Positions 1 to 64,000 of a stretch of 64,000 nucleotides of DNA are shown one piece after another. Source of the DNA: Bacteroidetes bacterium GWF2_33_16. Its GTDB lineage: Bacteria; Bacteroidota; Bacteroidia; Bacteroidales; UBA12077. The stretch's first letter is position 1. Every line of letters starts with the position of its first letter. The notes under the pieces were generated by a model. It saw only the letters and a program-made list of their open reading frames with translations. It was not told the origin of the DNA and did no database searches. The position numbers and the translations under genes were made by a program. The stretch covers positions 23,665-87,664 of the forward strand of contig MEOE01000004.1 of assembly GCA_001768565.1 (NCBI GenBank), in the 5' to 3' direction.

Positions 1-3000
1 GATTACTTTATTGATAATTCACTACGAAATACCAATCAAAAAGTAATTGTAAATAATGAAGAAATTCCGAATCCAGAATATTGGAAAGATTCCAATGCTC
101 TTTATAAATTTTTTCTTATTGATGTGGAAATGAGTTCATGCCAGCTTACATCAAGAATTAAACAGGCATTGAGTTCTGTACAGTTATTTGTTCAGCGATG
201 TTTTCTTAATCTTGAAAACAGATATGTTGTAGTTACGCAGGATGAGAAAAATAATGATACCTCACCTAATGCCTGGTCGCAATGGAAGTGGATGAAAAAT
301 TACAGGATTTGGGAGGCAAACCGAAAGATATTTTTCTATCCTGAAAATTGGCTCGAGCCTGAGTTGCGAGATGATAAATCTCCATTCTTTAAAGAATTGG
401 AAAATGAGTTAATGCAAAACGAGGTTACTAAAGAAAATGTTGAAAACGCTTTCTTAAGTTACTTGCATAAAATGGATGAAGTTTCGCATCTTGAAGTTTG
501 TGGCCTATATCACCAAATCGAAGACCTGAATCCTGATGAAGTAGGTTATGAAACCAATATTGTTCATGTAGTTGGCCGAACTAAGGCAATTCCCAATATC
601 TACTATTATCGGACATATAACATGAACTATAACACCTGGAGTGCGTGGGAAAAGATTGATGTAGACATTGCTGGTGATCACGTTACCCCTGTAGTTTATA
701 ACCGCAAGTTGTATTTATTCTGGCTGCAGTTCATGGAAAAACCTATGAAGGCTAAAAAGGTTCCTGCTGCAAAACCAACTGATGGCCCTACTGACGCACC
801 AGAACCAATGAAAGTATTGGAAGTACAATTAGGCTGGACAGTAAAAAAAACAGGCGGCTGGTCATCTAAAAAAATATCAAAGCAAAAATTAATTCATCCC
901 TGGGAACGGCCATATCATTCTTATAATATTAAACCTTACTATCAATCAATATCTAATGAACTCTATCTTGATATTTATTTGTCAACATCAAGAGAGTTTA
1001 ATAATACAAAATTTTATGATCCACATAAAAAATATAATCCGACAGGTTTGAAAATCGAAATAGTAAATAATATTGGCATTCCCATTCCTGTTCCAACAAT
1101 TAATGAATCTTTAAAAAACCCAACTTACTTAACTAAAAATCGCTTTAATGAAACTTATCTTCCATGGCATTCTTCTTCTTTTATTTTCGATGGTGAAATT
1201 AAAGATGTTGAAATTAAAGGACTAAAAGGCGAATATTATCTCCCAGAAGATGCTGAGAATCCTATTGATACTAGTTCTTATAATTATGTACATTCCAGTT
1301 TTGGTGAGCCTGGAACATTGATAAACGAACTTGAACCTATCGAATTTGGACCTAGATTACGTTTACCTGGAGGTATGCACTTCAAAAATACGCATTTAAC
1401 CAATAATAGAATAAATTCGGTTAATAATTCCAATCTTAGAGTTTTGGAAGATAATACTCCAGTTGATTTGATTACTGGTGCGCTCTCACCATTTGAATTG
1501 GTTATCACTCAACAGGATTTGCAATTGGATACAATGAAAACGGATCATCCGTTGTTTTATCAGGATAATCAGCGTGCATTTTTTATTAAACCGGAATGGG
1601 AAGCACGAATGAAGAATTATGGACAAATCATTGTTCAGAGCAGGAAATACCGTTTCCTTCCGTTTTACCACCCATATACCATGCTATTTATTCGTGAATT
1701 TAATCGTGATGGTATTGATGGATTATTGAATCGTAAAATCCAGGTTCAACCTCAGAATTTTACTCCCGCAAATAATTTCAATTTCAACAGTTATTCTCCT
1801 ACTTCTTCTGCTGTTATTGACAGTACGGCACAAAGAGATATTGTGGATTTTTCTTTTAGTGGAGCGAATTCCATTTATAACTGGGAATTATTTTTTCATG
1901 CACCTTTAATGGTAGCCTGCAAGCTAATGCAGAATCAAAAATTTGAGGATGCGATGACATGGTTTCATTATATTTTCGACCCCACAAATATTGAAGGTAA
2001 TAAAGTTCCGCAGCGTTATTGGATTACCAAACCTTTTTATGAATACAATTCTTCCGATTATAGAAAGCAAAGAATTGAATCCATATTATCCAATCTTCAT
2101 TTGGACAATAATAAAGAACTGCTAAGTGCATGGAGAAATAATCCATTCAAACCGCATCTTATCGCTCGCTATCGCCCTGTTGCGTACCAAAAAAATGTGG
2201 TAATGAAATATCTCGATAATTTAATTGCATGGGGAGATATGTTATTTAAAAGAGATACCATTGAATCAATCAACGAAGCATCGCTTTTGTATATGCTTGC
2301 TTACGAAATATTGGGTGATCGTCCGCAAAAGGTGCCAACTGTAAAACATGACGAACTTACATTTAATGAAATAGAAAATAAACTGGATGAATTTGGCAAT
2401 GTAATGGTGCCAGCCGCAATTGAAGACACCTTATTACCAATTACTGTGGTTTCTTCAACAAGAGGTACAGAACCCATACCTAAGCTGGACATGTTTTATT
2501 TCTGTATCCCTCCAAATGATTTCCTAACGAAATACTGGGATACTGTTGAAGACCGGTTGTACAAAATACGCCATTGCATGAACATTGCTGGTATTGTACG
2601 GCAGCTTCCTTTGTTTGAACCTCCAATTGACCCGGCTTTATTAGTTAAAGCAGCTGCTGCTGGTATTGATTTAAGCAGTGTGCTAAACGACCTTGCTGCG
2701 CCAACGCCTTTTTATCGTTTCAGAATCGTGATTCAAAAAGCAATTGAATTTTGCAACGAAGTAAAAGCGCTTGGAGAAAAATTATTAAGTGCATTAGAGA
2801 AAAAGGATGTTGAAACGTTAACCTTAATGAGATCGCAACACGAGATTCAATTATTAGAAGCTGTAAAACAAGTTCGTAAAAAACAAATTGATGAAGTGGT
2901 TGAAACAATTGGAAGTTTAAATAAATCTAAAGAATCCGCTGAAGAAAAGAAAATATATTATGAGGGAAGAGATTTTATGAATGCAGGAGAAATAATTGCT

Positions 3001-4656
3001 ATGACTTTATCAGGAATCTCTACTGCACTTGAAGCAACTGTTGCAATAGGATATATTGTTTCTGGAGGTCTCAAACTAATTCCCGATTTTTTGGCTGGTG
3101 CGGCTGGATTCGGAGGTACTCCAACAGTTAATGCTACAATGGGAGGTCAGCAAATAGGGAATAGTGCAGAAATGGCAATACAAACTTTAAGATCAATTGC
3201 GACAGCTTTGGATAAAGGCGCGGCAATTTCATCAACTTTGGGTTCCTATTATAGAAGAAAAGATGATTGGGATTTTCAAGGTCGTCTTGCGACGATCGAA
3301 ATTGACCAAATCCAATTTCAAATAAACGCAGCAGAAATTCGCCAGGCCATTGCTGAAATGGAACTTGAAAACCAGGAATTACAAATTGAAAATGCTAAAG
3401 TTGTTGATGAATACATGCGTAATAAATACACTAATGACCAATTATATAATTGGATGATTACGCAAATTTCCACTGTTTACTTCCAGGCATATCAGCTAGC
3501 TTATGATATGGCAAAAAGAGCTGAGAAGTGTTATATGTATGAGCTTGGAATTACTGACTCAAACATTGTTCAATTTGGGTATTGGGATAGTTTGAAAAAG
3601 GGTCTGTTGTCTGGAGATAAACTAATGACTGATTTACATAGATTGGAAGCTGAATATATAAATCAGAACAAACGTGAATTTGAAATTACCAAACACATTT
3701 CACTTGCTCAGATTGCCCCCTTGGCTTTAATAACACTAAGAGAGACTGGTCAATGCACAATCTCATTACCGGAGTGGATATTTGACATGGATTATCCGGG
3801 TCATTATATGCGTAGAATTAAAAATGTTTCTATCAGCATTCCTTGCGTCGTCGGACCATTCACAGGCGTTAATTGTACGCTTTCGATACTTAAGAATGAA
3901 ACAAGAATGGATGCTACACTTAATGGAGGCGCTTATGCAAAAGTGGATGAAAACGATAATCGTTTTAAATCTATGTTTGGCGCTATTTCATCAATTGCAA
4001 CCAGTAGTGCTCAAAATGATAATGGCATGTTTGAACTGAATTTTAATGACGAGCGTTATTTGCCCTTTGAAGGAGCCGGTGTCATCAGTGATTGGCAAAT
4101 AAGCTTGCCAAAGGAAAATAACTACTTTGATTTTGATTCATTATCTGACGTTATATTACACATTAGCTATACATCACGAGGAGGAGGTGGCCAATTAAAA
4201 GTTGCGGCCAATACAAATGTTCAGGATAACTTGCCCTCCGAAACAGCAAGGTTATTTAGTTTAAAACATGAATTTGGAACTGAATGGTATAAGTTTTTAA
4301 ATCCTGTTGGCATAGAAGACCAAGAAATGAAATTCGAAATAAAAGCCGAACACTACCAGTTCTTTATTCGCGGAAAATTAAGCGTATTGCAAATTAAAAA
4401 AATGCATTTATTTGTTCAATCTAAAGATGAGGCAGTAACAGATTATATTGCTAGCATAAAAGTGACAAGTGCGGCGGCATCAATTAATGATATTCCGGTA
4501 AGTACTGATTTTGCCTCACATGCTACTCGAGATTTAACTGTAGCGACAATTGGATATGTTTCTTTAAAACTCAAAGTTGATGGCGCTGCTGATTTCAAAT
4601 CATTAACAGAATCTGAAATTGAAAATGTATTTATCCTATTCCAGCTTGGAAGTTGA
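1..4656 (+). CDS. Tc-toxin A subunit (TcA/TcdA-like), 3' part, 5' end outside window
   Basis: The reading frame is open from base 1 to a TGA at 4654-4656, so about 1551 C-terminal residues are visible and the start lies upstream. The order matches the C-terminal half of TcA pore-forming subunits of insecticidal toxin complexes. First comes a neuraminidase-like region (motifs SQWKWMKNYRIWEANRKIF and AWEKIDVDIAGDHVTPV). A long alpha-helical region with a glycine/alanine-rich hydrophobic stretch follows (near base 3000-3250). The conserved TcB-binding region is last (motifs FGYWDSLKKGLLSGDKL, NKREFEITKHISLAQIAPLA and FDMDYPGHYMRRIKNVSISI). TcA pentamers bind target cells and inject a TcB-TcC cocoon-borne enzyme. 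No tcB/tcC-like gene follows in the 1.2 kb downstream, so partners would have to lie upstream or elsewhere. Family assignment is firm; the target organism is unknown. Confidence 0.93.
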   Translation, partial: DYFIDNSLRNTNQKVIVNNEEIPNPEYWKDSNALYKFFLIDVEMSSCQLTSRIKQALSSVQLFVQRCFLNLENRYVVVTQDEKNNDTSPNAWSQWKWMKNYRIWEANRKIFFYPENWLEPELRDDKSPFFKELENELMQNEVTKENVENAFLSYLHKMDEVSHLEVCGLYHQIEDLNPDEVGYETNIVHVVGRTKAIPNIYYYRTYNMNYNTWSAWEKIDVDIAGDHVTPVVYNRKLYLFWLQFMEKPMKAKKVPAAKPTDGPTDAPEPMKVLEVQLGWTVKKTGGWSSKKISKQKLIHPWERPYHSYNIKPYYQSISNELYLDIYLSTSREFNNTKFYDPHKKYNPTGLKIEIVNNIGIPIPVPTINESLKNPTYLTKNRFNETYLPWHSSSFIFDGEIKDVEIKGLKGEYYLPEDAENPIDTSSYNYVHSSFGEPGTLINELEPIEFGPRLRLPGGMHFKNTHLTNNRINSVNNSNLRVLEDNTPVDLITGALSPFELVITQQDLQLDTMKTDHPLFYQDNQRAFFIKPEWEARMKNYGQIIVQSRKYRFLPFYHPYTMLFIREFNRDGIDGLLNRKIQVQPQNFTPANNFNFNSYSPTSSAVIDSTAQRDIVDFSFSGANSIYNWELFFHAPLMVACKLMQNQKFEDAMTWFHYIFDPTNIEGNKVPQRYWITKPFYEYNSSDYRKQRIESILSNLHLDNNKELLSAWRNNPFKPHLIARYRPVAYQKNVVMKYLDNLIAWGDMLFKRDTIESINEASLLYMLAYEILGDRPQKVPTVKHDELTFNEIENKLDEFGNVMVPAAIEDTLLPITVVSSTRGTEPIPKLDMFYFCIPPNDFLTKYWDTVEDRLYKIRHCMNIAGIVRQLPLFEPPIDPALLVKAAAAGIDLSSVLNDLAAPTPFYRFRIVIQKAIEFCNEVKALGEKLLSALEKKDVETLTLMRSQHEIQLLEAVKQVRKKQIDEVVETIGSLNKSKESAEEKKIYYEGRDFMNAGEIIAMTLSGISTALEATVAIGYIVSGGLKLIPDFLAGAAGFGGTPTVNATMGGQQIGNSAEMAIQTLRSIATALDKGAAISSTLGSYYRRKDDWDFQGRLATIEIDQIQFQINAAEIRQAIAEMELENQELQIENAKVVDEYMRNKYTNDQLYNWMITQISTVYFQAYQLAYDMAKRAEKCYMYELGITDSNIVQFGYWDSLKKGLLSGDKLMTDLHRLEAEYINQNKREFEITKHISLAQIAPLALITLRETGQCTISLPEWIFDMDYPGHYMRRIKNVSISIPCVVGPFTGVNCTLSILKNETRMDATLNGGAYAKVDENDNRFKSMFGAISSIATSSAQNDNGMFELNFNDERYLPFEGAGVISDWQISLPKENNYFDFDSLSDVILHISYTSRGGGGQLKVAANTNVQDNLPSETARLFSLKHEFGTEWYKFLNPVGIEDQEMKFEIKAEHYQFFIRGKLSVLQIKKMHLFVQSKDEAVTDYIASIKVTSAAASINDIPVSTDFASHATRDLTVATIGYVSLKLKVDGAADFKSLTESEIENVFILFQLGS

Positions 4657-4806
4657 TTAATATGAAACACACTATTGAGAAAATCGTAGGGTATAAGGTA
4701 AGCCTGACCGAAACGGAAGAAATTTTTATTTTCGAATAAATGATTAATGTTACTGCTAATATCTATTGTGACATGATACGTTGATAATTACAGAAATTGA
4801 TATTAA

Positions 4807-4971
4807 TTAAAAAGAAGCGATCGAGTGTATCAGAATTCGGGTAAATCAATTCTGGATGAAAATAGAGTATTAACATACTCTAAGTCAGAATTTGAAAGAG
4901 AAATAAACATTCCAAATTCTTTTATTACGGCAATATATAAAACTGGCAATTTTTTTCATAAGAAATATTAA
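4807..4971 (+). pseudogene. Start-less coding remnant, unidentified
   Basis: This frame runs 54 codons from just after a TAA at 4804 to a TAA at 4969-4971, with no ATG, GTG-with-RBS or other convincing start. Its composition (many polar residues, few rare codons) looks coding, but I cannot assign a family. It may be the tail of a gene whose 5' part was lost. Low confidence that it is more than a chance open frame. Confidence 0.2.
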
Positions 4972-5105
4972 ATAATATTTGGAAAAACTTAATTATTAAT
5001 CTAACTTTATGGTTCGGAATTACTTAAAGGAGAAATATTGAAGTGAAATAGGCGAAAGTCACATTAAGTTTCATCATAAAAAGAATTTCGAGTTTAAATT
5101 TGAAT

Positions 5106-5142
5106 AAGCCAACGGAGTGTGCTGCGTGGGCTTTTTCTTTTT
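5106..5142 (+). terminator. Rho-independent terminator-like hairpin
   Basis: AAGCCAACG (5106-5114) pairs with CGTGGGCTT (5125-5133) with one mismatch around a 10-nt loop, and a T-rich tract (TTTCTTTTT) follows at once. It is unusually GC-rich for this AT-rich stretch. It could terminate the TcA transcript or a decayed gene whose last codons end at 5107. Confidence 0.6.
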
Positions 5143-5623
5143 ATGAAATTTGGTGTAATGAACGCTTTAAATTTTTTTTTGTTAATTTGTTTAAATCATA
5201 GTTTAGCCAATGTTTTAATAGTTTCCTAAAACAATATTGTATTTGATAAAATTTGGATGGTTATTAGACATTTAAAGAATATAAAATTATACCCCATTTG
5301 ATATAATTTTTTAATAAAATGTTTATTTCTATTACGAAAGGGTATAGTAATACAAAGAAAATTATTGAATTTGTAAAAGACCGACTAAAACTATTTGGAT
5401 TAACATAAAGAAAAGAGCAAGGATGAAGATTACGTTTTATAGATGATTTGGAACAGGAAAAGAAAGTCTTACGACTGGATAAAAAACTGGTATAAATATT
5501 ATTTGGATATGAATTGTTGAATAGTATTAAAATCGAAGATTTTATTCTCTTATCGGTTGATTTTTAAGAATCTTATAAGGAACTGATTCAAAAACGTGCC
5601 TAAAGGTCAAAATTCTAGTTTTA

Positions 5624-5792
5624 TTACAACTGTGTTACAACTTTTAACTTTTTTAAAATTGCGTAATGGACAATAGTTTAGTTGATAATGCAAATATAAT
5701 TACTTTCTGTATTGGAAAATAGACTTAATAAACATTAAATCAATATATTACAACAATAACACTTGTTAGATTAATATATTTACAGGAAAGTC
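5624..5792 (+). repeat. Dispersed ~168-bp repeat, copy 1
   Basis: This segment aligns by eye over its whole length, almost without gaps, to 48868-49034 in the same orientation. Shared blocks include TTACAAC at the left end, CTTTCTG in the middle, ATCAATATA, and ATATTTACAG followed by AAAGTC at the right end. In the best 50-bp section about 40 positions agree. It contains no ORF. Function is unknown: it could be a relic of a mobile element end, an RNA, or a duplicated upstream region. Confidence 0.5.
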
Positions 5793-5884
5793 GTCTTTAT
5801 TTTTGACATAGAAAAATATTGTCGATTTAGTCTTTAGCTTAAATATTTCTTATTATAATTCCATTTAAATATATTTTTTAAAAA

Positions 5885-7345
5885 TCAATTTATTGCGTTT
5901 AAAGCAATACCTATTCTTTTTATTCCTTCTTCAATTTCTGATTCATTGCAATTTGAGATCGAAATTCTAATAAAAGTTTCATTCGTTGGTTTTATAAAAA
6001 AGTTTTTACCATCAACAACACTAACTCCAAATTTCGATAGATGATCTTCAATATTAATGTTCTGTGCATTGATTTTAATTTTAACCCATATTAGAAATCC
6101 GCCCAAGGGTTCGTTCCATGAAGCTTTTTCGGATGGTAGATATTGTTTTAGTGCTTTTAGTGCTACTTTCATCCTTTTACGAAAGGCTCTTAAGCATTTT
6201 CTAAGATGAAGCTCATAATAACCCAAATTGCAAAAATGATATATTAATACCTGGCTAAAGGTATTTGTCGATAAATCAAAAATAGTTTTTAATGCGGTTA
6301 ATTTTCGAATACATTCCTTGTCTGCAATAATCCAGCCCAGACGTAATCCGGGTGATAGAACCTTTGAGAAAGTTCCTAAATATATTACTATGTTTTTATG
6401 ATCAATGGATTTTATAGGGAGATGAACTTTGCCAAAATACTTTAGCTCTTCTTCTATGCTATCTTCAATTAGAATTATACTGTTTTTTTCACAGATAGAA
6501 AGTAATTCTTCTCTTTTATTTTGAGGCATTGTAATGGCGGTTGGATTTTGGAAGGTAGGCATTGTGAATAGCATCTTTATTTTATTTTTTTTCAGATGCT
6601 TTTTTAAGATATTTATATCTAAACCGTCATTATTAACTGGTATTTCAATAATTTTGCAATGGCTAAATCTGGCTAAGGGAATTAACATTGAATAAGTAGG
6701 ACTTTCAACAGCGATAATATCATCTTTTCCGACAAATGCCTGAAAAATTAGTTGTAATGAATTTTGCGAACCATTCGTTATCAGAATATTATCTACAGTA
6801 ACATTTACACTATGTAAACGCATATGCGAAGCAATAACCTGCCTTAATGGTTTATATCCCTGAGATTGACAATATCCAAATATGTTATAATTTGTTTCAT
6901 TTATTGCTTTATTATAGCAAATGCTAAATGATTTTTTATTAATTAACCTGACATCAGGTTCAAGCCGATGAAAATTAATGTTTTTATTGTAATTGTCACT
7001 AATATGATTACTTGGCCTGTAAATTTGTTCAGGGAAATTATTTACTAATGAGTTTTCCCAAAAATTTTCATTTGCAGTTTCTTCAGATGGATTTGATTTT
7101 AATATTTTACGTTTTCTAACTCTTGTAAAAGATCCCGGTGTACTGTCTAAATAACCTAACGACCAAAGCTCTTCATAGGCTCGAATAACAGTTGATCTGT
7201 TTATTCCAAGCGAAGTGGCTAATTGTCGTGATGAAGGCATTTGAAATCCTTCTTTCAGATCTCCATTTTCAATAAGATACTTAATCTGATGAATGAGTTG
7301 TTGAAAGATAGGTTCTGCCTTGTTTTTGTCAATTAATAATAACAT
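5885..7345 (-). CDS. MocR/PdxR-type regulator (GntR HTH fused to class I aminotransferase)
   Basis: The 486-residue product has a GntR-type winged helix at about residues 10-75 (motif MPSSRQLATSLGINRSTVIR). An aminotransferase fold I domain follows at about 110-480. It keeps the PLP lysine (K328 in GTFSKVLSPGLRLGW) and the acidic residue pairing with the PLP ring (motif LIEDSIEEEL). MocR proteins use the aminotransferase-like domain as a PLP or amino-compound sensor and usually control a divergent neighbouring gene. Here the divergent neighbour is an aminotransferase starting only 74 bp away. The length fits the family. Which amine or PLP-related ligand it senses cannot be read from the sequence. 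Confidence 0.93.
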   Translation of the reverse strand: MLLLIDKNKAEPIFQQLIHQIKYLIENGDLKEGFQMPSSRQLATSLGINRSTVIRAYEELWSLGYLDSTPGSFTRVRKRKILKSNPSEETANENFWENSLVNNFPEQIYRPSNHISDNYNKNINFHRLEPDVRLINKKSFSICYNKAINETNYNIFGYCQSQGYKPLRQVIASHMRLHSVNVTVDNILITNGSQNSLQLIFQAFVGKDDIIAVESPTYSMLIPLARFSHCKIIEIPVNNDGLDINILKKHLKKNKIKMLFTMPTFQNPTAITMPQNKREELLSICEKNSIILIEDSIEEELKYFGKVHLPIKSIDHKNIVIYLGTFSKVLSPGLRLGWIIADKECIRKLTALKTIFDLSTNTFSQVLIYHFCNLGYYELHLRKCLRAFRKRMKVALKALKQYLPSEKASWNEPLGGFLIWVKIKINAQNINIEDHLSKFGVSVVDGKNFFIKPTNETFIRISISNCNESEIEEGIKRIGIALNAIN

Positions 7346-7354
7346 CTTCTTTCA

Positions 7355-7392
7355 AAATTGGTTGGTTAAAAATAATAATAAATTGGATGTTT
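7355..7392. promoter_or_regulatory. Candidate MocR operator (25-bp-spaced direct repeat)
   Basis: In the 74-bp gap between the MocR gene and its divergent aminotransferase, AAATTGGTTGGTT (7355-7367) is repeated as AAATTGGATGTTT (7380-7392). The start-to-start distance is 25 bp. Known MocR regulators commonly bind direct repeats in such divergent gaps. The assignment as the operator is inference from position and form. Confidence 0.45.
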
Positions 7393-7419
7393 TGACTCAT
7401 ATAATTTAGAAATAATTTT

Positions 7420-8646
7420 GTGAAAAAAACTATGAACTTAATATATTCTGAATTTGCCAAAAGAGTTGTAAGCTCTGAAATAAGAGAGTTACTAAAATAC
7501 ACTCGAATTGAGGGGATAATTTCTTTTGCGGGTGGGTTACCTGATCCAAGTTTATTTCCTATAAATGATATTTCTAGGATTACTAAAACAATACTTGAAG
7601 AAAAGGGACTTATTGCACTACAATATGGACCAACACCAGGAGAACCAGATTTTATTGAATCTCTGGTGTCACATTCAAAAGATTTTGGTGAGTATGTTGA
7701 AAACAACCAGATTTGCGTTACATCATCATCGCAACAAGGACTTGATTTACTTTCGCTGGTTATGGTAGATAAAGACTCGGAGATCATCATGGAGTTGCCC
7801 TCCTACCTGGGAGCTATTCAGGCATTTAGTAGAGCAGGTGCTATTATGAATGGAATTCGGCTTCAGGATGATGGAATGGATTTAAATCAATTGGAAGATG
7901 TTCTAAAATTAAAAATGAATAAAGGTAAAAAAGTCCGATTTATCTATACTATTCCTGATTATCAAAATCCTTCGGGAATAGTCCTGAGTATTGAAAAAAG
8001 GAAAGAATTAATTCAGCTTGCTTCTCGCTGGGAAATACCCATTGTAGAGGATTCTCCGTATCGTGAAATATGTTTTGACGGTGCACTTAACCCAAGTCTT
8101 TGGTCACTTGCCTCGGGTAATGGTGTTATTCAACTTAAAACATTTTCAAAAATGTTATTTCCTGGTATGCGACTTGGCTGGATGACAGCACAGAAAGATA
8201 TAATCGAAAAATTTGCTCTTATGAAGCAATCAGTTGATCTCTGTTCGCCAACATTTAATCAGCTAATTATTGCCCGATATATAAAAGAAGGCAAGATGAG
8301 AGAAACAATAAAAAATGCAATTGGTATTTATAAAGAAAAGAATTCAGCAATGTTAGATTCTTTAGAAAAATTTATGCCCAGTTATGTGAATTGGTCAACA
8401 CCTACAGGAGGCATGTTTTTATGGGTGACATTGCCTGAAACAGTTGATTCAAAAGAAATGGTTAAAAAAGCAGTTGAAAACAATGTAATTTATGTTACAG
8501 GTCGCCCCTTTCATTGCGATGGTTCAGGACAAAATACACTCAGGCTTAATTATTCATTTCCAATTCTTCATCAGATTAATGAAGGAATTCAATTGCTTTC
8601 TCAAACAATAAGGGAGACATGCAAGGTAACCTCAAATGCAATATAA
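7420..8646 (+). CDS. PLP-dependent aminotransferase (fold type I, LysN/2-aminoadipate type)
   Basis: The 408-residue product is a class I/II aminotransferase. It has an N-terminal motif FAGGLPDPSLFP, a substrate/PLP region YGPTPGEP, the Asp-Tyr pair in VEDSPYREI, and PLP lysine K244 in TFSKMLFPGMRLGW. This subgroup transaminates 2-aminoadipate, aromatic or branched amino acids, and the exact substrate cannot be fixed here. The first possible start is the GTG at 7420; an ATG four codons later (7432) is equally plausible because no clear ribosome site separates them. It is divergent from the MocR regulator that probably controls it. The next gene overlaps its 3' end by 11 bp, which indicates co-translation. 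Confidence 0.9.
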   Translation: MKKTMNLIYSEFAKRVVSSEIRELLKYTRIEGIISFAGGLPDPSLFPINDISRITKTILEEKGLIALQYGPTPGEPDFIESLVSHSKDFGEYVENNQICVTSSSQQGLDLLSLVMVDKDSEIIMELPSYLGAIQAFSRAGAIMNGIRLQDDGMDLNQLEDVLKLKMNKGKKVRFIYTIPDYQNPSGIVLSIEKRKELIQLASRWEIPIVEDSPYREICFDGALNPSLWSLASGNGVIQLKTFSKMLFPGMRLGWMTAQKDIIEKFALMKQSVDLCSPTFNQLIIARYIKEGKMRETIKNAIGIYKEKNSAMLDSLEKFMPSYVNWSTPTGGMFLWVTLPETVDSKEMVKKAVENNVIYVTGRPFHCDGSGQNTLRLNYSFPILHQINEGIQLLSQTIRETCKVTSNAI

Positions 8647-9145
8647 AATGAAGTATATATTTGAGAAATTGAATGAAACACACAGAAATGCTGTTATTGA
8701 TATATATAATTACTATATCGAGAATAGCTTTGCGGCGTATTCCGAGGAAAAAGTAGGCTATGAATACTTTGATTGCTTTTTAGAGAAGACAAAAGACTAT
8801 CCTGCATTTGCAATAATTAATAAATCATTAAGTAAAGTTATCGGTTTTTGTTTTCTTAAAAAACACCATCCTTTTTTGACTTTTAAAGGAACTGCTGAAA
8901 TTACTTATTTTATATTACCAAAAGATGTAGGTAAGGGGTTGGGTAAAACTGCTTTAAAATTATTGGAGAGTAAAGGAAAAAATATGGGAATACAACAAAT
9001 ATTAGCAAGTATTTCATCACTTAACGAGCAAAGTATTGCATTTCATAAAAAAAACGGGTTTACAGAATGTGGCCGGTTTAAAAAAGTTGGCATTAAAAAA
9101 GGGATTGCATTTGATGTTATCTGGATGCAGAAAACAATTGTTTAA
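8636..9145 (+). CDS. GNAT acetyltransferase, phosphinothricin-acetyltransferase-like
   Basis: The 169-residue product has the GNAT acetyl-CoA loop in VGKGLGKTALKLLES, the core motif ITYFILPKD, and the C-terminal pattern SIAFHKKNGFTECGRF typical of Pat/YncA-like N-acetyltransferases. These acetylate small amines or amino acid analogues. The ATG at 8636 overlaps the aminotransferase stop; a second ATG at 8648 is the alternative start. A close paralogue lies at 35993-36511 on the other strand. Pairing with an aminotransferase suggests both act on one amino compound, which is inference. Confidence 0.88.
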   Translation: MQYKMKYIFEKLNETHRNAVIDIYNYYIENSFAAYSEEKVGYEYFDCFLEKTKDYPAFAIINKSLSKVIGFCFLKKHHPFLTFKGTAEITYFILPKDVGKGLGKTALKLLESKGKNMGIQQILASISSLNEQSIAFHKKNGFTECGRFKKVGIKKGIAFDVIWMQKTIV

Positions 9146-9245
9146 AAATAAAAATAAGGGATTAAGAAAATTTTTACCTTAGTTGTTTATAAAGCTTATG
9201 TATTTTATATTGAAATTTTTAAAAAGTTAACAGAATTAACACACT

Positions 9246-9593
9246 ATAGATTTACATAATATTAATTTTCAGGTTATTGATTGGGAGAAAATTCCAACAA
9301 CAATTCACAATGGAGAAAAAGGTAAAGCATTTTGGAAAACCCTCGATTTTGAAAATCTTAGGATAAGGATTGTTGAATACTCTAAGGGTTATTTAGCTGA
9401 TCATTGGTGCCAGAAAGGACATATTTTTTATTGTTTAGAAGGAGATTTCTGGTCGGAAAATGAAGATGGTAATAAATTCCATCTTACTAAAGGAATGGGA
9501 TATGTTGTTTCTGATAATTTAAGTTCACATTGATCCTTTTCAGAAAATGGAACCCAACTTTTAATTATTGATGGGGGATTTTTAAGACCTTAG
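9246..9593 (+). pseudogene. Broken DHCW-motif cupin gene (start lost, internal TGA)
   Basis: The frame matches the intact cupin at 22402-22734 along its length: IDWEKIP near the start, ADHWC in the middle, and LLIID near the end. Two lesions are visible. The codon where the start is expected is ATA (9246), preceding a peptide beginning DLHNINFQ, with no ATG nearby. An in-frame TGA at 9531-9533 replaces the arginine seen in the paralogue (SSAHR), a simple CGA-to-TGA change. There is no frameshift and the normal TAG is at 9591. Two independent lesions argue for a real pseudogene rather than a sequencing error. It lies 100 bp after the acetyltransferase gene. Confidence 0.85.
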
Positions 9594-9838
9594 AAAATAG
9601 ATTATTCATCCGAAGATTCTGTAAGGTGATATAAGATAAAATTCATTATATGATTTAAGTTTTGAGCTTGCTTAAAATTTAACTTAAAGAATCACTAGCA
9701 AACAATAACTTCTCAAAGGTTTAAGTATTGCTTGTTTTCTTCAGGTTAATAATAAACCAAATTGAATTATTAGCTATTTTGCTAATAAATAGGTTTGTAT
9801 TAAATCCTTCTGAACTATTTCAAGTTATTTATATTAAA

Positions 9839-10366
9839 CTAAATTTTACATTTATTAAATTCAGCTAATTTATTCAAAGCAAATTTTTGTGCATCAAGAA
9901 GATTGTTCTTTGTGGGATAACCAATGGTAAATTCTCTCATTGCACCAAACATTTGTAATTCAGGATTGTTGCTTTTTAATAAAGCTTCGGCTGTTTTTGC
10001 AGATAATTCACCTGGACAATCAAAGAAACCCAAAAGATTACCTGTAGAACAATAATTTTTGCAGTTTTTAACAGTAGTATAATAAAGATTATCCGTTAAC
10101 TCACTTTTGGGAGCAGCAGTTAACGACAAGGTTATGAATAGGATTACATTTTTCCCTTTAATTTTATTTAAAAGAAAGTCTTTTGCTTTATCAATAGGCT
10201 CGAAGTTATAAATTGGAAACCCAATAAAAATAAGATCGTATCCGTCGAGGTTTTTAACTTTATCAAGAGTTTTCAATTGCTTTTCGCCATCAATAACATC
10301 GAAAATTGAATGTGCAACTTTTTCGGTATTTCCAGTTTGTGAGTAAAACGTTACAAGTGTTTTCAT
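9839..10366 (-). CDS. Flavodoxin-family protein
   Basis: The 175-residue product begins with the FMN phosphate-binding loop YSQTGNTEKVAHSI (residues about 8-21) and continues with a flavodoxin fold (IFIGFPIYNFEPID, VILFITLS). A cysteine-containing segment NCKNYCSTGNLLGFFDCPGE follows. Flavodoxins carry one or two electrons on FMN in the cytoplasm. It is the last gene of a three-gene minus-strand unit, 4 bp after an FMN-binding membrane protein gene. A joint electron-transfer role is therefore likely, with the flavodoxin on the cytoplasmic side and the FMN-binding protein anchored in the membrane. The partner oxidoreductase is not identified. Confidence 0.88.
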   Translation of the reverse strand: MKTLVTFYSQTGNTEKVAHSIFDVIDGEKQLKTLDKVKNLDGYDLIFIGFPIYNFEPIDKAKDFLLNKIKGKNVILFITLSLTAAPKSELTDNLYYTTVKNCKNYCSTGNLLGFFDCPGELSAKTAEALLKSNNPELQMFGAMREFTIGYPTKNNLLDAQKFALNKLAEFNKCKI

Positions 10367-10370
10367 GTAT

Positions 10371-10796
10371 TTATTTTTTTAATTCTACATATAATTTATT
10401 TTTTCCCTTTCTTTCAATTGCATTTTTAATTCCGGCAATAGCTATATTTTTTGTAATTGTAGCACCTGTTACTGCATCCAGGTCAAAACTTTTTGTTTTA
10501 TTAATATGTTTTATAATTGCTTCCGGAGCACCATATTTAGGAGTTCCAGTTAATCTTTTAAATTTACAAATTACTAACTGACCCTTAGTGATCTTAAAAT
10601 AAACATCACTTTGTATCAATCCATAGCAATAACTATATTTTCCATTATATTCACCATCAGATAAATCACTAATTCTAACATCCAATTGGCCATTATTGGC
10701 TGCTTTTTCACCCGCAGTTTTAAATACATATATCCATAATGTACCAAAAACAAAAACTACAAGAAAGAAAAAAAATATAAAGAGTAATTTTTTCAT
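10371..10796 (-). CDS. Membrane-anchored FMN-binding-domain protein (covalent flavin)
   Basis: The 141-residue product has one N-terminal membrane helix (about residues 3-25) and then a single FMN-binding domain of the RnfG/NqrC/ApbE-substrate type. The flavinylation motif TGATIT is at residues 110-115, so T115 would carry FMN by a phosphoester bond installed by ApbE. The domain is probably outside the cytoplasmic membrane. The gene overlaps the upstream gene by 4 bp and is followed 4 bp later by a flavodoxin gene, a tight operon. Such small proteins relay electrons across the membrane to extracytoplasmic acceptors. No apbE gene is in the window. Confidence 0.88.
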   Translation of the reverse strand: MKKLLFIFFFFLVVFVFGTLWIYVFKTAGEKAANNGQLDVRISDLSDGEYNGKYSYCYGLIQSDVYFKITKGQLVICKFKRLTGTPKYGAPEAIIKHINKTKSFDLDAVTGATITKNIAIAGIKNAIERKGKNKLYVELKK

Positions 10797-11233
10797 TTTT
10801 CTAAAGTGTTTAAAACTTCAAAAATACATTGATCAGACTCCCAAAGTGTTTGATTGATTTTTAATGTATACTCCGAATTTATATGATTGATTAGAGCTTT
10901 AAAAGGATTGATACAATACAAAAAGCATGGCTGAGCAGTGCCCATTCGTTTTGATATACTGCATAATAAACATGATTTCCCATGAGCTGTGGTTTTTGTT
11001 TTTGCAGTTTTTACTTCCCAATTAATACAACCAAAGATTTTCGAAAATTCTTCGAATAGTTCGCTAACAGATTTTATATCAAGCTGTTTAAGTTGGGCCG
11101 CCGCAGCAACTTCCTGTTGTTTTCTTTTTTCTTCAGTGACTATACCCAATATTCCTGCTTTATCATAGTATTTTACCGAATCAGCTAATACCCCGGCATA
11201 AAAAAGCTGTAAAGTTCTATTATAATCTATCAT
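10793..11233 (-). CDS. ATC-hydrolase-like small cysteine protein
   Basis: The 146-residue product carries CLLC, a second pair in PCFLYC followed by INPFKALI, and a terminal TLWESDQCIFEVL. This spacing resembles the L-2-amino-thiazoline-4-carboxylic acid hydrolase-like family, in which a Cys-rich centre is followed by a GDxxC motif. The match is by pattern memory only. It heads a three-gene unit with an FMN-binding membrane protein and a flavodoxin, so a role linked to redox or thiol chemistry is more likely than cysteine synthesis from thiazoline. It is divergent from a LuxR-type regulator 76 bp away, which probably controls the unit. Confidence 0.5.
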   Translation of the reverse strand: MIDYNRTLQLFYAGVLADSVKYYDKAGILGIVTEEKRKQQEVAAAAQLKQLDIKSVSELFEEFSKIFGCINWEVKTAKTKTTAHGKSCLLCSISKRMGTAQPCFLYCINPFKALINHINSEYTLKINQTLWESDQCIFEVLNTLEK

Positions 11234-11309
11234 AGTTTTACTTATTTTTGTTTATACAAATATATTTCAGCTTAACTCATTACGAAATAGTTATTTTTCA
11301 TCAATTTTT

Positions 11310-12086
11310 ATGTCAAATCAAATTGATATCTATCTTAAAAAATTCAATGACCTTTTCAATGATTATAAATGTATTGTTGATGATACAGATTATAAAAAAT
11401 TTGAAATAAATAAACGGCTACTCGAAAAATTGGCTGAAGTAGAAAACAGTTCTCTTACTGTTTTTGATATGAATAAGAAACATTATATTTTGCTTTGTTC
11501 AAAATTTGACAAGGTTATTGGTTATCAGCTAAACTTTGATTACAAAGTTGGACCTGAGTTTTTTTACTCATTAATGCATCCTGATGATTTCCCCTTTGTT
11601 ATAGATACAATTATTAAAACGTTTAATTTTTTAAATCAATTACCAGCTGAAGAAAAATTGGATTACAAATTAATCGTTGATTTCAGGTTAATCAATACTA
11701 TTGGTTCCTATTTGCGCTTTATACAACAGGTGGTTGTATTGGAACTTGACAAACAAAATAATATCTGGTTAATTTTAAAAATTATTGATTTGATATCAGA
11801 CAAAGCGACAGATGAACCTCCGCAACGAAAATTGATTAACTTAAAAACCAGCAAACTTCATTTATTTAAAGATGATTTGGATACCACATCTGATCAATTA
11901 TTAACTAAAAGAGAACTCGAAATCCTTGGATTAATTTCACAAGGTTTAGATAGTAAGAATATCTCCGACAGATTATTTATAAGTGTAAATACTGTAAATA
12001 ATCACAGACAAAACATTTTGAGCAAAACAAAATCAAAAAACATCTCACAAGCCTTAATATATGCAAGACGAATTGGAATTATTTAA
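11310..12086 (+). CDS. PAS-like/LuxR-type transcriptional regulator
   Basis: The 258-residue product ends in a LuxR/GerE helix-turn-helix at about residues 195-258 (LTKRELEILGLISQGLDSK, then ISVNTVNNHRQNIL). The N-terminal two thirds look like a PAS-type sensor domain: a beta-rich segment followed by FYSLMHPDDFPFV, the HPDD pattern common in PAS folds. There is no response-regulator receiver domain. It is divergent from the ATC-hydrolase-like/FMN-binding/flavodoxin unit and is the obvious candidate to regulate it. The ligand is unknown. Confidence 0.85.
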   Translation: MSNQIDIYLKKFNDLFNDYKCIVDDTDYKKFEINKRLLEKLAEVENSSLTVFDMNKKHYILLCSKFDKVIGYQLNFDYKVGPEFFYSLMHPDDFPFVIDTIIKTFNFLNQLPAEEKLDYKLIVDFRLINTIGSYLRFIQQVVVLELDKQNNIWLILKIIDLISDKATDEPPQRKLINLKTSKLHLFKDDLDTTSDQLLTKRELEILGLISQGLDSKNISDRLFISVNTVNNHRQNILSKTKSKNISQALIYARRIGII

Positions 12087-12145
12087 TCAGATATTAAATA
12101 TCTATAGCATCAGTATTCAATAATTTGATATCCTGGTAATTATAA

Positions 12146-12367
12146 CTTAATAAGATTTCTTTTTTAATTAAGAAATTCAAAATTATTGCTTCAAATCTGC
12201 CAATCCCATGGGTAGAGGTTTGGGAACGTATCAATTGGTGGCTGCATGTTATGGATTATTATGCTGTCTATTGTCCTTTTTCAACAGGAAAAAGATTATC
12301 TTTAATCAATACCCCGATTATTGATAAACGATTTAAGGACAGATACAAATGGATTTTGTTTCATTAA
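12146..12367 (+). pseudogene. Start-less coding fragment, unidentified
   Basis: A 73-codon open frame without a start codon runs from just after a TAA (12143) to a TAA at 12365. The peptide contains the orderly, tryptophan-rich stretch LPIPWVEVWERINWWLHVMD and then CPFSTGKR, which looks like genuine protein rather than chance translation. I do not recognise the family. It ends 18 bp before the next gene's start, so it may be the tail of a deleted gene that once headed that operon. Confidence 0.35.
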
Positions 12368-12372
12368 AATTA

Positions 12373-12380
12373 AAAGGAGG
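12373..12380 (+). promoter_or_regulatory. Strong Shine-Dalgarno (AAAGGAGG)
   Basis: AAAGGAGG lies 5 nt before the ATG at 12386. It is the only near-perfect anti-16S match seen in the window. Most genes here lack one, as is usual in Bacteroidota, so this site may have come with an imported gene. Confidence 0.7.
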
Positions 12381-12385
12381 CAATT

Positions 12386-13042
12386 ATGAAAATATTAGTA
12401 CTTGGCGCAACAGGAAGAACAGGGAAATATGTTATTGAGGAAGCATTAAAGAGAGGATATGAGATTTCCGCAATTGCTCGTAATCCTGAAAAAATAAAGG
12501 ATTTTAAAATAGATATTACTCAGGGGACACCATATGACTACGAAACCCTTGAAAAAGCTATAATCGGATGTGATGCAGTTATTAATACTCTTAATGTATC
12601 GAGAAAATCAGACAATCCATGGGCATCGCTCGTGGCACCAAAAGATTTAATCTCAAAATCTGCATCCAATGCCATAAAAGCCATGGAAAAAAGTGGCATT
12701 AAAAGATTTGTTGCTTTAAGTGCAATAGGGGCAGGACGTTCTTGGAAAACATCACCTGGGATTTTAAAATTTATAGTTTCCATAAGCAATTTAAAACATG
12801 CTTTTATAGACCATGGAAAACAGGAAGCTATTCTTGAAAATTCATTGATAGATTATACAATCTGCAGGGCACCTATGCTTTTAAATAAAACAAATTTAAC
12901 TGGCGCGATAGCTACACCAGAGGGAATAAATCCCCCAAGTTCAGTTCTAAGCAGAAATTCAGCTGCAGAATTTTTCATAAATATTATTGAAAAAAAAGAA
13001 TTCGTTAGAAAGACTGTAAATCTTTCAAATAAGCCAAAATAA
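12386..13042 (+). CDS. NAD(P)-binding atypical SDR (NmrA/YwnB-like)
   Basis: The 218-residue product starts with the Rossmann nucleotide loop LVLGATGRTGKYV (residues 4-16) and continues as a short atypical SDR: AVINTLNVSR, then RFVALSAIGAG, and RAPMLLNKTNLTGAI. Members are NAD(P)-dependent reductases or redox sensors acting on unknown small molecules, and flavin reductase-like activity is known in relatives. It stands alone on the plus strand. Its strong Shine-Dalgarno sequence and the gene fragment just upstream are unlike the surroundings and hint at acquisition from outside. Confidence 0.85.
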   Translation: MKILVLGATGRTGKYVIEEALKRGYEISAIARNPEKIKDFKIDITQGTPYDYETLEKAIIGCDAVINTLNVSRKSDNPWASLVAPKDLISKSASNAIKAMEKSGIKRFVALSAIGAGRSWKTSPGILKFIVSISNLKHAFIDHGKQEAILENSLIDYTICRAPMLLNKTNLTGAIATPEGINPPSSVLSRNSAAEFFINIIEKKEFVRKTVNLSNKPK

Positions 13043-13197
13043 CCTGATACATTCAATATATATATATTTATTAATGATGGTTTGAGGTTTATAATGTTTG
13101 AAAAAAGTTAAAGAAATGTATTATGCAATAGCATTATTTAAAATTCTATGTTTATCTCATTCTTTATTTACCAAGGTTTTTATTCGATTGAACAGAA

Positions 13198-13914
13198 TTA
13201 AATTAATCCAAAACAAATTGCTATAAAACTAGGCCCATTTAATGCACCATGCATTATTACTCCAACCCATGTGTTTTTAGTTTTTTGAATAATATATGAT
13301 TGTATAAAAATGAGTGGTATCAATGTAATTAACAATTGCCACCCAAAAGCAATATGAAAAATTCCCCAGCCAAATCCATGTATAAGCCACGTGTATTTAC
13401 CAAATGCAATTTCTTGTCTGGGAAACATAACGCCTCTCCATAAAAACTCTTCTCCAAGTATATTTAAAATCCAATAAGGAAACCATACTAAAAGTAACCA
13501 GTATCTTCCTTTTGTTAATGGTTCAAAGATCATAAATGAAGGAGAATGGTTAAATTTGCCTAAGAACAGAGTCATGCTTTTCATTATTATTACACTTAAT
13601 AGCCCAACTAAAATTAATCCTGCAAAGATCCAAAGAAGGTCCTTTTTAGTGATTTTCCTGAATCTGAGCCGATCAATCAATGTTTCTCTGGTAATTGAGT
13701 AACCTTCCGACTTTAGTATAAAAAAACCTGTTAAAATCAAAGGTAGAAACACACCTAATCCACCAACAATAAACCAGAATAAAATTGTTTCTTGTCCGGT
13801 AATTATACTCAGATAGGGTATTACATATTTTGTTAAACAAAACATCAATATAGCTGCAGGAATATAAATAGCAAATGAGCTTAATAATCCAAGTTTTTTA
13901 ATTTTTGAATCCAT
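13198..13914 (-). CDS. CPBP-family intramembrane metalloprotease/immunity-type protein
   Basis: The 238-residue product has six or more predicted membrane helices. It carries the CPBP (Abi) motifs: EEFLWRG (EExxxR), WGIFHIAFG with its helix-borne histidine, and a final HGALNG. These are glutamate/histidine-coordinated membrane peptidases of the Rce1 superfamily, whose substrates are mostly unknown in bacteria. It lies 82 bp downstream of the nitroreductase gene and may be the last gene of that transcript. A second, longer CPBP protein is encoded at 46409-47416. Confidence 0.88.
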   Translation of the reverse strand: MDSKIKKLGLLSSFAIYIPAAILMFCLTKYVIPYLSIITGQETILFWFIVGGLGVFLPLILTGFFILKSEGYSITRETLIDRLRFRKITKKDLLWIFAGLILVGLLSVIIMKSMTLFLGKFNHSPSFMIFEPLTKGRYWLLLVWFPYWILNILGEEFLWRGVMFPRQEIAFGKYTWLIHGFGWGIFHIAFGWQLLITLIPLIFIQSYIIQKTKNTWVGVIMHGALNGPSFIAICFGLI

Positions 13915-13996
13915 ATCTATTTTTAAAATTTTATTTCAAACAACTAATTTACAAACAATTTACCTGACAATTGAAAATATAATATGATGAAATTAA

Positions 13997-15067
13997 TTAT
14001 TCTTTAATGATCCTATCTGTATTTAACCTGATCATACTTTTGTTTTTTTGTTTTTTCGAAATTCCTATTCGAAGAACTATTGCAGGGTATTCGTTTTCAG
14101 CTTCAGGAAATACTGAATAGAAAATTTCTTTATTTTTCTGAATCGTTCCTAAATGTTCAGGAGTAAAACTTTCTGGTGCAAACAAGAGTCGTGTAAAATA
14201 TTGTGGTAACACACCATAAGGTTGCACTGACAATCCCTGAGCAGTAGCTGCAAGCCAGAGTTGTTGCATTGCCCGGCCTGCCTCGATATATGATTGCGGA
14301 TTGCTTTTTTGTACTGTTAAAAGGCAAATTGCACCTGTTTTTCTAAGCTTAACAGATAGATTCTTCGCAACTAACCGACTTAATCCTAAATTACTTACTA
14401 CTTTATTAATGGTCCAATTGCTTAAATATTTGGCAACAATAGAGGCTGTGCGGGGTACATTGATATCATCAAAACATAATCCATAACGAACTTTTTCAAG
14501 CTCTTTTTTGGAGAATCGAAGAATATCGAACAGCTCATCATGAAAGGGTTTGTGTTCAAGCCTGATGTATGATGAATTGGCATCTAATTTTGATAAAATA
14601 GCGAAATCAAAAAATGAAGTGGTCCAATAGATTTTCGAATTGAATTGCATAACATTCTCTGAAAGCTTAGAAATTATTTCTTGTTTAAGAGGTTTTGGCA
14701 AATAAGGATTACGATTTGACATTCTTTTAGCCAACCATTTTTCTAAATAATTGTTGCAGTAACTCCTCAGAAATCTTATTCTGACAATCAGGTTATCAAT
14801 GGTAATTGAAGGATTATAATCGATAAATGATACCAGGTTATTTGCTTCGGCTGAAATTACAATATTTTGAATAGCTGCCCCTATACTTATCCATGTAAAC
14901 ATATTGAAAATATCGGTGGGCAGTAGTCTTGATTTTGCACAATGTACTTCGATTGAGTCATCAGATTTTTTGAATTCCCAAGGTTGCATATTGTCAGCTG
15001 AAGATGCTAAAGAGGCAGAATAGATTAGTTTCTGAAAAGTTCCATTAGTTAAAATTTCTGTTTTCAT
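13997..15067 (-). CDS. Nitroreductase-fold protein (Acg-like, double length)
   Basis: The 356-residue product starts with an FMN/substrate motif AASSADNMQPWEF-type segment (SASLASSADNMQPWEF) seen in nitroreductase-fold proteins. It has later blocks for the second half of the fold (IEAGRAMQQLWLAATAQGLS, then AIVLRIGIS). At about 350 residues it is longer than simple nitroreductases (about 200) and resembles Acg-type proteins, which often have altered FMN binding. The gene begins 13 bp after the acetyltransferase/oxoamine synthase fusion gene and clearly belongs to its operon, led by upstream element A. It may reduce or bind the product of the fusion enzyme (inference). Confidence 0.82.
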   Translation of the reverse strand: MKTEILTNGTFQKLIYSASLASSADNMQPWEFKKSDDSIEVHCAKSRLLPTDIFNMFTWISIGAAIQNIVISAEANNLVSFIDYNPSITIDNLIVRIRFLRSYCNNYLEKWLAKRMSNRNPYLPKPLKQEIISKLSENVMQFNSKIYWTTSFFDFAILSKLDANSSYIRLEHKPFHDELFDILRFSKKELEKVRYGLCFDDINVPRTASIVAKYLSNWTINKVVSNLGLSRLVAKNLSVKLRKTGAICLLTVQKSNPQSYIEAGRAMQQLWLAATAQGLSVQPYGVLPQYFTRLLFAPESFTPEHLGTIQKNKEIFYSVFPEAENEYPAIVLRIGISKKQKNKSMIRLNTDRIIKE

Positions 15068-15080
15068 AGGTACTTGATAT

Positions 15081-17450
15081 TTAGTTATTATTTGGCCAGT
15101 AACTTGTTCTTATTTTCCCAAAAACTTCCAACGCATCATCTAGTATTTCTTTGGTATGGGTTGCCATTACACTTACACGTAACATTTCTTCGTACTTTGG
15201 TATGGCAGGCGACATTACAGGATTGACAAAAACACCATTTTTAAAAAGTTCTTGATATGCAGCTAAGGTTAAAAGCTCGTGCCCACAATGAATACCAATA
15301 ATTGGACTGTTGTTATAATGGATTTTATATCCTAGCTTTTTTAATCCGGATGCTAACTGATAAGCATTTTCCATTATCTGTTTTCGTCTCCATGGCTCAT
15401 CGTCAATAATATCTATTGCAGTTAATATAGCCGCAACAGATGCAGGGGGCAAACTTGCAGAGAAAATATGTGAACGTGCATTATGCCTTAAAGAGTCAAT
15501 TATTACCTGATCTCCTGCTACAAATCCCCCAATTGAAGCAAAGGACTTACTAAACGTTCCCATAATAAGATCAACTTCTTTTGTTAATTCAAAATGTTCA
15601 GCAACACCTCTGCCTGATTTACCAAATACTCCAATTGCATGCGATTCATCAAGCATTAATCTGGCATGATATTTCTTTGCAAGATCTACTATTTCTGGAA
15701 GATCAATTAATGTACCTTCCATACTAAATAATGAATCAGTTACAATTAGCTTAGACTCATCGGCAAATCTTTTCAAAACATCTTCTAAAGATTGTATATC
15801 ATTGTGTTTATATCGAACCAGTTTTGCTCCGGAAAGTTTCGCTCCATCAACAAGGCTGGCATGATTTCTTTCATCCATTATAAGGATATCATTACGGTTT
15901 ACTATAGCCGAAATGGCTCCCACATTAGTTTGATAACCTGTTGAAAATAGCAAGGCATCTTCTTTAGACAAGAAATTCGCAAGTTTATTGCTCAATTGAG
16001 TATGCAAATCAAGAGTTCCATTAAGTAGAGGAGAACCTGAACATCCCGTTCCGTACCTTTGTATTGCCCGACAGGCTGAATCTATTATTTTAGGATGTGT
16101 AGCTAATCCCATATATGAATTAGTTCCTAACATAATAATCTGTTTGCCATTATGGTTTATGATTGGCTCTTGTGCACTTTCAAAAACAGGAAAATAGGGA
16201 TACAAATCAACAGATCTGACTTCGTTTGCTCTGAGGAACTTAATATGTTTTGAAAAAGGATCACTAACCTGTAACGAATTACCTGTTGTTTCCTCGTATT
16301 TTGCTGTGACTTGTTGTTCCGGTATTTCATCATCCTTGAATACCTTATGTTCAGTTTTGGCTTGAATAATGTTTTTTCCAATGAAATTAGCAAATGCAGC
16401 ACTACATTGATTTTTTTTCATTGCTTTTACAAGATAAATAACCGGTTCTGGTTTGGCCCCTATAAAAGTTTTAAAATCGTATGATGTAATACCAATATTA
16501 AATACTTTCTTCTTAAGTTGGCAAGCCATACGAAGACTTTCGAACATATTATTTGCATATAGTTCATATTTATCACGGAAGGAATAATCTAATCCTTCAG
16601 AAACACCAAAATATTCATCATCTCCAATAAGATTCAAAGTAAATGCAATTATTTTATCATCTTTTTTTATTGCAACAACATGGCTTCGGTCTTTAAGATA
16701 TTTAGCTATTGATATAAAATACTCTGGCGTAAGTTGTTCATGCTGATAGCCATTATTTTTCTTGGCTACATTAAACCAAAGCGCTGAAAGTTCATCGGCA
16801 AGTGGAGCATAATCCTCAATAACTTCAACATTTATCTCAGGATCTTTTAGTTTTTCAATCCGTTTTTTAATATTAATACGTTTTTTGGATTTAAGCGCTG
16901 ACAGGTAATCATTAAAATCAGACCAATTTAGTTTCATTCGGGCTATTGGAAAACCTTGAGTTGGATGATAACCATTCTTTTCTAATTTATTATAGCAATG
17001 GTAATCACTTGGCTGAATATCCCTTATAAGGCATAAATCAATATTTTCTAATTTGCCAATCTCATCAAATTTTTCAGCTAAAATTTGAATAAATTGATCG
17101 TTGTAATTTTGTAATGCCTTAATTGTAGATCCCAGAGAGGCAATATGGCCAACTTCAAGTACACGTAGGTTCATAAATCCAGGATTCCATGTTTTTACGG
17201 TATTTAAAACTTCAGCGGGGTAACTGTTTGCCATACTTGCAAGGTCAACTATAACCGTAAAGCAATATGCTATTCCAATAGGTTTCTCGTCTTCAAATCC
17301 TATAAAATAATATGGGTGAATACCATTAATCCCTGAATATTCTATTGCTTTCAGATGATCTAATTCTAATCCAACAGTTTCTCTCGATACAAAATTTTCC
17401 CATTCTTTTTCAGGAACATCATCGACTTTTGTAAAACATTCTAGTTTCAT
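15081..17450 (-). CDS. GNAT acyltransferase fused to alpha-oxoamine synthase
   Basis: Residues about 1-380 form a BioF2/FemAB-like GNAT acyltransferase (RMKLNWSDFNDYLSALKSKK, FGVSEGLDYSFRDKYELY). Residues about 395-785 are a complete alpha-oxoamine synthase of the serine palmitoyltransferase / AONS / KBL group: LGTNSYMGLATHP, LLFSTGYQTNVG, DERNHASL, DESHAIGVFGKSGRG and PLP lysine K635 in GTFSKSFASIGG. These enzymes condense an amino acid with an acyl-CoA or acyl-ACP, releasing CO2. The motif around K635 resembles Bacteroidota serine palmitoyltransferases, so sphingolipid-like or sulfonolipid-like amino-ketone synthesis is possible. The fused acyltransferase would modify the product or load the acyl group. 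It heads an operon with a nitroreductase-fold gene and follows element A. Confidence 0.88.
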   Translation of the reverse strand: MKLECFTKVDDVPEKEWENFVSRETVGLELDHLKAIEYSGINGIHPYYFIGFEDEKPIGIAYCFTVIVDLASMANSYPAEVLNTVKTWNPGFMNLRVLEVGHIASLGSTIKALQNYNDQFIQILAEKFDEIGKLENIDLCLIRDIQPSDYHCYNKLEKNGYHPTQGFPIARMKLNWSDFNDYLSALKSKKRINIKKRIEKLKDPEINVEVIEDYAPLADELSALWFNVAKKNNGYQHEQLTPEYFISIAKYLKDRSHVVAIKKDDKIIAFTLNLIGDDEYFGVSEGLDYSFRDKYELYANNMFESLRMACQLKKKVFNIGITSYDFKTFIGAKPEPVIYLVKAMKKNQCSAAFANFIGKNIIQAKTEHKVFKDDEIPEQQVTAKYEETTGNSLQVSDPFSKHIKFLRANEVRSVDLYPYFPVFESAQEPIINHNGKQIIMLGTNSYMGLATHPKIIDSACRAIQRYGTGCSGSPLLNGTLDLHTQLSNKLANFLSKEDALLFSTGYQTNVGAISAIVNRNDILIMDERNHASLVDGAKLSGAKLVRYKHNDIQSLEDVLKRFADESKLIVTDSLFSMEGTLIDLPEIVDLAKKYHARLMLDESHAIGVFGKSGRGVAEHFELTKEVDLIMGTFSKSFASIGGFVAGDQVIIDSLRHNARSHIFSASLPPASVAAILTAIDIIDDEPWRRKQIMENAYQLASGLKKLGYKIHYNNSPIIGIHCGHELLTLAAYQELFKNGVFVNPVMSPAIPKYEEMLRVSVMATHTKEILDDALEVFGKIRTSYWPNNN

Positions 17451-17511
17451 CTTTTTAATTTTTTAGTTCCACATGATTTTTTTTTCATTCTTTTAGTACC
17501 TTATTTATGGA

Positions 17512-17598
17512 ACAAAGTAATGATGGATAGAGAAAACAACCTATCTTAATCCTGTTTCGCTAAGACCGTTTTATAAAAATGTATGATGGAATTATAAT
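17512..17598 (-). promoter_or_regulatory. Shared 87-bp upstream element, copy A
   Basis: On the plus strand the element reads ACAAAG at 17512, CCTAT at 17540, TTTATAAAAATG at 17570 and ATTATAA at 17591. The two A/T blocks belong to direct half-sites GACCGTTTTATAA and GATGGAATTATAA, 21 bp apart. Read toward the gene, ACAAAG becomes TTACTTTGT, close to the Bacteroidota -7 box TAnnTTTG. The rest lies upstream, as expected for an AraC activator site. It stands 62 bp before the fusion gene's start. No AraC gene is adjacent. Confidence 0.8.
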
Positions 17599-17601
17599 TA
17601 A

Positions 17602-17894
17602 TTAAGAAGTTAGTTTTATTAATCTTTCATATCCACAATATGGCATATGTTCCATAATATGAAATGAAATTAATTTTTTCCAACTAACGGGAGTGAGCTT
17701 AGATTTTCAAATGCTTCAGTTTTATTTTTACACTCTAGGACCAAAATAGCCGAATGCATTTCGTTAAAATAGATTTCTCTTAAAATACCCTGAAGGTATA
17801 ATTGGTAAACATGGGATGCTTCTTGTTTCAGAGATTTATCTTCCTTCGAAAATTCTAAGTTGCTTTTAGATTTTTCAGCAACTAGAATTTTCAA
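17602..17894 (-). pseudogene. Muconolactone-isomerase-like small protein gene, split by -1 frame change
   Basis: The in-frame product is only 74 residues and stops at 17670 right after SLPLVGKN. Its paralogue at 38282-38566 runs 94 residues. Reading on in the -1 frame gives LISFHIMEHMPYCGYERLIK to a stop at 17602, which aligns with the paralogue's end (MIDFNMLELHSYTGYSRLFK), so the full gene would be 97 codons. The break is at a run of six A's within A-AAA-AAT immediately before TAA. That fits a one-base loss, a homopolymer sequencing error, or a programmed -1 slip. The protein resembles small muconolactone-isomerase/YCII-like dimeric ferredoxin-fold proteins. It is the last gene of the operon starting at 25205. 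Confidence 0.8.
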
Positions 17895-17911
17895 TTTAAT
17901 GTAGTTTTAAT

Positions 17912-18346
17912 CTATTTATTGAGAATATAACTAATTTCTATGTTTGTGTTTCCTTTAATCATTGAATATACTGGACAGTATTTATCCTCTGTAAGATAAA
18001 TAACTTTATCCATATCATCTTTTGTTACATTATCAGAAACTAATTCTATTTCAACAAAAATGTTTTTAAATCCAGTTGGATGCTCTTCTTTTCTAATTCC
18101 TTTTGTATGTATTTCACATTTAGTAATCGATTTATTCATTTTTCGAAGAAAAGTCAATACAGCGGTTCCAATACATGAACCTAAACTCAAAAGTAAAAGT
18201 TCCAATGAAGTATAACCTAGATTATCGCCCAGTGGAGCAATGTAATCGATTGAGATTGGATCGTTTTCATCTACTGTTCCGATGAAATTAAGTCTATCAT
18301 TTACAAGCCTGATTGATGCTTGCATTTCTATTGATTTGTTTTTCAT
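17912..18346 (-). CDS. OsmC/Ohr-family peroxide-reducing protein
   Basis: The 144-residue product keeps both redox cysteines of the OsmC family, C58 in LLLSLGSCIGTAV and C124 in EDKYCPVYSM, in the expected domain positions. Family members reduce organic hydroperoxides using the two cysteines. Sequence form is closer to the YhfA/OsmC-like group than to Ohr. The gene sits 17 bp before the split muconolactone-isomerase-like gene and 55 bp after a lipoprotein hydrolase gene, inside the long operon that starts at 25205 behind element B. This supports an oxidative or electrophile-stress theme for the operon. Confidence 0.9.
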   Translation of the reverse strand: MKNKSIEMQASIRLVNDRLNFIGTVDENDPISIDYIAPLGDNLGYTSLELLLLSLGSCIGTAVLTFLRKMNKSITKCEIHTKGIRKEEHPTGFKNIFVEIELVSDNVTKDDMDKVIYLTEDKYCPVYSMIKGNTNIEISYILNK

Positions 18347-18401
18347 TTTTTTAAGTATTTATAGTTATTATTATTGTTTATAAATAAAATTCAGTATTCT
18401 G

Positions 18402-19460
18402 CTATTGGTTGAATTGTCTTTCAAACCAGCTATATGCCTCGTTTCTCATTTCATTGGTAAATGTATGTTGTCCTAGATTAAAATACTTCTGTTTAATCAC
18501 AATTTCATTTCCTTTAAATTTCTGTTTTTTCATTGCTTTTTCAAAGACTTTTGATCTGTTAATATCAGCAGAAAGCTCAATAAAAGACCTGGGATAAATA
18601 CCCTCAATTACATCATCAAAATCTCCCCATTGTTTAATTCCCGGAATTGTTAGTAAACCACAAAATCCATTCATTGGTCGTAAGTAAGTATCATTATAAA
18701 TATCTGACAATAAAAAACTGCCACATGAAGAACAACCTAATTTAATTCGATCGTCAACATACATTAAAATTCCAGATAAGAAACCTCCTGCAGAATGGCC
18801 TATAACACCTATTTTTTCTTTATCAACTTCCTTAAGTGAACACAGTATATCAATGGCATACTTAAGTTCCATAATTGTCATACCCATCATTGTTTTACCT
18901 TCTGTAATCAATTGAGATGACCTGGCTCCAATAAATAAGTCTTCAGTTAAATAAATTCTTTGCTGGTTATATTCAAGTGAAACAGGAAATGAAGCAAAAT
19001 CATTCCAGTTTTTTGATTTCTGAAGCATTCTGCTTTCAAAACCAAATCTATCAGGGCAAATTACCACATATCCTTTTTTACATAGCTCGAGCCCATAATA
19101 TAAGGAAGAGTCACCATGAATTCCTGCTGGCTCACTTTTACCGAATTCATATGGCCGATGCTCACCATCCTGATGAATTGCAAGTATTCCTGGTACTTTA
19201 CCTTTACTATTATTAGGAATTAAAACATACGCTTGAATTGTTTCTCCAAATAGTTCATACTGAATTAGCTTACGTGTGAATTCTTCAAATTCTTGAATTG
19301 AGATTTCCTTTATTTTTACTTTCCTATTGTTTTGGAAATTGCCAAGTAAAGTAATAAAATCCTGTTTCTTTTTTTCTTGTTTATCTATTGGATTATTTTC
19401 ACAAGAAGCAGTAATTAAAGTGATAACTACAAAAATTATATAACCAAATTTTAGTTTCAT
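18402..19460 (-). CDS. Lipoprotein alpha/beta hydrolase (dienelactone hydrolase/acetyl-xylan-esterase-like)
   Basis: The 352-residue product begins with a lipoprotein signal ending in LITASC (acylated C20), so it is exported and membrane-anchored. The hydrolase domain has the nucleophile elbow GHSAGG (S223), an oxyanion-side motif GILAIHQDGEHRPY, and a late histidine in LGQHTFTNEMR. This arrangement is typical of dienelactone-hydrolase/Abhydrolase_7-like esterases. The substrate is unknown. It lies between acetyltransferase and OsmC genes in the operon behind element B. Confidence 0.87.
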   Translation of the reverse strand: MKLKFGYIIFVVITLITASCENNPIDKQEKKKQDFITLLGNFQNNRKVKIKEISIQEFEEFTRKLIQYELFGETIQAYVLIPNNSKGKVPGILAIHQDGEHRPYEFGKSEPAGIHGDSSLYYGLELCKKGYVVICPDRFGFESRMLQKSKNWNDFASFPVSLEYNQQRIYLTEDLFIGARSSQLITEGKTMMGMTIMELKYAIDILCSLKEVDKEKIGVIGHSAGGFLSGILMYVDDRIKLGCSSCGSFLLSDIYNDTYLRPMNGFCGLLTIPGIKQWGDFDDVIEGIYPRSFIELSADINRSKVFEKAMKKQKFKGNEIVIKQKYFNLGQHTFTNEMRNEAYSWFERQFNQ

Positions 19461-19542
19461 TTTTTCTTAGTTAGATTAATATTTTTAAATAGACTATAAA
19501 TTTTTAGTTAACAACTAAAACAGAAATACCAAATAAGGTTTA

Positions 19543-20160
19543 TTAGGTATATTGTCTTAAATCAAAAATTGGTTTACTCTTTTCTTTTATCGGGAATTGT
19601 TTTTCAAATTCTAATAATTGCTCCTCATTAATTACAAATGCTTCATCATCATAAAATAGGCCCTTTACATTTTTTAATCCATTCTCAATTAATTCTAATG
19701 CCATAAAGGGTTCAAAGTTTTGATTGTCTTTAGTAGCAATTTTAAATTCTTTTGCATTTTTAAATCCAAAGCGATGATAATAACCGGAATTTCCAAATAA
19801 TATCATTCCTTTAAATCCCATTTTTCTTGCTTTTGAAATAGAATAATCTATTAGGATTGTCCCGATTCCTTTGTTTTGTAAAGCAGGAGACACCGATATT
19901 GGACCTACACATAAAACTTCATGCTCTTTTCCAAATTTGTTTTTAATCAATGCTCTTGTTGAAATTATATGGCCAACGATCAAAAAGTTATGAATTGCAA
20001 TTAAATCCAATTCTTTAATATAACTTTTGCTTTTCCTTAAGTTGTGCAACACCAGGTGCTCTTCACATCCGGATTTATATAAATTCCAGAACGTTTCTCT
20101 TGTTAAGTTTTCAGTAAAGTAGAATTCACTTTCATAAATTTTTCTAATAATAAGTTTCAT
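19543..20160 (-). CDS. GNAT N-acetyltransferase (YhbS-like)
   Basis: The product has the acetyl-CoA motif LQNKGIGTILIDYSISKA and the following GNAT block GMILFGNSGYYHRFGFKNA, the pattern of YhbS-like N-acetyltransferases. I prefer the ATG at 20160 (protein beginning MKLIIRKIYESEFYF) to an in-frame ATG 48 bp upstream, because the extension looks non-conserved. The protein is then 205 residues. Substrate unknown. It is 67 bp downstream of a flavodoxin gene in the operon that begins at 25205. Confidence 0.87.
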   Translation of the reverse strand: MKLIIRKIYESEFYFTENLTRETFWNLYKSGCEEHLVLHNLRKSKSYIKELDLIAIHNFLIVGHIISTRALIKNKFGKEHEVLCVGPISVSPALQNKGIGTILIDYSISKARKMGFKGMILFGNSGYYHRFGFKNAKEFKIATKDNQNFEPFMALELIENGLKNVKGLFYDDEAFVINEEQLLEFEKQFPIKEKSKPIFDLRQYT

Positions 20161-20227
20161 AATTGTCTCTTTATAATTTAAAATCTTTCCCCATAAAATG
20201 AACAGCATCAGGTATTTCTTTATACTC

Positions 20228-20653
20228 TCAGGCTGCTTGATCAGCTAATTTGCCCAGCAAGATTTTATCTGTATCAGAAAGCTTTCCATTACGAGATTTA
20301 AGTTCCATATATAGAAAATTGTATATATAATTTAAATGTGCATACATTTTTCTGAACATAGAACCGGTGAGAATCTTGTATGTCGTAAAAAGGATAACTT
20401 TAGTGTTAATTTTTTCAGGCAATTTTTTTGCAAATTCAACCCATGCTTTTTCAGGATGTTGATTGAAAAAAAGAAGGCCTTGAGTCCAGCAACCTAAAAG
20501 TAGGTAGTTGGCATCTTTTAAAATTTCAGGCTGATACTCTTCTATGGATGTTATTGAAACATTCATTTTGTTACTACTTAGATACTCACCTATGGCTTCT
20601 GCATATCTTTTTGTAGTACCTGTTTTGCTATTGTAAATTATAACTGTTTTCAT
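20228..20653 (-). CDS. Flavodoxin-domain protein (HemG-like short form)
   Basis: The 141-residue product begins with an FMN phosphate loop in YNSKTGTTKRYAEAIGEYL (residues about 7-25). It continues with the flavodoxin core (YLLLGCWTQGLLFF, VILFTTYKILTGSMF). It resembles short flavodoxin-domain proteins of the HemG/flavodoxin_5 type but lacks an obvious long insertion. Role: FMN-dependent electron carrier or quinone/protoporphyrinogen-type oxidoreductase; which is not decidable. It is the fifth gene of the operon led by element B, next to an FMN-reductase gene. Confidence 0.82.
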   Translation of the reverse strand: MKTVIIYNSKTGTTKRYAEAIGEYLSSNKMNVSITSIEEYQPEILKDANYLLLGCWTQGLLFFNQHPEKAWVEFAKKLPEKINTKVILFTTYKILTGSMFRKMYAHLNYIYNFLYMELKSRNGKLSDTDKILLGKLADQAA

Positions 20654-20696
20654 TTTTGTACATTTTAATAAAAGTGGTTTTATTAATTTTTTAAAA

Positions 20697-21461
20697 TTAG
20701 CTTCTAATGATTCTGATGGCTAGTTTGTCAAATAATCTGCCACTAAGCCTTTTAAAGAGGTTCAGTTTTACTGGATAGAAATAATCAGATTCAAACCATC
20801 CTTTATCTCTGTAATAAGTGTAATCTCTCCAATTTTCATTAAGCATTTTATACATACTTGTACGGGCCATTCGAAATACCATTATCCACCATAAGGATGG
20901 TGTAGGAAAGTCTTTTTTTATTAATTGTTTATAGAATTTTTTACTTTGTTTTTCCACAATTCTGTCAGAGTCATTCTGCGATTTTTCAGTCATTGGTTCA
21001 AGGGTTTTTATAACACAGCCTTTAACAATATTAAAGCCCATGCCCTTACCAATAAAGTCGAGATATTTAACAATGTCTTCACCTTTTCCGATTCCTTGCA
21101 CAACGATGCTTGTAAATGTTTTACCAAAGAAACTGGGGCGATGAAACTTATAAGCCAAACGATCAATAAATATTTTCATCAAAGATGAAACCTGGAATGA
21201 ATAATTCGGAGATGAAAAAATCACACCATCTGAATTCACCATTTTTTCAATTAGAGTATCCCGGTCATCTTTAAAAGGGCAGAATTCTTCGCCTTTATCA
21301 AAACAAATTCTGCAACCTTTGCATGTGCCTAAATTATAATCCCCTAAACGGACAATTTCATATTCAATATTACCTAGCAACTGCAGATTTTGCAGTAATT
21401 TTTCTGAGGCATTGTAAGAATGTTGCTTCCTACCACTACCAATAAATGCTGTTACTTTCAT
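20697..21461 (-). CDS. NADPH-dependent FMN reductase/iron-sulfur flavoprotein-like
   Basis: The 254-residue product has the flavodoxin-like fold of NADPH-dependent FMN reductases: FIGSGRKQHSYN at the start, SSPNYSFQVSSLMKIFIDR in the middle. The cysteine group CKGCRICFDKGEEFC at residues about 47-61 is the spacing seen in iron-sulfur flavoproteins and related quinone reductases. A C-terminal extension of about 70 residues is basic and aromatic. Likely role is NAD(P)H-driven reduction of quinones or nitro compounds. It lies 23 bp after an exported hydrolase gene in the element-B operon. Confidence 0.85.
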   Translation of the reverse strand: MKVTAFIGSGRKQHSYNASEKLLQNLQLLGNIEYEIVRLGDYNLGTCKGCRICFDKGEEFCPFKDDRDTLIEKMVNSDGVIFSSPNYSFQVSSLMKIFIDRLAYKFHRPSFFGKTFTSIVVQGIGKGEDIVKYLDFIGKGMGFNIVKGCVIKTLEPMTEKSQNDSDRIVEKQSKKFYKQLIKKDFPTPSLWWIMVFRMARTSMYKMLNENWRDYTYYRDKGWFESDYFYPVKLNLFKRLSGRLFDKLAIRIIRS

Positions 21462-21484
21462 ATCATTTAATTTTGAGATAAATA

Positions 21485-22354
21485 CTATTTTTCAAAGAAC
21501 CAAAATCTATCAATCTTCTTAAATGGAGTTAAAAAAAAGTCACTTACAATTTGATTAACTAATTCAGGCTTCTCCCATCTTAGAACATGAGTCGTTCCGG
21601 GTAAAATACACAAATAAGAATTTGGTAAAGCACGAAAAAGAGTTAGTGTATGTTCATCCCTGATTAAATCATGGTCTGCTGCCAGAATCAATGAAGGTGT
21701 TTTGATTTTAATCAGTTGTTGTATTGTAAAATTTGGATACTTTACTAAAACAAGTTTAAGTTTCTCAAACTTAATTGAGTCTTCCTCCCGGCTTTTCGAA
21801 GCTTCATAAAGGAAATTGTTCATCGCAGGATTAAATTCATTGTATTCCCATTTTTTTACTTCATCGAGCGCCCTTGAGAAAATAGCTGTTGAATCGCAAA
21901 GAAAATTTCCGGAACCAATCACCATTTTTTTTATTTTTTCTGGATGAGCATAAGCTAATTCAAGCCCAATAATTGCACCATCACTATGGCCATAATAATA
22001 AACACTATCCAGGCCTAGTGAATCCAATAAAACAGCCAAATCAGATGCCATTTGTGCATAAGATAATTCTTCTGATGAATCACTTGTTTTACCCTGTGCT
22101 CTGCTATCAACAGCATAAACCTTGAATTTTTTTGAAAAATCCTTTACCTGGTAATAAAAGCTCTTCATCGATCCATTATTACCATGAACTAATAATAAAG
22201 GATGACCAGAACCATAGCATTCAAAATACATTACAATATCATTAACTTTAATGTATCTTCCAGTAGAATCATTTGCTCCAAGTTTCTCAAATTCTTGTGA
22301 ATAAATCTGGGAGATTTGAAATGTTGCCAATAATAAAATAATTAGTTTCTTCAT
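21485..22354 (-). CDS. Exported alpha/beta hydrolase
   Basis: The 289-residue product has an N-terminal signal peptide (MKKLIILLLATFQISQIYSQ). An alpha/beta hydrolase fold follows: oxyanion motif LLLVHGNNGSMKSF, nucleophile elbow GHSDG with S124, acid in LILAADHDLI, and histidine in GTTHVLRWEKPE. It resembles the periplasmic esterase/haloperoxidase-like hydrolases frequent in Bacteroidota. The gene is 47 bp downstream of the intact DHCW cupin and 23 bp upstream of the FMN reductase gene, within the element-B operon. Confidence 0.88.
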   Translation of the reverse strand: MKKLIILLLATFQISQIYSQEFEKLGANDSTGRYIKVNDIVMYFECYGSGHPLLLVHGNNGSMKSFYYQVKDFSKKFKVYAVDSRAQGKTSDSSEELSYAQMASDLAVLLDSLGLDSVYYYGHSDGAIIGLELAYAHPEKIKKMVIGSGNFLCDSTAIFSRALDEVKKWEYNEFNPAMNNFLYEASKSREEDSIKFEKLKLVLVKYPNFTIQQLIKIKTPSLILAADHDLIRDEHTLTLFRALPNSYLCILPGTTHVLRWEKPELVNQIVSDFFLTPFKKIDRFWFFEK

Positions 22355-22401
22355 GACCTTTAATTATAAAAAAGATTAGTAACCATTCCTTTAAAATATT
22401 A

Positions 22402-22734
22402 TTAATCAATTATTAATACAGAACACCCGGTTTTAGATATTACTCTATGTGCACTTGATTCGTTATCTCCGAGGCATAACGACATACCTTTTTTTAAATA
22501 TATTTTGTGTTTGTCTTTGATTTCGATGATCACAGAACCTTCTAAAAGATGAATAATATGTCCACGACAGCACCAATGATCTGCAAGGTACTCTTGTGAA
22601 TACTCGATAATTCTTATTCGTATATGTTCTGTTTCGAAAGTTCTGCTATATGCCCAGCCTGTTTCTCCAGAATACTTTGTAATAGGTACGTTGTCCCAAT
22701 TAATTTCCAAACTTTGAATATTTGTTAAATTCAT
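22402..22734 (-). CDS. DHCW-motif cupin protein (variant ADHWC)
   Basis: The 110-residue product is a single small cupin: IRIIEYSQEYLADHWCCRGHIIHLLEG carries the conserved histidines and a D-H-W-C string, and the second cupin motif is in LCLGDNESSAHRVIS. Members of this small family are presumed metal-binding, with unproven function. The second gene of the element-B operon, it starts 35 bp after the DUF5916 gene. A broken paralogue lies at 9246-9593, and comparing the two shows which residues were lost there. Confidence 0.85.
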   Translation of the reverse strand: MNLTNIQSLEINWDNVPITKYSGETGWAYSRTFETEHIRIRIIEYSQEYLADHWCCRGHIIHLLEGSVIIEIKDKHKIYLKKGMSLCLGDNESSAHRVISKTGCSVLIID

Positions 22735-22769
22735 ATTTTACAACTTAGAATAATTAATTAAACTAATTT

Positions 22770-25205
22770 TTATCTTCTTCTGAAACTCTGATAATCCAAA
22801 TAATAAATAGCTTTTAAAGAGATGCTATTCATTTTGGATTGATTGAATGTATAATCAATATTTTTGAAATAATTATCAGGTAAAATGTTATCTCTGTCAA
22901 GTATTGAGTTCTTCCAAACTAAAGTCAGGTCACTTCCAGGAGCAAATCTCCAGGTTAATCCCAAATCAATATTGAAAGAGTTAAAACTTATGTTATGATT
23001 ATTATTATAATCACTTTCAGCAAGATGTCCATCTTCTTTCAATGTATAAAACTCCCTGTACTTTACTGTTGACCAATAGTGTCGTATAATCAAGTTTACA
23101 TTTAGATTTTTAGCTATTGAATATCTGGCATCAATGCTGTTTTCAAGAACCATGTTGTTTCTTTGGCCAAACCTTATAAGGCTGTCAATTCTTGCAAATC
23201 CCACAGAATTAAATGTCTTATTGTATCGAATAAAATATCCTACTGAAGATTTATTGTTTATGCGATATTTTGGATTAAATAGGATCCAATATTGTTCAGC
23301 AACATGGTTGTCTATTTTTCCTTGATTGCTGTATCCTGTAAATATTTCATATTTAAGTGCCTTTCTTGAATCAGATGAGAAACCCAATTCAAAGAATCCA
23401 TATGAAGGTTTAGAATAATATCTGCCCGGTATTCTTGGTTCATAATAATCTTTCACTCCACTGGGAAAAACATTTAAATTAAGTCCAATTGATGAGTTAT
23501 TCCTTAAAGTAGCCATAGTATAGAAGTTAATTCTATATCCTGTAAAAACTGATGGTTCAAAAAGGCGATTAAAATAAATACTAAAATAATTCTGTAACCT
23601 GTTGAATTTCCAGAAAGGCTTATTTATATTGTAAACCAGTTTTAATCCTGTTTCAGTAAAATTATTATTAGTTATATAACCCAGATCGTTTGGATTAAAT
23701 TTCTCTGTCATTAAATTGTTAAAAGCATAAAATTGGAATTTACCACCTATTTTAGCTAAAGTTATATTTAGTTTACTTCCAAGAATAGGGTTCGCATTTG
23801 AAGAATCATATTTTTGAGATAAGGCACCAGTGGAAATAAGAGCCCAATTATTCCCTTTATCTGCAAATTTTAAATCAAATCCCGTGACATTTGCCATATT
23901 TGATCCGTCTCCATAATAGGCATTAGTATTTATTAAATTTATAAATGATGTCTGTCCTATTGTCTGAGATGCAACCAATATATTATAGTTTGTCCATGGT
24001 TGTGTTAATACTTCTTTTTCATCTCCTATATCATTTTTGGCTTTGGCATAGGTATTAGTAGTAGTGGCATTAAAAACTCCAATTCCTAACCCATAATTCG
24101 ATCTTCCTGTTAATTTGATTGCATTAATCATTTTGGTGGCAGTGGGATTTTCGATAATTTCTTCATTTGGTGCAAGTTGTGAGGAAACTTTATAGTAGTC
24201 TAAAGGCATTCCTCCAATACGTCTCGAATAAAAAATATTTGCAGTATTAAATAGTTCTGTTCCTTCGGTAAAAAATGGCCTTTTTTCATCATATTTTGTT
24301 TCGTAGGGTGTAAGATTTAAAACCCTATTGTCAGATTGTACCTGCCCAAAATCAGGAATAAGTGTAATGTCTAAGGTGTAGCTTTTGTTTAGTCCTACTT
24401 TTACGTCCATTCCTCCATTTAATAAATAGGTTGAATTATTCATTCCATCTATGTTATATGGATAATGCTCATAATAATTAGATAAGTAGGGTGTTAACGA
24501 CAATCGTAATGGAGGATTAATATCTTTAATTCCTGAAAGGTCGCCTGATTGATTTATCCATTCATCGTTGTTTATATCAACAAAATTCCATGTTGACCAT
24601 TCTTCGAGTCGTTTGATATTTCTCCAACAATTCATTCCCCATGATCTTCCATCAGATTTTGGTATACGAATTGCAGAATAAGGAATATACATTTCTACTA
24701 CCCAGCCTAATTCATTTATTTTTACAGCACTTTCCCAAACAGCATCCCACAAAAGATCAAAAGTTGTTCCTTTGTGTTTTTTATCAATTTGTATCCCTGC
24801 AGCAGTAATTTTAAAAATTAATTCGTTTTGTCCGTCATTATATGGACTAATACAAAAAGCAAAGCAATCTGCATTTACATTTTCATAGTCTCTGGGTCCA
24901 GCTTCATATAATATACTATCTGGATGGGCATCGTATAACATGGCACCTATATATATACCTTTATCATTATATAAAATTTTTACATCGGTTTGATAGGTAG
25001 GTTTGGCAAGTGGTGTTGGTTTACATACAATAAAATCAGTGCCTGAATTAGCTGGTAACCAGCAACTGTCTGTTAATGATCCATCAATAACAGGAGGGTT
25101 GGAGATTTTTAATACTTCAAGATTTTTCTTTGAAGATTGTCCATAACAATAGCTTATTGAAATAAATGCTATTAGTAAAATGTTGATTAGTCTAATTGAT
25201 TTCAT
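22770..25205 (-). CDS. DUF5916 outer-membrane protein with CBM9-like domain
   Basis: The 811-residue product has a signal peptide (cleavage near SYCYGQ). A CBM9-like beta-sandwich follows at residues about 35-235 (NPPVIDGSLTDSCW, GWVVEMYIPYSAIRIP). The rest is a DUF5916 region with beta-barrel character, containing alternating aromatic strands and ending in SLKAIYYLDYQSFRRR. The family motif DEKRPFFTEGTELF is present. Proteins of this kind are predicted outer-membrane barrels of unknown substrate, common in Bacteroidota. It is the first gene of a nine-gene operon and starts 31 bp from element B, so an uptake, export or surface role for the operon's substrate is plausible. Confidence 0.88.
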   Translation of the reverse strand: MKSIRLINILLIAFISISYCYGQSSKKNLEVLKISNPPVIDGSLTDSCWLPANSGTDFIVCKPTPLAKPTYQTDVKILYNDKGIYIGAMLYDAHPDSILYEAGPRDYENVNADCFAFCISPYNDGQNELIFKITAAGIQIDKKHKGTTFDLLWDAVWESAVKINELGWVVEMYIPYSAIRIPKSDGRSWGMNCWRNIKRLEEWSTWNFVDINNDEWINQSGDLSGIKDINPPLRLSLTPYLSNYYEHYPYNIDGMNNSTYLLNGGMDVKVGLNKSYTLDITLIPDFGQVQSDNRVLNLTPYETKYDEKRPFFTEGTELFNTANIFYSRRIGGMPLDYYKVSSQLAPNEEIIENPTATKMINAIKLTGRSNYGLGIGVFNATTTNTYAKAKNDIGDEKEVLTQPWTNYNILVASQTIGQTSFINLINTNAYYGDGSNMANVTGFDLKFADKGNNWALISTGALSQKYDSSNANPILGSKLNITLAKIGGKFQFYAFNNLMTEKFNPNDLGYITNNNFTETGLKLVYNINKPFWKFNRLQNYFSIYFNRLFEPSVFTGYRINFYTMATLRNNSSIGLNLNVFPSGVKDYYEPRIPGRYYSKPSYGFFELGFSSDSRKALKYEIFTGYSNQGKIDNHVAEQYWILFNPKYRINNKSSVGYFIRYNKTFNSVGFARIDSLIRFGQRNNMVLENSIDARYSIAKNLNVNLIIRHYWSTVKYREFYTLKEDGHLAESDYNNNHNISFNSFNIDLGLTWRFAPGSDLTLVWKNSILDRDNILPDNYFKNIDYTFNQSKMNSISLKAIYYLDYQSFRRR

Positions 25206-25235
25206 TTCATTATTTTTTATTGGTTCTTTTTTTGA

Positions 25236-25322
25236 ACAAAGGAAATATTGAAATGAACGAAACCCTATCTGAATCAGGATTCAGACAGACAGAATTATAA
25301 AAATGTCAGATGGAATTATAAA
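25236..25322 (-). promoter_or_regulatory. Shared 87-bp upstream element, copy B
   Basis: Plus-strand landmarks are ACAAAG at 25236, CCTAT at 25264, ATTATAAAAATG at 25294 and ATTATAA at 25315. The direct half-sites are GACAGAATTATAA and GATGGAATTATAA, 21 bp apart. Read toward the operon the first box is TTCCTTTGT, the -7-like position. It is 31 bp from the DUF5916 start codon. All internal spacings equal those of copies A, C, D and E. Confidence 0.82.
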
Positions 25323-25429
25323 TATTTAGGTAATGATTATATTAGTAATGTTGGGTATTTCGATTAGAATTTAATAAGAAGATATTTCCTGCAAACAGAT
25401 TTACTTTTTTCATTATAAATAATTAGCAA

Positions 25430-25470
25430 AAAAACCTTTCGCTTGAAAAGATTTCACTCGAAAGGTTTTT
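25430..25470 (-). terminator. Rho-independent terminator (bidirectional form)
   Basis: AAAAACCTTTCG (25430-25441) is perfectly complementary to CGAAAGGTTTTT (25459-25470), with a 17-nt loop and T-rich tails on both strands. It lies 38 bp beyond the stop of the minus-strand methyltransferase gene. It separates that gene from element B. Confidence 0.8.
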
Positions 25471-25507
25471 AATCAAACTGCTTATTTGCTATTTATTTCA
25501 TCTTACT

Positions 25508-26278
25508 TTAAATCTTCTTTCCGATATAAAACAAATAGCCATAGTATGCTTTATATTTATAATATAACTCTGCCTCATATCGCATTGATTCTACAAACTC
25601 TTTTATGGAATTGTTTCCTTCATATTTTTTCAGAAAGAATTCTCGTCTCGATGATTGCCAGCTATAATAGTCTAACCAAATAGTCTCTGGCAACATATAA
25701 GTGGCAATGGGAATATAACCTGCTTTTTGCATTTGAGCAACTTTGTTTGGTATTGTATCTATTTCAGGATATATTTTTTGCCAAAATTCCTGAATTTCGT
25801 CAGGTCTTTCTTCCGTAAACCAGGTGTTTTCTGTTACTGCAATATATCCACCCTTTTTCAGAAATTTTCGCCACTCGTTTAGGCCACGCTCAAATCCAAT
25901 GTTATAAATCGCGCCTTCCGACCAAATCAAGTCTAATTCTTCTTCCTGAAATGGAAGATTTTCCATATTGCCGACAATGCCTTTCACTCTATCTTGAAGA
26001 TTTTTAATTTGTACATTTTGGTTGAATTGATTTATAAAACCAGGCCAGGTATCAACACCGATAATTTCACATGATGTGTTTTCTGCTAATACCATTGTTT
26101 GACCGCCGGTTCCACAACCAATATCCGCAATTTTGGACTTTTCAGTAAGACCATCAATAAAACTCAGGGCTTTAAGCGTTTCTTCTGAACTTCCGGGACC
26201 TTGACGTTCTGTTTCTGAAAAAAAATCATAAATAATATTCAAGTCAAATTCGTGAATTGTTTGTTTTTCGTTGTTCAT
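25508..26278 (-). CDS. Class I SAM-dependent methyltransferase
   Basis: The 256-residue product has the SAM-binding loop [12 protein letters not shown] (residues about 54-65), the acidic ribose contact in [10 protein letters not shown], and motif VTENTWF following a [14 protein letters not shown] block. It resembles the UbiE/Methyltransf_25 group acting on small molecules; the acceptor is unknown. It has its own 281-bp upstream gap, in which I see no gene or clear signal, and a strong terminator behind it, so it is probably monocistronic. It is one of five soluble methyltransferases in the block. Confidence 0.88.
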
Positions 26279-26559
26279 TTTCTTTTATTTTGTTGCATAC
26301 ACAAAAAGCAAAACAATGCTTTCATTATTGTACGCAGATTAAAACTTAAATAATTTAACAGAAAATTGCTCTCGAAATGAATTATCCGAGAACAAACAAA
26401 GATACAATCTGTACAAAAAGTATAGATTGTTTACAGAACAATATCCAAATTTATAATAAACATCCAATCAATTTAATGTATACAAAGTTACAAATAAGTA
26501 ATAAAACCTGAAATTTTTTTCAAATCTATTTTTCAGTAGTCGTTATCTTCGGAACTGTT

Positions 26560-27393
26560 TTATGCTTGCCGATAACAATTATGTGTAATTTCGAGATGAA
26601 TCATATATTGCACAAAAGCAGCATCAGATAAAAATCCCATAATCCTATTTTTTAAGCTTAGTTTAATTCCTTTAATTTTGAAAGTAAAATAAGTGTTGAG
26701 AATTTTAATTCTGGGATCCCAACCTTCAATAATGGATTTATTAGTTAATCCCCACTTGAAATATGTATTGTTATCAAGTCCCGAATCCATAATAACCTTA
26801 TTGGCAATTTTAACACCAGTTGGGGAAGTAACATCAAATAATAATTCAGCTTCTTTAAATTTATTCGCTAAGTTTAAGATAAAACTTTTAATCTCAGATT
26901 CCTCAAAGTAAACAAATACTCCGGCAGAGATAATTAAAATTTTGTTATGAGTTGGAATCTTATTAAACCATATTGGATCAAGAAAAGAGCTGGCTATAAA
27001 TTTGTTGTTGTTGGTTTCTTTAAGAAACTTTTTTCTTAATTCAATTACATCCGGAAGATCAATATCATACCAGATAACTTTTTTATTATCAACCCTTTCA
27101 TAAGTCGTATCCAAGCCACAGCCAATATTAATAATGGTTCCTTCCGGATTTCTTTTCAAAAAGTCTTTTATTACTAGGTCATACCTCTTACAACGTGCAA
27201 TCCACGCAATTAGGTTGATTTCTTTCAGGTTTTTAGCCATTTGAGAAAAATCATAATCTATTGAATTTATTATATCAACCGCAATTGGGTCAGTAAGAAC
27301 AGAATTTTCTTTTTTTGTTTCAATAGCTCTCGCCCAAACGGGCATAAAAAGCGTTTTTTGAATAGATCCTAATTCAATCTTTATTTTGTCCAT
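26560..27393 (-). CDS. Leucine-carboxyl-methyltransferase-family (LCM) O-methyltransferase
   Basis: The 277-residue product fits the LCM/PpmA-like family: N-terminal TLFMPVWARAIETK, then ARCKRYD, a SAM loop IINIGCGLDTTYERV, the acidic IWYDIDLPDVI, and ISAGVFVYFEE in place of the usual AEGVLMYF. Bacterial members methylate carboxyl or phenolic groups of small molecules. It begins 30 bp after an ICMT-type membrane methyltransferase gene, so both may act on one substrate. It is the last of a set of minus-strand genes behind the DJ-1/nitroreductase gene. Confidence 0.87.
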   Translation of the reverse strand: MDKIKIELGSIQKTLFMPVWARAIETKKENSVLTDPIAVDIINSIDYDFSQMAKNLKEINLIAWIARCKRYDLVIKDFLKRNPEGTIINIGCGLDTTYERVDNKKVIWYDIDLPDVIELRKKFLKETNNNKFIASSFLDPIWFNKIPTHNKILIISAGVFVYFEESEIKSFILNLANKFKEAELLFDVTSPTGVKIANKVIMDSGLDNNTYFKWGLTNKSIIEGWDPRIKILNTYFTFKIKGIKLSLKNRIMGFLSDAAFVQYMIHLEITHNCYRQA

Positions 27394-27423
27394 GAGAAAA
27401 TGTTTTTCTTTTAAATATGAAAC

Positions 27424-27909
27424 CTATTTTTTTAACCATTTATTTATTGGAAATGGGAAAAATTCAGGCGTTTTTTTATAGTATTCTTTATAATTATCCC
27501 CGAAAAACAATTCCATTTCTGCATATTCTCTTTTTATATAGATTTTAAACATAATGTATGCAATAGGACTAATAATCAGTATTAACCATGAGTTCATCCA
27601 AAATGAAATTCCAGGAATAACAAAAAGTATAATTGAAGTGTAAAGAGGATTACAGCATAAATAATATGTTCCTGTAGTAATAAGTTTTGATTCTTTCAAT
27701 CCTTTAAGAAGCAATGGAGCAGTAGTGAAATACATTACCAATCCAATAATAACTAAGCAAATCCCAACAATTTTTAGGATATTATTTCCAGATTCAAAAA
27801 ATGAAAATAGCTCTTTGTATTTGAGTGATAAAAAGATGGTAACAGCCAATCCTGGTAGAGCTATTCCTCCAATAATAGGGCCAATGCCCAATGAATTTAA
27901 TTTTTTCAT
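27424..27909 (-). CDS. Isoprenylcysteine/phospholipid methyltransferase-type membrane protein
   Basis: The 161-residue product has four predicted membrane helices and the C-terminal ICMT/PEMT signature. GTYYLCCNPLYTSIILF replaces the usual GPYxxxRHPxY, and EYAEMELFFGDNYKEYYKKTPEFFP gives the distal acidic SAM-binding motif. These enzymes methylate lipids or membrane-bound small molecules. The RHP tripeptide is changed to CNP, which could weaken SAM binding. A second member is encoded at 45693-46382 with the motif intact. Confidence 0.85.
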   Translation of the reverse strand: MKKLNSLGIGPIIGGIALPGLAVTIFLSLKYKELFSFFESGNNILKIVGICLVIIGLVMYFTTAPLLLKGLKESKLITTGTYYLCCNPLYTSIILFVIPGISFWMNSWLILIISPIAYIMFKIYIKREYAEMELFFGDNYKEYYKKTPEFFPFPINKWLKK

Positions 27910-27931
27910 AATTCTATTTTTTAGTTAAAAA

Positions 27932-28414
27932 TTATTTTTCTTTTAGCATAAATCCATATTTATTCCATAATCCAATTTTATTACCCCATTTCAAAATTAA
28001 GATTTTAGCAGATTTTGTTATCCAATCTTTCTCAATATCTGAATGACAAATCTTACCTTGTCCTCTTCTGGTATGGTGACAGAACCTACATTCTAATGGT
28101 TGTAATCCAGTACCAAACAATTCACACAAATCGTTTTTAAAGAATGTACACCCATTTTTGGACAGTTTCTGAAGTGCAAAATTTGTTTCATTGCCCTTGA
28201 AAGCCGGAGATAGAACACCAAAACTTCGATCAGGTGAAATTTCCAGCATCATGCGGTTTGCAAGACCGGATAGGATAGCCCTTTCCGCTTCATCGACCGT
28301 CCACCAACCGGGTCTTTGACAGTAGCTTTTGCACGTATCACATGAACATGGTTCAGATGGAGGATATTTAGAAATTAAGGATTTGGTAATAATTGTTTTT
28401 TTCATATTAGTCAA
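27932..28414 (-). CDS. Cysteine-cluster protein (YkgJ-like)
   Basis: The 160-residue product has an N-terminal cluster C23, C25, C28, C32 (CSCDTCKSYCQRPGWW) and more cysteines in GCTFFKNDLCELFGTGLQPL, then CRFCHH and KICH. This pattern resembles YkgJ-type proteins, whose cysteines are thought to bind Zn or Fe-S. Function is unproven. An alternative start three codons later is possible. It sits 22 bp before the ICMT-type gene and 50 bp after a methyltransferase gene, likely co-transcribed. Confidence 0.7.
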   Translation of the reverse strand: MTNMKKTIITKSLISKYPPSEPCSCDTCKSYCQRPGWWTVDEAERAILSGLANRMMLEISPDRSFGVLSPAFKGNETNFALQKLSKNGCTFFKNDLCELFGTGLQPLECRFCHHTRRGQGKICHSDIEKDWITKSAKILILKWGNKIGLWNKYGFMLKEK

Positions 28415-28464
28415 ACTTTACAAATGATAAGACTTTGAACTGCAAGTCATTCATATGATATAAT

Positions 28465-29193
28465 TTAGACCTTAATACAAAGATATGAAGACATTAATTC
28501 AGTATGTCTGGTTTTCCTGATTATTTTCAGTCCATTTTTGATAAATAATCCTTCTATGATCCAATTATAGGTTGGATATTCATCTTTTATATTAACCGCG
28601 ATTTCATTAGCAATTCTTAATCCCATTTTATTTTTTGCTTGTTCTATATTTCTATTTATAACTTCTTCATATGATGCACACTCAAATGAAAAAAGTGAAT
28701 CTAAAAGGAATAATTTACCACCAGGCTTAAGCGTTTTAACCATTCGGTTGATTGCAACAGATTTCCAAAAATCGGGCAAGTGATGCAGAGCAAGTTGAGT
28801 AATAATTGCATCAAAATAATTTGGAATGATTTCAAAATTCAAAAAGCCAGAATGAGAGAACGTTATATTTATTATTTTTTCATTAATTGCTTTTTTGAAG
28901 GCGTGATTTACCATAGTTTTAGAAATATCACATGCGTTTATATGCTTGCATAATTTTGACAATCTTATAGCTAATTCCCCGGTACCAGTTCCTATTTCAA
29001 AGACAATCGAATTATTATTTAATTCAAGCAATTCAATTATGTACTTTGCTTCATTATCCAGATTTCTGTTATTCCTGTATTTTTCATCGTATTCAGCTAC
29101 TTCAGATTCGTTTTCGAAATCTATACCAGATTGTCTGAATTCATTGTAATACCAATCATCCATAATTTTTCTTTGATCAATATTGAGATTCAT
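28465..29193 (-). CDS. Class I SAM-dependent methyltransferase
   Basis: The 242-residue product has the SAM loop VFEIGTGTGELAIRL at residues about 61-75, an acidic contact in INACDISKTMV, and post-motifs FDAIITQLALHHLPDFWK and LKPGGKLFLLDSLF. It belongs to the Methyltransf_25/11 group, with unknown acceptor. The first codons encode a hydrophilic N-terminal extension of about 50 residues. It lies 141 bp after the DJ-1/nitroreductase gene and may be read from the same element-C promoter. Confidence 0.87.
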   Translation of the reverse strand: MNLNIDQRKIMDDWYYNEFRQSGIDFENESEVAEYDEKYRNNRNLDNEAKYIIELLELNNNSIVFEIGTGTGELAIRLSKLCKHINACDISKTMVNHAFKKAINEKIINITFSHSGFLNFEIIPNYFDAIITQLALHHLPDFWKSVAINRMVKTLKPGGKLFLLDSLFSFECASYEEVINRNIEQAKNKMGLRIANEIAVNIKDEYPTYNWIIEGLFIKNGLKIIRKTRHTELMSSYLCIKV

Positions 29194-29334
29194 TTTAAAT
29201 GATTTTTAAGGAGAACATTTAATACAACTTTTGATAATTTTCAATAGTAACAAATCTGTGCTCATTTATCATTATAATCGAGCTTGCTGCTTCGATAATT
29301 GAATTTTTTGAGACACAGATTTAATTACATCTAT

Positions 29335-30645
29335 TTATTTAATTTGTAGATATTCATTTACTGGTCTCGAAACTGCTGGATTCATTTTTTCCATGGGATG
29401 CCCAATGCCAACTATTCCGCATAATTGATATGAGGATGACAAGTTAAGTACTTCTCTGAATCCTTCTTCACCAAATAATGTTCTTAAACCACTAATAATA
29501 GAAGTACTATAACCAAATTCATTGGCAACATTGCCTAATTGTGAAATAGCTTGTCCAGCTAAAACGGTATTTATCTTTAACTGACTCTCCTTGTCCTGAG
29601 GGTTTTTAATTGATTCGACTTCTGAATTATCATTGTACACAAATACAATTACAGGAGCATTAAATACCATAGTGTACCATCTTTTTAAAGATTCTGCAGG
29701 GATATTATTTTCTTTATATTTTTCAACTGCAGATTTAACTAATATATTAATTAAGGCTGTTTTAACTTCTGGGCTTTTTATAGCAATAAATCGAATATAG
29801 GAATTATTCATCATTTCAAAAGGTAAAACCGAATTGACAGAATGTTTTATTATTTGCGCAATAGTATCATCCGCAATAATACCTGGATTCATAATCATAA
29901 CATTTCTTTGATCGATTATTTGCATCAATTTTGGATTATTGTTCTCTTTGAATTTAGCCAAAGGTCCGTTGCCATTTGGAAAGGCTAATTCTTCGGCAAT
30001 AGATACAGCAAAAGTTTCAAAATATGGCCATTGACCAGTTAAAAAAGGTCCATCATGAATAAAGGTTTCTGATACAATCTTTGCTCCTGATTTTATTAAT
30101 TCAGCTCTATAGTTATTTCCTTGCACTGTAATTTGTCTTCCAGTTAATAGTTTTGAAGCAGAAAGTATATATGGTCCATGGCAGATTGCAGCAATATATT
30201 TTTTATTATTTATGGCTTCATCTATTATTAATTGTAGTTTTTCACGATTGTCTTTTAAGAAACCTTCTACTCCTTCGCCTCCTGAAAAATAGATAAGATC
30301 ATATTTTTTAAAATCAACTTTATCAATTAAAAGGTCTGTTTTTAAAGTAACAGGGAGCATGTCATGTCCGGTTTTAGAATTCGGGTCACTTCTTTCTCCT
30401 TGTTGCTCCAATTTGGTTCCAGCAATATCAACTTTAGCACCCCAGTTTTTCCAGTAACCACTAATTTCAACGGCTTCTTCATAGTTAAATCCATCAAAAA
30501 CTATGGTTATAATGCGAACCTTTGATAAATCATAGTTCCAATTGGTTCCGGTACACTCTTTCCAGTTTTGAGCGGTTACGTTTCCTTTGATTATTAAAAT
30601 CAAAAGCACATTTGTAATAATTGAAATTTTTTTGATTGTTTTCAT
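29335..30645 (-). CDS. Exported DJ-1/PfpI domain fused to nitroreductase domain
   Basis: The 436-residue product starts with a signal peptide (ISIITNVLLILIIKGNVTAQ). Residues about 40-240 are a DJ-1/PfpI domain with the nucleophile-elbow cysteine C155 in AAICHGPYILSA and GGEGVEGFL upstream. Residues about 245-435 are a nitroreductase-like domain (DDTIAQIIKHSVNSVLPFE, then GIVGIGHP near the end). DJ-1 proteins can be glyoxalases, deglycases or thiol sensors; nitroreductases use FMN. I know of no well-described protein with both outside the cytoplasm. FMN would have to be present there or the second domain may be inactive. Led by element C and preceded by an AraC regulator. Confidence 0.83.
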   Translation of the reverse strand: MKTIKKISIITNVLLILIIKGNVTAQNWKECTGTNWNYDLSKVRIITIVFDGFNYEEAVEISGYWKNWGAKVDIAGTKLEQQGERSDPNSKTGHDMLPVTLKTDLLIDKVDFKKYDLIYFSGGEGVEGFLKDNREKLQLIIDEAINNKKYIAAICHGPYILSASKLLTGRQITVQGNNYRAELIKSGAKIVSETFIHDGPFLTGQWPYFETFAVSIAEELAFPNGNGPLAKFKENNNPKLMQIIDQRNVMIMNPGIIADDTIAQIIKHSVNSVLPFEMMNNSYIRFIAIKSPEVKTALINILVKSAVEKYKENNIPAESLKRWYTMVFNAPVIVFVYNDNSEVESIKNPQDKESQLKINTVLAGQAISQLGNVANEFGYSTSIISGLRTLFGEEGFREVLNLSSSYQLCGIVGIGHPMEKMNPAVSRPVNEYLQIK

Positions 30646-30685
30646 GATTGTTAGTTTTTAAATTATGTTCAAAAGAAATTATGGA

Positions 30686-30772
30686 ACAAAGGAAGACTAC
30701 ACAATCATGAAAGCCTATTTGAATCATGATTTAGAAAGATAGTATTATAAAAATGTCTAAGTGATTTATAAA
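30686..30772 (-). promoter_or_regulatory. Shared 87-bp upstream element, copy C
   Basis: Landmarks on the plus strand are ACAAAG at 30686, CCTAT at 30714, ATTATAAAAATG at 30744 and TTTATAA at 30765. The half-sites are GATAGTATTATAA and the weaker AAGTGATTTATAA, 21 bp apart. It stands 41 bp before the DJ-1/nitroreductase start and 44 bp after the end of an AraC gene, so the AraC protein is an obvious candidate to bind it. Confidence 0.82.
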
Positions 30773-30816
30773 AAACTAATATGAATTAGTATATCGGGTT
30801 AAGTTAATTAAATGAC

Positions 30817-31929
30817 TTATTGATGTTTAGATAATTGAGCTTTGTATTGGGATGGAGTCTTTCCGGTAAACTTTTTAAAAGCAGCATTAAATGCCGAAAG
30901 AGTATTAAAACCACTATCATAAGCTATACTCGCTATTGTAAGATTGTTAAATTCTGGATTACCCAGCAATCTTTTTGCTTCATCTATGCGGTAATTATTG
31001 ATAAAATCGTTGAAATTATTCGAGAAATGTTCATTTATCAATTGTGAAAGTAAATGGGGACTAATTGAAAGTTCTTTGGATAGTTCACTTAATGTTAAAT
31101 TACGATTCAAATAAGATCTATTTTCTTCCATTGATTTATAAATTGAAGCTACATGGTCTTTTATAACATCTTCAGATATATTCAAAGGTTTTGTTTTGGT
31201 TATAAAATTGTTGATAGTTGTAATTCTATTAAATCGTAATTCGTAATAAAGTATTGCATAAACAATAAAAGAATAATATAAAGTTTCGATAATCGAGGCA
31301 TAAATATTTAGTTTGAGATATGCTTCCAGGCAATAGAGAATTATAATAAACCAAAGTATAATTATTGTAAAAATAATAATTCGTAACCAATATGGATTTA
31401 AAAGATCCCTTGTTGAAAACGCAGTATTAAATTCTTTAATAAGATTTCTACAATATGAGTATGAAACTAAAATATAAATTAAGAGATGAATAAGAAAAAA
31501 AGATTTTTGGAAGATATTAAAAACAACATTCAATCTTAGAAAAGATTTAATATTAGGGTCAGTTATAAATACTAAGTTTATGATTAACAAAAGAAAGAAT
31601 GGAATAATATGCAAAAAATTCTTTCCCTTAAATCTAAATCCTTTTTGTGTGGTTGATAATAAATAAAAATATAATATTGGACCAATTAGAGAAAGTATTG
31701 GAAGAAGCATTAAAATAACAGGAGTGTCAATATTAATTTGAATTAAATTTCCAAAATCTAGAATTAATAATTTGAGAATTCTTATTTCTCCTATAAAAAT
31801 AAATATTGATAACAACATATTTGGAATCAAATTTTTCTCTTTTTGAAACCATAAAAAGAATAGTATAAATAATCCATTAATAGCTGCTAATCCGCAAAAA
31901 ATGAAAAATATGAATTGAACTATGGTCAT
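30817..31929 (-). CDS. Membrane-anchored AraC-family regulator 1
   Basis: The 370-residue product has about seven predicted N-terminal membrane helices (residues 1-235). A cytoplasmic linker and a C-terminal AraC double helix-turn-helix follow at about 265-365 (LSKELSISPHLLSQLINEHF and FNTLSAFNAAFKKFTGKTPS). This design lets a membrane-located ligand control transcription directly. Paralogues lie at 31983, 40052 and 47613, with nearly identical C-terminal helices, so they may recognise the same DNA site. It starts 53 bp after regulator 2 and ends 44 bp before element C. Confidence 0.92.
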   Translation of the reverse strand: MTIVQFIFFIFCGLAAINGLFILFFLWFQKEKNLIPNMLLSIFIFIGEIRILKLLILDFGNLIQINIDTPVILMLLPILSLIGPILYFYLLSTTQKGFRFKGKNFLHIIPFFLLLIINLVFITDPNIKSFLRLNVVFNIFQKSFFLIHLLIYILVSYSYCRNLIKEFNTAFSTRDLLNPYWLRIIIFTIIILWFIIILYCLEAYLKLNIYASIIETLYYSFIVYAILYYELRFNRITTINNFITKTKPLNISEDVIKDHVASIYKSMEENRSYLNRNLTLSELSKELSISPHLLSQLINEHFSNNFNDFINNYRIDEAKRLLGNPEFNNLTIASIAYDSGFNTLSAFNAAFKKFTGKTPSQYKAQLSKHQ

Positions 31930-31982
31930 AATGAATCTGCTTAATATTAATAAACAAAAGAAGACAAATGGGTCAAAAACTA

Positions 31983-33080
31983 TTAGGAATCTGATTTATA
32001 AGATTCAATTGAATTAAAATTTTTATTAGCTTGTTGTTTAAGTCTGAATTGCGTTGGAGTATATCCTGTAAACTTTTTAAAAGCTCCATTGAACGCTGAT
32101 AAAGTATTAAAACCACAATCATAAGCAATACTCGCAATTGTATAATTTTCTCTTTCAGGATCATTCAACATTTTCTTTGCCTCTTCAATTCGGTATGAAT
32201 TTATGAAATCATTAAAAGGCATTCCAAATTTATTGTTAACAATATTGGATAATACATATGGCTGTATTTGATATTCCTTTGCCAATTTTGGTAAAGTAAG
32301 CGTATTGTCAAGATATGGTTTATGGACAAGGAAATGCTCCTTAATTTTATTCATTAGAGCCAATGCTTTACTTTCTGTTATTGAACTGTTCTTATATCTT
32401 TCTGGAAAGAAACCCGGCTCGCTTATTTTTTTAAATTTAATTTCAAAAAAAGTAATAGTAAATATTAATAATGGTATATAAAACAATTCAACTATTGAAA
32501 AAGCTTCTGAGAATCTATTTAAAACTAAAGTTAATAATAGTGGTGAAATAATTAATATTGTATTTCTACAATAAAAAAAGACATTTCTTATAGAGTAATT
32601 ATAATCTACCTGATTTTTATGCATTCTTTTTATTCTGTATATATAGAAAATAGTTATTATTGAATAAATTACCAAATGAATTCTTGTACCTAAAAGAATT
32701 ATCCATAAATAATCAGTTTCAAAATTTATAATTGATCCTATAACTATTATGGAAAATGCTAATAACCAATGCCAAATTTGTGATATTTTAAAAGTAAAAT
32801 CTCTTTCTGCCGTAGATTTAATATAAAAGTAAATTGTTGGTCCAAGCAAAGGAATTGAAGGGAACCAAAAAATTATATTCGAATCATCATCATAACCAAG
32901 ATAGATAGGATAAATGAACTTAATCATTCGTATTACTATGAAAATAAAAAATATGACTAAAAAAAGTTTGGATTTAAAAAACCCTTTATTGAGGAATAGC
33001 AAATTGCATATTAGAAAAAGACTATTTAGCCCGGCTGCTCCATATAATATTAATACTATTATATTAATTATACTTATCAC
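31983..33080 (-). CDS. Membrane-anchored AraC-family regulator 2
   Basis: The 365-residue product has the same plan as regulator 1: about seven membrane helices (residues 1-225) and a C-terminal AraC domain with LPKLAKEYQIQPYVLSNIVN and FNTLSAFNGAFKKFTGYTPT. The first DNA-contact helix region (QIQPYVLSNIV) differs more than the second from the other paralogues. It is followed by regulator 1 and preceded, across 66 bp, by the degenerate IS5 element. The IS may therefore have cut off its former upstream region. No operator of the A-E type lies directly downstream of it. Confidence 0.92.
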   Translation of the reverse strand: MISIINIIVLILYGAAGLNSLFLICNLLFLNKGFFKSKLFLVIFFIFIVIRMIKFIYPIYLGYDDDSNIIFWFPSIPLLGPTIYFYIKSTAERDFTFKISQIWHWLLAFSIIVIGSIINFETDYLWIILLGTRIHLVIYSIITIFYIYRIKRMHKNQVDYNYSIRNVFFYCRNTILIISPLLLTLVLNRFSEAFSIVELFYIPLLIFTITFFEIKFKKISEPGFFPERYKNSSITESKALALMNKIKEHFLVHKPYLDNTLTLPKLAKEYQIQPYVLSNIVNNKFGMPFNDFINSYRIEEAKKMLNDPERENYTIASIAYDCGFNTLSAFNGAFKKFTGYTPTQFRLKQQANKNFNSIESYKSDS

Positions 33081-33146
33081 AACTTTAATTTGAATAGACT
33101 AAAAATTAACTGTTAAAGTTAGGTAAAAAAAATATTTATCCAATTA

Positions 33147-34010
33147 GAGCTTGTTTAAAAATATTTCACTATCATAGCAATGGAAGCCACGAATACTCAT
33201 GCCTCGCTTGATTCAGTATTCATCTCATAATCTTTACAGAGCCGCCTTGACCACATTAGCCATGATATAGAACGATCTACAATCCACCGCTTTGGAATAA
33301 CCTTGAAACCCGTCTCATCGCTAGGGGTTACAACTTCAAATTCTATCCCCAGTTCAGCATGGGCTAGCCTTACCAGTCTTTCACCCGCATAGCCTCCATC
33401 GGCAAGAATTCTTTTCAGCTTGGGGTATCTCCCCACCAACCGTTTGAATACCTGTTCAGCAGCCACGCTTTCATGCCCATTCGCTGCTGGTACAACAATG
33501 CACATCAGGATTCCCATTGTATCCACCAATATATGACGCTTACGCCCTTTCTTCTTCTTGTTCCCATCATAGCCCTTATCGGGAATGCCCCGTTCGCCGT
33601 TCTTCTCCGACTGGGAGTCGATAATTCCAAGGCTGGGGGGATGCCTTGCAATAGTGATTCTCCCTCACCAGCTCATGGAGTCTTGTCTGCACGCGTTATT
33701 GTCCCGCTAATCATCCATTTGCGGAAGTAGTAGTACAACGTACTCCAGGACCCGAACTCCTTAGGGAGCATCCGCTACTGACAGCCTGTTTTTAGTTGGT
33801 AGAGAATGGCATTCCATACCCTGCGCAGGCGAACTTTGCTCTTGCGCTTGTCGTTCAGATTTTTTTTACACATTGCCACTGGCAATTGGTTAAGCTGGTT
33901 GGGTATTGTATCATCGCTTGTTCAGATTGGAGTTTACGCAAGCTCAGAATAATCATTCACATTAGCTAATCAATAGCCTTATTTCTAGATAACTAAATTT
34001 AAACAGGCTC
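33147..34010 (-). mobile_element. Degenerate IS5-family insertion sequence
   Basis: Imperfect terminal inverted repeats GAGCTTGTTTAAA (from 33147) and, on the other strand, GAGCCTGTTTAAA (ending at 34010) bound an 864-bp element, with TA next to both ends. The inside is clearly richer in GC than the flanks, and encodes remnants of an IS5-type DDE transposase on the minus strand. The size and organisation fit small IS5-family elements. It lies between AraC regulator 2 and an HD-domain gene. Confidence 0.85.
33197..33956 (-). pseudogene. IS5-family transposase, inactivated
   Basis: From the ATG at 33956 the protein starts with YPTSLTNCQWQC, a degraded form of the IS5 N-terminus, and then hits a TGA. 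In a shifted frame it continues with RRVWNAILYQLKTGCQ followed by a TAG where a tryptophan is expected, then RMLPKEFGSWSTLYYYFRKW. After further breaks come GIIDSQS, KGRKRHILVDTMGIL, and an open 110-codon tail with ILADGGYAGERLV to a stop at 33197. At least one frameshift and several stops make it non-functional. Confidence 0.88.
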
Positions 34011-34178
34011 TAATCCTTTAAAGCAAATAGGCATTTATAATCGGATTGTGCGATTAGAAAAAAACAATTGCATGACCAGAAGGATGGTTGTGGGACTGGA
34101 GAGAATACTCTTATTTTGTGTGACCGATGCTAAACTTAGGTAATGTTATTAACTATGTGTGGTAGACATAAAATTGCT

Positions 34179-34194
34179 ACTGTGGAACCACAGT
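34179..34194. repeat. 16-bp perfect palindrome in an otherwise empty gap
   Basis: ACTGTGGAACCACAGT is a perfect inverted repeat in the 283-bp gap between the IS element and the HD-domain gene stop. TGGGACTG near 34078 is also complementary to CAGTCCCA just after it. This could be an old terminator or protein site. Otherwise I see nothing in 34011-34293. Confidence 0.35.
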
Positions 34195-34293
34195 CCCAAA
34201 GCGCCTTTTGCCTCTTATACATATCAATTCTAATTTACTAATATTATTAAAAATTAACCAGAACAAAAACTTTTTTAAAACTATAATTCTTAT

Positions 34294-34863
34294 CTACTGC
34301 TGTATTAAATATTTAATTATCATGTATTTATCTTCAATTAATTCTTTCGCTGGTTCAATAAGAGAGTTCCAATTACTATTAATTCTACTTGAAAACCATT
34401 TTTTCCCATCTTGAAAATTAAAATTTCTAATCTTGTATGAAAAGAATAACCAATAAACTGGTTTTATAATTTGGGCAATAGCATCAGCATTTGATAGAAT
34501 TACATCATTTATTGAACCTTCATTTATCTTAATATGTGTTACATGATTTTCTATACACTGTCTAACTTTTTCAATTTTCTCAAATGGATATTTATTTTCA
34601 AGAAGAAGTTTCTCTGCAATTTCAGCACTGTCAATATTATGAGTTGGCAATGTTTTAAAATCTTGTACTGCTGATATGTCATGTAAAAGTGCTGAAATAA
34701 GAACTATCTCTTTATTCACATTATTCACATCTAAAATATTACATAACTGGTTGCAATAATCATAAACAATTAAAATGTGCTCACTATAGAATGCATCTGT
34801 CAGAGAATTTGTCGGCTGCTTACAAGTATTTTCTACATACCGTTTTAATTCATTTAAATTCAT
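34294..34863 (-). CDS. HD-domain metal-dependent phosphohydrolase-like protein
   Basis: The 189-residue product has the HD superfamily residues in order: H29 in YSEHILIVYDYC, H61-D62 in ALLHDISAVQ, two histidines in ENHVTH, and an Asp in LSNADAIAQI. Such proteins hydrolyse phosphate esters such as nucleotides, and metal binding is expected. Length is normal for a stand-alone HD protein. It has its own 150-bp upstream gap and the IS element behind it, so it is probably monocistronic. Substrate unknown. Confidence 0.85.
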   Translation of the reverse strand: MNLNELKRYVENTCKQPTNSLTDAFYSEHILIVYDYCNQLCNILDVNNVNKEIVLISALLHDISAVQDFKTLPTHNIDSAEIAEKLLLENKYPFEKIEKVRQCIENHVTHIKINEGSINDVILSNADAIAQIIKPVYWLFFSYKIRNFNFQDGKKWFSSRINSNWNSLIEPAKELIEDKYMIIKYLIQQ

Positions 34864-35018
34864 ATTTCACTTCAATTTGTTATAATATTTAATTATCAAG
34901 ATTATAAATTTGAGTTTAATAAGATTGGACCTTATACTAATATATGAGAAATAATCACTCATAAATCTTCTGAAATCATTATGGAGTACACCATACTTTA
35001 GGTACGTGAATAATTGCT

Positions 35019-35855
35019 TTATAATTTTTTACAGTCAATCACTACAAATGGAACACTTAACTTCATTATTCCTTCAATCTCCGATTTTCTATTTAATTCA
35101 TTTTCTATCAGTTCAAATATTTCAGACTGCTTTTCGAATGATAAAATCTCCTTCCATCCATCAATAAATTTTAGTCTAATAAAATGATGATTTAGCATTG
35201 TTGTACCATCAACAAAACAATATTCAAATCGATCATGTTTAGCCGAATCTATTGAAAACCCATGTGATTTAATCTGTTCAAGATATTGGTCAAGAGGTTG
35301 GCGTTTCTTATTAATGTGTTTTTTCATCAAGTACAAACTAGCATCCAGTTTTAATTTAGTTAAAACTTTTTCCATTGTTGAATAAAATTCAAACATCGTA
35401 TTATTTAAATTCATTGTCTGAATAAACTGTCCGCCGGATTTCATTATCCTGCAACATTCTGATAGCGATTTATCAAGGTCTGCAACGTTATTCAATCCGT
35501 TATTGCTTACAATCAAATCAATCATATTATCTTTAATTGGAATATTCTCAGCAACTCCACGAATGATTTCAATATTTTCAATTCTGTAAAAATCAATTTT
35601 CCTTTTTGTTCTTTCAACAGCAGCTTCCCATGGATCTATGCCATATATTTTGGAATCCTTACCCAATCTCATAGCAATTTCAGTTAAGGGGAATCCTGTT
35701 CCAAATCCAATATCAACAACTTTTAAACCTTTTCGATATTTTACCCCATCAAGTAATTTTAACCCAAACGGTGCAGACCATAAGGGTAATTCGTCAAATA
35801 CTTCAACTAGTTTTTCCGAACTAAAATCCCAATCTGTTTTTAAATATTGTTTCAT
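35019..35855 (-). CDS. Class I SAM-dependent methyltransferase (UbiE/arsenite-MT-like)
   Basis: The 278-residue product has SAM loop VVDIGFGTGFPLTEI at residues about 47-61, acidic contact IYGIDPWEAAVER, and motifs NMIDLIVSNNGLNNVADLD and CRIMKSGGQFIQTMN. It is a Methyltransf_11/25 protein; the C-terminal 100 residues probably form the substrate cap. No cysteine triad of arsenite methyltransferases is evident, so a small organic acceptor is more likely. It stands alone between gaps of 155 and 137 bp with no recognisable control element. Confidence 0.87.
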   Translation of the reverse strand: MKQYLKTDWDFSSEKLVEVFDELPLWSAPFGLKLLDGVKYRKGLKVVDIGFGTGFPLTEIAMRLGKDSKIYGIDPWEAAVERTKRKIDFYRIENIEIIRGVAENIPIKDNMIDLIVSNNGLNNVADLDKSLSECCRIMKSGGQFIQTMNLNNTMFEFYSTMEKVLTKLKLDASLYLMKKHINKKRQPLDQYLEQIKSHGFSIDSAKHDRFEYCFVDGTTMLNHHFIRLKFIDGWKEILSFEKQSEIFELIENELNRKSEIEGIMKLSVPFVVIDCKKL

Positions 35856-35992
35856 CGTGTATTTCTTAAAACTATACTAAGTCTTAAGATATGTTACTGT
35901 CAACAATAAATTGTTATTTCCAACCATATTAGTCATCCTTTTTTTGCAAACTACATGCCTTTTATATTCAATAAAAAACCATTTGGTTTATT

Positions 35993-36511
35993 CTACTCGT
36001 GGATTGTAGATTTTTTATCGATCATTTTTTGCATCCATACTATATCAAATTTTTTGTCCTTCTTTTTAATAATCTTTTCAAATCGTCCACATTCCTTAAA
36101 TCCATTTTTTATATGAAAGGCAAGACTTTCTTCGTTAACTGACGCAATATTTGCTAATATTATTTTTATCCCTTTTTGTCGTGCCTCCATTTCAAGTTTC
36201 ATTAGTGCAATTTTTCCTATACCTTTCCCTTTGAAGTCTTTATCTATGAAATAAGTAATCTCTGCTGTTTCTTTAAAAGTTGGAAAAGGATTATAAGCAC
36301 GCAGGAAACAAAATCCGACAATTTTACATTCAACCTTAATCGAGAATGCTGGATAATCTTTTGTCATCTCCATGAATTTACCATAAAAGTCATATGGCAA
36401 AATCGTATCAGGGTAGGCAGCAAAACTATTTTCAACGTAATAATTAAAAATGTCCATAATTTCCTTTTTATGCTCAATAGACATTCGTTCAAAAAATATC
36501 TCCATAGTCAA
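35993..36511 (-). CDS. GNAT acetyltransferase, phosphinothricin-acetyltransferase-like
   Basis: The 172-residue product is closely related to the protein at 8636-9145. Both have DIYNYYIENSFAAY-type openings (here DIFNYYVENSFAAYPD), the motif FKETAEITYFID, acetyl-CoA loop KGKGIGKIAL, and the C-terminal NEESLAFHIKNGFKECGRFE. The start at 36511 (MTMEIFF) or two codons later (MEIFF) are both possible. Gap of 194 bp upstream. It probably acetylates an amino group of a small molecule. The duplication across the window suggests recent local expansion. Confidence 0.87.
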   Translation of the reverse strand: MTMEIFFERMSIEHKKEIMDIFNYYVENSFAAYPDTILPYDFYGKFMEMTKDYPAFSIKVECKIVGFCFLRAYNPFPTFKETAEITYFIDKDFKGKGIGKIALMKLEMEARQKGIKIILANIASVNEESLAFHIKNGFKECGRFEKIIKKKDKKFDIVWMQKMIDKKSTIHE

Positions 36512-36705
36512 ATTATTTTATATATAACAGGTTATGCTAATGGTTGAGAACCTAAGTTCGTCAGACATGCCATAGAGTATGAAAAGAATATCGTTCTTTA
36601 TTTCTATCTACTATTTACATGGTTAAGTCAATATAAAAGTTTGACAGACACTTTACCATGCATTTTCTTCTAACCATATTAAGTTAAGTTTTTTTCATTG
36701 ACCTA

Positions 36706-37257
36706 TTAATTTCGTTTAAAATTAGAAACTCCTTTCCGTTTATTTTCAAACGAAAATAAACCCGATTTAAGAATCATTCGTGGAATTATTAAAGGAATTG
36801 AAGGCCATACTGCCAATATCCCTCCAGGTTTTAATAATCGATGCATCTCTTTTAGAATTTGATCTAACGGCACCATGGGCGCCGGAATTACGCCAAATAA
36901 AATAATTGTGTCAAAGCTCTCTGATTCTAAATTCGTGTTGAGCGCATCACCTTTTATTACACGCACATTTAGCAATTTGGCAGCTTTTACTTTCTTAGTT
37001 ACTTCTTCAACGGACTCTGATAATAAGTCCATTGCAAATAAAGTACCTTGATTTCCTATTCTTTCGGATAATTGCAATGTAAAAAATCCGGTTCCACAAC
37101 CAATCTCTAAGACATTCTGTCCACATAAATTATCAACATTTTGTAAGATTTTTTTTGGACCAAGGAAATGATATCTAATTTGACTCTCCATTGCCACTGC
37201 AACCAAATTGACAAAGATTTTTCCAAATCTTGTTTTTGAAATTGTTTCTGTATTCAT
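36706..37257 (-). CDS. Class I SAM-dependent methyltransferase (short)
   Basis: The 183-residue product has the SAM loop VLEIGCGTGFFTLQL at residues about 50-64, acidic contact LFAMDLLSESVEE, a GDALNT adenine-side motif, and DTIILFGVIPAPMVPLDQI. It then has the typical MHRLLKPGGILAVWPS block. It is at the short end of the class and stops soon after this block, so it may lack a substrate cap. The N-terminus is hydrophobic-aromatic (SQIRYHFLGPKKILQNV). It lies 148 bp downstream of a ProC-like gene and could be the last gene of the element-D transcript. Confidence 0.85.
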   Translation of the reverse strand: MNTETISKTRFGKIFVNLVAVAMESQIRYHFLGPKKILQNVDNLCGQNVLEIGCGTGFFTLQLSERIGNQGTLFAMDLLSESVEEVTKKVKAAKLLNVRVIKGDALNTNLESESFDTIILFGVIPAPMVPLDQILKEMHRLLKPGGILAVWPSIPLIIPRMILKSGLFSFENKRKGVSNFKRN

Positions 37258-37405
37258 TTCGCTTTTTTTTAAATTAAAACATAGGTGCCAAACTTATCTA
37301 CTTAATAAGTCGTAAAAAGATTAATTCAAAATCCATTTATATTATCTATATTAAATCCTAATTACCTTTCCAATAAGAATTTTTCTATTAGAATTCCATT
37401 TTTAA

Positions 37406-38179
37406 TTAGGGTTTTATTTTGTTGAATATGGTTTTAAGGTATTTTTCATAATACCCGATTATTATTTCTTCTACTTCTCCTAAGGGTTTTACAGGAACCA
37501 AGTCTGATACTTCTTTATAAGAAAGACCTGCATTAAAAAGAGTTTCTAATGTACCTAAAAGCATATCTGTAATAGTAACTTGAGCTTCCTGTTCACTCAT
37601 CCCAAAATCTATAGCCAACTCTTTAAGTTTTTGTAATTGAAAGAAGTAATAGGTATGTCCCATTGCACTTATCACGGCATAAGCTTCTATTTTTGATTCA
37701 TCAACTTCGGGGCAAGAACCTAATGATTTTATGAGTTCAATAATTTCATTTTTTAAATCAGATTGTATTTCTTTAGGGAAACAAATAGGATTGATCCCTT
37801 TATTCACCAGAGCTGATGCACTAGGATTCATTCGTGCAATATTTGTAAAACCATCCAAAGCAATAGAAATCTTTTCAATAGTTAACTTTGGTGCTAGGGA
37901 TATAATTGTAGTTTTATTACTTAATCCAATTTTAATTTTTGTCAATGATTCTATTAGAACTGGGGGATGAAGAGAGATAAAAATTATTTCATTATTTAAA
38001 ACAACTTGCAAATTATCCTTAGTAATCGTGATATCAGGAAACCGATGTTTTAAATCATCTAAAACTTCTTGGTCGATGTCAGAAACTACTACTTTCTCAA
38101 GTGATATTCCATTGTTTTTGAAAGCTTGGAGGCAAATTCTTGTAATTCTTCCTCCGCCAATAAAACCAAATGTTTTCAT
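37406..38179 (-). CDS. Pyrroline-5-carboxylate-reductase-like NAD(P)-dependent protein
   Basis: The 257-residue product starts with the dinucleotide loop FGFIGGGRITRICLQAF. It continues as the ProC fold: IIFISLHPPVLIESL, TIISLAPKLTIEKI, RMNPSASALVNKG replacing the usual RxMPNTP, and a helical C-terminal domain. It has 257 residues against about 270 in true ProC. The P5C-binding region (normally DxxTALSGSGPAY) reads KIEAYAVISAMGHTYYFF, so the substrate is probably another imine or keto-acid. It lies 102 bp after the muconolactone-isomerase-like gene, probably part of the element-D operon. Confidence 0.83.
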   Translation of the reverse strand: MKTFGFIGGGRITRICLQAFKNNGISLEKVVVSDIDQEVLDDLKHRFPDITITKDNLQVVLNNEIIFISLHPPVLIESLTKIKIGLSNKTTIISLAPKLTIEKISIALDGFTNIARMNPSASALVNKGINPICFPKEIQSDLKNEIIELIKSLGSCPEVDESKIEAYAVISAMGHTYYFFQLQKLKELAIDFGMSEQEAQVTITDMLLGTLETLFNAGLSYKEVSDLVPVKPLGEVEEIIIGYYEKYLKTIFNKIKP

Positions 38180-38281
38180 GTTTTCTAATTTTTTAAGTTC
38201 TTTTGTAAAATATAGTCAATTCTTCTTTTATGTTAAATCTATTTAGAAAATGTAAATTCTAAACCAGACCTTATACCAGAA

Positions 38282-38566
38282 CTATTTAAATAAGCGGGAA
38301 TATCCAGTATAAGAATGAAGTTCAAGCATATTAAAATCTATCATACCAGTTTTAACGAGTGGAAATTCATTTAAAATACTTTTTGCTTCATATTTATCTT
38401 TACATTCAAGAATTAGGATAGCATTTTTTGTATCTGTAAAATATATTTCCCTAATTATTTCTTTCTGATAAAGTTCATAAACATGCTTGGCCTCTTCCTG
38501 AAATATTTCATTTTGAATCATCGAATTGGTAGAGTCTAATTCTTTTTCAATTGCTAAAATTTTCAT
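38282..38566 (-). CDS. Muconolactone-isomerase-like small ferredoxin-fold protein (intact copy)
   Basis: The 94-residue product (AKHVYELYQKEIIREIYF, AILILECKDKYEAKSILNEF, LVKTGMIDFNMLELHSYTGY) is typical of a small family often labelled muconolactone isomerase or superoxide dismutase without proof. It is predicted to form an alpha/beta dimeric barrel. Its paralogue at 17602-17894 is split by a frame change, and comparison with this copy shows where. It lies 19 bp downstream of the PhzF gene in the element-D operon. In both operons it accompanies flavodoxin-type genes. Confidence 0.82.
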   Translation of the reverse strand: MKILAIEKELDSTNSMIQNEIFQEEAKHVYELYQKEIIREIYFTDTKNAILILECKDKYEAKSILNEFPLVKTGMIDFNMLELHSYTGYSRLFK

Positions 38567-38585
38567 TTCACCAAATTCTTATATA

Positions 38586-39374
38586 TTAAATAATTATTTC
38601 ACCAGATAAGTATGGAACCACATTTCCAGCTATAAAAACTCGATCGCCCTGTAAACTACAATTTAAGTAGCCTTTTCTTTCAGAAAGTTGTAGGGCTTTA
38701 AGTTCGTTTTTATTTAGTTTATTCGCCCAATAGGGTGTTAAAGTAGTATGGGCTGATCCAGTTACAGGATCCTCATTAATTCCGCTCTGTGGCGCAAAGA
38801 ATCGCGAAACAAAATCATAATCTTTGCCGGGTGCAGTAACTATAACACCTCGTCCGCCAACCCTTCTGATTTCTGACAAATCAGGATTTAAATTCTCAAT
38901 ATCTTCTTGTTTATCAAATACTAAAAGAAAATCTGTTTTTCCTTTAAAACATTCCTTTGCTTTTATTTGGAAACCTTTTTCTAATTCCTTTGGAATTTTA
39001 CATTTTACCATAGCATCAATGGGGAAATTTAATACTATTGACTCATCTTTTCCTCTAAAAGTAATTAATTCACCTGACCTAATTGATTTGAAACGAAGTT
39101 TATCGCTTTTTTCATTGTAAAATTTAAAAAGGACAAAGGATGCAGCCAGCGTAGCATGTCCACATAAATCGACCTCAACCAAAGGTGTAAACCATCTGAT
39201 TTCGTAAGATTCATTATTTTTTACCACAAATGCGGTTTCTGCTAAGTTATTTTCAGTTGCAATTTTTTGCATAATTGTATCTTTCAGCCAATAATCCAGT
39301 ATACAAACAGCTGCTGGATTTCCGGAAAAAAGCTCATTTGTGAATGCATCTAATTTGAATATTTTTATTATCAT
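38586..39374 (-). CDS. PhzF-family isomerase
   Basis: The 262-residue product has the two PhzF half-domains: VDAFTNELF-like start (KLDAFTNELFSGNPAAVCIL), catalytic glutamate E46 in NNLAETAFVV, RWFTPLVEVDLCGHATLAAS, and the second-half motif NEDPVTGSAHTTLTPYW. PhzF enzymes isomerise trans-2,3-dihydro-3-hydroxyanthranilate in phenazine synthesis, but most homologues act on other, unknown substrates. No other phenazine genes are present, so phenazine production is unlikely. It is the second gene of the element-D operon, 16 bp after a flavodoxin gene. Confidence 0.9.
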   Translation of the reverse strand: MIIKIFKLDAFTNELFSGNPAAVCILDYWLKDTIMQKIATENNLAETAFVVKNNESYEIRWFTPLVEVDLCGHATLAASFVLFKFYNEKSDKLRFKSIRSGELITFRGKDESIVLNFPIDAMVKCKIPKELEKGFQIKAKECFKGKTDFLLVFDKQEDIENLNPDLSEIRRVGGRGVIVTAPGKDYDFVSRFFAPQSGINEDPVTGSAHTTLTPYWANKLNKNELKALQLSERKGYLNCSLQGDRVFIAGNVVPYLSGEIII

Positions 39375-39390
39375 AGTTCTATTGTTTTAA

Positions 39391-39882
39391 TTATTTAAAT
39401 ATATCGAAGGCCTTTAATGTAACTCTCTCACCAAGCTTAATACATCGATTATAATCTAATGAGTTTTCAGCAGGAGCTTTTTGAGAAATAGCTCCAAAAT
39501 GGAGAATTGGATTTCCCTCTGCAATTCCGCTTGAATAAACTAACATTCCACACACCAATAACTCTGAGATAATTGATATTGCAGCAAAACTAGCTCCACC
39601 TCCTCCTAGTTGGTTTTGAGAAATAAAAACAGCTCCTAGTTTACCAGATAATTCTTTCGGGTGATAATCAAGGTATTTTTTTATCTGCCAGCTACAATTT
39701 CCACAATATGTAGGGGATCCAAAAAAAACAACTTTTGACTCCTGAAGAAATTTGGTATTAATTCTTTCCACTGTCATTAATTCTACTTCTGTATTTTCAA
39801 TACTAAGACAGGCCTTTGATATTATCTCAGCCATTTTTTTAACGTTTCCTGTTTCTGAGTGATAAATTATTGATATTTTCAT
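39391..39882 (-). CDS. Flavodoxin/WrbA-like FMN protein
   Basis: Read from the ATG at 39882 the product is 163 residues and begins MKISIIYHSETGNVKKMAE, the FMN phosphate loop at once. Later blocks FFGSPTYCGNCSWQIKKYL and GAVFISQNQLGGGGASFAAI are typical of flavodoxin_1/WrbA-like proteins. A longer in-frame start at 39912 would overlap the -7-like box of element D, so the shorter start is preferred. WrbA-type proteins reduce quinones. It heads the operon with PhzF and a muconolactone-isomerase-like gene. Confidence 0.87.
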   Translation of the reverse strand: MKISIIYHSETGNVKKMAEIISKACLSIENTEVELMTVERINTKFLQESKVVFFGSPTYCGNCSWQIKKYLDYHPKELSGKLGAVFISQNQLGGGGASFAAISIISELLVCGMLVYSSGIAEGNPILHFGAISQKAPAENSLDYNRCIKLGERVTLKAFDIFK

Positions 39883-39908
39883 TTTATTAGGCTTTATAAA
39901 AGTTCTAA

Positions 39909-39995
39909 GCAAAGTAAATCAGTAAATCATAAAAAGCCTATCTGATTTATAATTTGGAAAGATAGTTTTATAAGATGATCTGATAGATTTATAAA
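39909..39995 (-). promoter_or_regulatory. Shared 87-bp upstream element, copy D
   Basis: Landmarks are GCAAAG at 39909, CCTAT at 39937, TTTATAAGATGA at 39967 and TTTATAA at 39988. The half-sites GATAGTTTTATAA and GATAGATTTATAA are the closest pair of all five copies and lie 21 bp apart. It is 27 bp from the preferred flavodoxin start and 57 bp after the end of AraC regulator 3. Confidence 0.82.
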
Positions 39996-40051
39996 AAAGG
40001 AATACAAAAATACTTCAAACCAGTTTGTTAAAGCAATATTGTTGGCTATTG

Positions 40052-41158
40052 TTATTTTATAGATTTATATTGAGTGGGTGTTAAACCGGTAAATTTCTTA
40101 AATGCATTATTAAACGCAGAAAGGGTATTGAACCCACACTCGTATGCAATACTTGCAATTGTATAATTTGAATTTTTTATGTCAGTTAGCATTTTTTTTG
40201 CTTCTTCAATCCGATATGAATTGATGAAATCATTGAAATTACATTTAAAATACTCGTTAATTACCTGGGATAAAATATGAGGTGTAATGTTTATTTGTTT
40301 AGCAAACAATCCAAGTGTAATATTATGATCCTTATAAACTTTGTCCTCATTAACTGTACAAATTATTTTCTCCTTTAATTTTAAAGCCTCCGATACTGGT
40401 AAAGCAGATTTATTATATTTAGAAGTATACCAGTTTAAATTAGTAATCTTTCCAGATTTTAACTCAATAAACAATAAGAAATAAATTAAGATTGAATAAA
40501 ACACTGTTTCTGGGGAGTAGGTATAGAATATATTCAGATTTAAAAAAGAATAAATCTTTACATTGGTTAGAATGAAAATAAAATTTATTACATCTAAAAT
40601 CCACAATAGAGAGAACATTATAACAATGTTTTTAAGGGCATTAAAGTTAAGCTCTTTAAGATTCTCTTCTTGTAGACGAGTAATTTGTATTCTCTTTATA
40701 TGCTGAACAGAAACAACTATATAAATAATAAATTGACATAAAACAACTGTATGTTTTGTGATATAAATCGAATACGTGTAACTTGAGTTGTAAGCAAAAT
40801 AAAATTGAAATGTGGATATTACAATGAAAGGAATAGCATGTAATATATCAGTAACTTTTAGTGAATAATTTTTAATTGATATGGATCTTAAATATAAGTA
40901 GAATAATGGTCCAACTAAAGAACTTGCAGAAATTGCATAAAAAATAATCGGCAAGTTTAGGCTTAAATCGAAAGCATTCTGAAAGTTTACCAATAGAAAT
41001 CTTATGATTCGAAATGCAATTATTATAAGAAACGAAAAAAGCAATAGATTAGGAATAGTATTTTTACTTCGATGAAACCAAATATAAATTGAAAGAAAGA
41101 GAGCATTAATTGCACCAATGCTGCAAAAAATTATAAAAATGATTTCTCCTAATTTCAT
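40052..41158 (-). CDS. Membrane-anchored AraC-family regulator 3
   Basis: The 368-residue product has about seven membrane helices (residues 1-235). The C-terminal AraC DNA-binding domain follows at about 265-365 (LGLFAKQINITPHILSQVIN, FNTLSAFNNAFKKFTGLTPT). The protein ends soon after this domain. It is transcribed toward element D, 57 bp downstream, and is the likely regulator of the flavodoxin/PhzF operon. The AraC helices closely match regulators 1 and 4, the sensor half much less, which suggests one shared operator and different signals. Confidence 0.92.
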   Translation of the reverse strand: MKLGEIIFIIFCSIGAINALFLSIYIWFHRSKNTIPNLLLFSFLIIIAFRIIRFLLVNFQNAFDLSLNLPIIFYAISASSLVGPLFYLYLRSISIKNYSLKVTDILHAIPFIVISTFQFYFAYNSSYTYSIYITKHTVVLCQFIIYIVVSVQHIKRIQITRLQEENLKELNFNALKNIVIMFSLLWILDVINFIFILTNVKIYSFLNLNIFYTYSPETVFYSILIYFLLFIELKSGKITNLNWYTSKYNKSALPVSEALKLKEKIICTVNEDKVYKDHNITLGLFAKQINITPHILSQVINEYFKCNFNDFINSYRIEEAKKMLTDIKNSNYTIASIAYECGFNTLSAFNNAFKKFTGLTPTQYKSIK

Positions 41159-41346
41159 TAATTTATAATTTAAGCATTTAGGAATTTAAATCATGAACCA
41201 TTTTAATATTTCCTATACAAATTTACTGTAATTGAAAGAAAAAGTAAATACCAGGCTGACTCACAAAAGAAATTTTTTTACATGCAAAGCCATTTATACC
41301 CTTTCTGATGAATCTGGATAGACTGCAATTATTAAAAGCTGCTGTT

Positions 41347-41961
41347 TTACCAATTGTTATAATGAATATGTTCTGAAATAGAAATACTTTTTTTCTTAGG
41401 GATGATTGCATCATCCTGTTTATAACCTATTGGAATTATCGATGCTACTTCAAGATCGTTAGGTATATTAAAAAGCAATTTAATATCATCTGTTTTTTTT
41501 GGTATATAGGTAACACCATAAACATCATGCTCAGCAAGGCTTAATAGAACATTTTCAATGCATGTCCAAACTGAAGCCAAACAATTCAGATCGTAAATTC
41601 TTTTAATATTTTTAATTGGTGTTTTGGGTTTATAAACTACCATCAAAATTAGTGGCGCATCAAGAATCATTGATTTCTGCTTAGGGATTGCATATTCATA
41701 CATAGCTTTTATTGTGACATCATTAAAAACAACTTGTGAGTCTTTTTGAATATCTCTTTTTGTGCCCAGATTCTCGGCATTAATTAATTTAGCTTTATCT
41801 TCAGTTGTTTTAAGGATTATGAAATCCCATTCTTTAAGATGGTTATATGATGGAGCTTTAAAACCATTTTCAATTGCATAGTTAATAATTTCGATAGGTA
41901 TATCAATATCTTTAAACTCTCTGATTGTCTGTCTTTTTTCTATTACTTCTTTTAGTTCCAT
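41347..41961 (-). CDS. Nitroreductase-family protein
   Basis: The 204-residue product has the FMN-phosphate motif RQTIREFKDIDIP at residues about 9-21, GFKAPSYNHLKEWDFIIL for the flavin isoalloxazine, and the final EVASIIPIGYKQD block of small nitroreductases. The family reduces nitro groups, quinones or enones with NAD(P)H. It is the last gene of the seven-gene operon behind element E, after a 164-bp gap following the acetyltransferase gene. An IS- or gene-free 188-bp gap separates its end from regulator 3. Confidence 0.9.
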   Translation of the reverse strand: MELKEVIEKRQTIREFKDIDIPIEIINYAIENGFKAPSYNHLKEWDFIILKTTEDKAKLINAENLGTKRDIQKDSQVVFNDVTIKAMYEYAIPKQKSMILDAPLILMVVYKPKTPIKNIKRIYDLNCLASVWTCIENVLLSLAEHDVYGVTYIPKKTDDIKLLFNIPNDLEVASIIPIGYKQDDAIIPKKKSISISEHIHYNNW

Positions 41962-42125
41962 TATTTGTAAATTAATTTATTTTGACATTTTTTTGGTAGT
42001 GTTGTTTGCATGTATGAACCATTTTGTTGCCTAGGTGATTTATGGCCTAAAAAGTGCTATTTGATCAAAAGAAATAACCTACACGAACCTACCCTGCAAA
42101 GGCTTATAAATGCTGTTATACGAAG

Positions 42126-42842
42126 TTATTTTAATTTAATCCAACTTGTTTTGCAATCTATTTTAAAGCCAAGTTTAGTTACAAGATTAGTCGATGCAAA
42201 ATTATCAGGTACAATATTACCAAAAATAGGCTTTTTTTCTTTTTTTTTCATTTGAATTAAGCCTAATAAGATATCTAGCCCATATCCTTTATTCCTATAA
42301 TCTTCAAGGACATGAAGAAACCCAAGTGCTCCATCATCATGTGTGAAACCCCAAGCAACAAGAATATTATTCACAAATATACCAGCAGAAATATCTTTAC
42401 ATAATCTATCTTTAATATATTCTACCGAAATATAATCTTTATAGTCTGAATTATCATATATAAATTGGGCATAGGATTTGTCAATTTTAACAATGTTAAA
42501 TTTTGGTAAATCTATAAAAATACTTTTTTCAAGAATAAATCTATTCGTTGTCATAATCCAATCTACAGCTCCATGACTTAGAATAATTGGTATCATCCAA
42601 TCTTCAACAGAGAAGTAGTATTTTGTTTTCATGTAGTTTCTGGCAAGTAATGATGATAGCTCAACTTCTGAAGAACTCGAAATATGAGCCCATAAATGAT
42701 CGCTTTTACCTAAAATTAGAACAGAGTTGCCTTCAATATAAAATTCTTTAACCGGATAATTGGAGAAAAAACCCAAAACAGATACATTTTTGTTAGGATT
42801 TGTTTTTAAGCTTGATAGAATTGTATTGTCCATTATTTTCAA
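42126..42842 (-). CDS. GNAT N-acetyltransferase (FR47-like)
   Basis: The 238-residue product has a variable N-terminal half and a C-terminal GNAT core: GALGFLHVLEDYRNKGYGLD with the acetyl-CoA loop, and NIVPDNFASTNLVTKLGFKI, the typical FR47-like end. The N-terminal domain may bind the acceptor, as in glycine-N-acyltransferase-like proteins. Substrate unknown. The gene begins 37 bp after the RibD-like reductase gene in the element-E operon. Confidence 0.85.
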   Translation of the reverse strand: MKIMDNTILSSLKTNPNKNVSVLGFFSNYPVKEFYIEGNSVLILGKSDHLWAHISSSSEVELSSLLARNYMKTKYYFSVEDWMIPIILSHGAVDWIMTTNRFILEKSIFIDLPKFNIVKIDKSYAQFIYDNSDYKDYISVEYIKDRLCKDISAGIFVNNILVAWGFTHDDGALGFLHVLEDYRNKGYGLDILLGLIQMKKKEKKPIFGNIVPDNFASTNLVTKLGFKIDCKTSWIKLK

Positions 42843-42879
42843 TTATTTATACTCCAATATAAAACTTATGTAAATACTA

Positions 42880-43542
42880 TTAACTATTACTTAATTTATA
42901 AGTAATCCATAAATAACCATCCTTAAACAATTCACTGTGCGTGCCTTCAAGAGTAATTGGTTTATTTACTCCTTCAAATAAATTAGTAGAACTCTTTCCT
43001 ATTATCTCCGGTGAAATAACTAAACTAATTTCATTAACCAAATCATTGTTTAATAATATATTTCCTAACTTACTGCCGGTATCAACCAGGATAGTATTTA
43101 TTTTATATTTTTTTGCTAAAACTTCAAATGCATTTTTAAAATCAGCATGATTTTCACCTGAAATAATATAGTCATATTGTCTATCATCCAAATATTTCAA
43201 ATAATTTTTTGGTGTTTTTCCAGAAACCAAAATAATGACATCTCTGCAAAATTCAAATCTTCGTAAAAGATGCAAATGACCTTTTAATATTCCATGTGTA
43301 TCTGGAATTACCCAGTATGAAAGAAACTTATCTTTGTTTGGTTTCAAAAAATCAGCCTCTGTTTCAATTTGCAGGGATTGTCCAAACATTTCAATGCCTG
43401 ACTTTGCAGTATTTGAACCTGCCATATATGCTTCTGCCTTATATGAATTTACAATTTTATAATGTAGTTCCATATTAGGTGTAAGGCCAATAAATGAACA
43501 ATCTAAACTTATTGAATTGTGAAGTATTACTTTTGTTTCCAT
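42880..43542 (-). CDS. RibD C-terminal-domain reductase (dihydrofolate-reductase fold)
   Basis: The 220-residue product begins VILHNSISLDCSFIG and has AEAYMAGSNTAKSG, GHLHLLRRFEFCRDVIILVSG, and the NAD(P)H motif ILVDTGSKLGNILLNNDLV. This is the RibD C-terminal fold, a dihydrofolate-reductase-like fold lacking the RibD deaminase. True RibD reduces a pyrimidine intermediate of riboflavin; stand-alone members have unknown substrates. As the genes around it encode flavin enzymes, a role in flavin or small carbonyl reduction is possible. It follows the ferredoxin/nitroreductase gene by 20 bp. Confidence 0.85.
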   Translation of the reverse strand: METKVILHNSISLDCSFIGLTPNMELHYKIVNSYKAEAYMAGSNTAKSGIEMFGQSLQIETEADFLKPNKDKFLSYWVIPDTHGILKGHLHLLRRFEFCRDVIILVSGKTPKNYLKYLDDRQYDYIISGENHADFKNAFEVLAKKYKINTILVDTGSKLGNILLNNDLVNEISLVISPEIIGKSSTNLFEGVNKPITLEGTHSELFKDGYLWITYKLSNS

Positions 43543-43562
43543 AAATACCTAATTTAAACTAA

Positions 43563-44471
43563 TTAATCAATCCAAGTTATTTCTACTTTGCGCTCGGGAA
43601 TACTCTTTAGAGTAATTGATGGATAGCCTATAGTCATAGCAGCATAGCATTTATGACCCTTTGGTATTTTTAAAAAATCAGCAAGTTTAGTAAATCCCTT
43701 CAAATGATCTCCAGCGGCTGCACCTTGTATTAATCCATTCCAGCAAGTACCTAATCCAAAGCTTTCTGCATAAAGCTGAACAAGGAATAGTGCTGTATCG
43801 CAATCTGTTTGTGGCGTGGACGAATTCATTGGTGCATGAAAAAACAAAGCAATTGGTGCATGATAAGTTATATAATCATTTCCATTCTCATATTCATTTA
43901 ATCTCATTTGTAAATCAGGAACTACAGCAATTCCAGCTTTGGCTAAATCAGAATATCTGGCCACAAATTTTAGAAACCAGCTATTTAGCAGATTAACTGT
44001 TTTCTGCATATAATCTACAGTCATCGACAGAACCACTTTCAAACTGTCTTCACCAGATACTATTGTGACATTACGTGACCAACCGACCCGATGATGGGGA
44101 CTTCCTGGTGCATATCCGGCAATATCTAAAATTTTTTGAATCAATTCTTTTGATGGGACTTCCTTTCTGTAATTCCTTATTGACCTACGTTGCGAAAGAA
44201 ATTCAAAAGCTGTTTCTGAAGAAATTGGTTTTGAGTTTTTAATTGATTTAAAACCTTTAGATTCAAAACCATTGTGATTGATTGATTGTGTTGGACATAT
44301 AGAAATGCAATGCCCACAGAGGACACATTCTTCAAGATGAATAACGTCTACCTTACTTTGATCTAATACAGCAAAATTCTTAGTTGGACAAATTTTTACG
44401 CATAATAAACATTTTGTACATTTATCTGTGTCTACTGAAATTACGGGTGTTTTTAAATATTTTGTATCCAT
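43563..44471 (-). CDS. Ferredoxin-fused nitroreductase
   Basis: The 302-residue product begins with a 2x[4Fe-4S] ferredoxin domain: C18, C21, C24, C28 and C49, C52, C55, C59, each set ending in CP. A nitroreductase domain follows (SQRRSIRNYRKEVPSKELI, GYAPGSPHHRVGW, and FGLGTCWNGLIQGAA). Such fusions reduce flavin-bound substrates with ferredoxin electrons and are common in anaerobes. It is the fourth gene of the element-E operon, 63 bp after a membrane-anchored hydrolase gene. Confidence 0.92.
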   Translation of the reverse strand: MDTKYLKTPVISVDTDKCTKCLLCVKICPTKNFAVLDQSKVDVIHLEECVLCGHCISICPTQSINHNGFESKGFKSIKNSKPISSETAFEFLSQRRSIRNYRKEVPSKELIQKILDIAGYAPGSPHHRVGWSRNVTIVSGEDSLKVVLSMTVDYMQKTVNLLNSWFLKFVARYSDLAKAGIAVVPDLQMRLNEYENGNDYITYHAPIALFFHAPMNSSTPQTDCDTALFLVQLYAESFGLGTCWNGLIQGAAAGDHLKGFTKLADFLKIPKGHKCYAAMTIGYPSITLKSIPERKVEITWID

Positions 44472-44534
44472 TTCTAATTCTTTTAATTAATTGTATTAAA
44501 ACCGATTTCTATATATTAATTGGATTTAGTTTGC

Positions 44535-45659
44535 TTAGTTTTTATCAGCGAGATTGCATGTATTATTTAAAACGTCTTTTTCGATTACTTCTATTACCTT
44601 TTTTGGTTCTTCAAATAGCGGACTATGAGCAGATTTATCGAAAGTATAAAATCCTTTGACGGGGGCTTCAATTTTATTAAAATAATCCTTTGCCAAATTG
44701 ATATTGACAGTTAAATCATATTTCCCGCTAAAAAAATAGATTGGAATATCAAGTCTTTGAACTTCTTTAGTGAAATCGCTCAATAGTATTTCTTTAATCA
44801 GATTTGTTTTTGGTCGAAAGAAGAATTTTGATTTCCAGATTTTAATTTTTTCGGATAGGGTATAGGCTCTGCAAGTCCAAACAGGAATAAAAACTCCCGA
44901 GAAAATAGATTTCATATTGTGCATAGTTCCAATGCCCAATTCATGCATATATTTATCTCTAATAACTGAATTATAAAAAAGAATAATTGATGAGTCTGAT
45001 TCTAGAACATTATATTTTTTTAATTCTTCTACCTTTTTTTGATTTCCAGCCAAAGTATATTGTTCTAATAAGTATTTATAATTAATTCTTTCCGATTCAG
45101 TTTGCTTTGTAATCTGCGCCATGGCAATATATGCACTATATAATTGTGGTTCTCTGGATGCAGCCAAAAGAGCAATAGGAGATCCTCCAGAATGAGCTAT
45201 CATATATATTCTTTCTTTTCCGAATCTTTTCCTTAAATAATTTGTTACCTCAATAGCATCTGTTACCAGCTGATTGAGATTCATGCTTTGTATAGTAACA
45301 TCTCGAGAATATGAAAGTCCACCACCACGTTGTTCCCAATAGCATACTGTAAAATAATCTTCAAGTCCAGGATTATATTTGTCGATCAAAAAATAATTTG
45401 GAAATACTGGTCCGCCATGTACATAAAGTAATACAGGATTGTTGATGTTTTTACTTTTAATAAACATTCCCTGCCTTACGCCTCCGATTGGAATAAATAA
45501 TTTTTCTGAAATACTGCCAGTCAAAATATTGCCTCTTTCATCCAAATACTTTTCTGGTTTACCGGGACTTATTATTATTAAAAGAGAGAGCACTATTATT
45601 CCCAATCCGAATAATAATGATATTGCGATTATTGCCATTTGTTTTTTAAGTTTTTTCAT
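44535..45659 (-). CDS. Membrane-anchored alpha/beta hydrolase (proline-iminopeptidase-like)
   Basis: The 374-residue product has an N-terminal membrane helix (IAISLLFGLGIIVLSLLIII), the oxyanion motif LLYVHGGPVFPNY, EQRGGGLSYS, and nucleophile S157 in MIAHSGGSPIALLA. The HGGP motif and arrangement match the S33/proline-iminopeptidase-like hydrolases. The catalytic histidine is in FDKSAHSPLFEEP. It is probably extracytoplasmic and tethered. It lies 33 bp after the ICMT-type gene and is the third gene of the element-E operon. Confidence 0.87.
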   Translation of the reverse strand: MKKLKKQMAIIAISLLFGLGIIVLSLLIIISPGKPEKYLDERGNILTGSISEKLFIPIGGVRQGMFIKSKNINNPVLLYVHGGPVFPNYFLIDKYNPGLEDYFTVCYWEQRGGGLSYSRDVTIQSMNLNQLVTDAIEVTNYLRKRFGKERIYMIAHSGGSPIALLAASREPQLYSAYIAMAQITKQTESERINYKYLLEQYTLAGNQKKVEELKKYNVLESDSSIILFYNSVIRDKYMHELGIGTMHNMKSIFSGVFIPVWTCRAYTLSEKIKIWKSKFFFRPKTNLIKEILLSDFTKEVQRLDIPIYFFSGKYDLTVNINLAKDYFNKIEAPVKGFYTFDKSAHSPLFEEPKKVIEVIEKDVLNNTCNLADKN

Positions 45660-45692
45660 TATAATCTATCAAATTTAATGCTATGGACTATA

Positions 45693-46382
45693 TTAAAAAA
45701 TATGTGGAATTAAAAGTTTCTTTACTTTGGTTTTATAGTCCTTATAACCCTCCAATTCATTTTCCAACGTATTATCTTCTAGAATGGTACGTATTATTAT
45801 CAAAATAATAGATAAACCAGAAGGAATTAATGCCCAAAGAGAACCCAAAACTAAGGGTGTTGCTAAAGTAAAAGCAATCCCCCCTGCATAACCTGGATGT
45901 CTTATAAATCTATAGGGACCACTTGTACAAATTTGATGACCTCTGTCGGACTGAATTCTTACTACAGTCGAAAAAAATGCATTGCTGCTTCTGGCCCAGA
46001 TAAATATTAAATAACCTATTATAAATAATCCAGATGCAATTATATAAAAGTATAAAGGCAAATAAGATGAATTATGAATCCTTCCAGCATCCAGCGATGC
46101 AATTACAAGTGTAAGCAAAAACGAGATAGTTGAAAATACCCAATAAATTTTATCCCACGATTTTGTTCCCGGTCCTGGTTTTAGCCTTTCCTTTATCAAC
46201 TCTGGATTATTAGCAATAAATAGCAATGAAACCAGCATCATAATGATATTTATCGATAAGTATAAAAAACCTTGCCAATAAGTTATTCTTCCTGATAGTA
46301 GAAAAAGAAATAATGCCATTCCTATAGTGATTATAAAACCCTTAATTAGTGCTTTTATTACTATCCTGATAGCGGTATTCAT
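45693..46382 (-). CDS. Isoprenylcysteine carboxyl methyltransferase-family membrane protein
   Basis: The 229-residue product has about five membrane helices and the full ICMT/PEMT signature: SGPYRFIRHPGYAGGIAFTL and, near the end, EDNTLENELEGYKDYKTKVK. The RHP motif that is altered in the relative at 27424-27909 is intact here. These enzymes methylate membrane-bound carboxyl or amine groups; no prenylated cysteine substrate is known in bacteria. The gene starts 26 bp after the CPBP gene, in the element-E operon, again pairing an ICMT-type enzyme with a CPBP protein. Confidence 0.88.
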   Translation of the reverse strand: MNTAIRIVIKALIKGFIITIGMALFLFLLSGRITYWQGFLYLSINIIMMLVSLLFIANNPELIKERLKPGPGTKSWDKIYWVFSTISFLLTLVIASLDAGRIHNSSYLPLYFYIIASGLFIIGYLIFIWARSSNAFFSTVVRIQSDRGHQICTSGPYRFIRHPGYAGGIAFTLATPLVLGSLWALIPSGLSIILIIIRTILEDNTLENELEGYKDYKTKVKKLLIPHIF

Positions 46383-46408
46383 AGGTAAATGAATTAGGTA
46401 TTAAGTAG

Positions 46409-47416
46409 TTATTTCGGAAAATTTTTCTTCCACATTTTATCAGTAAATACAAATATTATTGAAAGTACAAGAAGTAGTAAAGAAGATAATACATAGCTTC
46501 TGGTCAAAAATAAACTGGTGGTATTTCTGGTTGCATGAAGAAATAAAACTGGAATTAAGCTTTTATTCGACCTGTTATAAAGCCATGTAAAAACTATAGC
46601 AGAAGGGATATCAAATATCCTGATTAGGAAACCATATAATCCAAAAGGATAAACGCCCATTATGTGTAATGGTAAATGCCATAAACCCCAAATTGCACCG
46701 ATAATAATACTTGCATAAAGTGGGCTGTATTTATTTTGCATTTTATTTAAAGCAAAGCCTCTCCAGCCAATTTCTTCGTTAAGTGGACCTCCAAAAAATA
46801 AATACCAGATAAAAGATTCAAAAACAATAAAGAATAATGGCAAATTGGGCCAGGTGGGTTCTGGTGATACTTCCATTCTAAAAACCTGTGCTAATTGAGT
46901 AGATAGATAAATCATTAATGGCCATAAAAGGATTGAAATTATGAGAGAAAATAGCTTTATTTTTTTGTTAAAAATGAGCCCAATTAATTCCCTGACGTTG
47001 TCTTTTTTTGAGAAAATATTGCTTAATAAAATTGCACCTAATGATACTATCACGATATCAACTATAATTAGTTGTAAGCTTATTGTGTGTTTCCAACAAT
47101 AATGATCAAGTAACTCAATACCAAAAATGATACTAAACAATACAAAAAAGAGAAATACCTGCCGTGTAATAGGGAATTCGTCTGAATTATATTTGTTTGT
47201 AAAGTTTGTAATAATTAATGCAGACATGGAAGGCCCAAATGCAGCCACCAATAGCCATCTACTTAAAATTGTCTGATTTTCAATATTAAAAAACGAAACG
47301 AGGTAATAAATAACCCAGGTTATGAAAATTGACATCAAGAAAAAGATGCTTACTTCATGTTTACTAATAAAAGATCTGCTAAGCAGAAGTTTTTCAGGAT
47401 TAATATTATTGTTCAT
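46409..47416 (-). CDS. CPBP-family intramembrane protease
   Basis: The 335-residue product has about eight membrane helices and the CPBP/Rce1 motifs: NEEIGWRGFALN (EExxxR), GLWHLPLHIMG with the helix histidine, and FLHATRN. In eukaryotes Rce1 cleaves the CaaX tail and ICMT methylates the new end. Here a CPBP gene is directly followed by an ICMT-type gene. The parallel is suggestive only, since no prenylated substrate is known. It is the first gene of the operon behind element E. Confidence 0.9.
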   Translation of the reverse strand: MNNNINPEKLLLSRSFISKHEVSIFFLMSIFITWVIYYLVSFFNIENQTILSRWLLVAAFGPSMSALIITNFTNKYNSDEFPITRQVFLFFVLFSIIFGIELLDHYCWKHTISLQLIIVDIVIVSLGAILLSNIFSKKDNVRELIGLIFNKKIKLFSLIISILLWPLMIYLSTQLAQVFRMEVSPEPTWPNLPLFFIVFESFIWYLFFGGPLNEEIGWRGFALNKMQNKYSPLYASIIIGAIWGLWHLPLHIMGVYPFGLYGFLIRIFDIPSAIVFTWLYNRSNKSLIPVLFLHATRNTTSLFLTRSYVLSSLLLLVLSIIFVFTDKMWKKNFPK

Positions 47417-47470
47417 TTTTAAAAGTATTAGTTGATTATTATAATTCGTTATGCCTTTTTAAATGCATAG

Positions 47471-47557
47471 ACAAAGTAATAACACAACTAATAATTGACC
47501 TATTTAATCCACGATTCAGTCTGACTGAATTATAAAAATGTAAGTATTAAACATTAA
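47471..47557 (-). promoter_or_regulatory. Shared 87-bp upstream element, copy E
   Basis: Landmarks are ACAAAG at 47471, CCTAT at 47499 and ATTATAAAAATG at 47529, with a poor second A/T block AACATTA at 47550. Only the first half-site GACTGAATTATAA is good, so this copy is the weakest, yet the 28- and 30-bp spacings are the same as in the others. It is 55 bp before the CPBP start and 56 bp after the end of AraC regulator 4. Confidence 0.75.
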
Positions 47558-47612
47558 ATATAATAACTGAAATGGGAATTTCAAAATCAATCACTTAATA
47601 AGAATCAAACTA

Positions 47613-48725
47613 TTATTCAGCAATTGATCGAAACTGTGAAGGAGTAATCCTTGTAAACTTTTTAAAAGCAGTATTAAAAGCAGAAAGTGTATTAAATCCA
47701 CAGTCATAAGCTATACTAGCAACAGTATAATTGTTTTTTTCAGGATCTTTTAGCATTTTCTTTGCTTTCTCAATTCGATATGAATTAATAAAATCATTAA
47801 AATTACATCCTAATTGCTCGTTAATAATTTGTGAAACCAGATGCGTTGTTAAGGAAATTTCTTTTGCAAATTTCCCAAGTGTTATATTATGGTCAATAAA
47901 TAATTCATTTTTTTGAATGTGCTCAAGAATTATTGATTTATAATTTAAAGAATCCTCTTTTGAAATGCCGGAATTTCGGTAACGAACATAAAAATTACTT
48001 ATGAAAGTAATTTTCTGGTCATGTAATTCATAAAAAAGTATCAAGTAGATTAGAAATGAATAATAGATTGCTTCTAAAACCCGTGTTGGAAGATAAATTT
48101 TAAAATAGGTTTGGAAGCAATATATTAAGTATATAATCCAAATGATTGAAATAAATAATGCAATATTTCTTATATAATATGGATTCAAATTTTCCTTTGG
48201 AAAGCTGTCTGATTTATATTTTAAGATTAATTCTTTTATATATTCAAATGAAAATTTTAAATAAACAAAAAGATGAATAAGAAAAATACTAATTTGTATA
48301 CAGTAAATTATATAATATTTTTTATTATCGGGTATTAGAGGAAAATTATGTTTGTTAAGTAAATCAAAAAATAAAAAAAATACAAAGGGTAAGAAATGAT
48401 ACAAATGGGTAATCTTAAACTTAAAATCCTTAATTGAAATTGATTTTAAATAAATAAACAATAACGGTCCAATTAATAGAAATGTGGGTGTGAAAAAGAA
48501 GAAAGACTTTAGATTAATACCAATATTAAAATCATCCTGCAAATCATGTAATAGCATTTGTAGGATTCTATAGACTGTTATAACTAGAAAGACTGAAAGT
48601 GTTATACTTGCTACATTATTTTTGTTTTTCTTAATAATTAAATACCCAATAAAAAATAATGCATTAATTGCTGCAAGGCTACAAAATCCTATAAATATTA
48701 ACTCGCCAACTTCCATATAAACCAA
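47613..48725 (-). CDS. Membrane-anchored AraC-family regulator 4
   Basis: The 370-residue product has about seven membrane helices (residues 1-240) and a C-terminal AraC domain with LGKFAKEISLTTHLVSQIIN and FNTLSAFNTAFKKFTRITPS. An alternative start three codons later (MEVGEL) is possible. It lies just upstream of element E and of the seven-gene CPBP/ICMT/hydrolase/nitroreductase operon. It is divergent from the sigma-54-type operon at 49288 across a 560-bp gap. Confidence 0.92.
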   Translation of the reverse strand: MVYMEVGELIFIGFCSLAAINALFFIGYLIIKKNKNNVASITLSVFLVITVYRILQMLLHDLQDDFNIGINLKSFFFFTPTFLLIGPLLFIYLKSISIKDFKFKITHLYHFLPFVFFLFFDLLNKHNFPLIPDNKKYYIIYCIQISIFLIHLFVYLKFSFEYIKELILKYKSDSFPKENLNPYYIRNIALFISIIWIIYLIYCFQTYFKIYLPTRVLEAIYYSFLIYLILFYELHDQKITFISNFYVRYRNSGISKEDSLNYKSIILEHIQKNELFIDHNITLGKFAKEISLTTHLVSQIINEQLGCNFNDFINSYRIEKAKKMLKDPEKNNYTVASIAYDCGFNTLSAFNTAFKKFTRITPSQFRSIAE

Positions 48726-48867
48726 ATTGTTAATACAAAATTATTGAAAAAATGCTTTAATATTTATTTTTTTTAAATAATATAATCGTTAAAAATTGGG
48801 ATTTGATATTCTACTTAATTTTCAATCAATTATAATGAGATCAAAAAGTTGACTCGGTATTGATTAT

Positions 48868-49034
48868 TTACAACTATTTTACACTATTTTCAAATTTACA
48901 TTTACGTAATAATCAGTAATACAATTGTATAGAATAAATAATTGCTTTCTGCATCGGCAAATAAACGTAAGTAACATAATATCAATATAATATGAAGTTT
49001 AGTTTTAGTTAGATTACATATTTACAGTAAAGTC
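48868..49034 (+). repeat. Dispersed ~168-bp repeat, copy 2
   Basis: This is the partner of 5624-5792, in the same orientation and of nearly equal length (167 against 169 bp). It lies in the large divergent gap between AraC regulator 4 and the sigma-54 operon, upstream of the enhancer-like palindrome. Shared blocks include TTACAACT, ACGTAAT, CTTTCTG and TTTACAG. No ORF. Confidence 0.5.
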
Positions 49035-49090
49035 TTTCAAATTCTAAAAAGTGAACGAATTCAAAGAAATTTACAAATGCTAAGCTAAGT

Positions 49091-49105
49091 GTGTAAATAT
49101 TACAC
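49091..49105. promoter_or_regulatory. Enhancer-like palindrome GTGTAAATATTACAC
   Basis: GTGTAA-ATA-TTACAC is an inverted repeat centred about 120 bp upstream of the -12 part of the sigma-54 promoter at 49205. The identical 15-mer occurs beside the NtrC-type regulator gene (63156-63170). Position and symmetry fit a binding site for an NtrC-family activator. A further repeat ACTGTAC occurs twice just downstream (49110-49130). Confidence 0.72.
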
Positions 49106-49204
49106 GGCAACTGTACGGTTACTGTACAGTATTTAAACGATTATTTTCTGGTTTTTTAATGAATAAAAATCACATATCTCATAGAATGAGTAAATTATAG
49201 TGTA

Positions 49205-49220
49205 TGGCATAATGCTTGCA
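49205..49220 (+). promoter_or_regulatory. Sigma-54 (-24/-12) promoter
   Basis: TGGCATAATGCTTGCA matches the sigma-54 consensus TGGCAC-N5-TTGCA, with GG and GC separated by exactly 10 bp. It would start transcription near 49230, ahead of the ATG at 49288. This also argues against an earlier start codon at 49216, which lies inside the promoter. Confidence 0.8.
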
Positions 49221-49287
49221 ACTGTATATTGCAATTAATAAAAAAATCAAAAGACAATTTAGTATAAACCTATCTAAAGTATGCAAA

Positions 49288-50115
49288 ATGAAACGAAAAA
49301 TACTTATTTCACTTCTATTAATAGCAAACCTTATTTATTCATCATGTTTAGGCCAGCAAGAAATTGATGTAACCTATATTGCAAATTCAGGTTTTCTAAT
49401 TGAAAGTGGTAGTAAAAAAATAGTTATAGATGCTTTGTTTAAGCATGGTTGGAATAATTATTTAATTCCTACAGATACTATTGTTTCTGATATAATAAAT
49501 CAACGAGATCCCTTTAATAATTCAACCCTGATGTTAATTACGCATAATCACGGCGATCATTTTGATCCTGCAATGGTTGTAGCATATCTTCTTCATAATT
49601 CTGAAAACATCCTTATAGCACCACCACTTATTACTAATACTATTTTAAAGCATCCCGATTATAAAAAGTTTGAGAATCAAATAGTGCATTTAGATAAGAT
49701 TAATCAAGAAAAAAATGACACTACAATTCAAGGAATAAGAGTACAATCATTTTTTATACAACATGATTCGCGCCCAGAAATCGAAAACGTTGGTTATCTA
49801 ATCGAAATTGATAATCTAAAAGTATTTCATACCGGTGATTACAATGGCTCTGAAACGGTTGAATTTGAAAATCTACACCTACAAAATGAGAATATTGATT
49901 TGGCATTCCTAAATTTCTATGGATTTTGGAATACAATAGAAGAACGAGAATTTACTGAAAAATATATTAACCCAAAGCAAATAGCATTAATGCATATTCC
50001 TCCAGCAGAAATTGAGACAGTAAAAGATTCTGTTAACCTGATTGATGATTTTATAGATATTGCTGTGTTTGATAGCAGTATGACAAGAAAAGCGTTTGTT
50101 TTTAATACTAAGTGA
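49288..50115 (+). CDS. Exported MBL-fold metallo-hydrolase
   Basis: From the ATG at 49288 the product is 275 residues. It starts with an export signal (ILISLLLIANLIYSSC), possibly a lipoprotein signal. The metallo-beta-lactamase zinc motif is HNHGDH (H86, H88, D90, H91) in LITHNHGDHFDP. Later ligands are in FIQHDSRPEIENVGYLIE, FHTGDYNGSETV and ALMHIPPAE. It resembles UlaG-like beta-lactamase-fold hydrolases. First gene of the sigma-54-promoter operon, which also encodes other exported hydrolases. Substrate unknown. Confidence 0.87.
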   Translation: MKRKILISLLLIANLIYSSCLGQQEIDVTYIANSGFLIESGSKKIVIDALFKHGWNNYLIPTDTIVSDIINQRDPFNNSTLMLITHNHGDHFDPAMVVAYLLHNSENILIAPPLITNTILKHPDYKKFENQIVHLDKINQEKNDTTIQGIRVQSFFIQHDSRPEIENVGYLIEIDNLKVFHTGDYNGSETVEFENLHLQNENIDLAFLNFYGFWNTIEEREFTEKYINPKQIALMHIPPAEIETVKDSVNLIDDFIDIAVFDSSMTRKAFVFNTK

Positions 50116-50154
50116 ATTATCTAAATTATTTAATTAATACTAAAAATTAACTAT

Positions 50155-50874
50155 ATGAAAAGAATACTATTTGGGTTACTAATTGCGCTTATTTTAGGTA
50201 ATTATTCTTGTAATAAAGATGAGAATGAAGATAATATAACAGAGAATGATTTAGTGTCATATTATCCACTTAATGGAAATGCAAATGACGAAAGTGGTAA
50301 TGATTATCATGGTGTAATATATGGTGCATCACCAACTTTTAATAGATTCAATAATGCGAATAGTGCATTCATGTTTGATGGAGTTGATGATTATATTTTT
50401 GTAGAAGACTATGGTAATATTGTACCTATCCATGAGATTTCAGTCTCTATGTGGTTAAAACCAAACGATACTAAAGCTCAATTTCAACTTATGCTCTGTC
50501 CAGATGTTGATCGATTTGCAGTTTCGGCTTTTTACTATCACGATGGTGTAAATACCACATTTTGGGATTATGGATGGCTAAGAACAGGTGGCGATTCTCC
50601 AGGAAGATTATATTATCGTCCGGAACCTATCGATACATTATGGCACCATTATGTATTTATTTCAAGTATAGAACAAAATTTTATGAAAATATACAAAGAT
50701 GGAAACTTAATAAACTCAAAAGAATATCCTCTCGAATTACAAAGTACATACGAAAGAGATTTAAAAATCGGAAGTGGAGATTCTCATAGTTATTATTCAG
50801 GATTAATAGATGAAATAAGAATATACAATAAAGTACTCACTGACAATGAAATAAGTGAATTATATTTTGAATAA
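50155..50874 (+). CDS. LamG-domain lipoprotein
   Basis: The 239-residue product has a lipoprotein signal ending in LGNYSC and an acidic linker (NKDENEDNITEND). A laminin-G/concanavalin-like jelly-roll domain follows: YYPLNGNANDESGNDYHGV, FMFDGVDDYIFVED, SVSMWLKPND, and the ending GLIDEIRIYNKVLTDNEISE. Such domains bind glycans or proteins at the cell surface. It lies 39 bp after the MBL gene. Confidence 0.88.
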   Translation: MKRILFGLLIALILGNYSCNKDENEDNITENDLVSYYPLNGNANDESGNDYHGVIYGASPTFNRFNNANSAFMFDGVDDYIFVEDYGNIVPIHEISVSMWLKPNDTKAQFQLMLCPDVDRFAVSAFYYHDGVNTTFWDYGWLRTGGDSPGRLYYRPEPIDTLWHHYVFISSIEQNFMKIYKDGNLINSKEYPLELQSTYERDLKIGSGDSHSYYSGLIDEIRIYNKVLTDNEISELYFE

Positions 50875-50910
50875 AGACAATTAAAATTTAACCTAAAAAA
50901 TCAACTCAGA

Positions 50911-51414
50911 ATGAAAAAAATAATATTATTAGCGATTGTAACAATAGTCTTAACATTTAACTCTTTTGCACAAATAAGTGCTGGTGGTGGCATTTCTTAT
51001 GGTACAGAAATAGAAACCATAGGTATTAATTTAAGAGGTCAATATAGTATTACAGAAACTATTGATATAGTAGGAGGTTTCACCTTCTTTTTCCCAAAGA
51101 AATCATCACAGGAAATACCCTTTTGGGGAACCATTGAAACCAAGTCATCATTATGGACATTCGATATTGATGGTCACTATAATTTTACTATAAACGATAA
51201 ATTCGGTTTTTACCCGCTGGCAGGATTAAATATTTCCGGAGCTTCAGTTGATATAGATGGCAATAAAACAAGTGATACAGAGGCAGGCCTGAATATTGGT
51301 GCTGGAGCAACATATAGTATTAATGATAAACTGGCAGCCTTTACTGAAATAAAATATACCATAGGCAATATGGATCAGGCTGTAATAGGTATTGGTGTTT
51401 TATATAGATTTTAA
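50911..51414 (+). CDS. Small outer-membrane beta-barrel protein
   Basis: The 167-residue product has a signal peptide (ILLAIVTIVLTFNSFA) and then alternating hydrophobic strands ending in an aromatic residue: VIGIGVLYRF. It contains blocks SAGGGISYGTEI and FYPLAGLNISGA. This is typical of eight-stranded OmpX/OmpW-like porins. It lies 36 bp after the LamG gene in the same operon. It could anchor or transport something for the exported enzymes encoded around it. Confidence 0.83.
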   Translation: MKKIILLAIVTIVLTFNSFAQISAGGGISYGTEIETIGINLRGQYSITETIDIVGGFTFFFPKKSSQEIPFWGTIETKSSLWTFDIDGHYNFTINDKFGFYPLAGLNISGASVDIDGNKTSDTEAGLNIGAGATYSINDKLAAFTEIKYTIGNMDQAVIGIGVLYRF

Positions 51415-51503
51415 ATAGTCATTTCGATTAATAGCACTTCTATTATGCAGTGACCATAAAATACCTATCAGATATAAAAAGTAATTAATTAATACAAAAG
51501 GAA

Positions 51504-51851
51504 ATGAATAAATTCGAAGAAATAGATCGCAAAAGAAAAGAATCAAATGCAAGATTCGAAAAATTAAATTCAAAGGTTTATAGTCTTTTTCTGGAAATGG
51601 GAGATGCAACCTTTTGTGATGGTGCTTTACCAAAGAAAACAAAGGAATTAATAGCAATTGCAATTGGTGCAGTTACAAATTGTGAATCATGTATGCAATG
51701 GCATATTGAGCAAGCATATAAAGATGGAGCTACAATTCATGAAGTATTGGAAGCACTTGAAGTTGCTATTGACATGGGTGTTGGTCCGGTTACAGTAAAT
51801 GCCCGATTTGCGCTTGATGTTATGGAAAATACTTTTGGGAAAATTAAATAA
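51504..51851 (+). CDS. Carboxymuconolactone decarboxylase/AhpD-like protein
   Basis: The 115-residue product has the AhpD redox motif C60-x-x-C63 with H67 (VTNCESCMQWHIEQA) and the family's helical frame (AIAIGAVT, ALEVAIDMGVGPV). AhpD-like proteins reduce peroxiredoxins or act as decarboxylases; the CxxC-H set supports redox activity. It is the only cytoplasmic-looking protein early in the operon. No ahpC-like gene is nearby. Confidence 0.9.
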   Translation: MNKFEEIDRKRKESNARFEKLNSKVYSLFLEMGDATFCDGALPKKTKELIAIAIGAVTNCESCMQWHIEQAYKDGATIHEVLEALEVAIDMGVGPVTVNARFALDVMENTFGKIK

Positions 51852-51906
51852 AAACAACAATTTTATAATAAGAGAATAGGATGTTTAATAAATTAGGTAA
51901 TTAAAT

Positions 51907-53070
51907 ATGAAAAGGACTAAAATCTGTTTGTTGAGCGTACTTTTTCTTGTATTCCTTACAAGTTGTTTGACGGCTGAAACAAAAGATAGTCCGTCTGAAA
52001 ATCAAGCTGTCTATTCGCAAACAAAGCTGGATTCAAATAAATCTGATTCCATTCAGCACATCCTTACTAAATTAGTAAATGATGGGAAAGCGCCTGGAAT
52101 GATTGCTGCAATAATCTCAGGCGAAGGTGTAATTGCCATCGCTTCTGCAGGAGAGCGAAAAGCGGGTTCTAGTATTGTGTTTACCAATAATGATGTGGTG
52201 CATCTGGGTTCCTGCACCAAAGCTATGACAAGCACTATGATTGCTACTCTTGTAGCAGAAGGGAAGCTTAGTTGGGACACAAAACTGATAGAAGCTATTC
52301 CGGAACTAAAAAATAAGATTCATACAGATTATCATAACATCACAGTATGGCAATTACTTACCCATCGTGCTGGGATTCCCAAAAATGCAAGAGATGAAGG
52401 TGCATTTGAGTTAAAAGAAATTAGAAAAAGGCGACTAGCAATTTTAGAAGATAATTTTCAGTCACCTGCAACTTATAAAATGGATCAATTTCATTATTCA
52501 AATTTCGGATATATGGTTGCCGCTTGTATGGCAGAACAAATTACGGGTTTAAGCTGGGAAGTTTTAATGAAACAACGTTTGTTTGATCCTTTAGGAATGT
52601 CATCGGCAGGATTTGGGAATCCCAACAAAAATAAATCAATAGATCAACCTTGGGGTCATAATAAATATGCTTGGAAATGGTGGCCAAGCGAAGCTTATTA
52701 TGATGAAGCAATTAATCCTGCAGGCAGGGTATATTGTACCATAGCTGACTGGGGTAAATTTATATCTCTTTGGTTAACAAAAGAAAACACTATTCTGGAA
52801 CATAAGTATTTAGATAAATTAATAGAACCTGTTAGTGGTCATTTTTATGCCGCAGGTTGGGGTGTTACAGATTATGATTGGGCAAAAGGAATTACCTTTA
52901 ACCATAATGGAAGCAATGAAATCTGGTATGCTACAGTTATAGTCGCTCCAAAATTAGATAGAGCTTTTGTGGTTGCTACAAATTCATGTGATTTCGGTTC
53001 TACACCTAATGATTGCTTAGAAATAATGAATAAGATGATTAAGATGGAATTGGATTTAGATAATGAATGA
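51907..53070 (+). CDS. Class C beta-lactamase-family serine hydrolase, lipoprotein
   Basis: The 387-residue product has a lipoprotein signal (FLVFLTSC) and the penicillin-binding/esterase serine hydrolase motifs: S102-x-x-K105 in LGSCTKAMTST, Y197-S-N199 in HYSNFGYMVA, and HNGSNEIWYA in place of KTG. This last change is usual in EstB/class C esterase-like members that are not true beta-lactamases. Likely an exported esterase or peptidase; resistance to beta-lactams is not implied. It lies between the AhpD-like gene and the S41 peptidase gene. Confidence 0.87.
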   Translation: MKRTKICLLSVLFLVFLTSCLTAETKDSPSENQAVYSQTKLDSNKSDSIQHILTKLVNDGKAPGMIAAIISGEGVIAIASAGERKAGSSIVFTNNDVVHLGSCTKAMTSTMIATLVAEGKLSWDTKLIEAIPELKNKIHTDYHNITVWQLLTHRAGIPKNARDEGAFELKEIRKRRLAILEDNFQSPATYKMDQFHYSNFGYMVAACMAEQITGLSWEVLMKQRLFDPLGMSSAGFGNPNKNKSIDQPWGHNKYAWKWWPSEAYYDEAINPAGRVYCTIADWGKFISLWLTKENTILEHKYLDKLIEPVSGHFYAAGWGVTDYDWAKGITFNHNGSNEIWYATVIVAPKLDRAFVVATNSCDFGSTPNDCLEIMNKMIKMELDLDNE

Positions 53071-53128
53071 GGAAGCAAGGGATTATATAGATGCAAACAA
53101 AAATAAAATTTAATAAAAAACAAAAATC

Positions 53129-54592
53129 ATGAAAACAAATAAGAATTTGATCATATTATTGGTGATTTTCATCATCTCTTTAAAATCTAGCGGACAGGAA
53201 CAATCATTAGGACTTATTGATAATTCTTTGCTTATAGCGGATTATAACTACTTGCTCACAACACTTGAAGAGACACATCCGAACTTGTATGCTTACGTTC
53301 CAAAGGATGATTTTGTGAAGAAAACCGATGAATTTAGGGCTTCGATCAATAAGCCCATGTCAAAATCTGATTTTCATAAAATCTTACTTCAAACCATATC
53401 GCTTATCAAACAAGGACATACCATGGTTTTTGGTGATGGCGGTTATCGAAATTTTTTGAAATCAGGAGGCTTAGCTTTTCCATTTAAAATAGACTACAAC
53501 CATGGTCACATCTACATTGATGAAAACCTTTCGACTTACGGTGAGTTTGTTAAAGGCACTGAAATTATTGCAATTAATCATATTACGGTAAACAGGATAA
53601 TTGATGAATTTACACCCTATTTAAGGGTTAGGCCTAACGGGTATATCGGAGCAACGCTTTCTTATAACTGGGGAGGATTTTTGTGGCTTTTGTATGGTTT
53701 TAGTGATCAGTTTACCATTAGTTATATTTTACCAAACGAGAATAAAATTCAAACAAAAACGATAGAAGGAGCAAGTCTGGAGCAAATTAATAATAAAACA
53801 AGATCGGGCAGCAATAAAGATTTTGAGTTTAATCTGGAGCCTGCAAGAAAAACGGCTTTATTGAAACTAAATACTTTCCATCTTGATTTTGATAAATACG
53901 ACAGTCTTTTGACCCATGTTTTTACAGAAATACAAAACAGTGAAATTGAAAATCTGATTATTGATGTTCGGGAAAATGAAGGAGGAAATGGAAATCTTGT
54001 TTCCACACTGGTTAACTATTTAACAGATAAGCCTTACATTTCATCAGGTGGTAGTCAGGTAAAAACCAGTAAAGCTACAAAACTATGTTATACAACGCAT
54101 CCAGTTCTTGTAAATGCCATTGAGCAAGCTAGAAAGGCGGAGGGTGATACTCCAGCGTTTCTAAAATTGGTTGATTGTTTTTTAGAAAGCGACCCTGGAA
54201 CAATTACAATATTTCCAGAAGAAACAATAACCCCTAAAGAAAATCAATACAGATTTAGTGGGCAACTCTATGTATTAACAAGCAAAGATACTTATTCTGC
54301 AGGTACATTATTTTCGGCTCAAATTAAAGATAATAACATTGGAATTATTGTAGGAGAAGAGACCTCCGATAATCCTACAATGTATGCATGTATCATGTTA
54401 TTTGAATTACCAAATACAAAAATTAATATTCAGAATTCTGCTCAATACAGTCTTCGCCCGGGGGGCTTCGACGATCAAAGAGGTGTATTGCCGGATTTTA
54501 AAGTAGAACCAACTTATAATGATTACATCAATAACTATGATAGGGTTTTGAATTACACCTATTGGTTAATTGATGAAAATATAACAAAATAA
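53129..54592 (+). CDS. S41-family (C-terminal processing protease-like) peptidase
   Basis: The 487-residue product has a signal peptide (NLIILLVIFIISLKSSGQ). The central PDZ-like region GTEIIAINHITVNRIID precedes the S41 catalytic domain with NLIIDVRENEGGNGNL. The catalytic serine is S390 in KDTYSAGTLFSAQI, and VGEETSDNPTMY follows. An N-terminal Tricorn/TSP-type helical part (residues about 30-110) resembles S41 peptidases of the CtpA-like exported group. It lies 58 bp after the beta-lactamase-like gene. Confidence 0.87.
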   Translation: MKTNKNLIILLVIFIISLKSSGQEQSLGLIDNSLLIADYNYLLTTLEETHPNLYAYVPKDDFVKKTDEFRASINKPMSKSDFHKILLQTISLIKQGHTMVFGDGGYRNFLKSGGLAFPFKIDYNHGHIYIDENLSTYGEFVKGTEIIAINHITVNRIIDEFTPYLRVRPNGYIGATLSYNWGGFLWLLYGFSDQFTISYILPNENKIQTKTIEGASLEQINNKTRSGSNKDFEFNLEPARKTALLKLNTFHLDFDKYDSLLTHVFTEIQNSEIENLIIDVRENEGGNGNLVSTLVNYLTDKPYISSGGSQVKTSKATKLCYTTHPVLVNAIEQARKAEGDTPAFLKLVDCFLESDPGTITIFPEETITPKENQYRFSGQLYVLTSKDTYSAGTLFSAQIKDNNIGIIVGEETSDNPTMYACIMLFELPNTKINIQNSAQYSLRPGGFDDQRGVLPDFKVEPTYNDYINNYDRVLNYTYWLIDENITK

Positions 54593-54611
54593 TTAATTAT
54601 AAAATATATGA

Positions 54612-54668
54612 AATGTCCATGATTTAAAAAAACAACCGAAATAATTATAATTCAACATTATGGACATT
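54612..54668. repeat. 9-bp inverted repeat in 108-bp gap
   Basis: AATGTCCAT (54612-54620) is matched by ATGGACATT (54660-54668) across a 39-bp loop in the gap before the esterase gene. It may be an internal hairpin that attenuates the operon or a protein-binding pair. There is no T-run, so it does not look like a normal terminator. Confidence 0.4.
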
Positions 54669-54700
54669 CCATGTGACCATTAAAAACAAATTATAAACAC

Positions 54701-55522
54701 ATGAAAAAGATTGTATTAATAATTAGCCTGTTTTTAGGAACTACATTATTATTTGCACAAGATATTCAAGTAAAAATAGGATTTAGAGACAGCATTAAAT
54801 CTGAAATTCTTCAGGAGAATAGAAACATAATAATTTATCTTCCTAATAATTATAAGAATTCTGATAAATCATATTCTGTATTGTATCGTTTAGATGGCAA
54901 TACACAAATAATGCTTGAAACTATAGCAACAGTTAATAGATTGACTTTTAGCGATGAGATTGCCCCGGAAATGATTATTGTGGCCATAGAAAATACGAAT
55001 AGACCAAGGGATATGTGGCCTGTAAATACAAAGTATTATCCTGAGCCGAATATTCCAGGAGCAAAATCGTTTTTAGCGTTTATTGAAAAAGAACTTATTC
55101 CATATATTGAAACGAATTATAAAACAAATAAGGAAAGAATTATTTGCGGACAATCGCTAAGTGGAATATTTACATCATATGCATTTTTAACTAAACCGGA
55201 ATTATTTGATTCGTATATAATTTGTAGTGCAGCTTTTCCTGGATGTGAAAATTATTTTAAAGAATTAAGAATTAAAGTGTTTCAACAAGTAGACCAATTT
55301 AAAGGTAAGAAACTATTTATGACGAATGGACTAAAAGATCCACTTGATCCTGATGGCAGAATGCAACTACAAATAGCTGAGTTTTCTAATTCTATTCAAG
55401 AAAATCTAAAAGACAAAGTAGTACATAAATATTTGACATACGAAAATGAAGGGCATGTGCCATATCATAGTTTATATGATGGTTTGAAATTTATTTTTGA
55501 ATTTAATATAAAAGCTCAATAA
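54701..55522 (+). CDS. Exported esterase (esterase D/enterochelin-esterase-like)
   Basis: The 273-residue product has a signal peptide (IVLIISLFLGTTLLFAQ). An alpha/beta hydrolase of the putative esterase family follows, with YSVLYRLDGNTQIM, nucleophile S152 in CGQSLSGIFTSYAF, and histidine in YENEGHVPYHSLYDG. Relatives include the enterochelin esterases IroE/BesA and many uncharacterised exported esterases. It precedes two FtsX-type permease genes by 29 bp and completes a set of four exported hydrolases in the operon. Confidence 0.88.
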   Translation: MKKIVLIISLFLGTTLLFAQDIQVKIGFRDSIKSEILQENRNIIIYLPNNYKNSDKSYSVLYRLDGNTQIMLETIATVNRLTFSDEIAPEMIIVAIENTNRPRDMWPVNTKYYPEPNIPGAKSFLAFIEKELIPYIETNYKTNKERIICGQSLSGIFTSYAFLTKPELFDSYIICSAAFPGCENYFKELRIKVFQQVDQFKGKKLFMTNGLKDPLDPDGRMQLQIAEFSNSIQENLKDKVVHKYLTYENEGHVPYHSLYDGLKFIFEFNIKAQ

Positions 55523-55551
55523 AAGAGAACAAAACATTATAAAAAGGAACT

Positions 55552-57972
55552 ATGTACCAACTAAATCTTACACTTCGTAAATTACTGAAAAACAAATTGT
55601 CAACTATAGCTTTGCTGTTTTCGCTTTGTATTGGATTTGTTACATATATTATAATTTCAAGTTATGTGATATATGAAAAAACATATGATAGGTATATCCC
55701 TGATTATGAAAATATATACCGAGTTGTTGCAGAAGTGTATTCGGATAATGAACTTGCAATGAAAATACCACAGTGCGAAAGAAGTATGGGAGAATCAATG
55801 GTTGAAAACTACTCAAATGTACTCTCTTCCGGATTTTTATGTGGAACAAATAACCCACATTATAAAATTGGAGAAAATATTTTCTCAACAGAGAATGTTT
55901 ATCATGCTTCGAAAGGTTTGTTAGATGTTTTGTCAATTCATATACTTAAGGGTGAAACGTCGCAGTTATTAACTGAACCATATAAAGTTATTATTTCAGA
56001 AAGTACTGCAAGAAAATATTTTGGAGAAAAAGATCCTATTGGAGAAATAATATTTAAATATCCGGGATACGAATACGAAGTTGAAGGGGTATATAAGGAT
56101 ATACCTGAGAATACCCATTTTAAGGCTGATATGCTTCTTTCTTTTCATGATAATATGCGACTTCCTCCTCCATTAAAGGATAATTGGGGTGAAACATCTT
56201 TTTATACATATCTCAAAGTTGATAATGATAATGATTTATATGCCCTTGAAGAGGGCATGGATCAGTTGGCTTATGAAAATAAGAAGAGTAAGTTTGAAAA
56301 TAATAATTCTTTAAATAAGTATAAGTTGCAGGCTATAAAGGATATCCATTTAAAGTCAGATCTTAAGGGAGAATTATCAATAAATGGTAAGAATAACTAT
56401 TTAAATATCTTATTTGTGCTAAGTCTCTTAATACTCCTTGCTTCGGGATTTAATTATGTATATTTTTCATATACCAGAGTATTAAGAAATATTCGAGATA
56501 TTGGTATTCAAAAAGTTTTTGGCATTAAAACAAAAGATTTAATAAAGCAGTTTTTCACAGAGTCATTCTTAATTCATTCTATAGCTGTTTTAGTATCTTT
56601 TATTGTATGTTCATTAATAGGAAATAGTATTTATAATAAAGTAAATATTGATATTAGTCTCACATACAATAATTTAGGTTTTTGGCTGGGTCTTATACTA
56701 GTTTATTTCTTGAGTTCTGTTCTGACTATTATCTTCCCTGTTCTTATGATTCAGAAAAAAAGACCTCTTGAATTGTTAACATATAAAAATAAACGAAACG
56801 CAGGTAGAATTTCGTTTCAGCAAATAATTACTGTAGTGCAGTTTGTAATAATCATATCAATAATTTCGGTAATTATTGGTGTTGATAAACAAATAGACTA
56901 TTTGCTTACCAAAGATAAAGGTATTGATATTTCGAACAATCTTGTATTGAAAGTTCCCCAGTATTTAAGAAAAAGCTCACAACGTGTAAATAACCTTTAT
57001 TCATTTGAACAGGAATTAGTAAAACATCCTGGAATATCATTCATTTCAAGTTGCCATGCAGTGCCAGGTGATATACTTGCATTTAATTTTAATGCTTCCG
57101 AAAAAGGAAAATCTAATCCAATAAAGCCAGCCCTTTATGTTACGGATAAAAGTTTTCTGGAGATCTTTAGAATTGAACTTGTTGGTGGAGAGAATTTTCA
57201 TAATGACTTAAATCCGGAAAGTTCAGGTTGTATCATAAATAAGACTTGTTTAGAAAAATTAGGGTACCAAAAACCATCAGAAGCAATTGGAAGAGTATTG
57301 ATTTTGAATGATGAAAGCCAAATGCAGCATCATGAGATTCCTATAGTTGGAGTCTGCAATGACTTTAATTTTCAATCCATGAAAAAAAGTCCAGACCCTA
57401 TAATATTAATAAATTGGGGCCAGGACATGTTATGGGGAAATTATATTGTAAAACTCAATAATTTAAAAGATTTCGAATCTATAAACTCGTTCATCAAGAA
57501 AAAGTTTCTTGAAACATTTCCTAATTATCCATATGAATATTTTTGGTTAGAAGATCATTATAATAAGCAGTATGCAGAAGATCAAAAATTAACTATGCTA
57601 CTTAAGTTTTTTGTTTTACTAACCATTTTAATAAGTGTAGTAAATTTATTTTCAATGGTATGGTATAATACAATAATGCGAACAAAAGAAATTGGTATTA
57701 GAAAAGTAAATGGAGCCAACGTATTCGAAATAGTTAAAATGCTAAATTTTGATTATTTAAAATGGATTTTATTAGCTGCTATTATTGCATTCCCAATTTC
57801 ATATTATTCGCTTTATGAATGGTTAGCAGGATTTGCATATAAAACAACATTATCATGGTGGATATTTATTATATCTGGGGCATTTGCCTTGTTATTAGGT
57901 CTTTTAACAATTTCATGGCATACTTATAAGTTAGCGAATATGAATCCGACAAATGCCTTGAGATACGAATAA
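55552..57972 (+). CDS. FtsX/MacB-like ABC permease 1
   Basis: The 806-residue product has the double FtsX layout of Bacteroidota permeases: one N-terminal helix (IALLFSLCIGFVTYIIISS), a MacB-type periplasmic domain, membrane domain one at residues about 285-410 (LVYFLSSVLTIIFPVLMI), a second periplasmic domain, and membrane domain two at about 675-800 (RTKEIGIRKVNGANVFEIV). It ends in MNPTNALRYE, a family hallmark. It needs an ATPase (MacB/LolD type), which is not in the window. Its length of about 800 and lack of fused ATPase match the family. Confidence 0.9.
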   Translation: MYQLNLTLRKLLKNKLSTIALLFSLCIGFVTYIIISSYVIYEKTYDRYIPDYENIYRVVAEVYSDNELAMKIPQCERSMGESMVENYSNVLSSGFLCGTNNPHYKIGENIFSTENVYHASKGLLDVLSIHILKGETSQLLTEPYKVIISESTARKYFGEKDPIGEIIFKYPGYEYEVEGVYKDIPENTHFKADMLLSFHDNMRLPPPLKDNWGETSFYTYLKVDNDNDLYALEEGMDQLAYENKKSKFENNNSLNKYKLQAIKDIHLKSDLKGELSINGKNNYLNILFVLSLLILLASGFNYVYFSYTRVLRNIRDIGIQKVFGIKTKDLIKQFFTESFLIHSIAVLVSFIVCSLIGNSIYNKVNIDISLTYNNLGFWLGLILVYFLSSVLTIIFPVLMIQKKRPLELLTYKNKRNAGRISFQQIITVVQFVIIISIISVIIGVDKQIDYLLTKDKGIDISNNLVLKVPQYLRKSSQRVNNLYSFEQELVKHPGISFISSCHAVPGDILAFNFNASEKGKSNPIKPALYVTDKSFLEIFRIELVGGENFHNDLNPESSGCIINKTCLEKLGYQKPSEAIGRVLILNDESQMQHHEIPIVGVCNDFNFQSMKKSPDPIILINWGQDMLWGNYIVKLNNLKDFESINSFIKKKFLETFPNYPYEYFWLEDHYNKQYAEDQKLTMLLKFFVLLTILISVVNLFSMVWYNTIMRTKEIGIRKVNGANVFEIVKMLNFDYLKWILLAAIIAFPISYYSLYEWLAGFAYKTTLSWWIFIISGAFALLLGLLTISWHTYKLANMNPTNALRYE

Positions 57973-58056
57973 GCAATATTGGATATTAAAAAGATATTAT
58001 AATGCATAAGCTATATTTCTTATTAATTCATAATTTTTTATATAAAAAAGCATACT

Positions 58057-60429
58057 ATGTTTAAATATTTTATCAAAACAGGATTTAGAAATATTATTAA
58101 ATATAAAAATAACTCAATTGTAAGTATCATTAGTTTATCTCTTGGAATTGCAATTTTAATATTAATAGGAGTTTATAGTTATAATGAACTCAGCGTAGAT
58201 AATTTTCATACAAAAGTACCACGAATTGTTAAAGTCTCGTATGGTAATTCCAGTTTTACGCCGGGTCCTTTATCGGAGCTTTTAAAAAAGGACTTTCCTG
58301 AAATTCAAGATGCAACACATATTGAAACACATATGTTATTTGCTAACTCTCCTGTTTTAAACTATAATAACAATTCATTTGAAATAGAACATTATTATTC
58401 CACGGATTCTGCATTTTTCAACTTATTTGATTTTGAAGTTTTATATGGAGATATTAATACAGCCCTAAACTTGCCGTTTTCCATAATTCTGACTGAAAGT
58501 GAAGCAATTAGAATCTTTAATAATGCCAATCCAATTGGAGAAAATATTACGTGGAAAAGTCTTCAGGATTTTACATTTACAGTTAAAGCGGTAGTCAAAG
58601 ATCCTCCACAAAATTCATCAATACAGTTTAATGGTTTAATCTCAGTTACATCCATAAAGAATATGTGGTTTAACTATCCCGAAGATTGGGGATTTACTGT
58701 TTTCGAGACATATCTTCTTTTAGAATCAAAGGTAAACCTTACTGAGTTTGAACAAAAGCTAAGAAACTATCTTATCGAATATTACAAAACAAACTTGTCG
58801 TCAACTTCCAGTTCTAACGAAGCAGAAACGAATCCGTTATTATTGCATCCACTTAAAGAAGTTTACTTTAATAAAGATCTCACACACGACACAACAAACA
58901 GGGGAAATAGATTGCTTGTAAGGATATTAATAACTGTAGGAATTGTTATTATGCTTCTGTCCATTATTAATTATGTAAATCTTTCAACAGCAATTGCTTC
59001 ACTTAAAACAACAAAAATAGGTTTGCAAAAAGTGCTTGGTTCAACTAATCGTAGTCTGATATTCCAATATTTATCCGAATCAACAATTATAAGTTTATTC
59101 GCAGCAGTATTTGGTTTCATAATTGCAAAATTATTTTTGAATAGTTTTAGTTTATTTATGGGTAAGAGTCATATTTTAGAGTTTTCGTATCCATATCTGT
59201 TATTATTTTTAATCCCGGGAATCTTTATAATAGGAATTACTGCAGGAATTTGCCCGGCTTTTTTTATGGTAAAGCAGAAGCCAATTGACATGCTTAAAAA
59301 GAAGTCCAAAAATAAATACAAAGGATTTAATCTTCGCGTTTTCTTAACAATATTTCAGTTTATAGTATCTATGTTTTTAATTGCTGTTACGCTTTTAATT
59401 TATAAGCAAGTAAATTATTTAAAGAACAAAGATCTGGGAATAAATACCGAGCATATAATATATGCAAAAATGCCCAATGCAATACGTGAAAACAGAGGAG
59501 TCTTTCGTGAACGATTACAAAGTTTGCAGAATGTAACCGAAATATCATTTTCAAGTAACATTGTTGGACAGATCGAAGGAATGGGGAGTATGGAAGTAGA
59601 TGGAAAGACTATAAATTTTGCCACAACTTGGGTAGATGCAGAATTTATTGATTTATATAATTTGCAATTAATTGAAGGTAGATTCTTTTCTAATGAATTC
59701 CCAAGTGATTTAAATTCAACAGCTCTTTTAAACGAAACTGCACTTAAGGAATTTGATTTAAAAGATCCATATAAATTAGAAATTAGAGTTCCGGGTGGAA
59801 GGGCAAAAGTAGTAGGAATTGTAAAAGATTTCAACTTTAAATCTTTACACACTAAAATTGAACCCATTGCAATAATCTTTTTACCACGACAGGGGCAGTT
59901 TGCCAATATAAAATTATCTGGGATTAATGTTTCTCAAACATTGAAATCAATAGAAAATATTTGGAATGAAATTGCACCTGGATTTCCATTCAGTTATCAT
60001 TTCTTGGATTCCAGTTTTGAGAATTTATATAAAAAAGATGAACGCATGGGAAAAGCCATTACTAGTTTTTCTTTAATAGCTATTCTAATTGCATTAATTG
60101 GAATATATGGGCTATCAACATTTTTATCTCAGAGTCGTGTTAAAGAAATCAGCATACGTAAGATTAATGGCGCAAAAATCTGGCAAATACTATTATTATT
60201 GAATTTGGATATTATAAAAAGTTTGATTGTTGCATTTATTATTGCTTATCCTTTATCTTGGTATGCAATGAGCAAATGGCTTGAAAATTTTGCCTATAAA
60301 ACGGAAATTAGTTTGTGGATTTTCATTATATCAGGATTAATTGTTTCATTAATAGCTATAACAACTGTAAGCATTCAGAGTTGGAGAGTTGCAACGAAAA
60401 ATCCCGCAGATACAGTTAGGTATGAATAA
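58057..60429 (+). CDS. FtsX/MacB-like ABC permease 2
   Basis: The 790-residue product shows the same plan: N-terminal helix (NSIVSIISLSLGIAILILIG), a MacB-like periplasmic domain, membrane domain one at about 285-410, and membrane domain two at about 665-785 (SRVKEISIRKINGAKIWQIL). It ends in KNPADTVRYE. It is 84 bp after permease 1 and in the same direction. It is more diverged from permease 1 than the shared family suggests, so the two may form a heterodimer or have different substrates. Confidence 0.9.
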   Translation: MFKYFIKTGFRNIIKYKNNSIVSIISLSLGIAILILIGVYSYNELSVDNFHTKVPRIVKVSYGNSSFTPGPLSELLKKDFPEIQDATHIETHMLFANSPVLNYNNNSFEIEHYYSTDSAFFNLFDFEVLYGDINTALNLPFSIILTESEAIRIFNNANPIGENITWKSLQDFTFTVKAVVKDPPQNSSIQFNGLISVTSIKNMWFNYPEDWGFTVFETYLLLESKVNLTEFEQKLRNYLIEYYKTNLSSTSSSNEAETNPLLLHPLKEVYFNKDLTHDTTNRGNRLLVRILITVGIVIMLLSIINYVNLSTAIASLKTTKIGLQKVLGSTNRSLIFQYLSESTIISLFAAVFGFIIAKLFLNSFSLFMGKSHILEFSYPYLLLFLIPGIFIIGITAGICPAFFMVKQKPIDMLKKKSKNKYKGFNLRVFLTIFQFIVSMFLIAVTLLIYKQVNYLKNKDLGINTEHIIYAKMPNAIRENRGVFRERLQSLQNVTEISFSSNIVGQIEGMGSMEVDGKTINFATTWVDAEFIDLYNLQLIEGRFFSNEFPSDLNSTALLNETALKEFDLKDPYKLEIRVPGGRAKVVGIVKDFNFKSLHTKIEPIAIIFLPRQGQFANIKLSGINVSQTLKSIENIWNEIAPGFPFSYHFLDSSFENLYKKDERMGKAITSFSLIAILIALIGIYGLSTFLSQSRVKEISIRKINGAKIWQILLLLNLDIIKSLIVAFIIAYPLSWYAMSKWLENFAYKTEISLWIFIISGLIVSLIAITTVSIQSWRVATKNPADTVRYE

Positions 60430-60522
60430 TATTTAACATAGATTAAAGCTTGTGTTTTAGTTTGTAGCTTTATTTCAGGATAAGGGTTCAGTGAATTTGA
60501 AATGGAAGATTGATATTTTAGA

Positions 60523-60597
60523 AAGTGATTTTCATGTACTTTATATTGAAGTGTATAATGGATTGGTTATACACCTTATAACACATGAAAATCACTT
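60523..60597. terminator. Bidirectional terminator, large nested hairpin
   Basis: Perfect 15-bp arms AAGTGATTTTCATGT (60523-60537) and ACATGAAAATCACTT (60583-60597) enclose a second perfect 8-bp stem GTGTATAA/TTATACAC (60551-60574). It lies between the convergent permease genes ending at 60429 and 60604. The position and symmetry fit a bidirectional transcription terminator. Confidence 0.75.
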
Positions 60598-60603
60598 ATT
60601 TAC

Positions 60604-63015
60604 TTATTCGTAGCGTAAAGCATTCACAGGGTTTGTTCTGCTTGCTTTTAGTGCTTTATATGTTACAGATAATAACGCAATAATAATAGCTATAATCCCA
60701 CTAATAATAAATGGCCAAATAGTTAAATCAATGCGATAAGTAAAATTATTTAGCCACCTATTCATAAAATACCATGCTATTGGCCAGGCTACTATATTTG
60801 AAAATAATACGAGTAGTAAAAATTCCCGATTAGTTAATTTAACAATTGTACCAACAGATGCTCCCATAACTTTTCGAATACCTATCTCTTTTGTGCGCTG
60901 TTCGGCAGTATATGAAGCAAGCCCAAATATACCCAGACATGCTATTATAATTGCTAATCCTGAAAAAATTACAAATATTGTAAAGAAACGCTTTTCAGCT
61001 TTATATAAGGCATTTAAATCATCTTCATAGAATGATGGTGCATAATTTATTTCAACATTCTGATTATCCCATTTTTCTTTAATATATTCTAAAATTTCGC
61101 TGGTATTCGATGAGTTTACTTTTATAATTAACCAAGATATCATATCATGATTTATAAGATATACCACAGGTGCAATTCTGTTGTGTACCGATTCGAAATG
61201 GAAATCTTCAGCAACACCTATAACCTGTCCCTTGCGGGGAACCCATTTTCCGGATGTAGGATCAACTATACTCGTTTCAAACATTTTCCCTAATGGCTCG
61301 TTCCATCCAAATTCTTTAATAGCGGCTTCATTTAAAATAAAAGTAGAATTTTCATCTACACTCATATTTCTGTCAAAACTTCTTCCTTTTACTATTTTAT
61401 TTTTTAAAGTTTTAAAATAATCATATTCAACAGGAACCAACTTAATGGCTTTATTTCCGTCGTATTCTACACCTTCTGCCTTATAGCTTAGATACATAGA
61501 TAGTTCTAATGGTGGGCGCTTTAGTGAACCTGTTATGCTTGTAATATTTGGGTTTTTCAGTAATTCTTCTTTAAAAGCTTCATACTTATCTGTGCCGGGA
61601 GAACGCATTATTACGATATTTGATGGATCAATTCCCAAAGGCTTATTCTTCATATATGACCATTGTAGGTATACAATTAAGGTACACACAATAAGGATTA
61701 TAGATATGGAAAACTGAAATATAACAAGCACTTTTCTTAGAATTCCACCAGATGAAGAGCTTTTTGATTTCTTTTTCAGTGCATTGAGTGGTTTAATTGA
61801 GCTAAGAAAAAATGCTGGATAACTACCAGAGAAGATTCCAATTACAATTGCAATAACAAATATTAATAAGAATATCCACATATTATTCATCCATAAAATA
61901 TCTATTTCTTTTCCAGCAATTCTGTTAAAGGCAGGCATCAGAATATCAGCTAATGCAACTGAAAATACTAATGACACAAATGTCGTTAAAATAGCTTCTC
62001 CTAAGAATTGAAATACAAGACTCATTTTTTTAGCTCCCAGCACTTTACGCATGCCTACTTCTAACGATCTATTTGCAGAACGAGCAGTTGCAAGGTTCAT
62101 GTAATTTATAGAAGCAATGAGTAGTATAAAAATGGCTATTATTGAAAATAGTAAAACATTCCTGTAATTTCCGTTAGTTTCTAACTCCCAACTTGCATTC
62201 GAATGCAAATGAATATCTAATAACGGTTGAATCAATAAATCAGGAATAAAAGTTGTTTCCACACCTCGCATTTGCTTTGTAAAATCTTTACCTTTCTTTT
62301 GTATTGATTCAATTGATAAATTTTCAGGTATAAGTATGTAGCTATATACCGACATATTGCCCCAATCATTCAATTCTAAATGTGTTAGAACATTTGGAGC
62401 AGATCCCATGGAAATCATAATATTAAGATGAAAATGAGAATTTCTTGGCATGTCTTTAATGACACCAGTAATTCGAGATGTAGCTTCACCCACATTTGTC
62501 ATAATGTGAAGTGTTTTATTAATAGGATTTTCATCACCAAAAAATTTCTTCGCAACACTTTCGGTTATTACAATAGTATATGGTTCGTCTAAAGCTCCTT
62601 TTGGATTTCCTGCAATCCATTCAAAGGTGAATACATCAAAAAAATCCTTATCTACCAATGAAATATTTGACTCATAGAATTTTTTATCCTCATACTCAAC
62701 ATAGTAAGATTGAGGCCATCCAATCCTTACAAATGTTTCAATTTGATTAAAATAGCTTTCAAATGCTTCCTTTAGCTTATATTCTGTTACAATTTGATCT
62801 ATTCTATCACCATTAGGTCTTTCAACGTCGTAACCTACTCTGTAAATTCGCTCAGCTTTTTCGTTAAAGCGATCGTAACTCAATTCATCAATAATATAAA
62901 ATGTAAGGAGCAGGCAAGCGGTTAAACCAATTGTTAAACCTAAAAGATTTATTATAAAATAACCTTTCTGTTTAATTAGGTTTCGTATGGCAGTTATAAA
63001 ATAATTCTTAATCAT
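60604..63015 (-). CDS. FtsX/MacB-like ABC permease 3
   Basis: The 803-residue product has the same two-FtsX plan: N-terminal helix (YFIINLLGLTIGLTACLLLT), a periplasmic domain with DEPYTIVITESVAKKFFGDE, membrane domain one from about 285 (ARSANRSLEVGMRKVLGAKK), and membrane domain two (EQRTKEIGIRKVMGASVGT). It ends in RTNPVNALRYE. It is alone on the minus strand behind a good sigma-54 promoter (63065-63080) and divergent from the NtrC-type regulator gene. It belongs to the most common subgroup, often regulated by NtrC-type two-component systems. Confidence 0.91.
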   Translation of the reverse strand: MIKNYFITAIRNLIKQKGYFIINLLGLTIGLTACLLLTFYIIDELSYDRFNEKAERIYRVGYDVERPNGDRIDQIVTEYKLKEAFESYFNQIETFVRIGWPQSYYVEYEDKKFYESNISLVDKDFFDVFTFEWIAGNPKGALDEPYTIVITESVAKKFFGDENPINKTLHIMTNVGEATSRITGVIKDMPRNSHFHLNIMISMGSAPNVLTHLELNDWGNMSVYSYILIPENLSIESIQKKGKDFTKQMRGVETTFIPDLLIQPLLDIHLHSNASWELETNGNYRNVLLFSIIAIFILLIASINYMNLATARSANRSLEVGMRKVLGAKKMSLVFQFLGEAILTTFVSLVFSVALADILMPAFNRIAGKEIDILWMNNMWIFLLIFVIAIVIGIFSGSYPAFFLSSIKPLNALKKKSKSSSSGGILRKVLVIFQFSISIILIVCTLIVYLQWSYMKNKPLGIDPSNIVIMRSPGTDKYEAFKEELLKNPNITSITGSLKRPPLELSMYLSYKAEGVEYDGNKAIKLVPVEYDYFKTLKNKIVKGRSFDRNMSVDENSTFILNEAAIKEFGWNEPLGKMFETSIVDPTSGKWVPRKGQVIGVAEDFHFESVHNRIAPVVYLINHDMISWLIIKVNSSNTSEILEYIKEKWDNQNVEINYAPSFYEDDLNALYKAEKRFFTIFVIFSGLAIIIACLGIFGLASYTAEQRTKEIGIRKVMGASVGTIVKLTNREFLLLVLFSNIVAWPIAWYFMNRWLNNFTYRIDLTIWPFIISGIIAIIIALLSVTYKALKASRTNPVNALRYE

Positions 63016-63064
63016 GATATGTTAAATTTATTAATTATTATTCAATTTTAGTTGTGGTGAAAAA

Positions 63065-63080
63065 GGCAACAGCTGTGCCA
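63065..63080 (-). promoter_or_regulatory. Sigma-54 (-24/-12) promoter
   Basis: Read on the minus strand, TGGCACAGCTGTTGCC matches TGGCAC-N5-TTGC perfectly, with GG-N10-GC spacing. It points at permease 3, whose start codon is 50 bp downstream of the -12 part. Confidence 0.85.
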
Positions 63081-63154
63081 TGCACTAAAGTGCCAATATA
63101 TCAACACTTTAAAATTTGGGTTGTTAAGGTGTTTGAGTAATAATTACAAGGCAT

Positions 63155-63171
63155 TGTGTAAATATTACACA
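63155..63171. promoter_or_regulatory. Enhancer-like palindrome, second copy
   Basis: TGTGTAAATATTACACA contains the same 15-mer found at 49091-49105 and extends it by one matching base at each side. It lies about 97 bp upstream of the sigma-54 promoter of permease 3 and 37 bp before the regulator's own start codon, so the regulator may also control itself. Confidence 0.75.
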
Positions 63172-63207
63172 TTTATTTTGTAGATTTGATAAAACAATGA
63201 TGCTTTT

Positions 63208-64000
63208 ATGAAAAAGCCAGGGAAAATATTAGTTGTTGATGATAATGAAGAAATTCTTATTGCAATCGAAATGCTGCTTTCTAATCAATTTGGATTGGTT
63301 AAAACAATAAAAAATCCTAATCAAATTCCATCAGAAATAGAAAAAGAGTTGTATGATGTTATTATTCTGGATATGAATTATAGCACTGGAATAAATTCTG
63401 GTAATGAAGGAATTTATTGGATGAAAGAGATTTTAAAAAAAGATAAGGATGCTATAATTGTTCATATAACTGCTTATGGCGATGTGGATGTTGCAGTGAA
63501 TGCTATTCGAGAAGGTGGTACAGACTTTATTCAAAAACCATGGGATGATGAAAAGTTTATTACAACAATTCAAAATGCATACAAATTAAGACAATCAAAA
63601 ATTGAGATTAAGAATTTAAAACAAAAGCAAGAACATTTAAATCGAAACATTGCAAAAAGCTATTCAACTATTGTTGGTCAATCTGATAAAATTAATCAGG
63701 TGTTTAAAACAATAGAAAAGGTGGCAAAAACGGAAGCAAATATTTTAATAATAGGAGATAATGGAACGGGTAAGGAGTTGGTAGCGAGAGAAATACATAA
63801 TAAATCTAAAAGAAGTTGTGATGTATTTGTTACCTTAGATGCTACTGCCGTGCCCGACACTTTATTTGAAAGTGAGTTGTTTGGTTACGTAAGAGGCGCT
63901 TTTACCGATGCAAAATCAGATAAGCCAGGACGAATAGAATTGGCAGCAGGAGGAACTTTGTTTTTAGATGAAATTGGAAATTTATCATTAACAGCTCAGT
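63208..64000 (+). CDS. NtrC-type sigma-54 response regulator, 3' part outside window
   Basis: The gene starts at the ATG at 63208 and is cut by the window edge; 264 residues are visible. Residues about 1-125 are a receiver domain with DDNEE, the phosphorylatable aspartate in VIILDMNYSTG, ITAYG and the lysine in FIQKPWD. An AAA+ domain follows: Walker A GDNGTGKELVAREIH, GAFTDA in place of GAFTGA (sigma-54 contact loop), and Walker B GGTLFLDEIGNL. The Fis-type DNA-binding domain lies beyond the edge, as would a histidine kinase. It probably binds the palindromes at 49091 and 63155. Confidence 0.93.
   Translation, partial: MKKPGKILVVDDNEEILIAIEMLLSNQFGLVKTIKNPNQIPSEIEKELYDVIILDMNYSTGINSGNEGIYWMKEILKKDKDAIIVHITAYGDVDVAVNAIREGGTDFIQKPWDDEKFITTIQNAYKLRQSKIEIKNLKQKQEHLNRNIAKSYSTIVGQSDKINQVFKTIEKVAKTEANILIIGDNGTGKELVAREIHNKSKRSCDVFVTLDATAVPDTLFESELFGYVRGAFTDAKSDKPGRIELAAGGTLFLDEIGNLSLTAQ

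Follow-up and report, generated by a model that had tools for sequence, protein, structure and literature searches.

Gene clusters and membrane AraC genes at the locus

The window, which is the whole analysed stretch of 64,000 nucleotides from Bacteroidetes bacterium GWF2_33_16, carries five gene clusters on the minus strand, each preceded by one copy of a 93-bp element (A to E), along with four genes coding for AraC-type proteins with predicted membrane domains.

13198..17450, minus strand, genes after element A: FemAB/aminotransferase fusion, nitroreductase, CAAX protease-like protein (gaps of 13 and 82 bp)
17912..25205, minus strand, genes after element B: DUF5916 protein, 110-aa protein without Pfam match, alpha/beta hydrolase, FMN reductase, flavodoxin, GNAT protein, S9-like protein (below cut-off), OsmC (gaps of 19-82 bp)
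25508..30645, minus strand, genes after element C: DJ-1/PfpI-nitroreductase fusion, methyltransferase, unknown protein, PEMT-like protein (below cut-off), LCM-type methyltransferase, methyltransferase (gaps of 22-281 bp; the last methyltransferase may be separate)
37406..39882, minus strand, genes after element D: flavodoxin (ATG at 39882), PhzF, unknown protein, F420_oxidored/P5CR-like protein
41347..47416, minus strand, genes after element E: CAAX protease-like protein, ICMT/PEMT, hydrolase, 4Fe-4S nitroreductase, RibD-like reductase, FR47 acetyltransferase and, past a 164-bp gap, nitroreductase
30817..31929, minus strand, AraC C1: paralogue directly upstream of element C (HTH_18, 2.2e-19)
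31983..33080, minus strand, AraC C2: in tandem upstream of C1, with no element of its own (HTH_18, 2.6e-19)
40052..41158, minus strand, AraC D: paralogue of AraC E (HTH_18, 1.2e-19; alignment)
47613..48716, minus strand, AraC E: seven predicted TM helices (residues 3-233) and an AraC DNA-binding domain (Pfam HTH_18, 1.6e-18)

The clusters had been described in the initial annotation as redox operons, and a flavodoxin-, nitroreductase- or FMN-reductase-type gene was indeed found behind each of the five elements. A cupin label considered for 22402-22734 and its relative at locus L155 was dropped, as neither has a Pfam match. No defence system was matched by PADLOC among the 8 proteins submitted. 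An IS5-type transposase fragment lies near the five elements.

All four AraC proteins carry a C-terminal HTH_18/AraC domain of the AraC/XylS family (E-values from 1.2e-19 to 1.6e-18), and the AlphaFold2 model of AraC E (pLDDT 84) combines a 7TM part with the AraC domain. Pfam assigned nothing but HTH domains to the four proteins, with the histidine kinase and receiver domains of hybrid two-component systems (HTCS) absent, and gave nothing credible, and no 7TM family, for their membrane parts. Residues 128-241 match rhodopsin TM5-7 in a profile comparison (E 0.0099), and by prediction the 7TM domain may adopt a GPCR-like fold. The DNA-binding domains of the four proteins are 63-72% identical and their membrane domains 23-37%; the shared DNA-binding and unshared membrane domains suggest that several sensors may converge on one operator.

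Layout of the 93-bp element

The five copies in the window are all intergenic, lie on the minus strand and are directed at the downstream genes, with 27-62 bp between the box and the start codon.

17508..17600, minus strand, element A: sites 17580-17600, 17559-17579 and 17538-17558; TTxCTTTG box 17513-17520
25232..25324, minus strand, element B: sites 25304-25324, 25283-25303 and 25262-25282; TTxCTTTG box 25237-25244
30682..30774, minus strand, element C: sites 30754-30774, 30733-30753 and 30712-30732; TTxCTTTG box 30687-30694
39905..39997, minus strand, element D: sites 39977-39997, 39956-39976 and 39935-39955; TTxCTTTG box 39910-39917
47467..47559, minus strand, element E: sites 47539-47559 (degenerate), 47518-47538 and 47497-47517; TTxCTTTG box 47472-47479

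The proposed order of boxes, (A/G)CAAAG followed by CCTAT 28 bp on and wTTATAA a further 30 bp on, is exact in all five elements (17512, 25236, 30686, 39909 and 47471). With up to 3 mismatches allowed, the window contains 7 matches to this pattern, namely the five exact copies and two others, at 19634 and 61122, with 3 mismatches each, compared with a mean of 0.99 and a maximum of 4 in 100 dinucleotide shuffles of the window. The copies had been said to differ elsewhere, and their pairwise identity is 52-74%. Elements C, D and E begin 42, 54 and 53 bp, respectively, past the last base of the genes for AraC C1, D and E, in agreement with the distance of less than 60 bp claimed for them, and elements A and B, which adjoin no AraC gene, are separated from the genes upstream of them by about 310 and 180 bp.

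The proximal GAyrGwwTTATAA repeat is present in all five elements. The second copy, expected 21 bp beyond it, can be read clearly in A, B and D; C has part of it (AAGTGATTTATAA), and that of E is degenerate. The similarity of the element to itself is highest at offset 21 (0.398, the next value being -0.07; 8 elements), and the best 14-column window of the element peaks at offset 21 and then at 42 (8 elements). Direct repeats about 21 bp apart, as in AraC/XylS operators, are thus seen both in this peak and in the stack of nine elements described below. The pair of direct repeats with AraC-type spacing must accordingly be revised in number, the 21 bp being retained: three 21-bp repeats fit the layout better than two repeats and a CCTAT box, since CCTAT, which reads ATAGG in the direction of the genes, closes the third repeat, some 33 bp ahead of the inferred start. 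As suggested by the sequence, the spaced repeats and the promoter-like box at a fixed distance support a single operator design present in five copies in the window.

The third site of element B contains CTGAATC-CT-GATTCAG, and this inverted repeat (25289-25264), with 11 pairs of which 3 are G-C, was among the 4 terminator-like hairpins identified around element B, where 3.4 were expected. Together with the three copies situated closely behind a gene, it would be compatible with an element acting as RNA, either as terminator of the upstream gene or as a leader structure. Such a role is very improbable, considering that only one of the five elements was picked (not A, and none of C, D and E within 30000-48800), that folding z-scores were ordinary (-1.5 to 1.2 for the 7 of 9 elements folded), that no Rfam match reached the gathering score in the whole window, that the repeats precede the TTTG box, and that A and B are separated from their upstream genes by the distances given above.

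Occurrence and conservation of the element

A sequence-only model of the elements, applied to the 4.33-Mb genome of the organism (150 of 4998 first-look candidates scored), recovered only the five window copies as strong matches, at 62.2-79.3 bits, element B scoring best (79.3 bits); the 19 other matches listed (E<=10) reached at most 16.1 bits. The motif scan proposed for the element thus returned five strong matches, all of them intergenic and ahead of enzyme clusters. Four further copies were found in G793, a metagenome-assembled genome labelled Ignavibacteriaceae, three of them scoring 36-56 bits with the window-only model and the fourth (L161), held out of the refitted model, 64 bits. In G793 an orthologue of AraC E (62%) is followed by an element 56 bp on, and an orthologue of AraC D (61%) by an element 51 bp on, both heading genes other than those in the window. 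Altogether, 5 of the 9 copies begin 42-56 bp past a membrane-AraC gene. AraC homologues are also encoded on metagenome contigs (P0002-P0062, 51-68% identical).

No strong copy was detected in the 24 other genomes of the source family or in 392 other genomes sampled from the order (stricter filters, 10 candidates scored each); five of the latter gave single matches of 21-24 bits, every one within an unrelated ORF. Two AraC-like neighbours of these matches, assigned by a crude rule, proved to be TIR/SIR2 and YfhO proteins. Among 60 other genomes of the G793 family there was likewise no strong match, with two at 22 bits. As for mobile cargo, a scan of viral contigs gave no relative, and none of 384 matching plasmid records covers 80% of AraC E, the 8 plasmid matches listed covering its DNA-binding part only.

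Identity among the nine elements was 0.70 in the operator and 0.83 in the TTTG box, compared with 0.29 in the spacer (computed over 18 of its 19 columns) and 0.30/0.38 in the flanks. Despite its 29% identity, the spacer between operator and box measures 19 bases in all nine copies. The earlier proposal of selection on the site is therefore supported, as judged from sequence comparison: the copies in the second genome retain the element and are unlike the window copies in spacer, flanks and most of the genes that follow. Five copies within 30 kb in a single orientation, and the nearby transposase fragment, would also be expected of a MITE- or REP-like dispersed repeat that had spread locally, with the likeness due to recent duplication. 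We regard this origin as highly unlikely, because the boxes are alike while the spacer is no more alike than the flanks, the copies in the second genome precede orthologous or other genes, and the source genome gave no other strong copies among the candidates scored.

The repeat core behind other AraC genes

With the window and G793 rows included, the repeat core GAWTYATRAWTC (at least 11 of 12 positions, at most 140 bp past the AraC stop) was found in 7 of 12 loci whose AraC has the HTH2 helix LSAF, in 5 of 19 with [LI]S[ST]F and in 4 of 90 with other helices, against a Markov expectation of 0.018 per locus; the motif was shaped partly on the same loci, three duplicates were left out, and L127 was kept although no AraC residues aligned there. 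Without those two sets of rows, the count for LSAF was 3 of 6 (p 0.015). In a pre-specified out-of-sample set (n = 380 in place of the 350 specified, leading to 244 genomes; 14 already-seen loci of 82 excluded), the sole new LSAF AraC lacked the core, which was present in 5 of 67 non-LSAF AraCs. At L170, where an AraC of another class was found by protein search alone, two such 21-bp repeats follow the gene.

That 21-bp repeats generally follow membrane AraC genes was rejected on three locus sets and is not claimed here. In the first set, 4 of 85 loci had at least 11 of 14 positions at offset 21 (other offsets, 0-2); in the second, 1 of 27 did, offset 22 having 2; and 50 loci first parsed from the out-of-sample set showed no 21-bp excess (0/50). 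The relatives comprised the best 80 of at least 440, minus L035 and L052, in which no stop was located, and 8 others whose stop walk ran far, and the second set drew on 29 of 42 non-own rows, those with loci used, with L176 and L183 left out.

The distal repeat is degenerate in E and in the copies L025b and L025c and weakened in L025a, and the loci L027 and L170 show two repeats each, as would be expected if only sites 2 and 3 were functional, forming a standard AraC dimer site with a vestigial or accessory distal repeat. Against this, elements A to D and L161, the copy held out of the model, have an intact distal TTATAA core. We consider the two-site arrangement a possibility to be taken seriously, somewhat short of an even chance; it is a sub-case of the preferred three-site promoter, and the likelihoods of the two overlap.

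Each repeat core is near-palindromic (centre scores 10.3 and 8.2), and elements A and B have no adjoining AraC, as might be the case for a promoter read by another dimeric regulator or by an alternative sigma factor, with the AraC genes merely linked. This explanation appears improbable in view of the 21-bp direct-repeat register across three units, the gap of 42-56 bp behind AraC genes in five of nine copies and the same core behind AraC genes of other lineages. From their sequence context, the predicted membrane AraCs encoded beside three of the five elements are the likely readers.

Proposed promoter reading and mechanism

The first box had been likened to the Bacteroidota -7 element, and this holds for its TTTG, present at the inferred -7 in 9 of 9 copies, rather than for the full TAnnTTTG, since the TA is missing. 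The box reads TTnCTTTG in eight copies and TTTATTTG in one. Neither the TA nor the TTTG at -33 of the sigma-ABfr promoter occurs in the nine copies checked; all nine have ATAGG at the inferred -33.

The five elements are in our view quite probably promoters with three 21-bp-spaced sites for predicted 7TM-AraC activators, class II-like, serving a multi-sensor redox regulon. The repeats, their spacing and conservation, the gene neighbourhood and the copies in the second genome are observed, and the 7TM structure is a prediction; binding, activation, start sites, operon extents and the signal are what we infer in this scheme. A signal perceived at the 7TM domain would lead the cytoplasmic AraC domain to bind neighbouring sites on one helix face, with centres near -85, -64 and -43. 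Because ATAGG, into which site three runs, takes up the usual TTTG position at -33, sigma would be recruited to the TTTG box at -7 by the activator in a class II-like manner. Several sensors acting on one operator could in this way switch on five clusters of a local detoxification/redox regulon.

Relation to known systems and significance

In E. coli, AraC is a soluble, arabinose-binding regulator acting on a sigma-70 promoter through two half-sites, and its direct half-sites araI1-I2 lie 21 bp apart with the proximal one overlapping a basal promoter element. The elements have in common with araI1-I2 the 21-bp direct repeats and the proximal site overlapping a basal promoter element, and differ in the three repeats and the predicted 7TM regulator. 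CadC and ToxR are membrane one-component activators with one TM helix and a winged-helix domain; they likewise tether a DNA-binding domain to the membrane in one protein, which here has seven predicted TM helices and an AraC domain.

For Bacteroides, PMC3878776 reports AraC-type HTCS motifs with an average of 21 bp between direct-repeat sites, promoters near the regulator gene and related paralogues proposed to share one motif. The spacing itself is therefore not new. Both kinds of operator consist of direct repeats of about 21 bp near the regulator gene and are read by an AraC-type domain, whereas the present ones have three repeats, a rigid spacing to the TTTG box and redox rather than glycan genes, and a predicted 7TM domain replaces the periplasmic sensor, kinase and receiver. 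The sigma-ABfr promoter, as given in PMC7366714, has TAnnTTTG at -7 and TTTG near -33; the elements share the TTTG at the inferred -7, in contrast to their ATAGG at -33 and lack of TA, two features that might fit an activator-dependent promoter. No description of a 7TM-AraC regulator or of the 93-bp operator was found in the literature searched, with subscription journals and preprints outside its scope, and neither appears in the available portions of PMC3878776, PMC11253607, PMC7366714 and PMC1183210.

A bolder proposal, for which we hold a tentative and on balance doubtful view, is that of a bacterial GPCR-fold receptor fused to an AraC domain, four such proteins with different membrane domains sharing a triple-site operator through which several membrane signals would switch on the five redox clusters. 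If the main reading given above is true, the predicted cis-element of these predicted 7TM-AraC one-component regulators would provide a reporter for finding their signals. It would also mean that a membrane signal is linked directly to redox genes, that several sensors converge on a single operator, and that the operator is kept in place where two genomes have different genes behind it. Should the GPCR-like fold be real, a receptor of GPCR shape would be acting directly on a promoter.

Putative operator copies in the window and in a second genome

Elements A to E (minus strand, at 17512, 25236, 30686, 39909 and 47471) align without gaps over 93 bases in a window of 30.6% GC, with pairwise identities of 52-74%. 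The three main boxes of the initial annotation and the distances between them are exact in all five, while the distal A/T repeat annotated with them is present in A, B and D, partial in C and fails in E. The shuffled window contained on average 0.99 patterns with at most three mismatches, compared with five exact patterns and two with three mismatches in the real window. A model of sequence alone gave elements A to E 62-79 bits and the other listed matches in the parent genome (4.33 Mb, 36 contigs) at most 16 bits (150 of 4998 candidates scored). The many random or coding copies that would have spoken against the design were not found. Start codons in the window lie 27-62 bases past the box.

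The closest AraC relative in the genome scan was located on L025, a 7-kb contig of G793, a metagenome-assembled genome labelled Ignavibacteriaceae. L025 carries three elements, which the window-only model scored at 55.8, 36.8 and 36.0 bits, and a fourth on a different G793 contig reached 63.8 bits with a model refitted on the window and L025 copies, the fourth copy being left out of the fitting:

Fourth G793 element: flanked by a membrane-AraC gene and by a flavodoxin gene, the latter followed by a gene for a small protein resembling window 22402-22734

Two G793 AraC proteins show 62% identity to AraC E and 61% to AraC D, the window paralogues adjoining elements E and D, and the genes behind them and their elements differ from those behind AraC E and D. 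An element precedes the DJ-1/nitroreductase gene in both genomes; in one genome a separate element precedes the LCM-type methyltransferase gene, which in the other is the fifth gene behind element C. The operators are retained between the two genomes, with most of the genes behind them rearranged. Apart from the parent genome, strong copies were found in G793 alone, and either horizontal transfer of the module or mis-binned contigs could explain their presence there.

Repeat anatomy and proposed promoter layout

Stacked in 21-base units, nine elements show, in our reading of the stack, TTTTTATAATTCnATCTGACA / TTTTTATAATTCnGTCTnnCT / GAATCATGATTCAGATAGGCT, a spacer and TTnCTTTG. The profile built from eight elements matches itself best at an offset of 21, and its best window shows a further peak at 42; CCTAT, annotated as a box and indeed found at the claimed distance in 5/5 elements, is therefore not a separate box and forms the end of a third 21-bp repeat (ATAGG towards the genes). 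The distal site is degenerate in 3/9 copies and weakened in a fourth, and it may or may not be dispensable.

Mean pairwise identity among the nine elements is 0.70 in the operator and 0.83 in the box. For the spacer, measured over 18 of its 19 columns, it is 0.29, and for the two flanks 0.30 and 0.38. In 9/9 elements, 19 bases separate ATAGG from the box. Such conserved sites around a variable spacer of constant length mark the selection proposed initially, acting on sites and spacing, and not recent copying; the same identity pattern speaks against a mobile repeat, a disfavoured reading. An RNA structure or terminator is likewise disfavoured: Rfam, folding and hairpin scans weigh against it, although the hairpin scan did select one terminator-like hairpin within an element, at the third site of B.

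Setting the box at -7 puts ATAGG, by our arithmetic, near -33 and the centres of the three sites near -43, -64 and -85. The element would work like an AraC class II operator. The published Bacteroidota promoter consensus has TAnnTTTG at -7 and TTTG near -33 (PMC7366714). The proposed likeness to the -7 element thus extends to TTTG and not to TA, and ATAGG occupies -33 instead of TTTG, an arrangement that would fit, without proving, an activator-dependent promoter. The mechanical ORF start of one gene falls inside the TTTG box:

39391-39912, minus strand: ORF behind element D

The ATG at 39882 is its likely start, which would leave a leader of only about 20 bases.

Predicted membrane-AraC regulators and related loci

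The window encodes four AraC paralogues (C1, C2, D and E), with 63-72% identity in the DNA-binding domains and 23-37% in the remainder. As annotated, elements C, D and E begin just past a membrane-AraC gene (42, 54 and 53 bases after it), and two G793 copies begin 51 and 56 bases after an AraC gene; elements A and B have no adjacent AraC gene. The AlphaFold2 model of AraC E (pLDDT 84) comprises seven long helices, predicted to span the membrane, with an AraC domain at the C-terminus. A transposase remnant with a 764-bp gap beside it was also observed:

33197-33529, minus strand: 110-aa fragment of an IS5-type transposase, scoring below the cut-off of the family, with an HD-domain gene on one side and AraC C2 on the other

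In a set of 121 AraC genes, the core GAWTYATRAWTC, which is near-palindromic and was defined in part on some of these loci, occurs within 140 bases past the gene in 7/12 with LSAF in the HTH2 helix, 5/19 with [LI]S[ST]F and 4/90 others; with window and G793 rows left out, 3/6 LSAF genes have it. Because each core is near-palindromic, a different DNA-binding protein possibly reads the elements. In a pre-stated test on 68 new AraC genes of another class, the single LSAF gene lacked the core, which accompanied 5 of the 67 others. At L170 (genome G831, another class), TCTGACTGAATCATAAT and TCTGACTGAATTATAATTCTGTC stand 21 bp apart directly past the AraC gene, a two-repeat find that seems telling as the locus came from protein search alone. 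Similar genes follow there and in Fulvivirga aurantia:

L170:2682-3830 (G831): gene for a DJ-1/PfpI protein with TPR matches, the first one found beyond the membrane-AraC gene and the 21-bp repeats
L027:2684-3823 (Fulvivirga aurantia): DJ-1/PfpI protein with TPR matches, next after the AraC gene and core, across a run of N

A DJ-1/nitroreductase fusion lies behind element C and behind one L025 element. In other membrane-AraC relatives, from Marinilabilia and Paludibacter (L045, L079), the first 130 bases past the AraC stop contain direct repeats of another type (GAGACTTC / GACCTC), also spaced by 21 bp and followed by TTTGCA, so that this layout may occur with a second specificity.

Relation to known systems and possible function

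The initial annotation knew of no description of this operator, and none of such a 7TM-AraC regulator or operator was found among the literature matches listed, judged by titles and abstract starts. However, 21-bp direct repeats of AraC-type hybrid two-component systems (HTCS) of Bacteroides are in print, and close HTCS paralogues have been proposed to share one motif (PMC3878776). The window AraC proteins differ in that no kinase or receiver was found by Pfam search, membrane-part search or in the AraC E model, and are thus not HTCS. To the reach of our literature search, four features are new: a third repeat, its rigid spacing to a TTTG box, a predicted 7TM-AraC regulator, and a putative regulon with all its strong own-genome copies inside 30 kb.

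As annotated, redox genes stand behind every element, with a flavodoxin-, nitroreductase- or FMN-reductase-type gene in 5/5, in operons whose extents we infer from strand and gaps. Their neighbours encode methyltransferases, acetyltransferases, hydrolases, CAAX-protease-like proteins, OsmC, PhzF and DJ-1; element A also precedes a fusion:

15081-17450, minus strand: 789-aa protein, one half FemAB/GNAT-like and the other a class I/II aminotransferase

These gene families suggest that the system may detoxify redox-active compounds, which are probably hydrophobic and would be sensed within the membrane.
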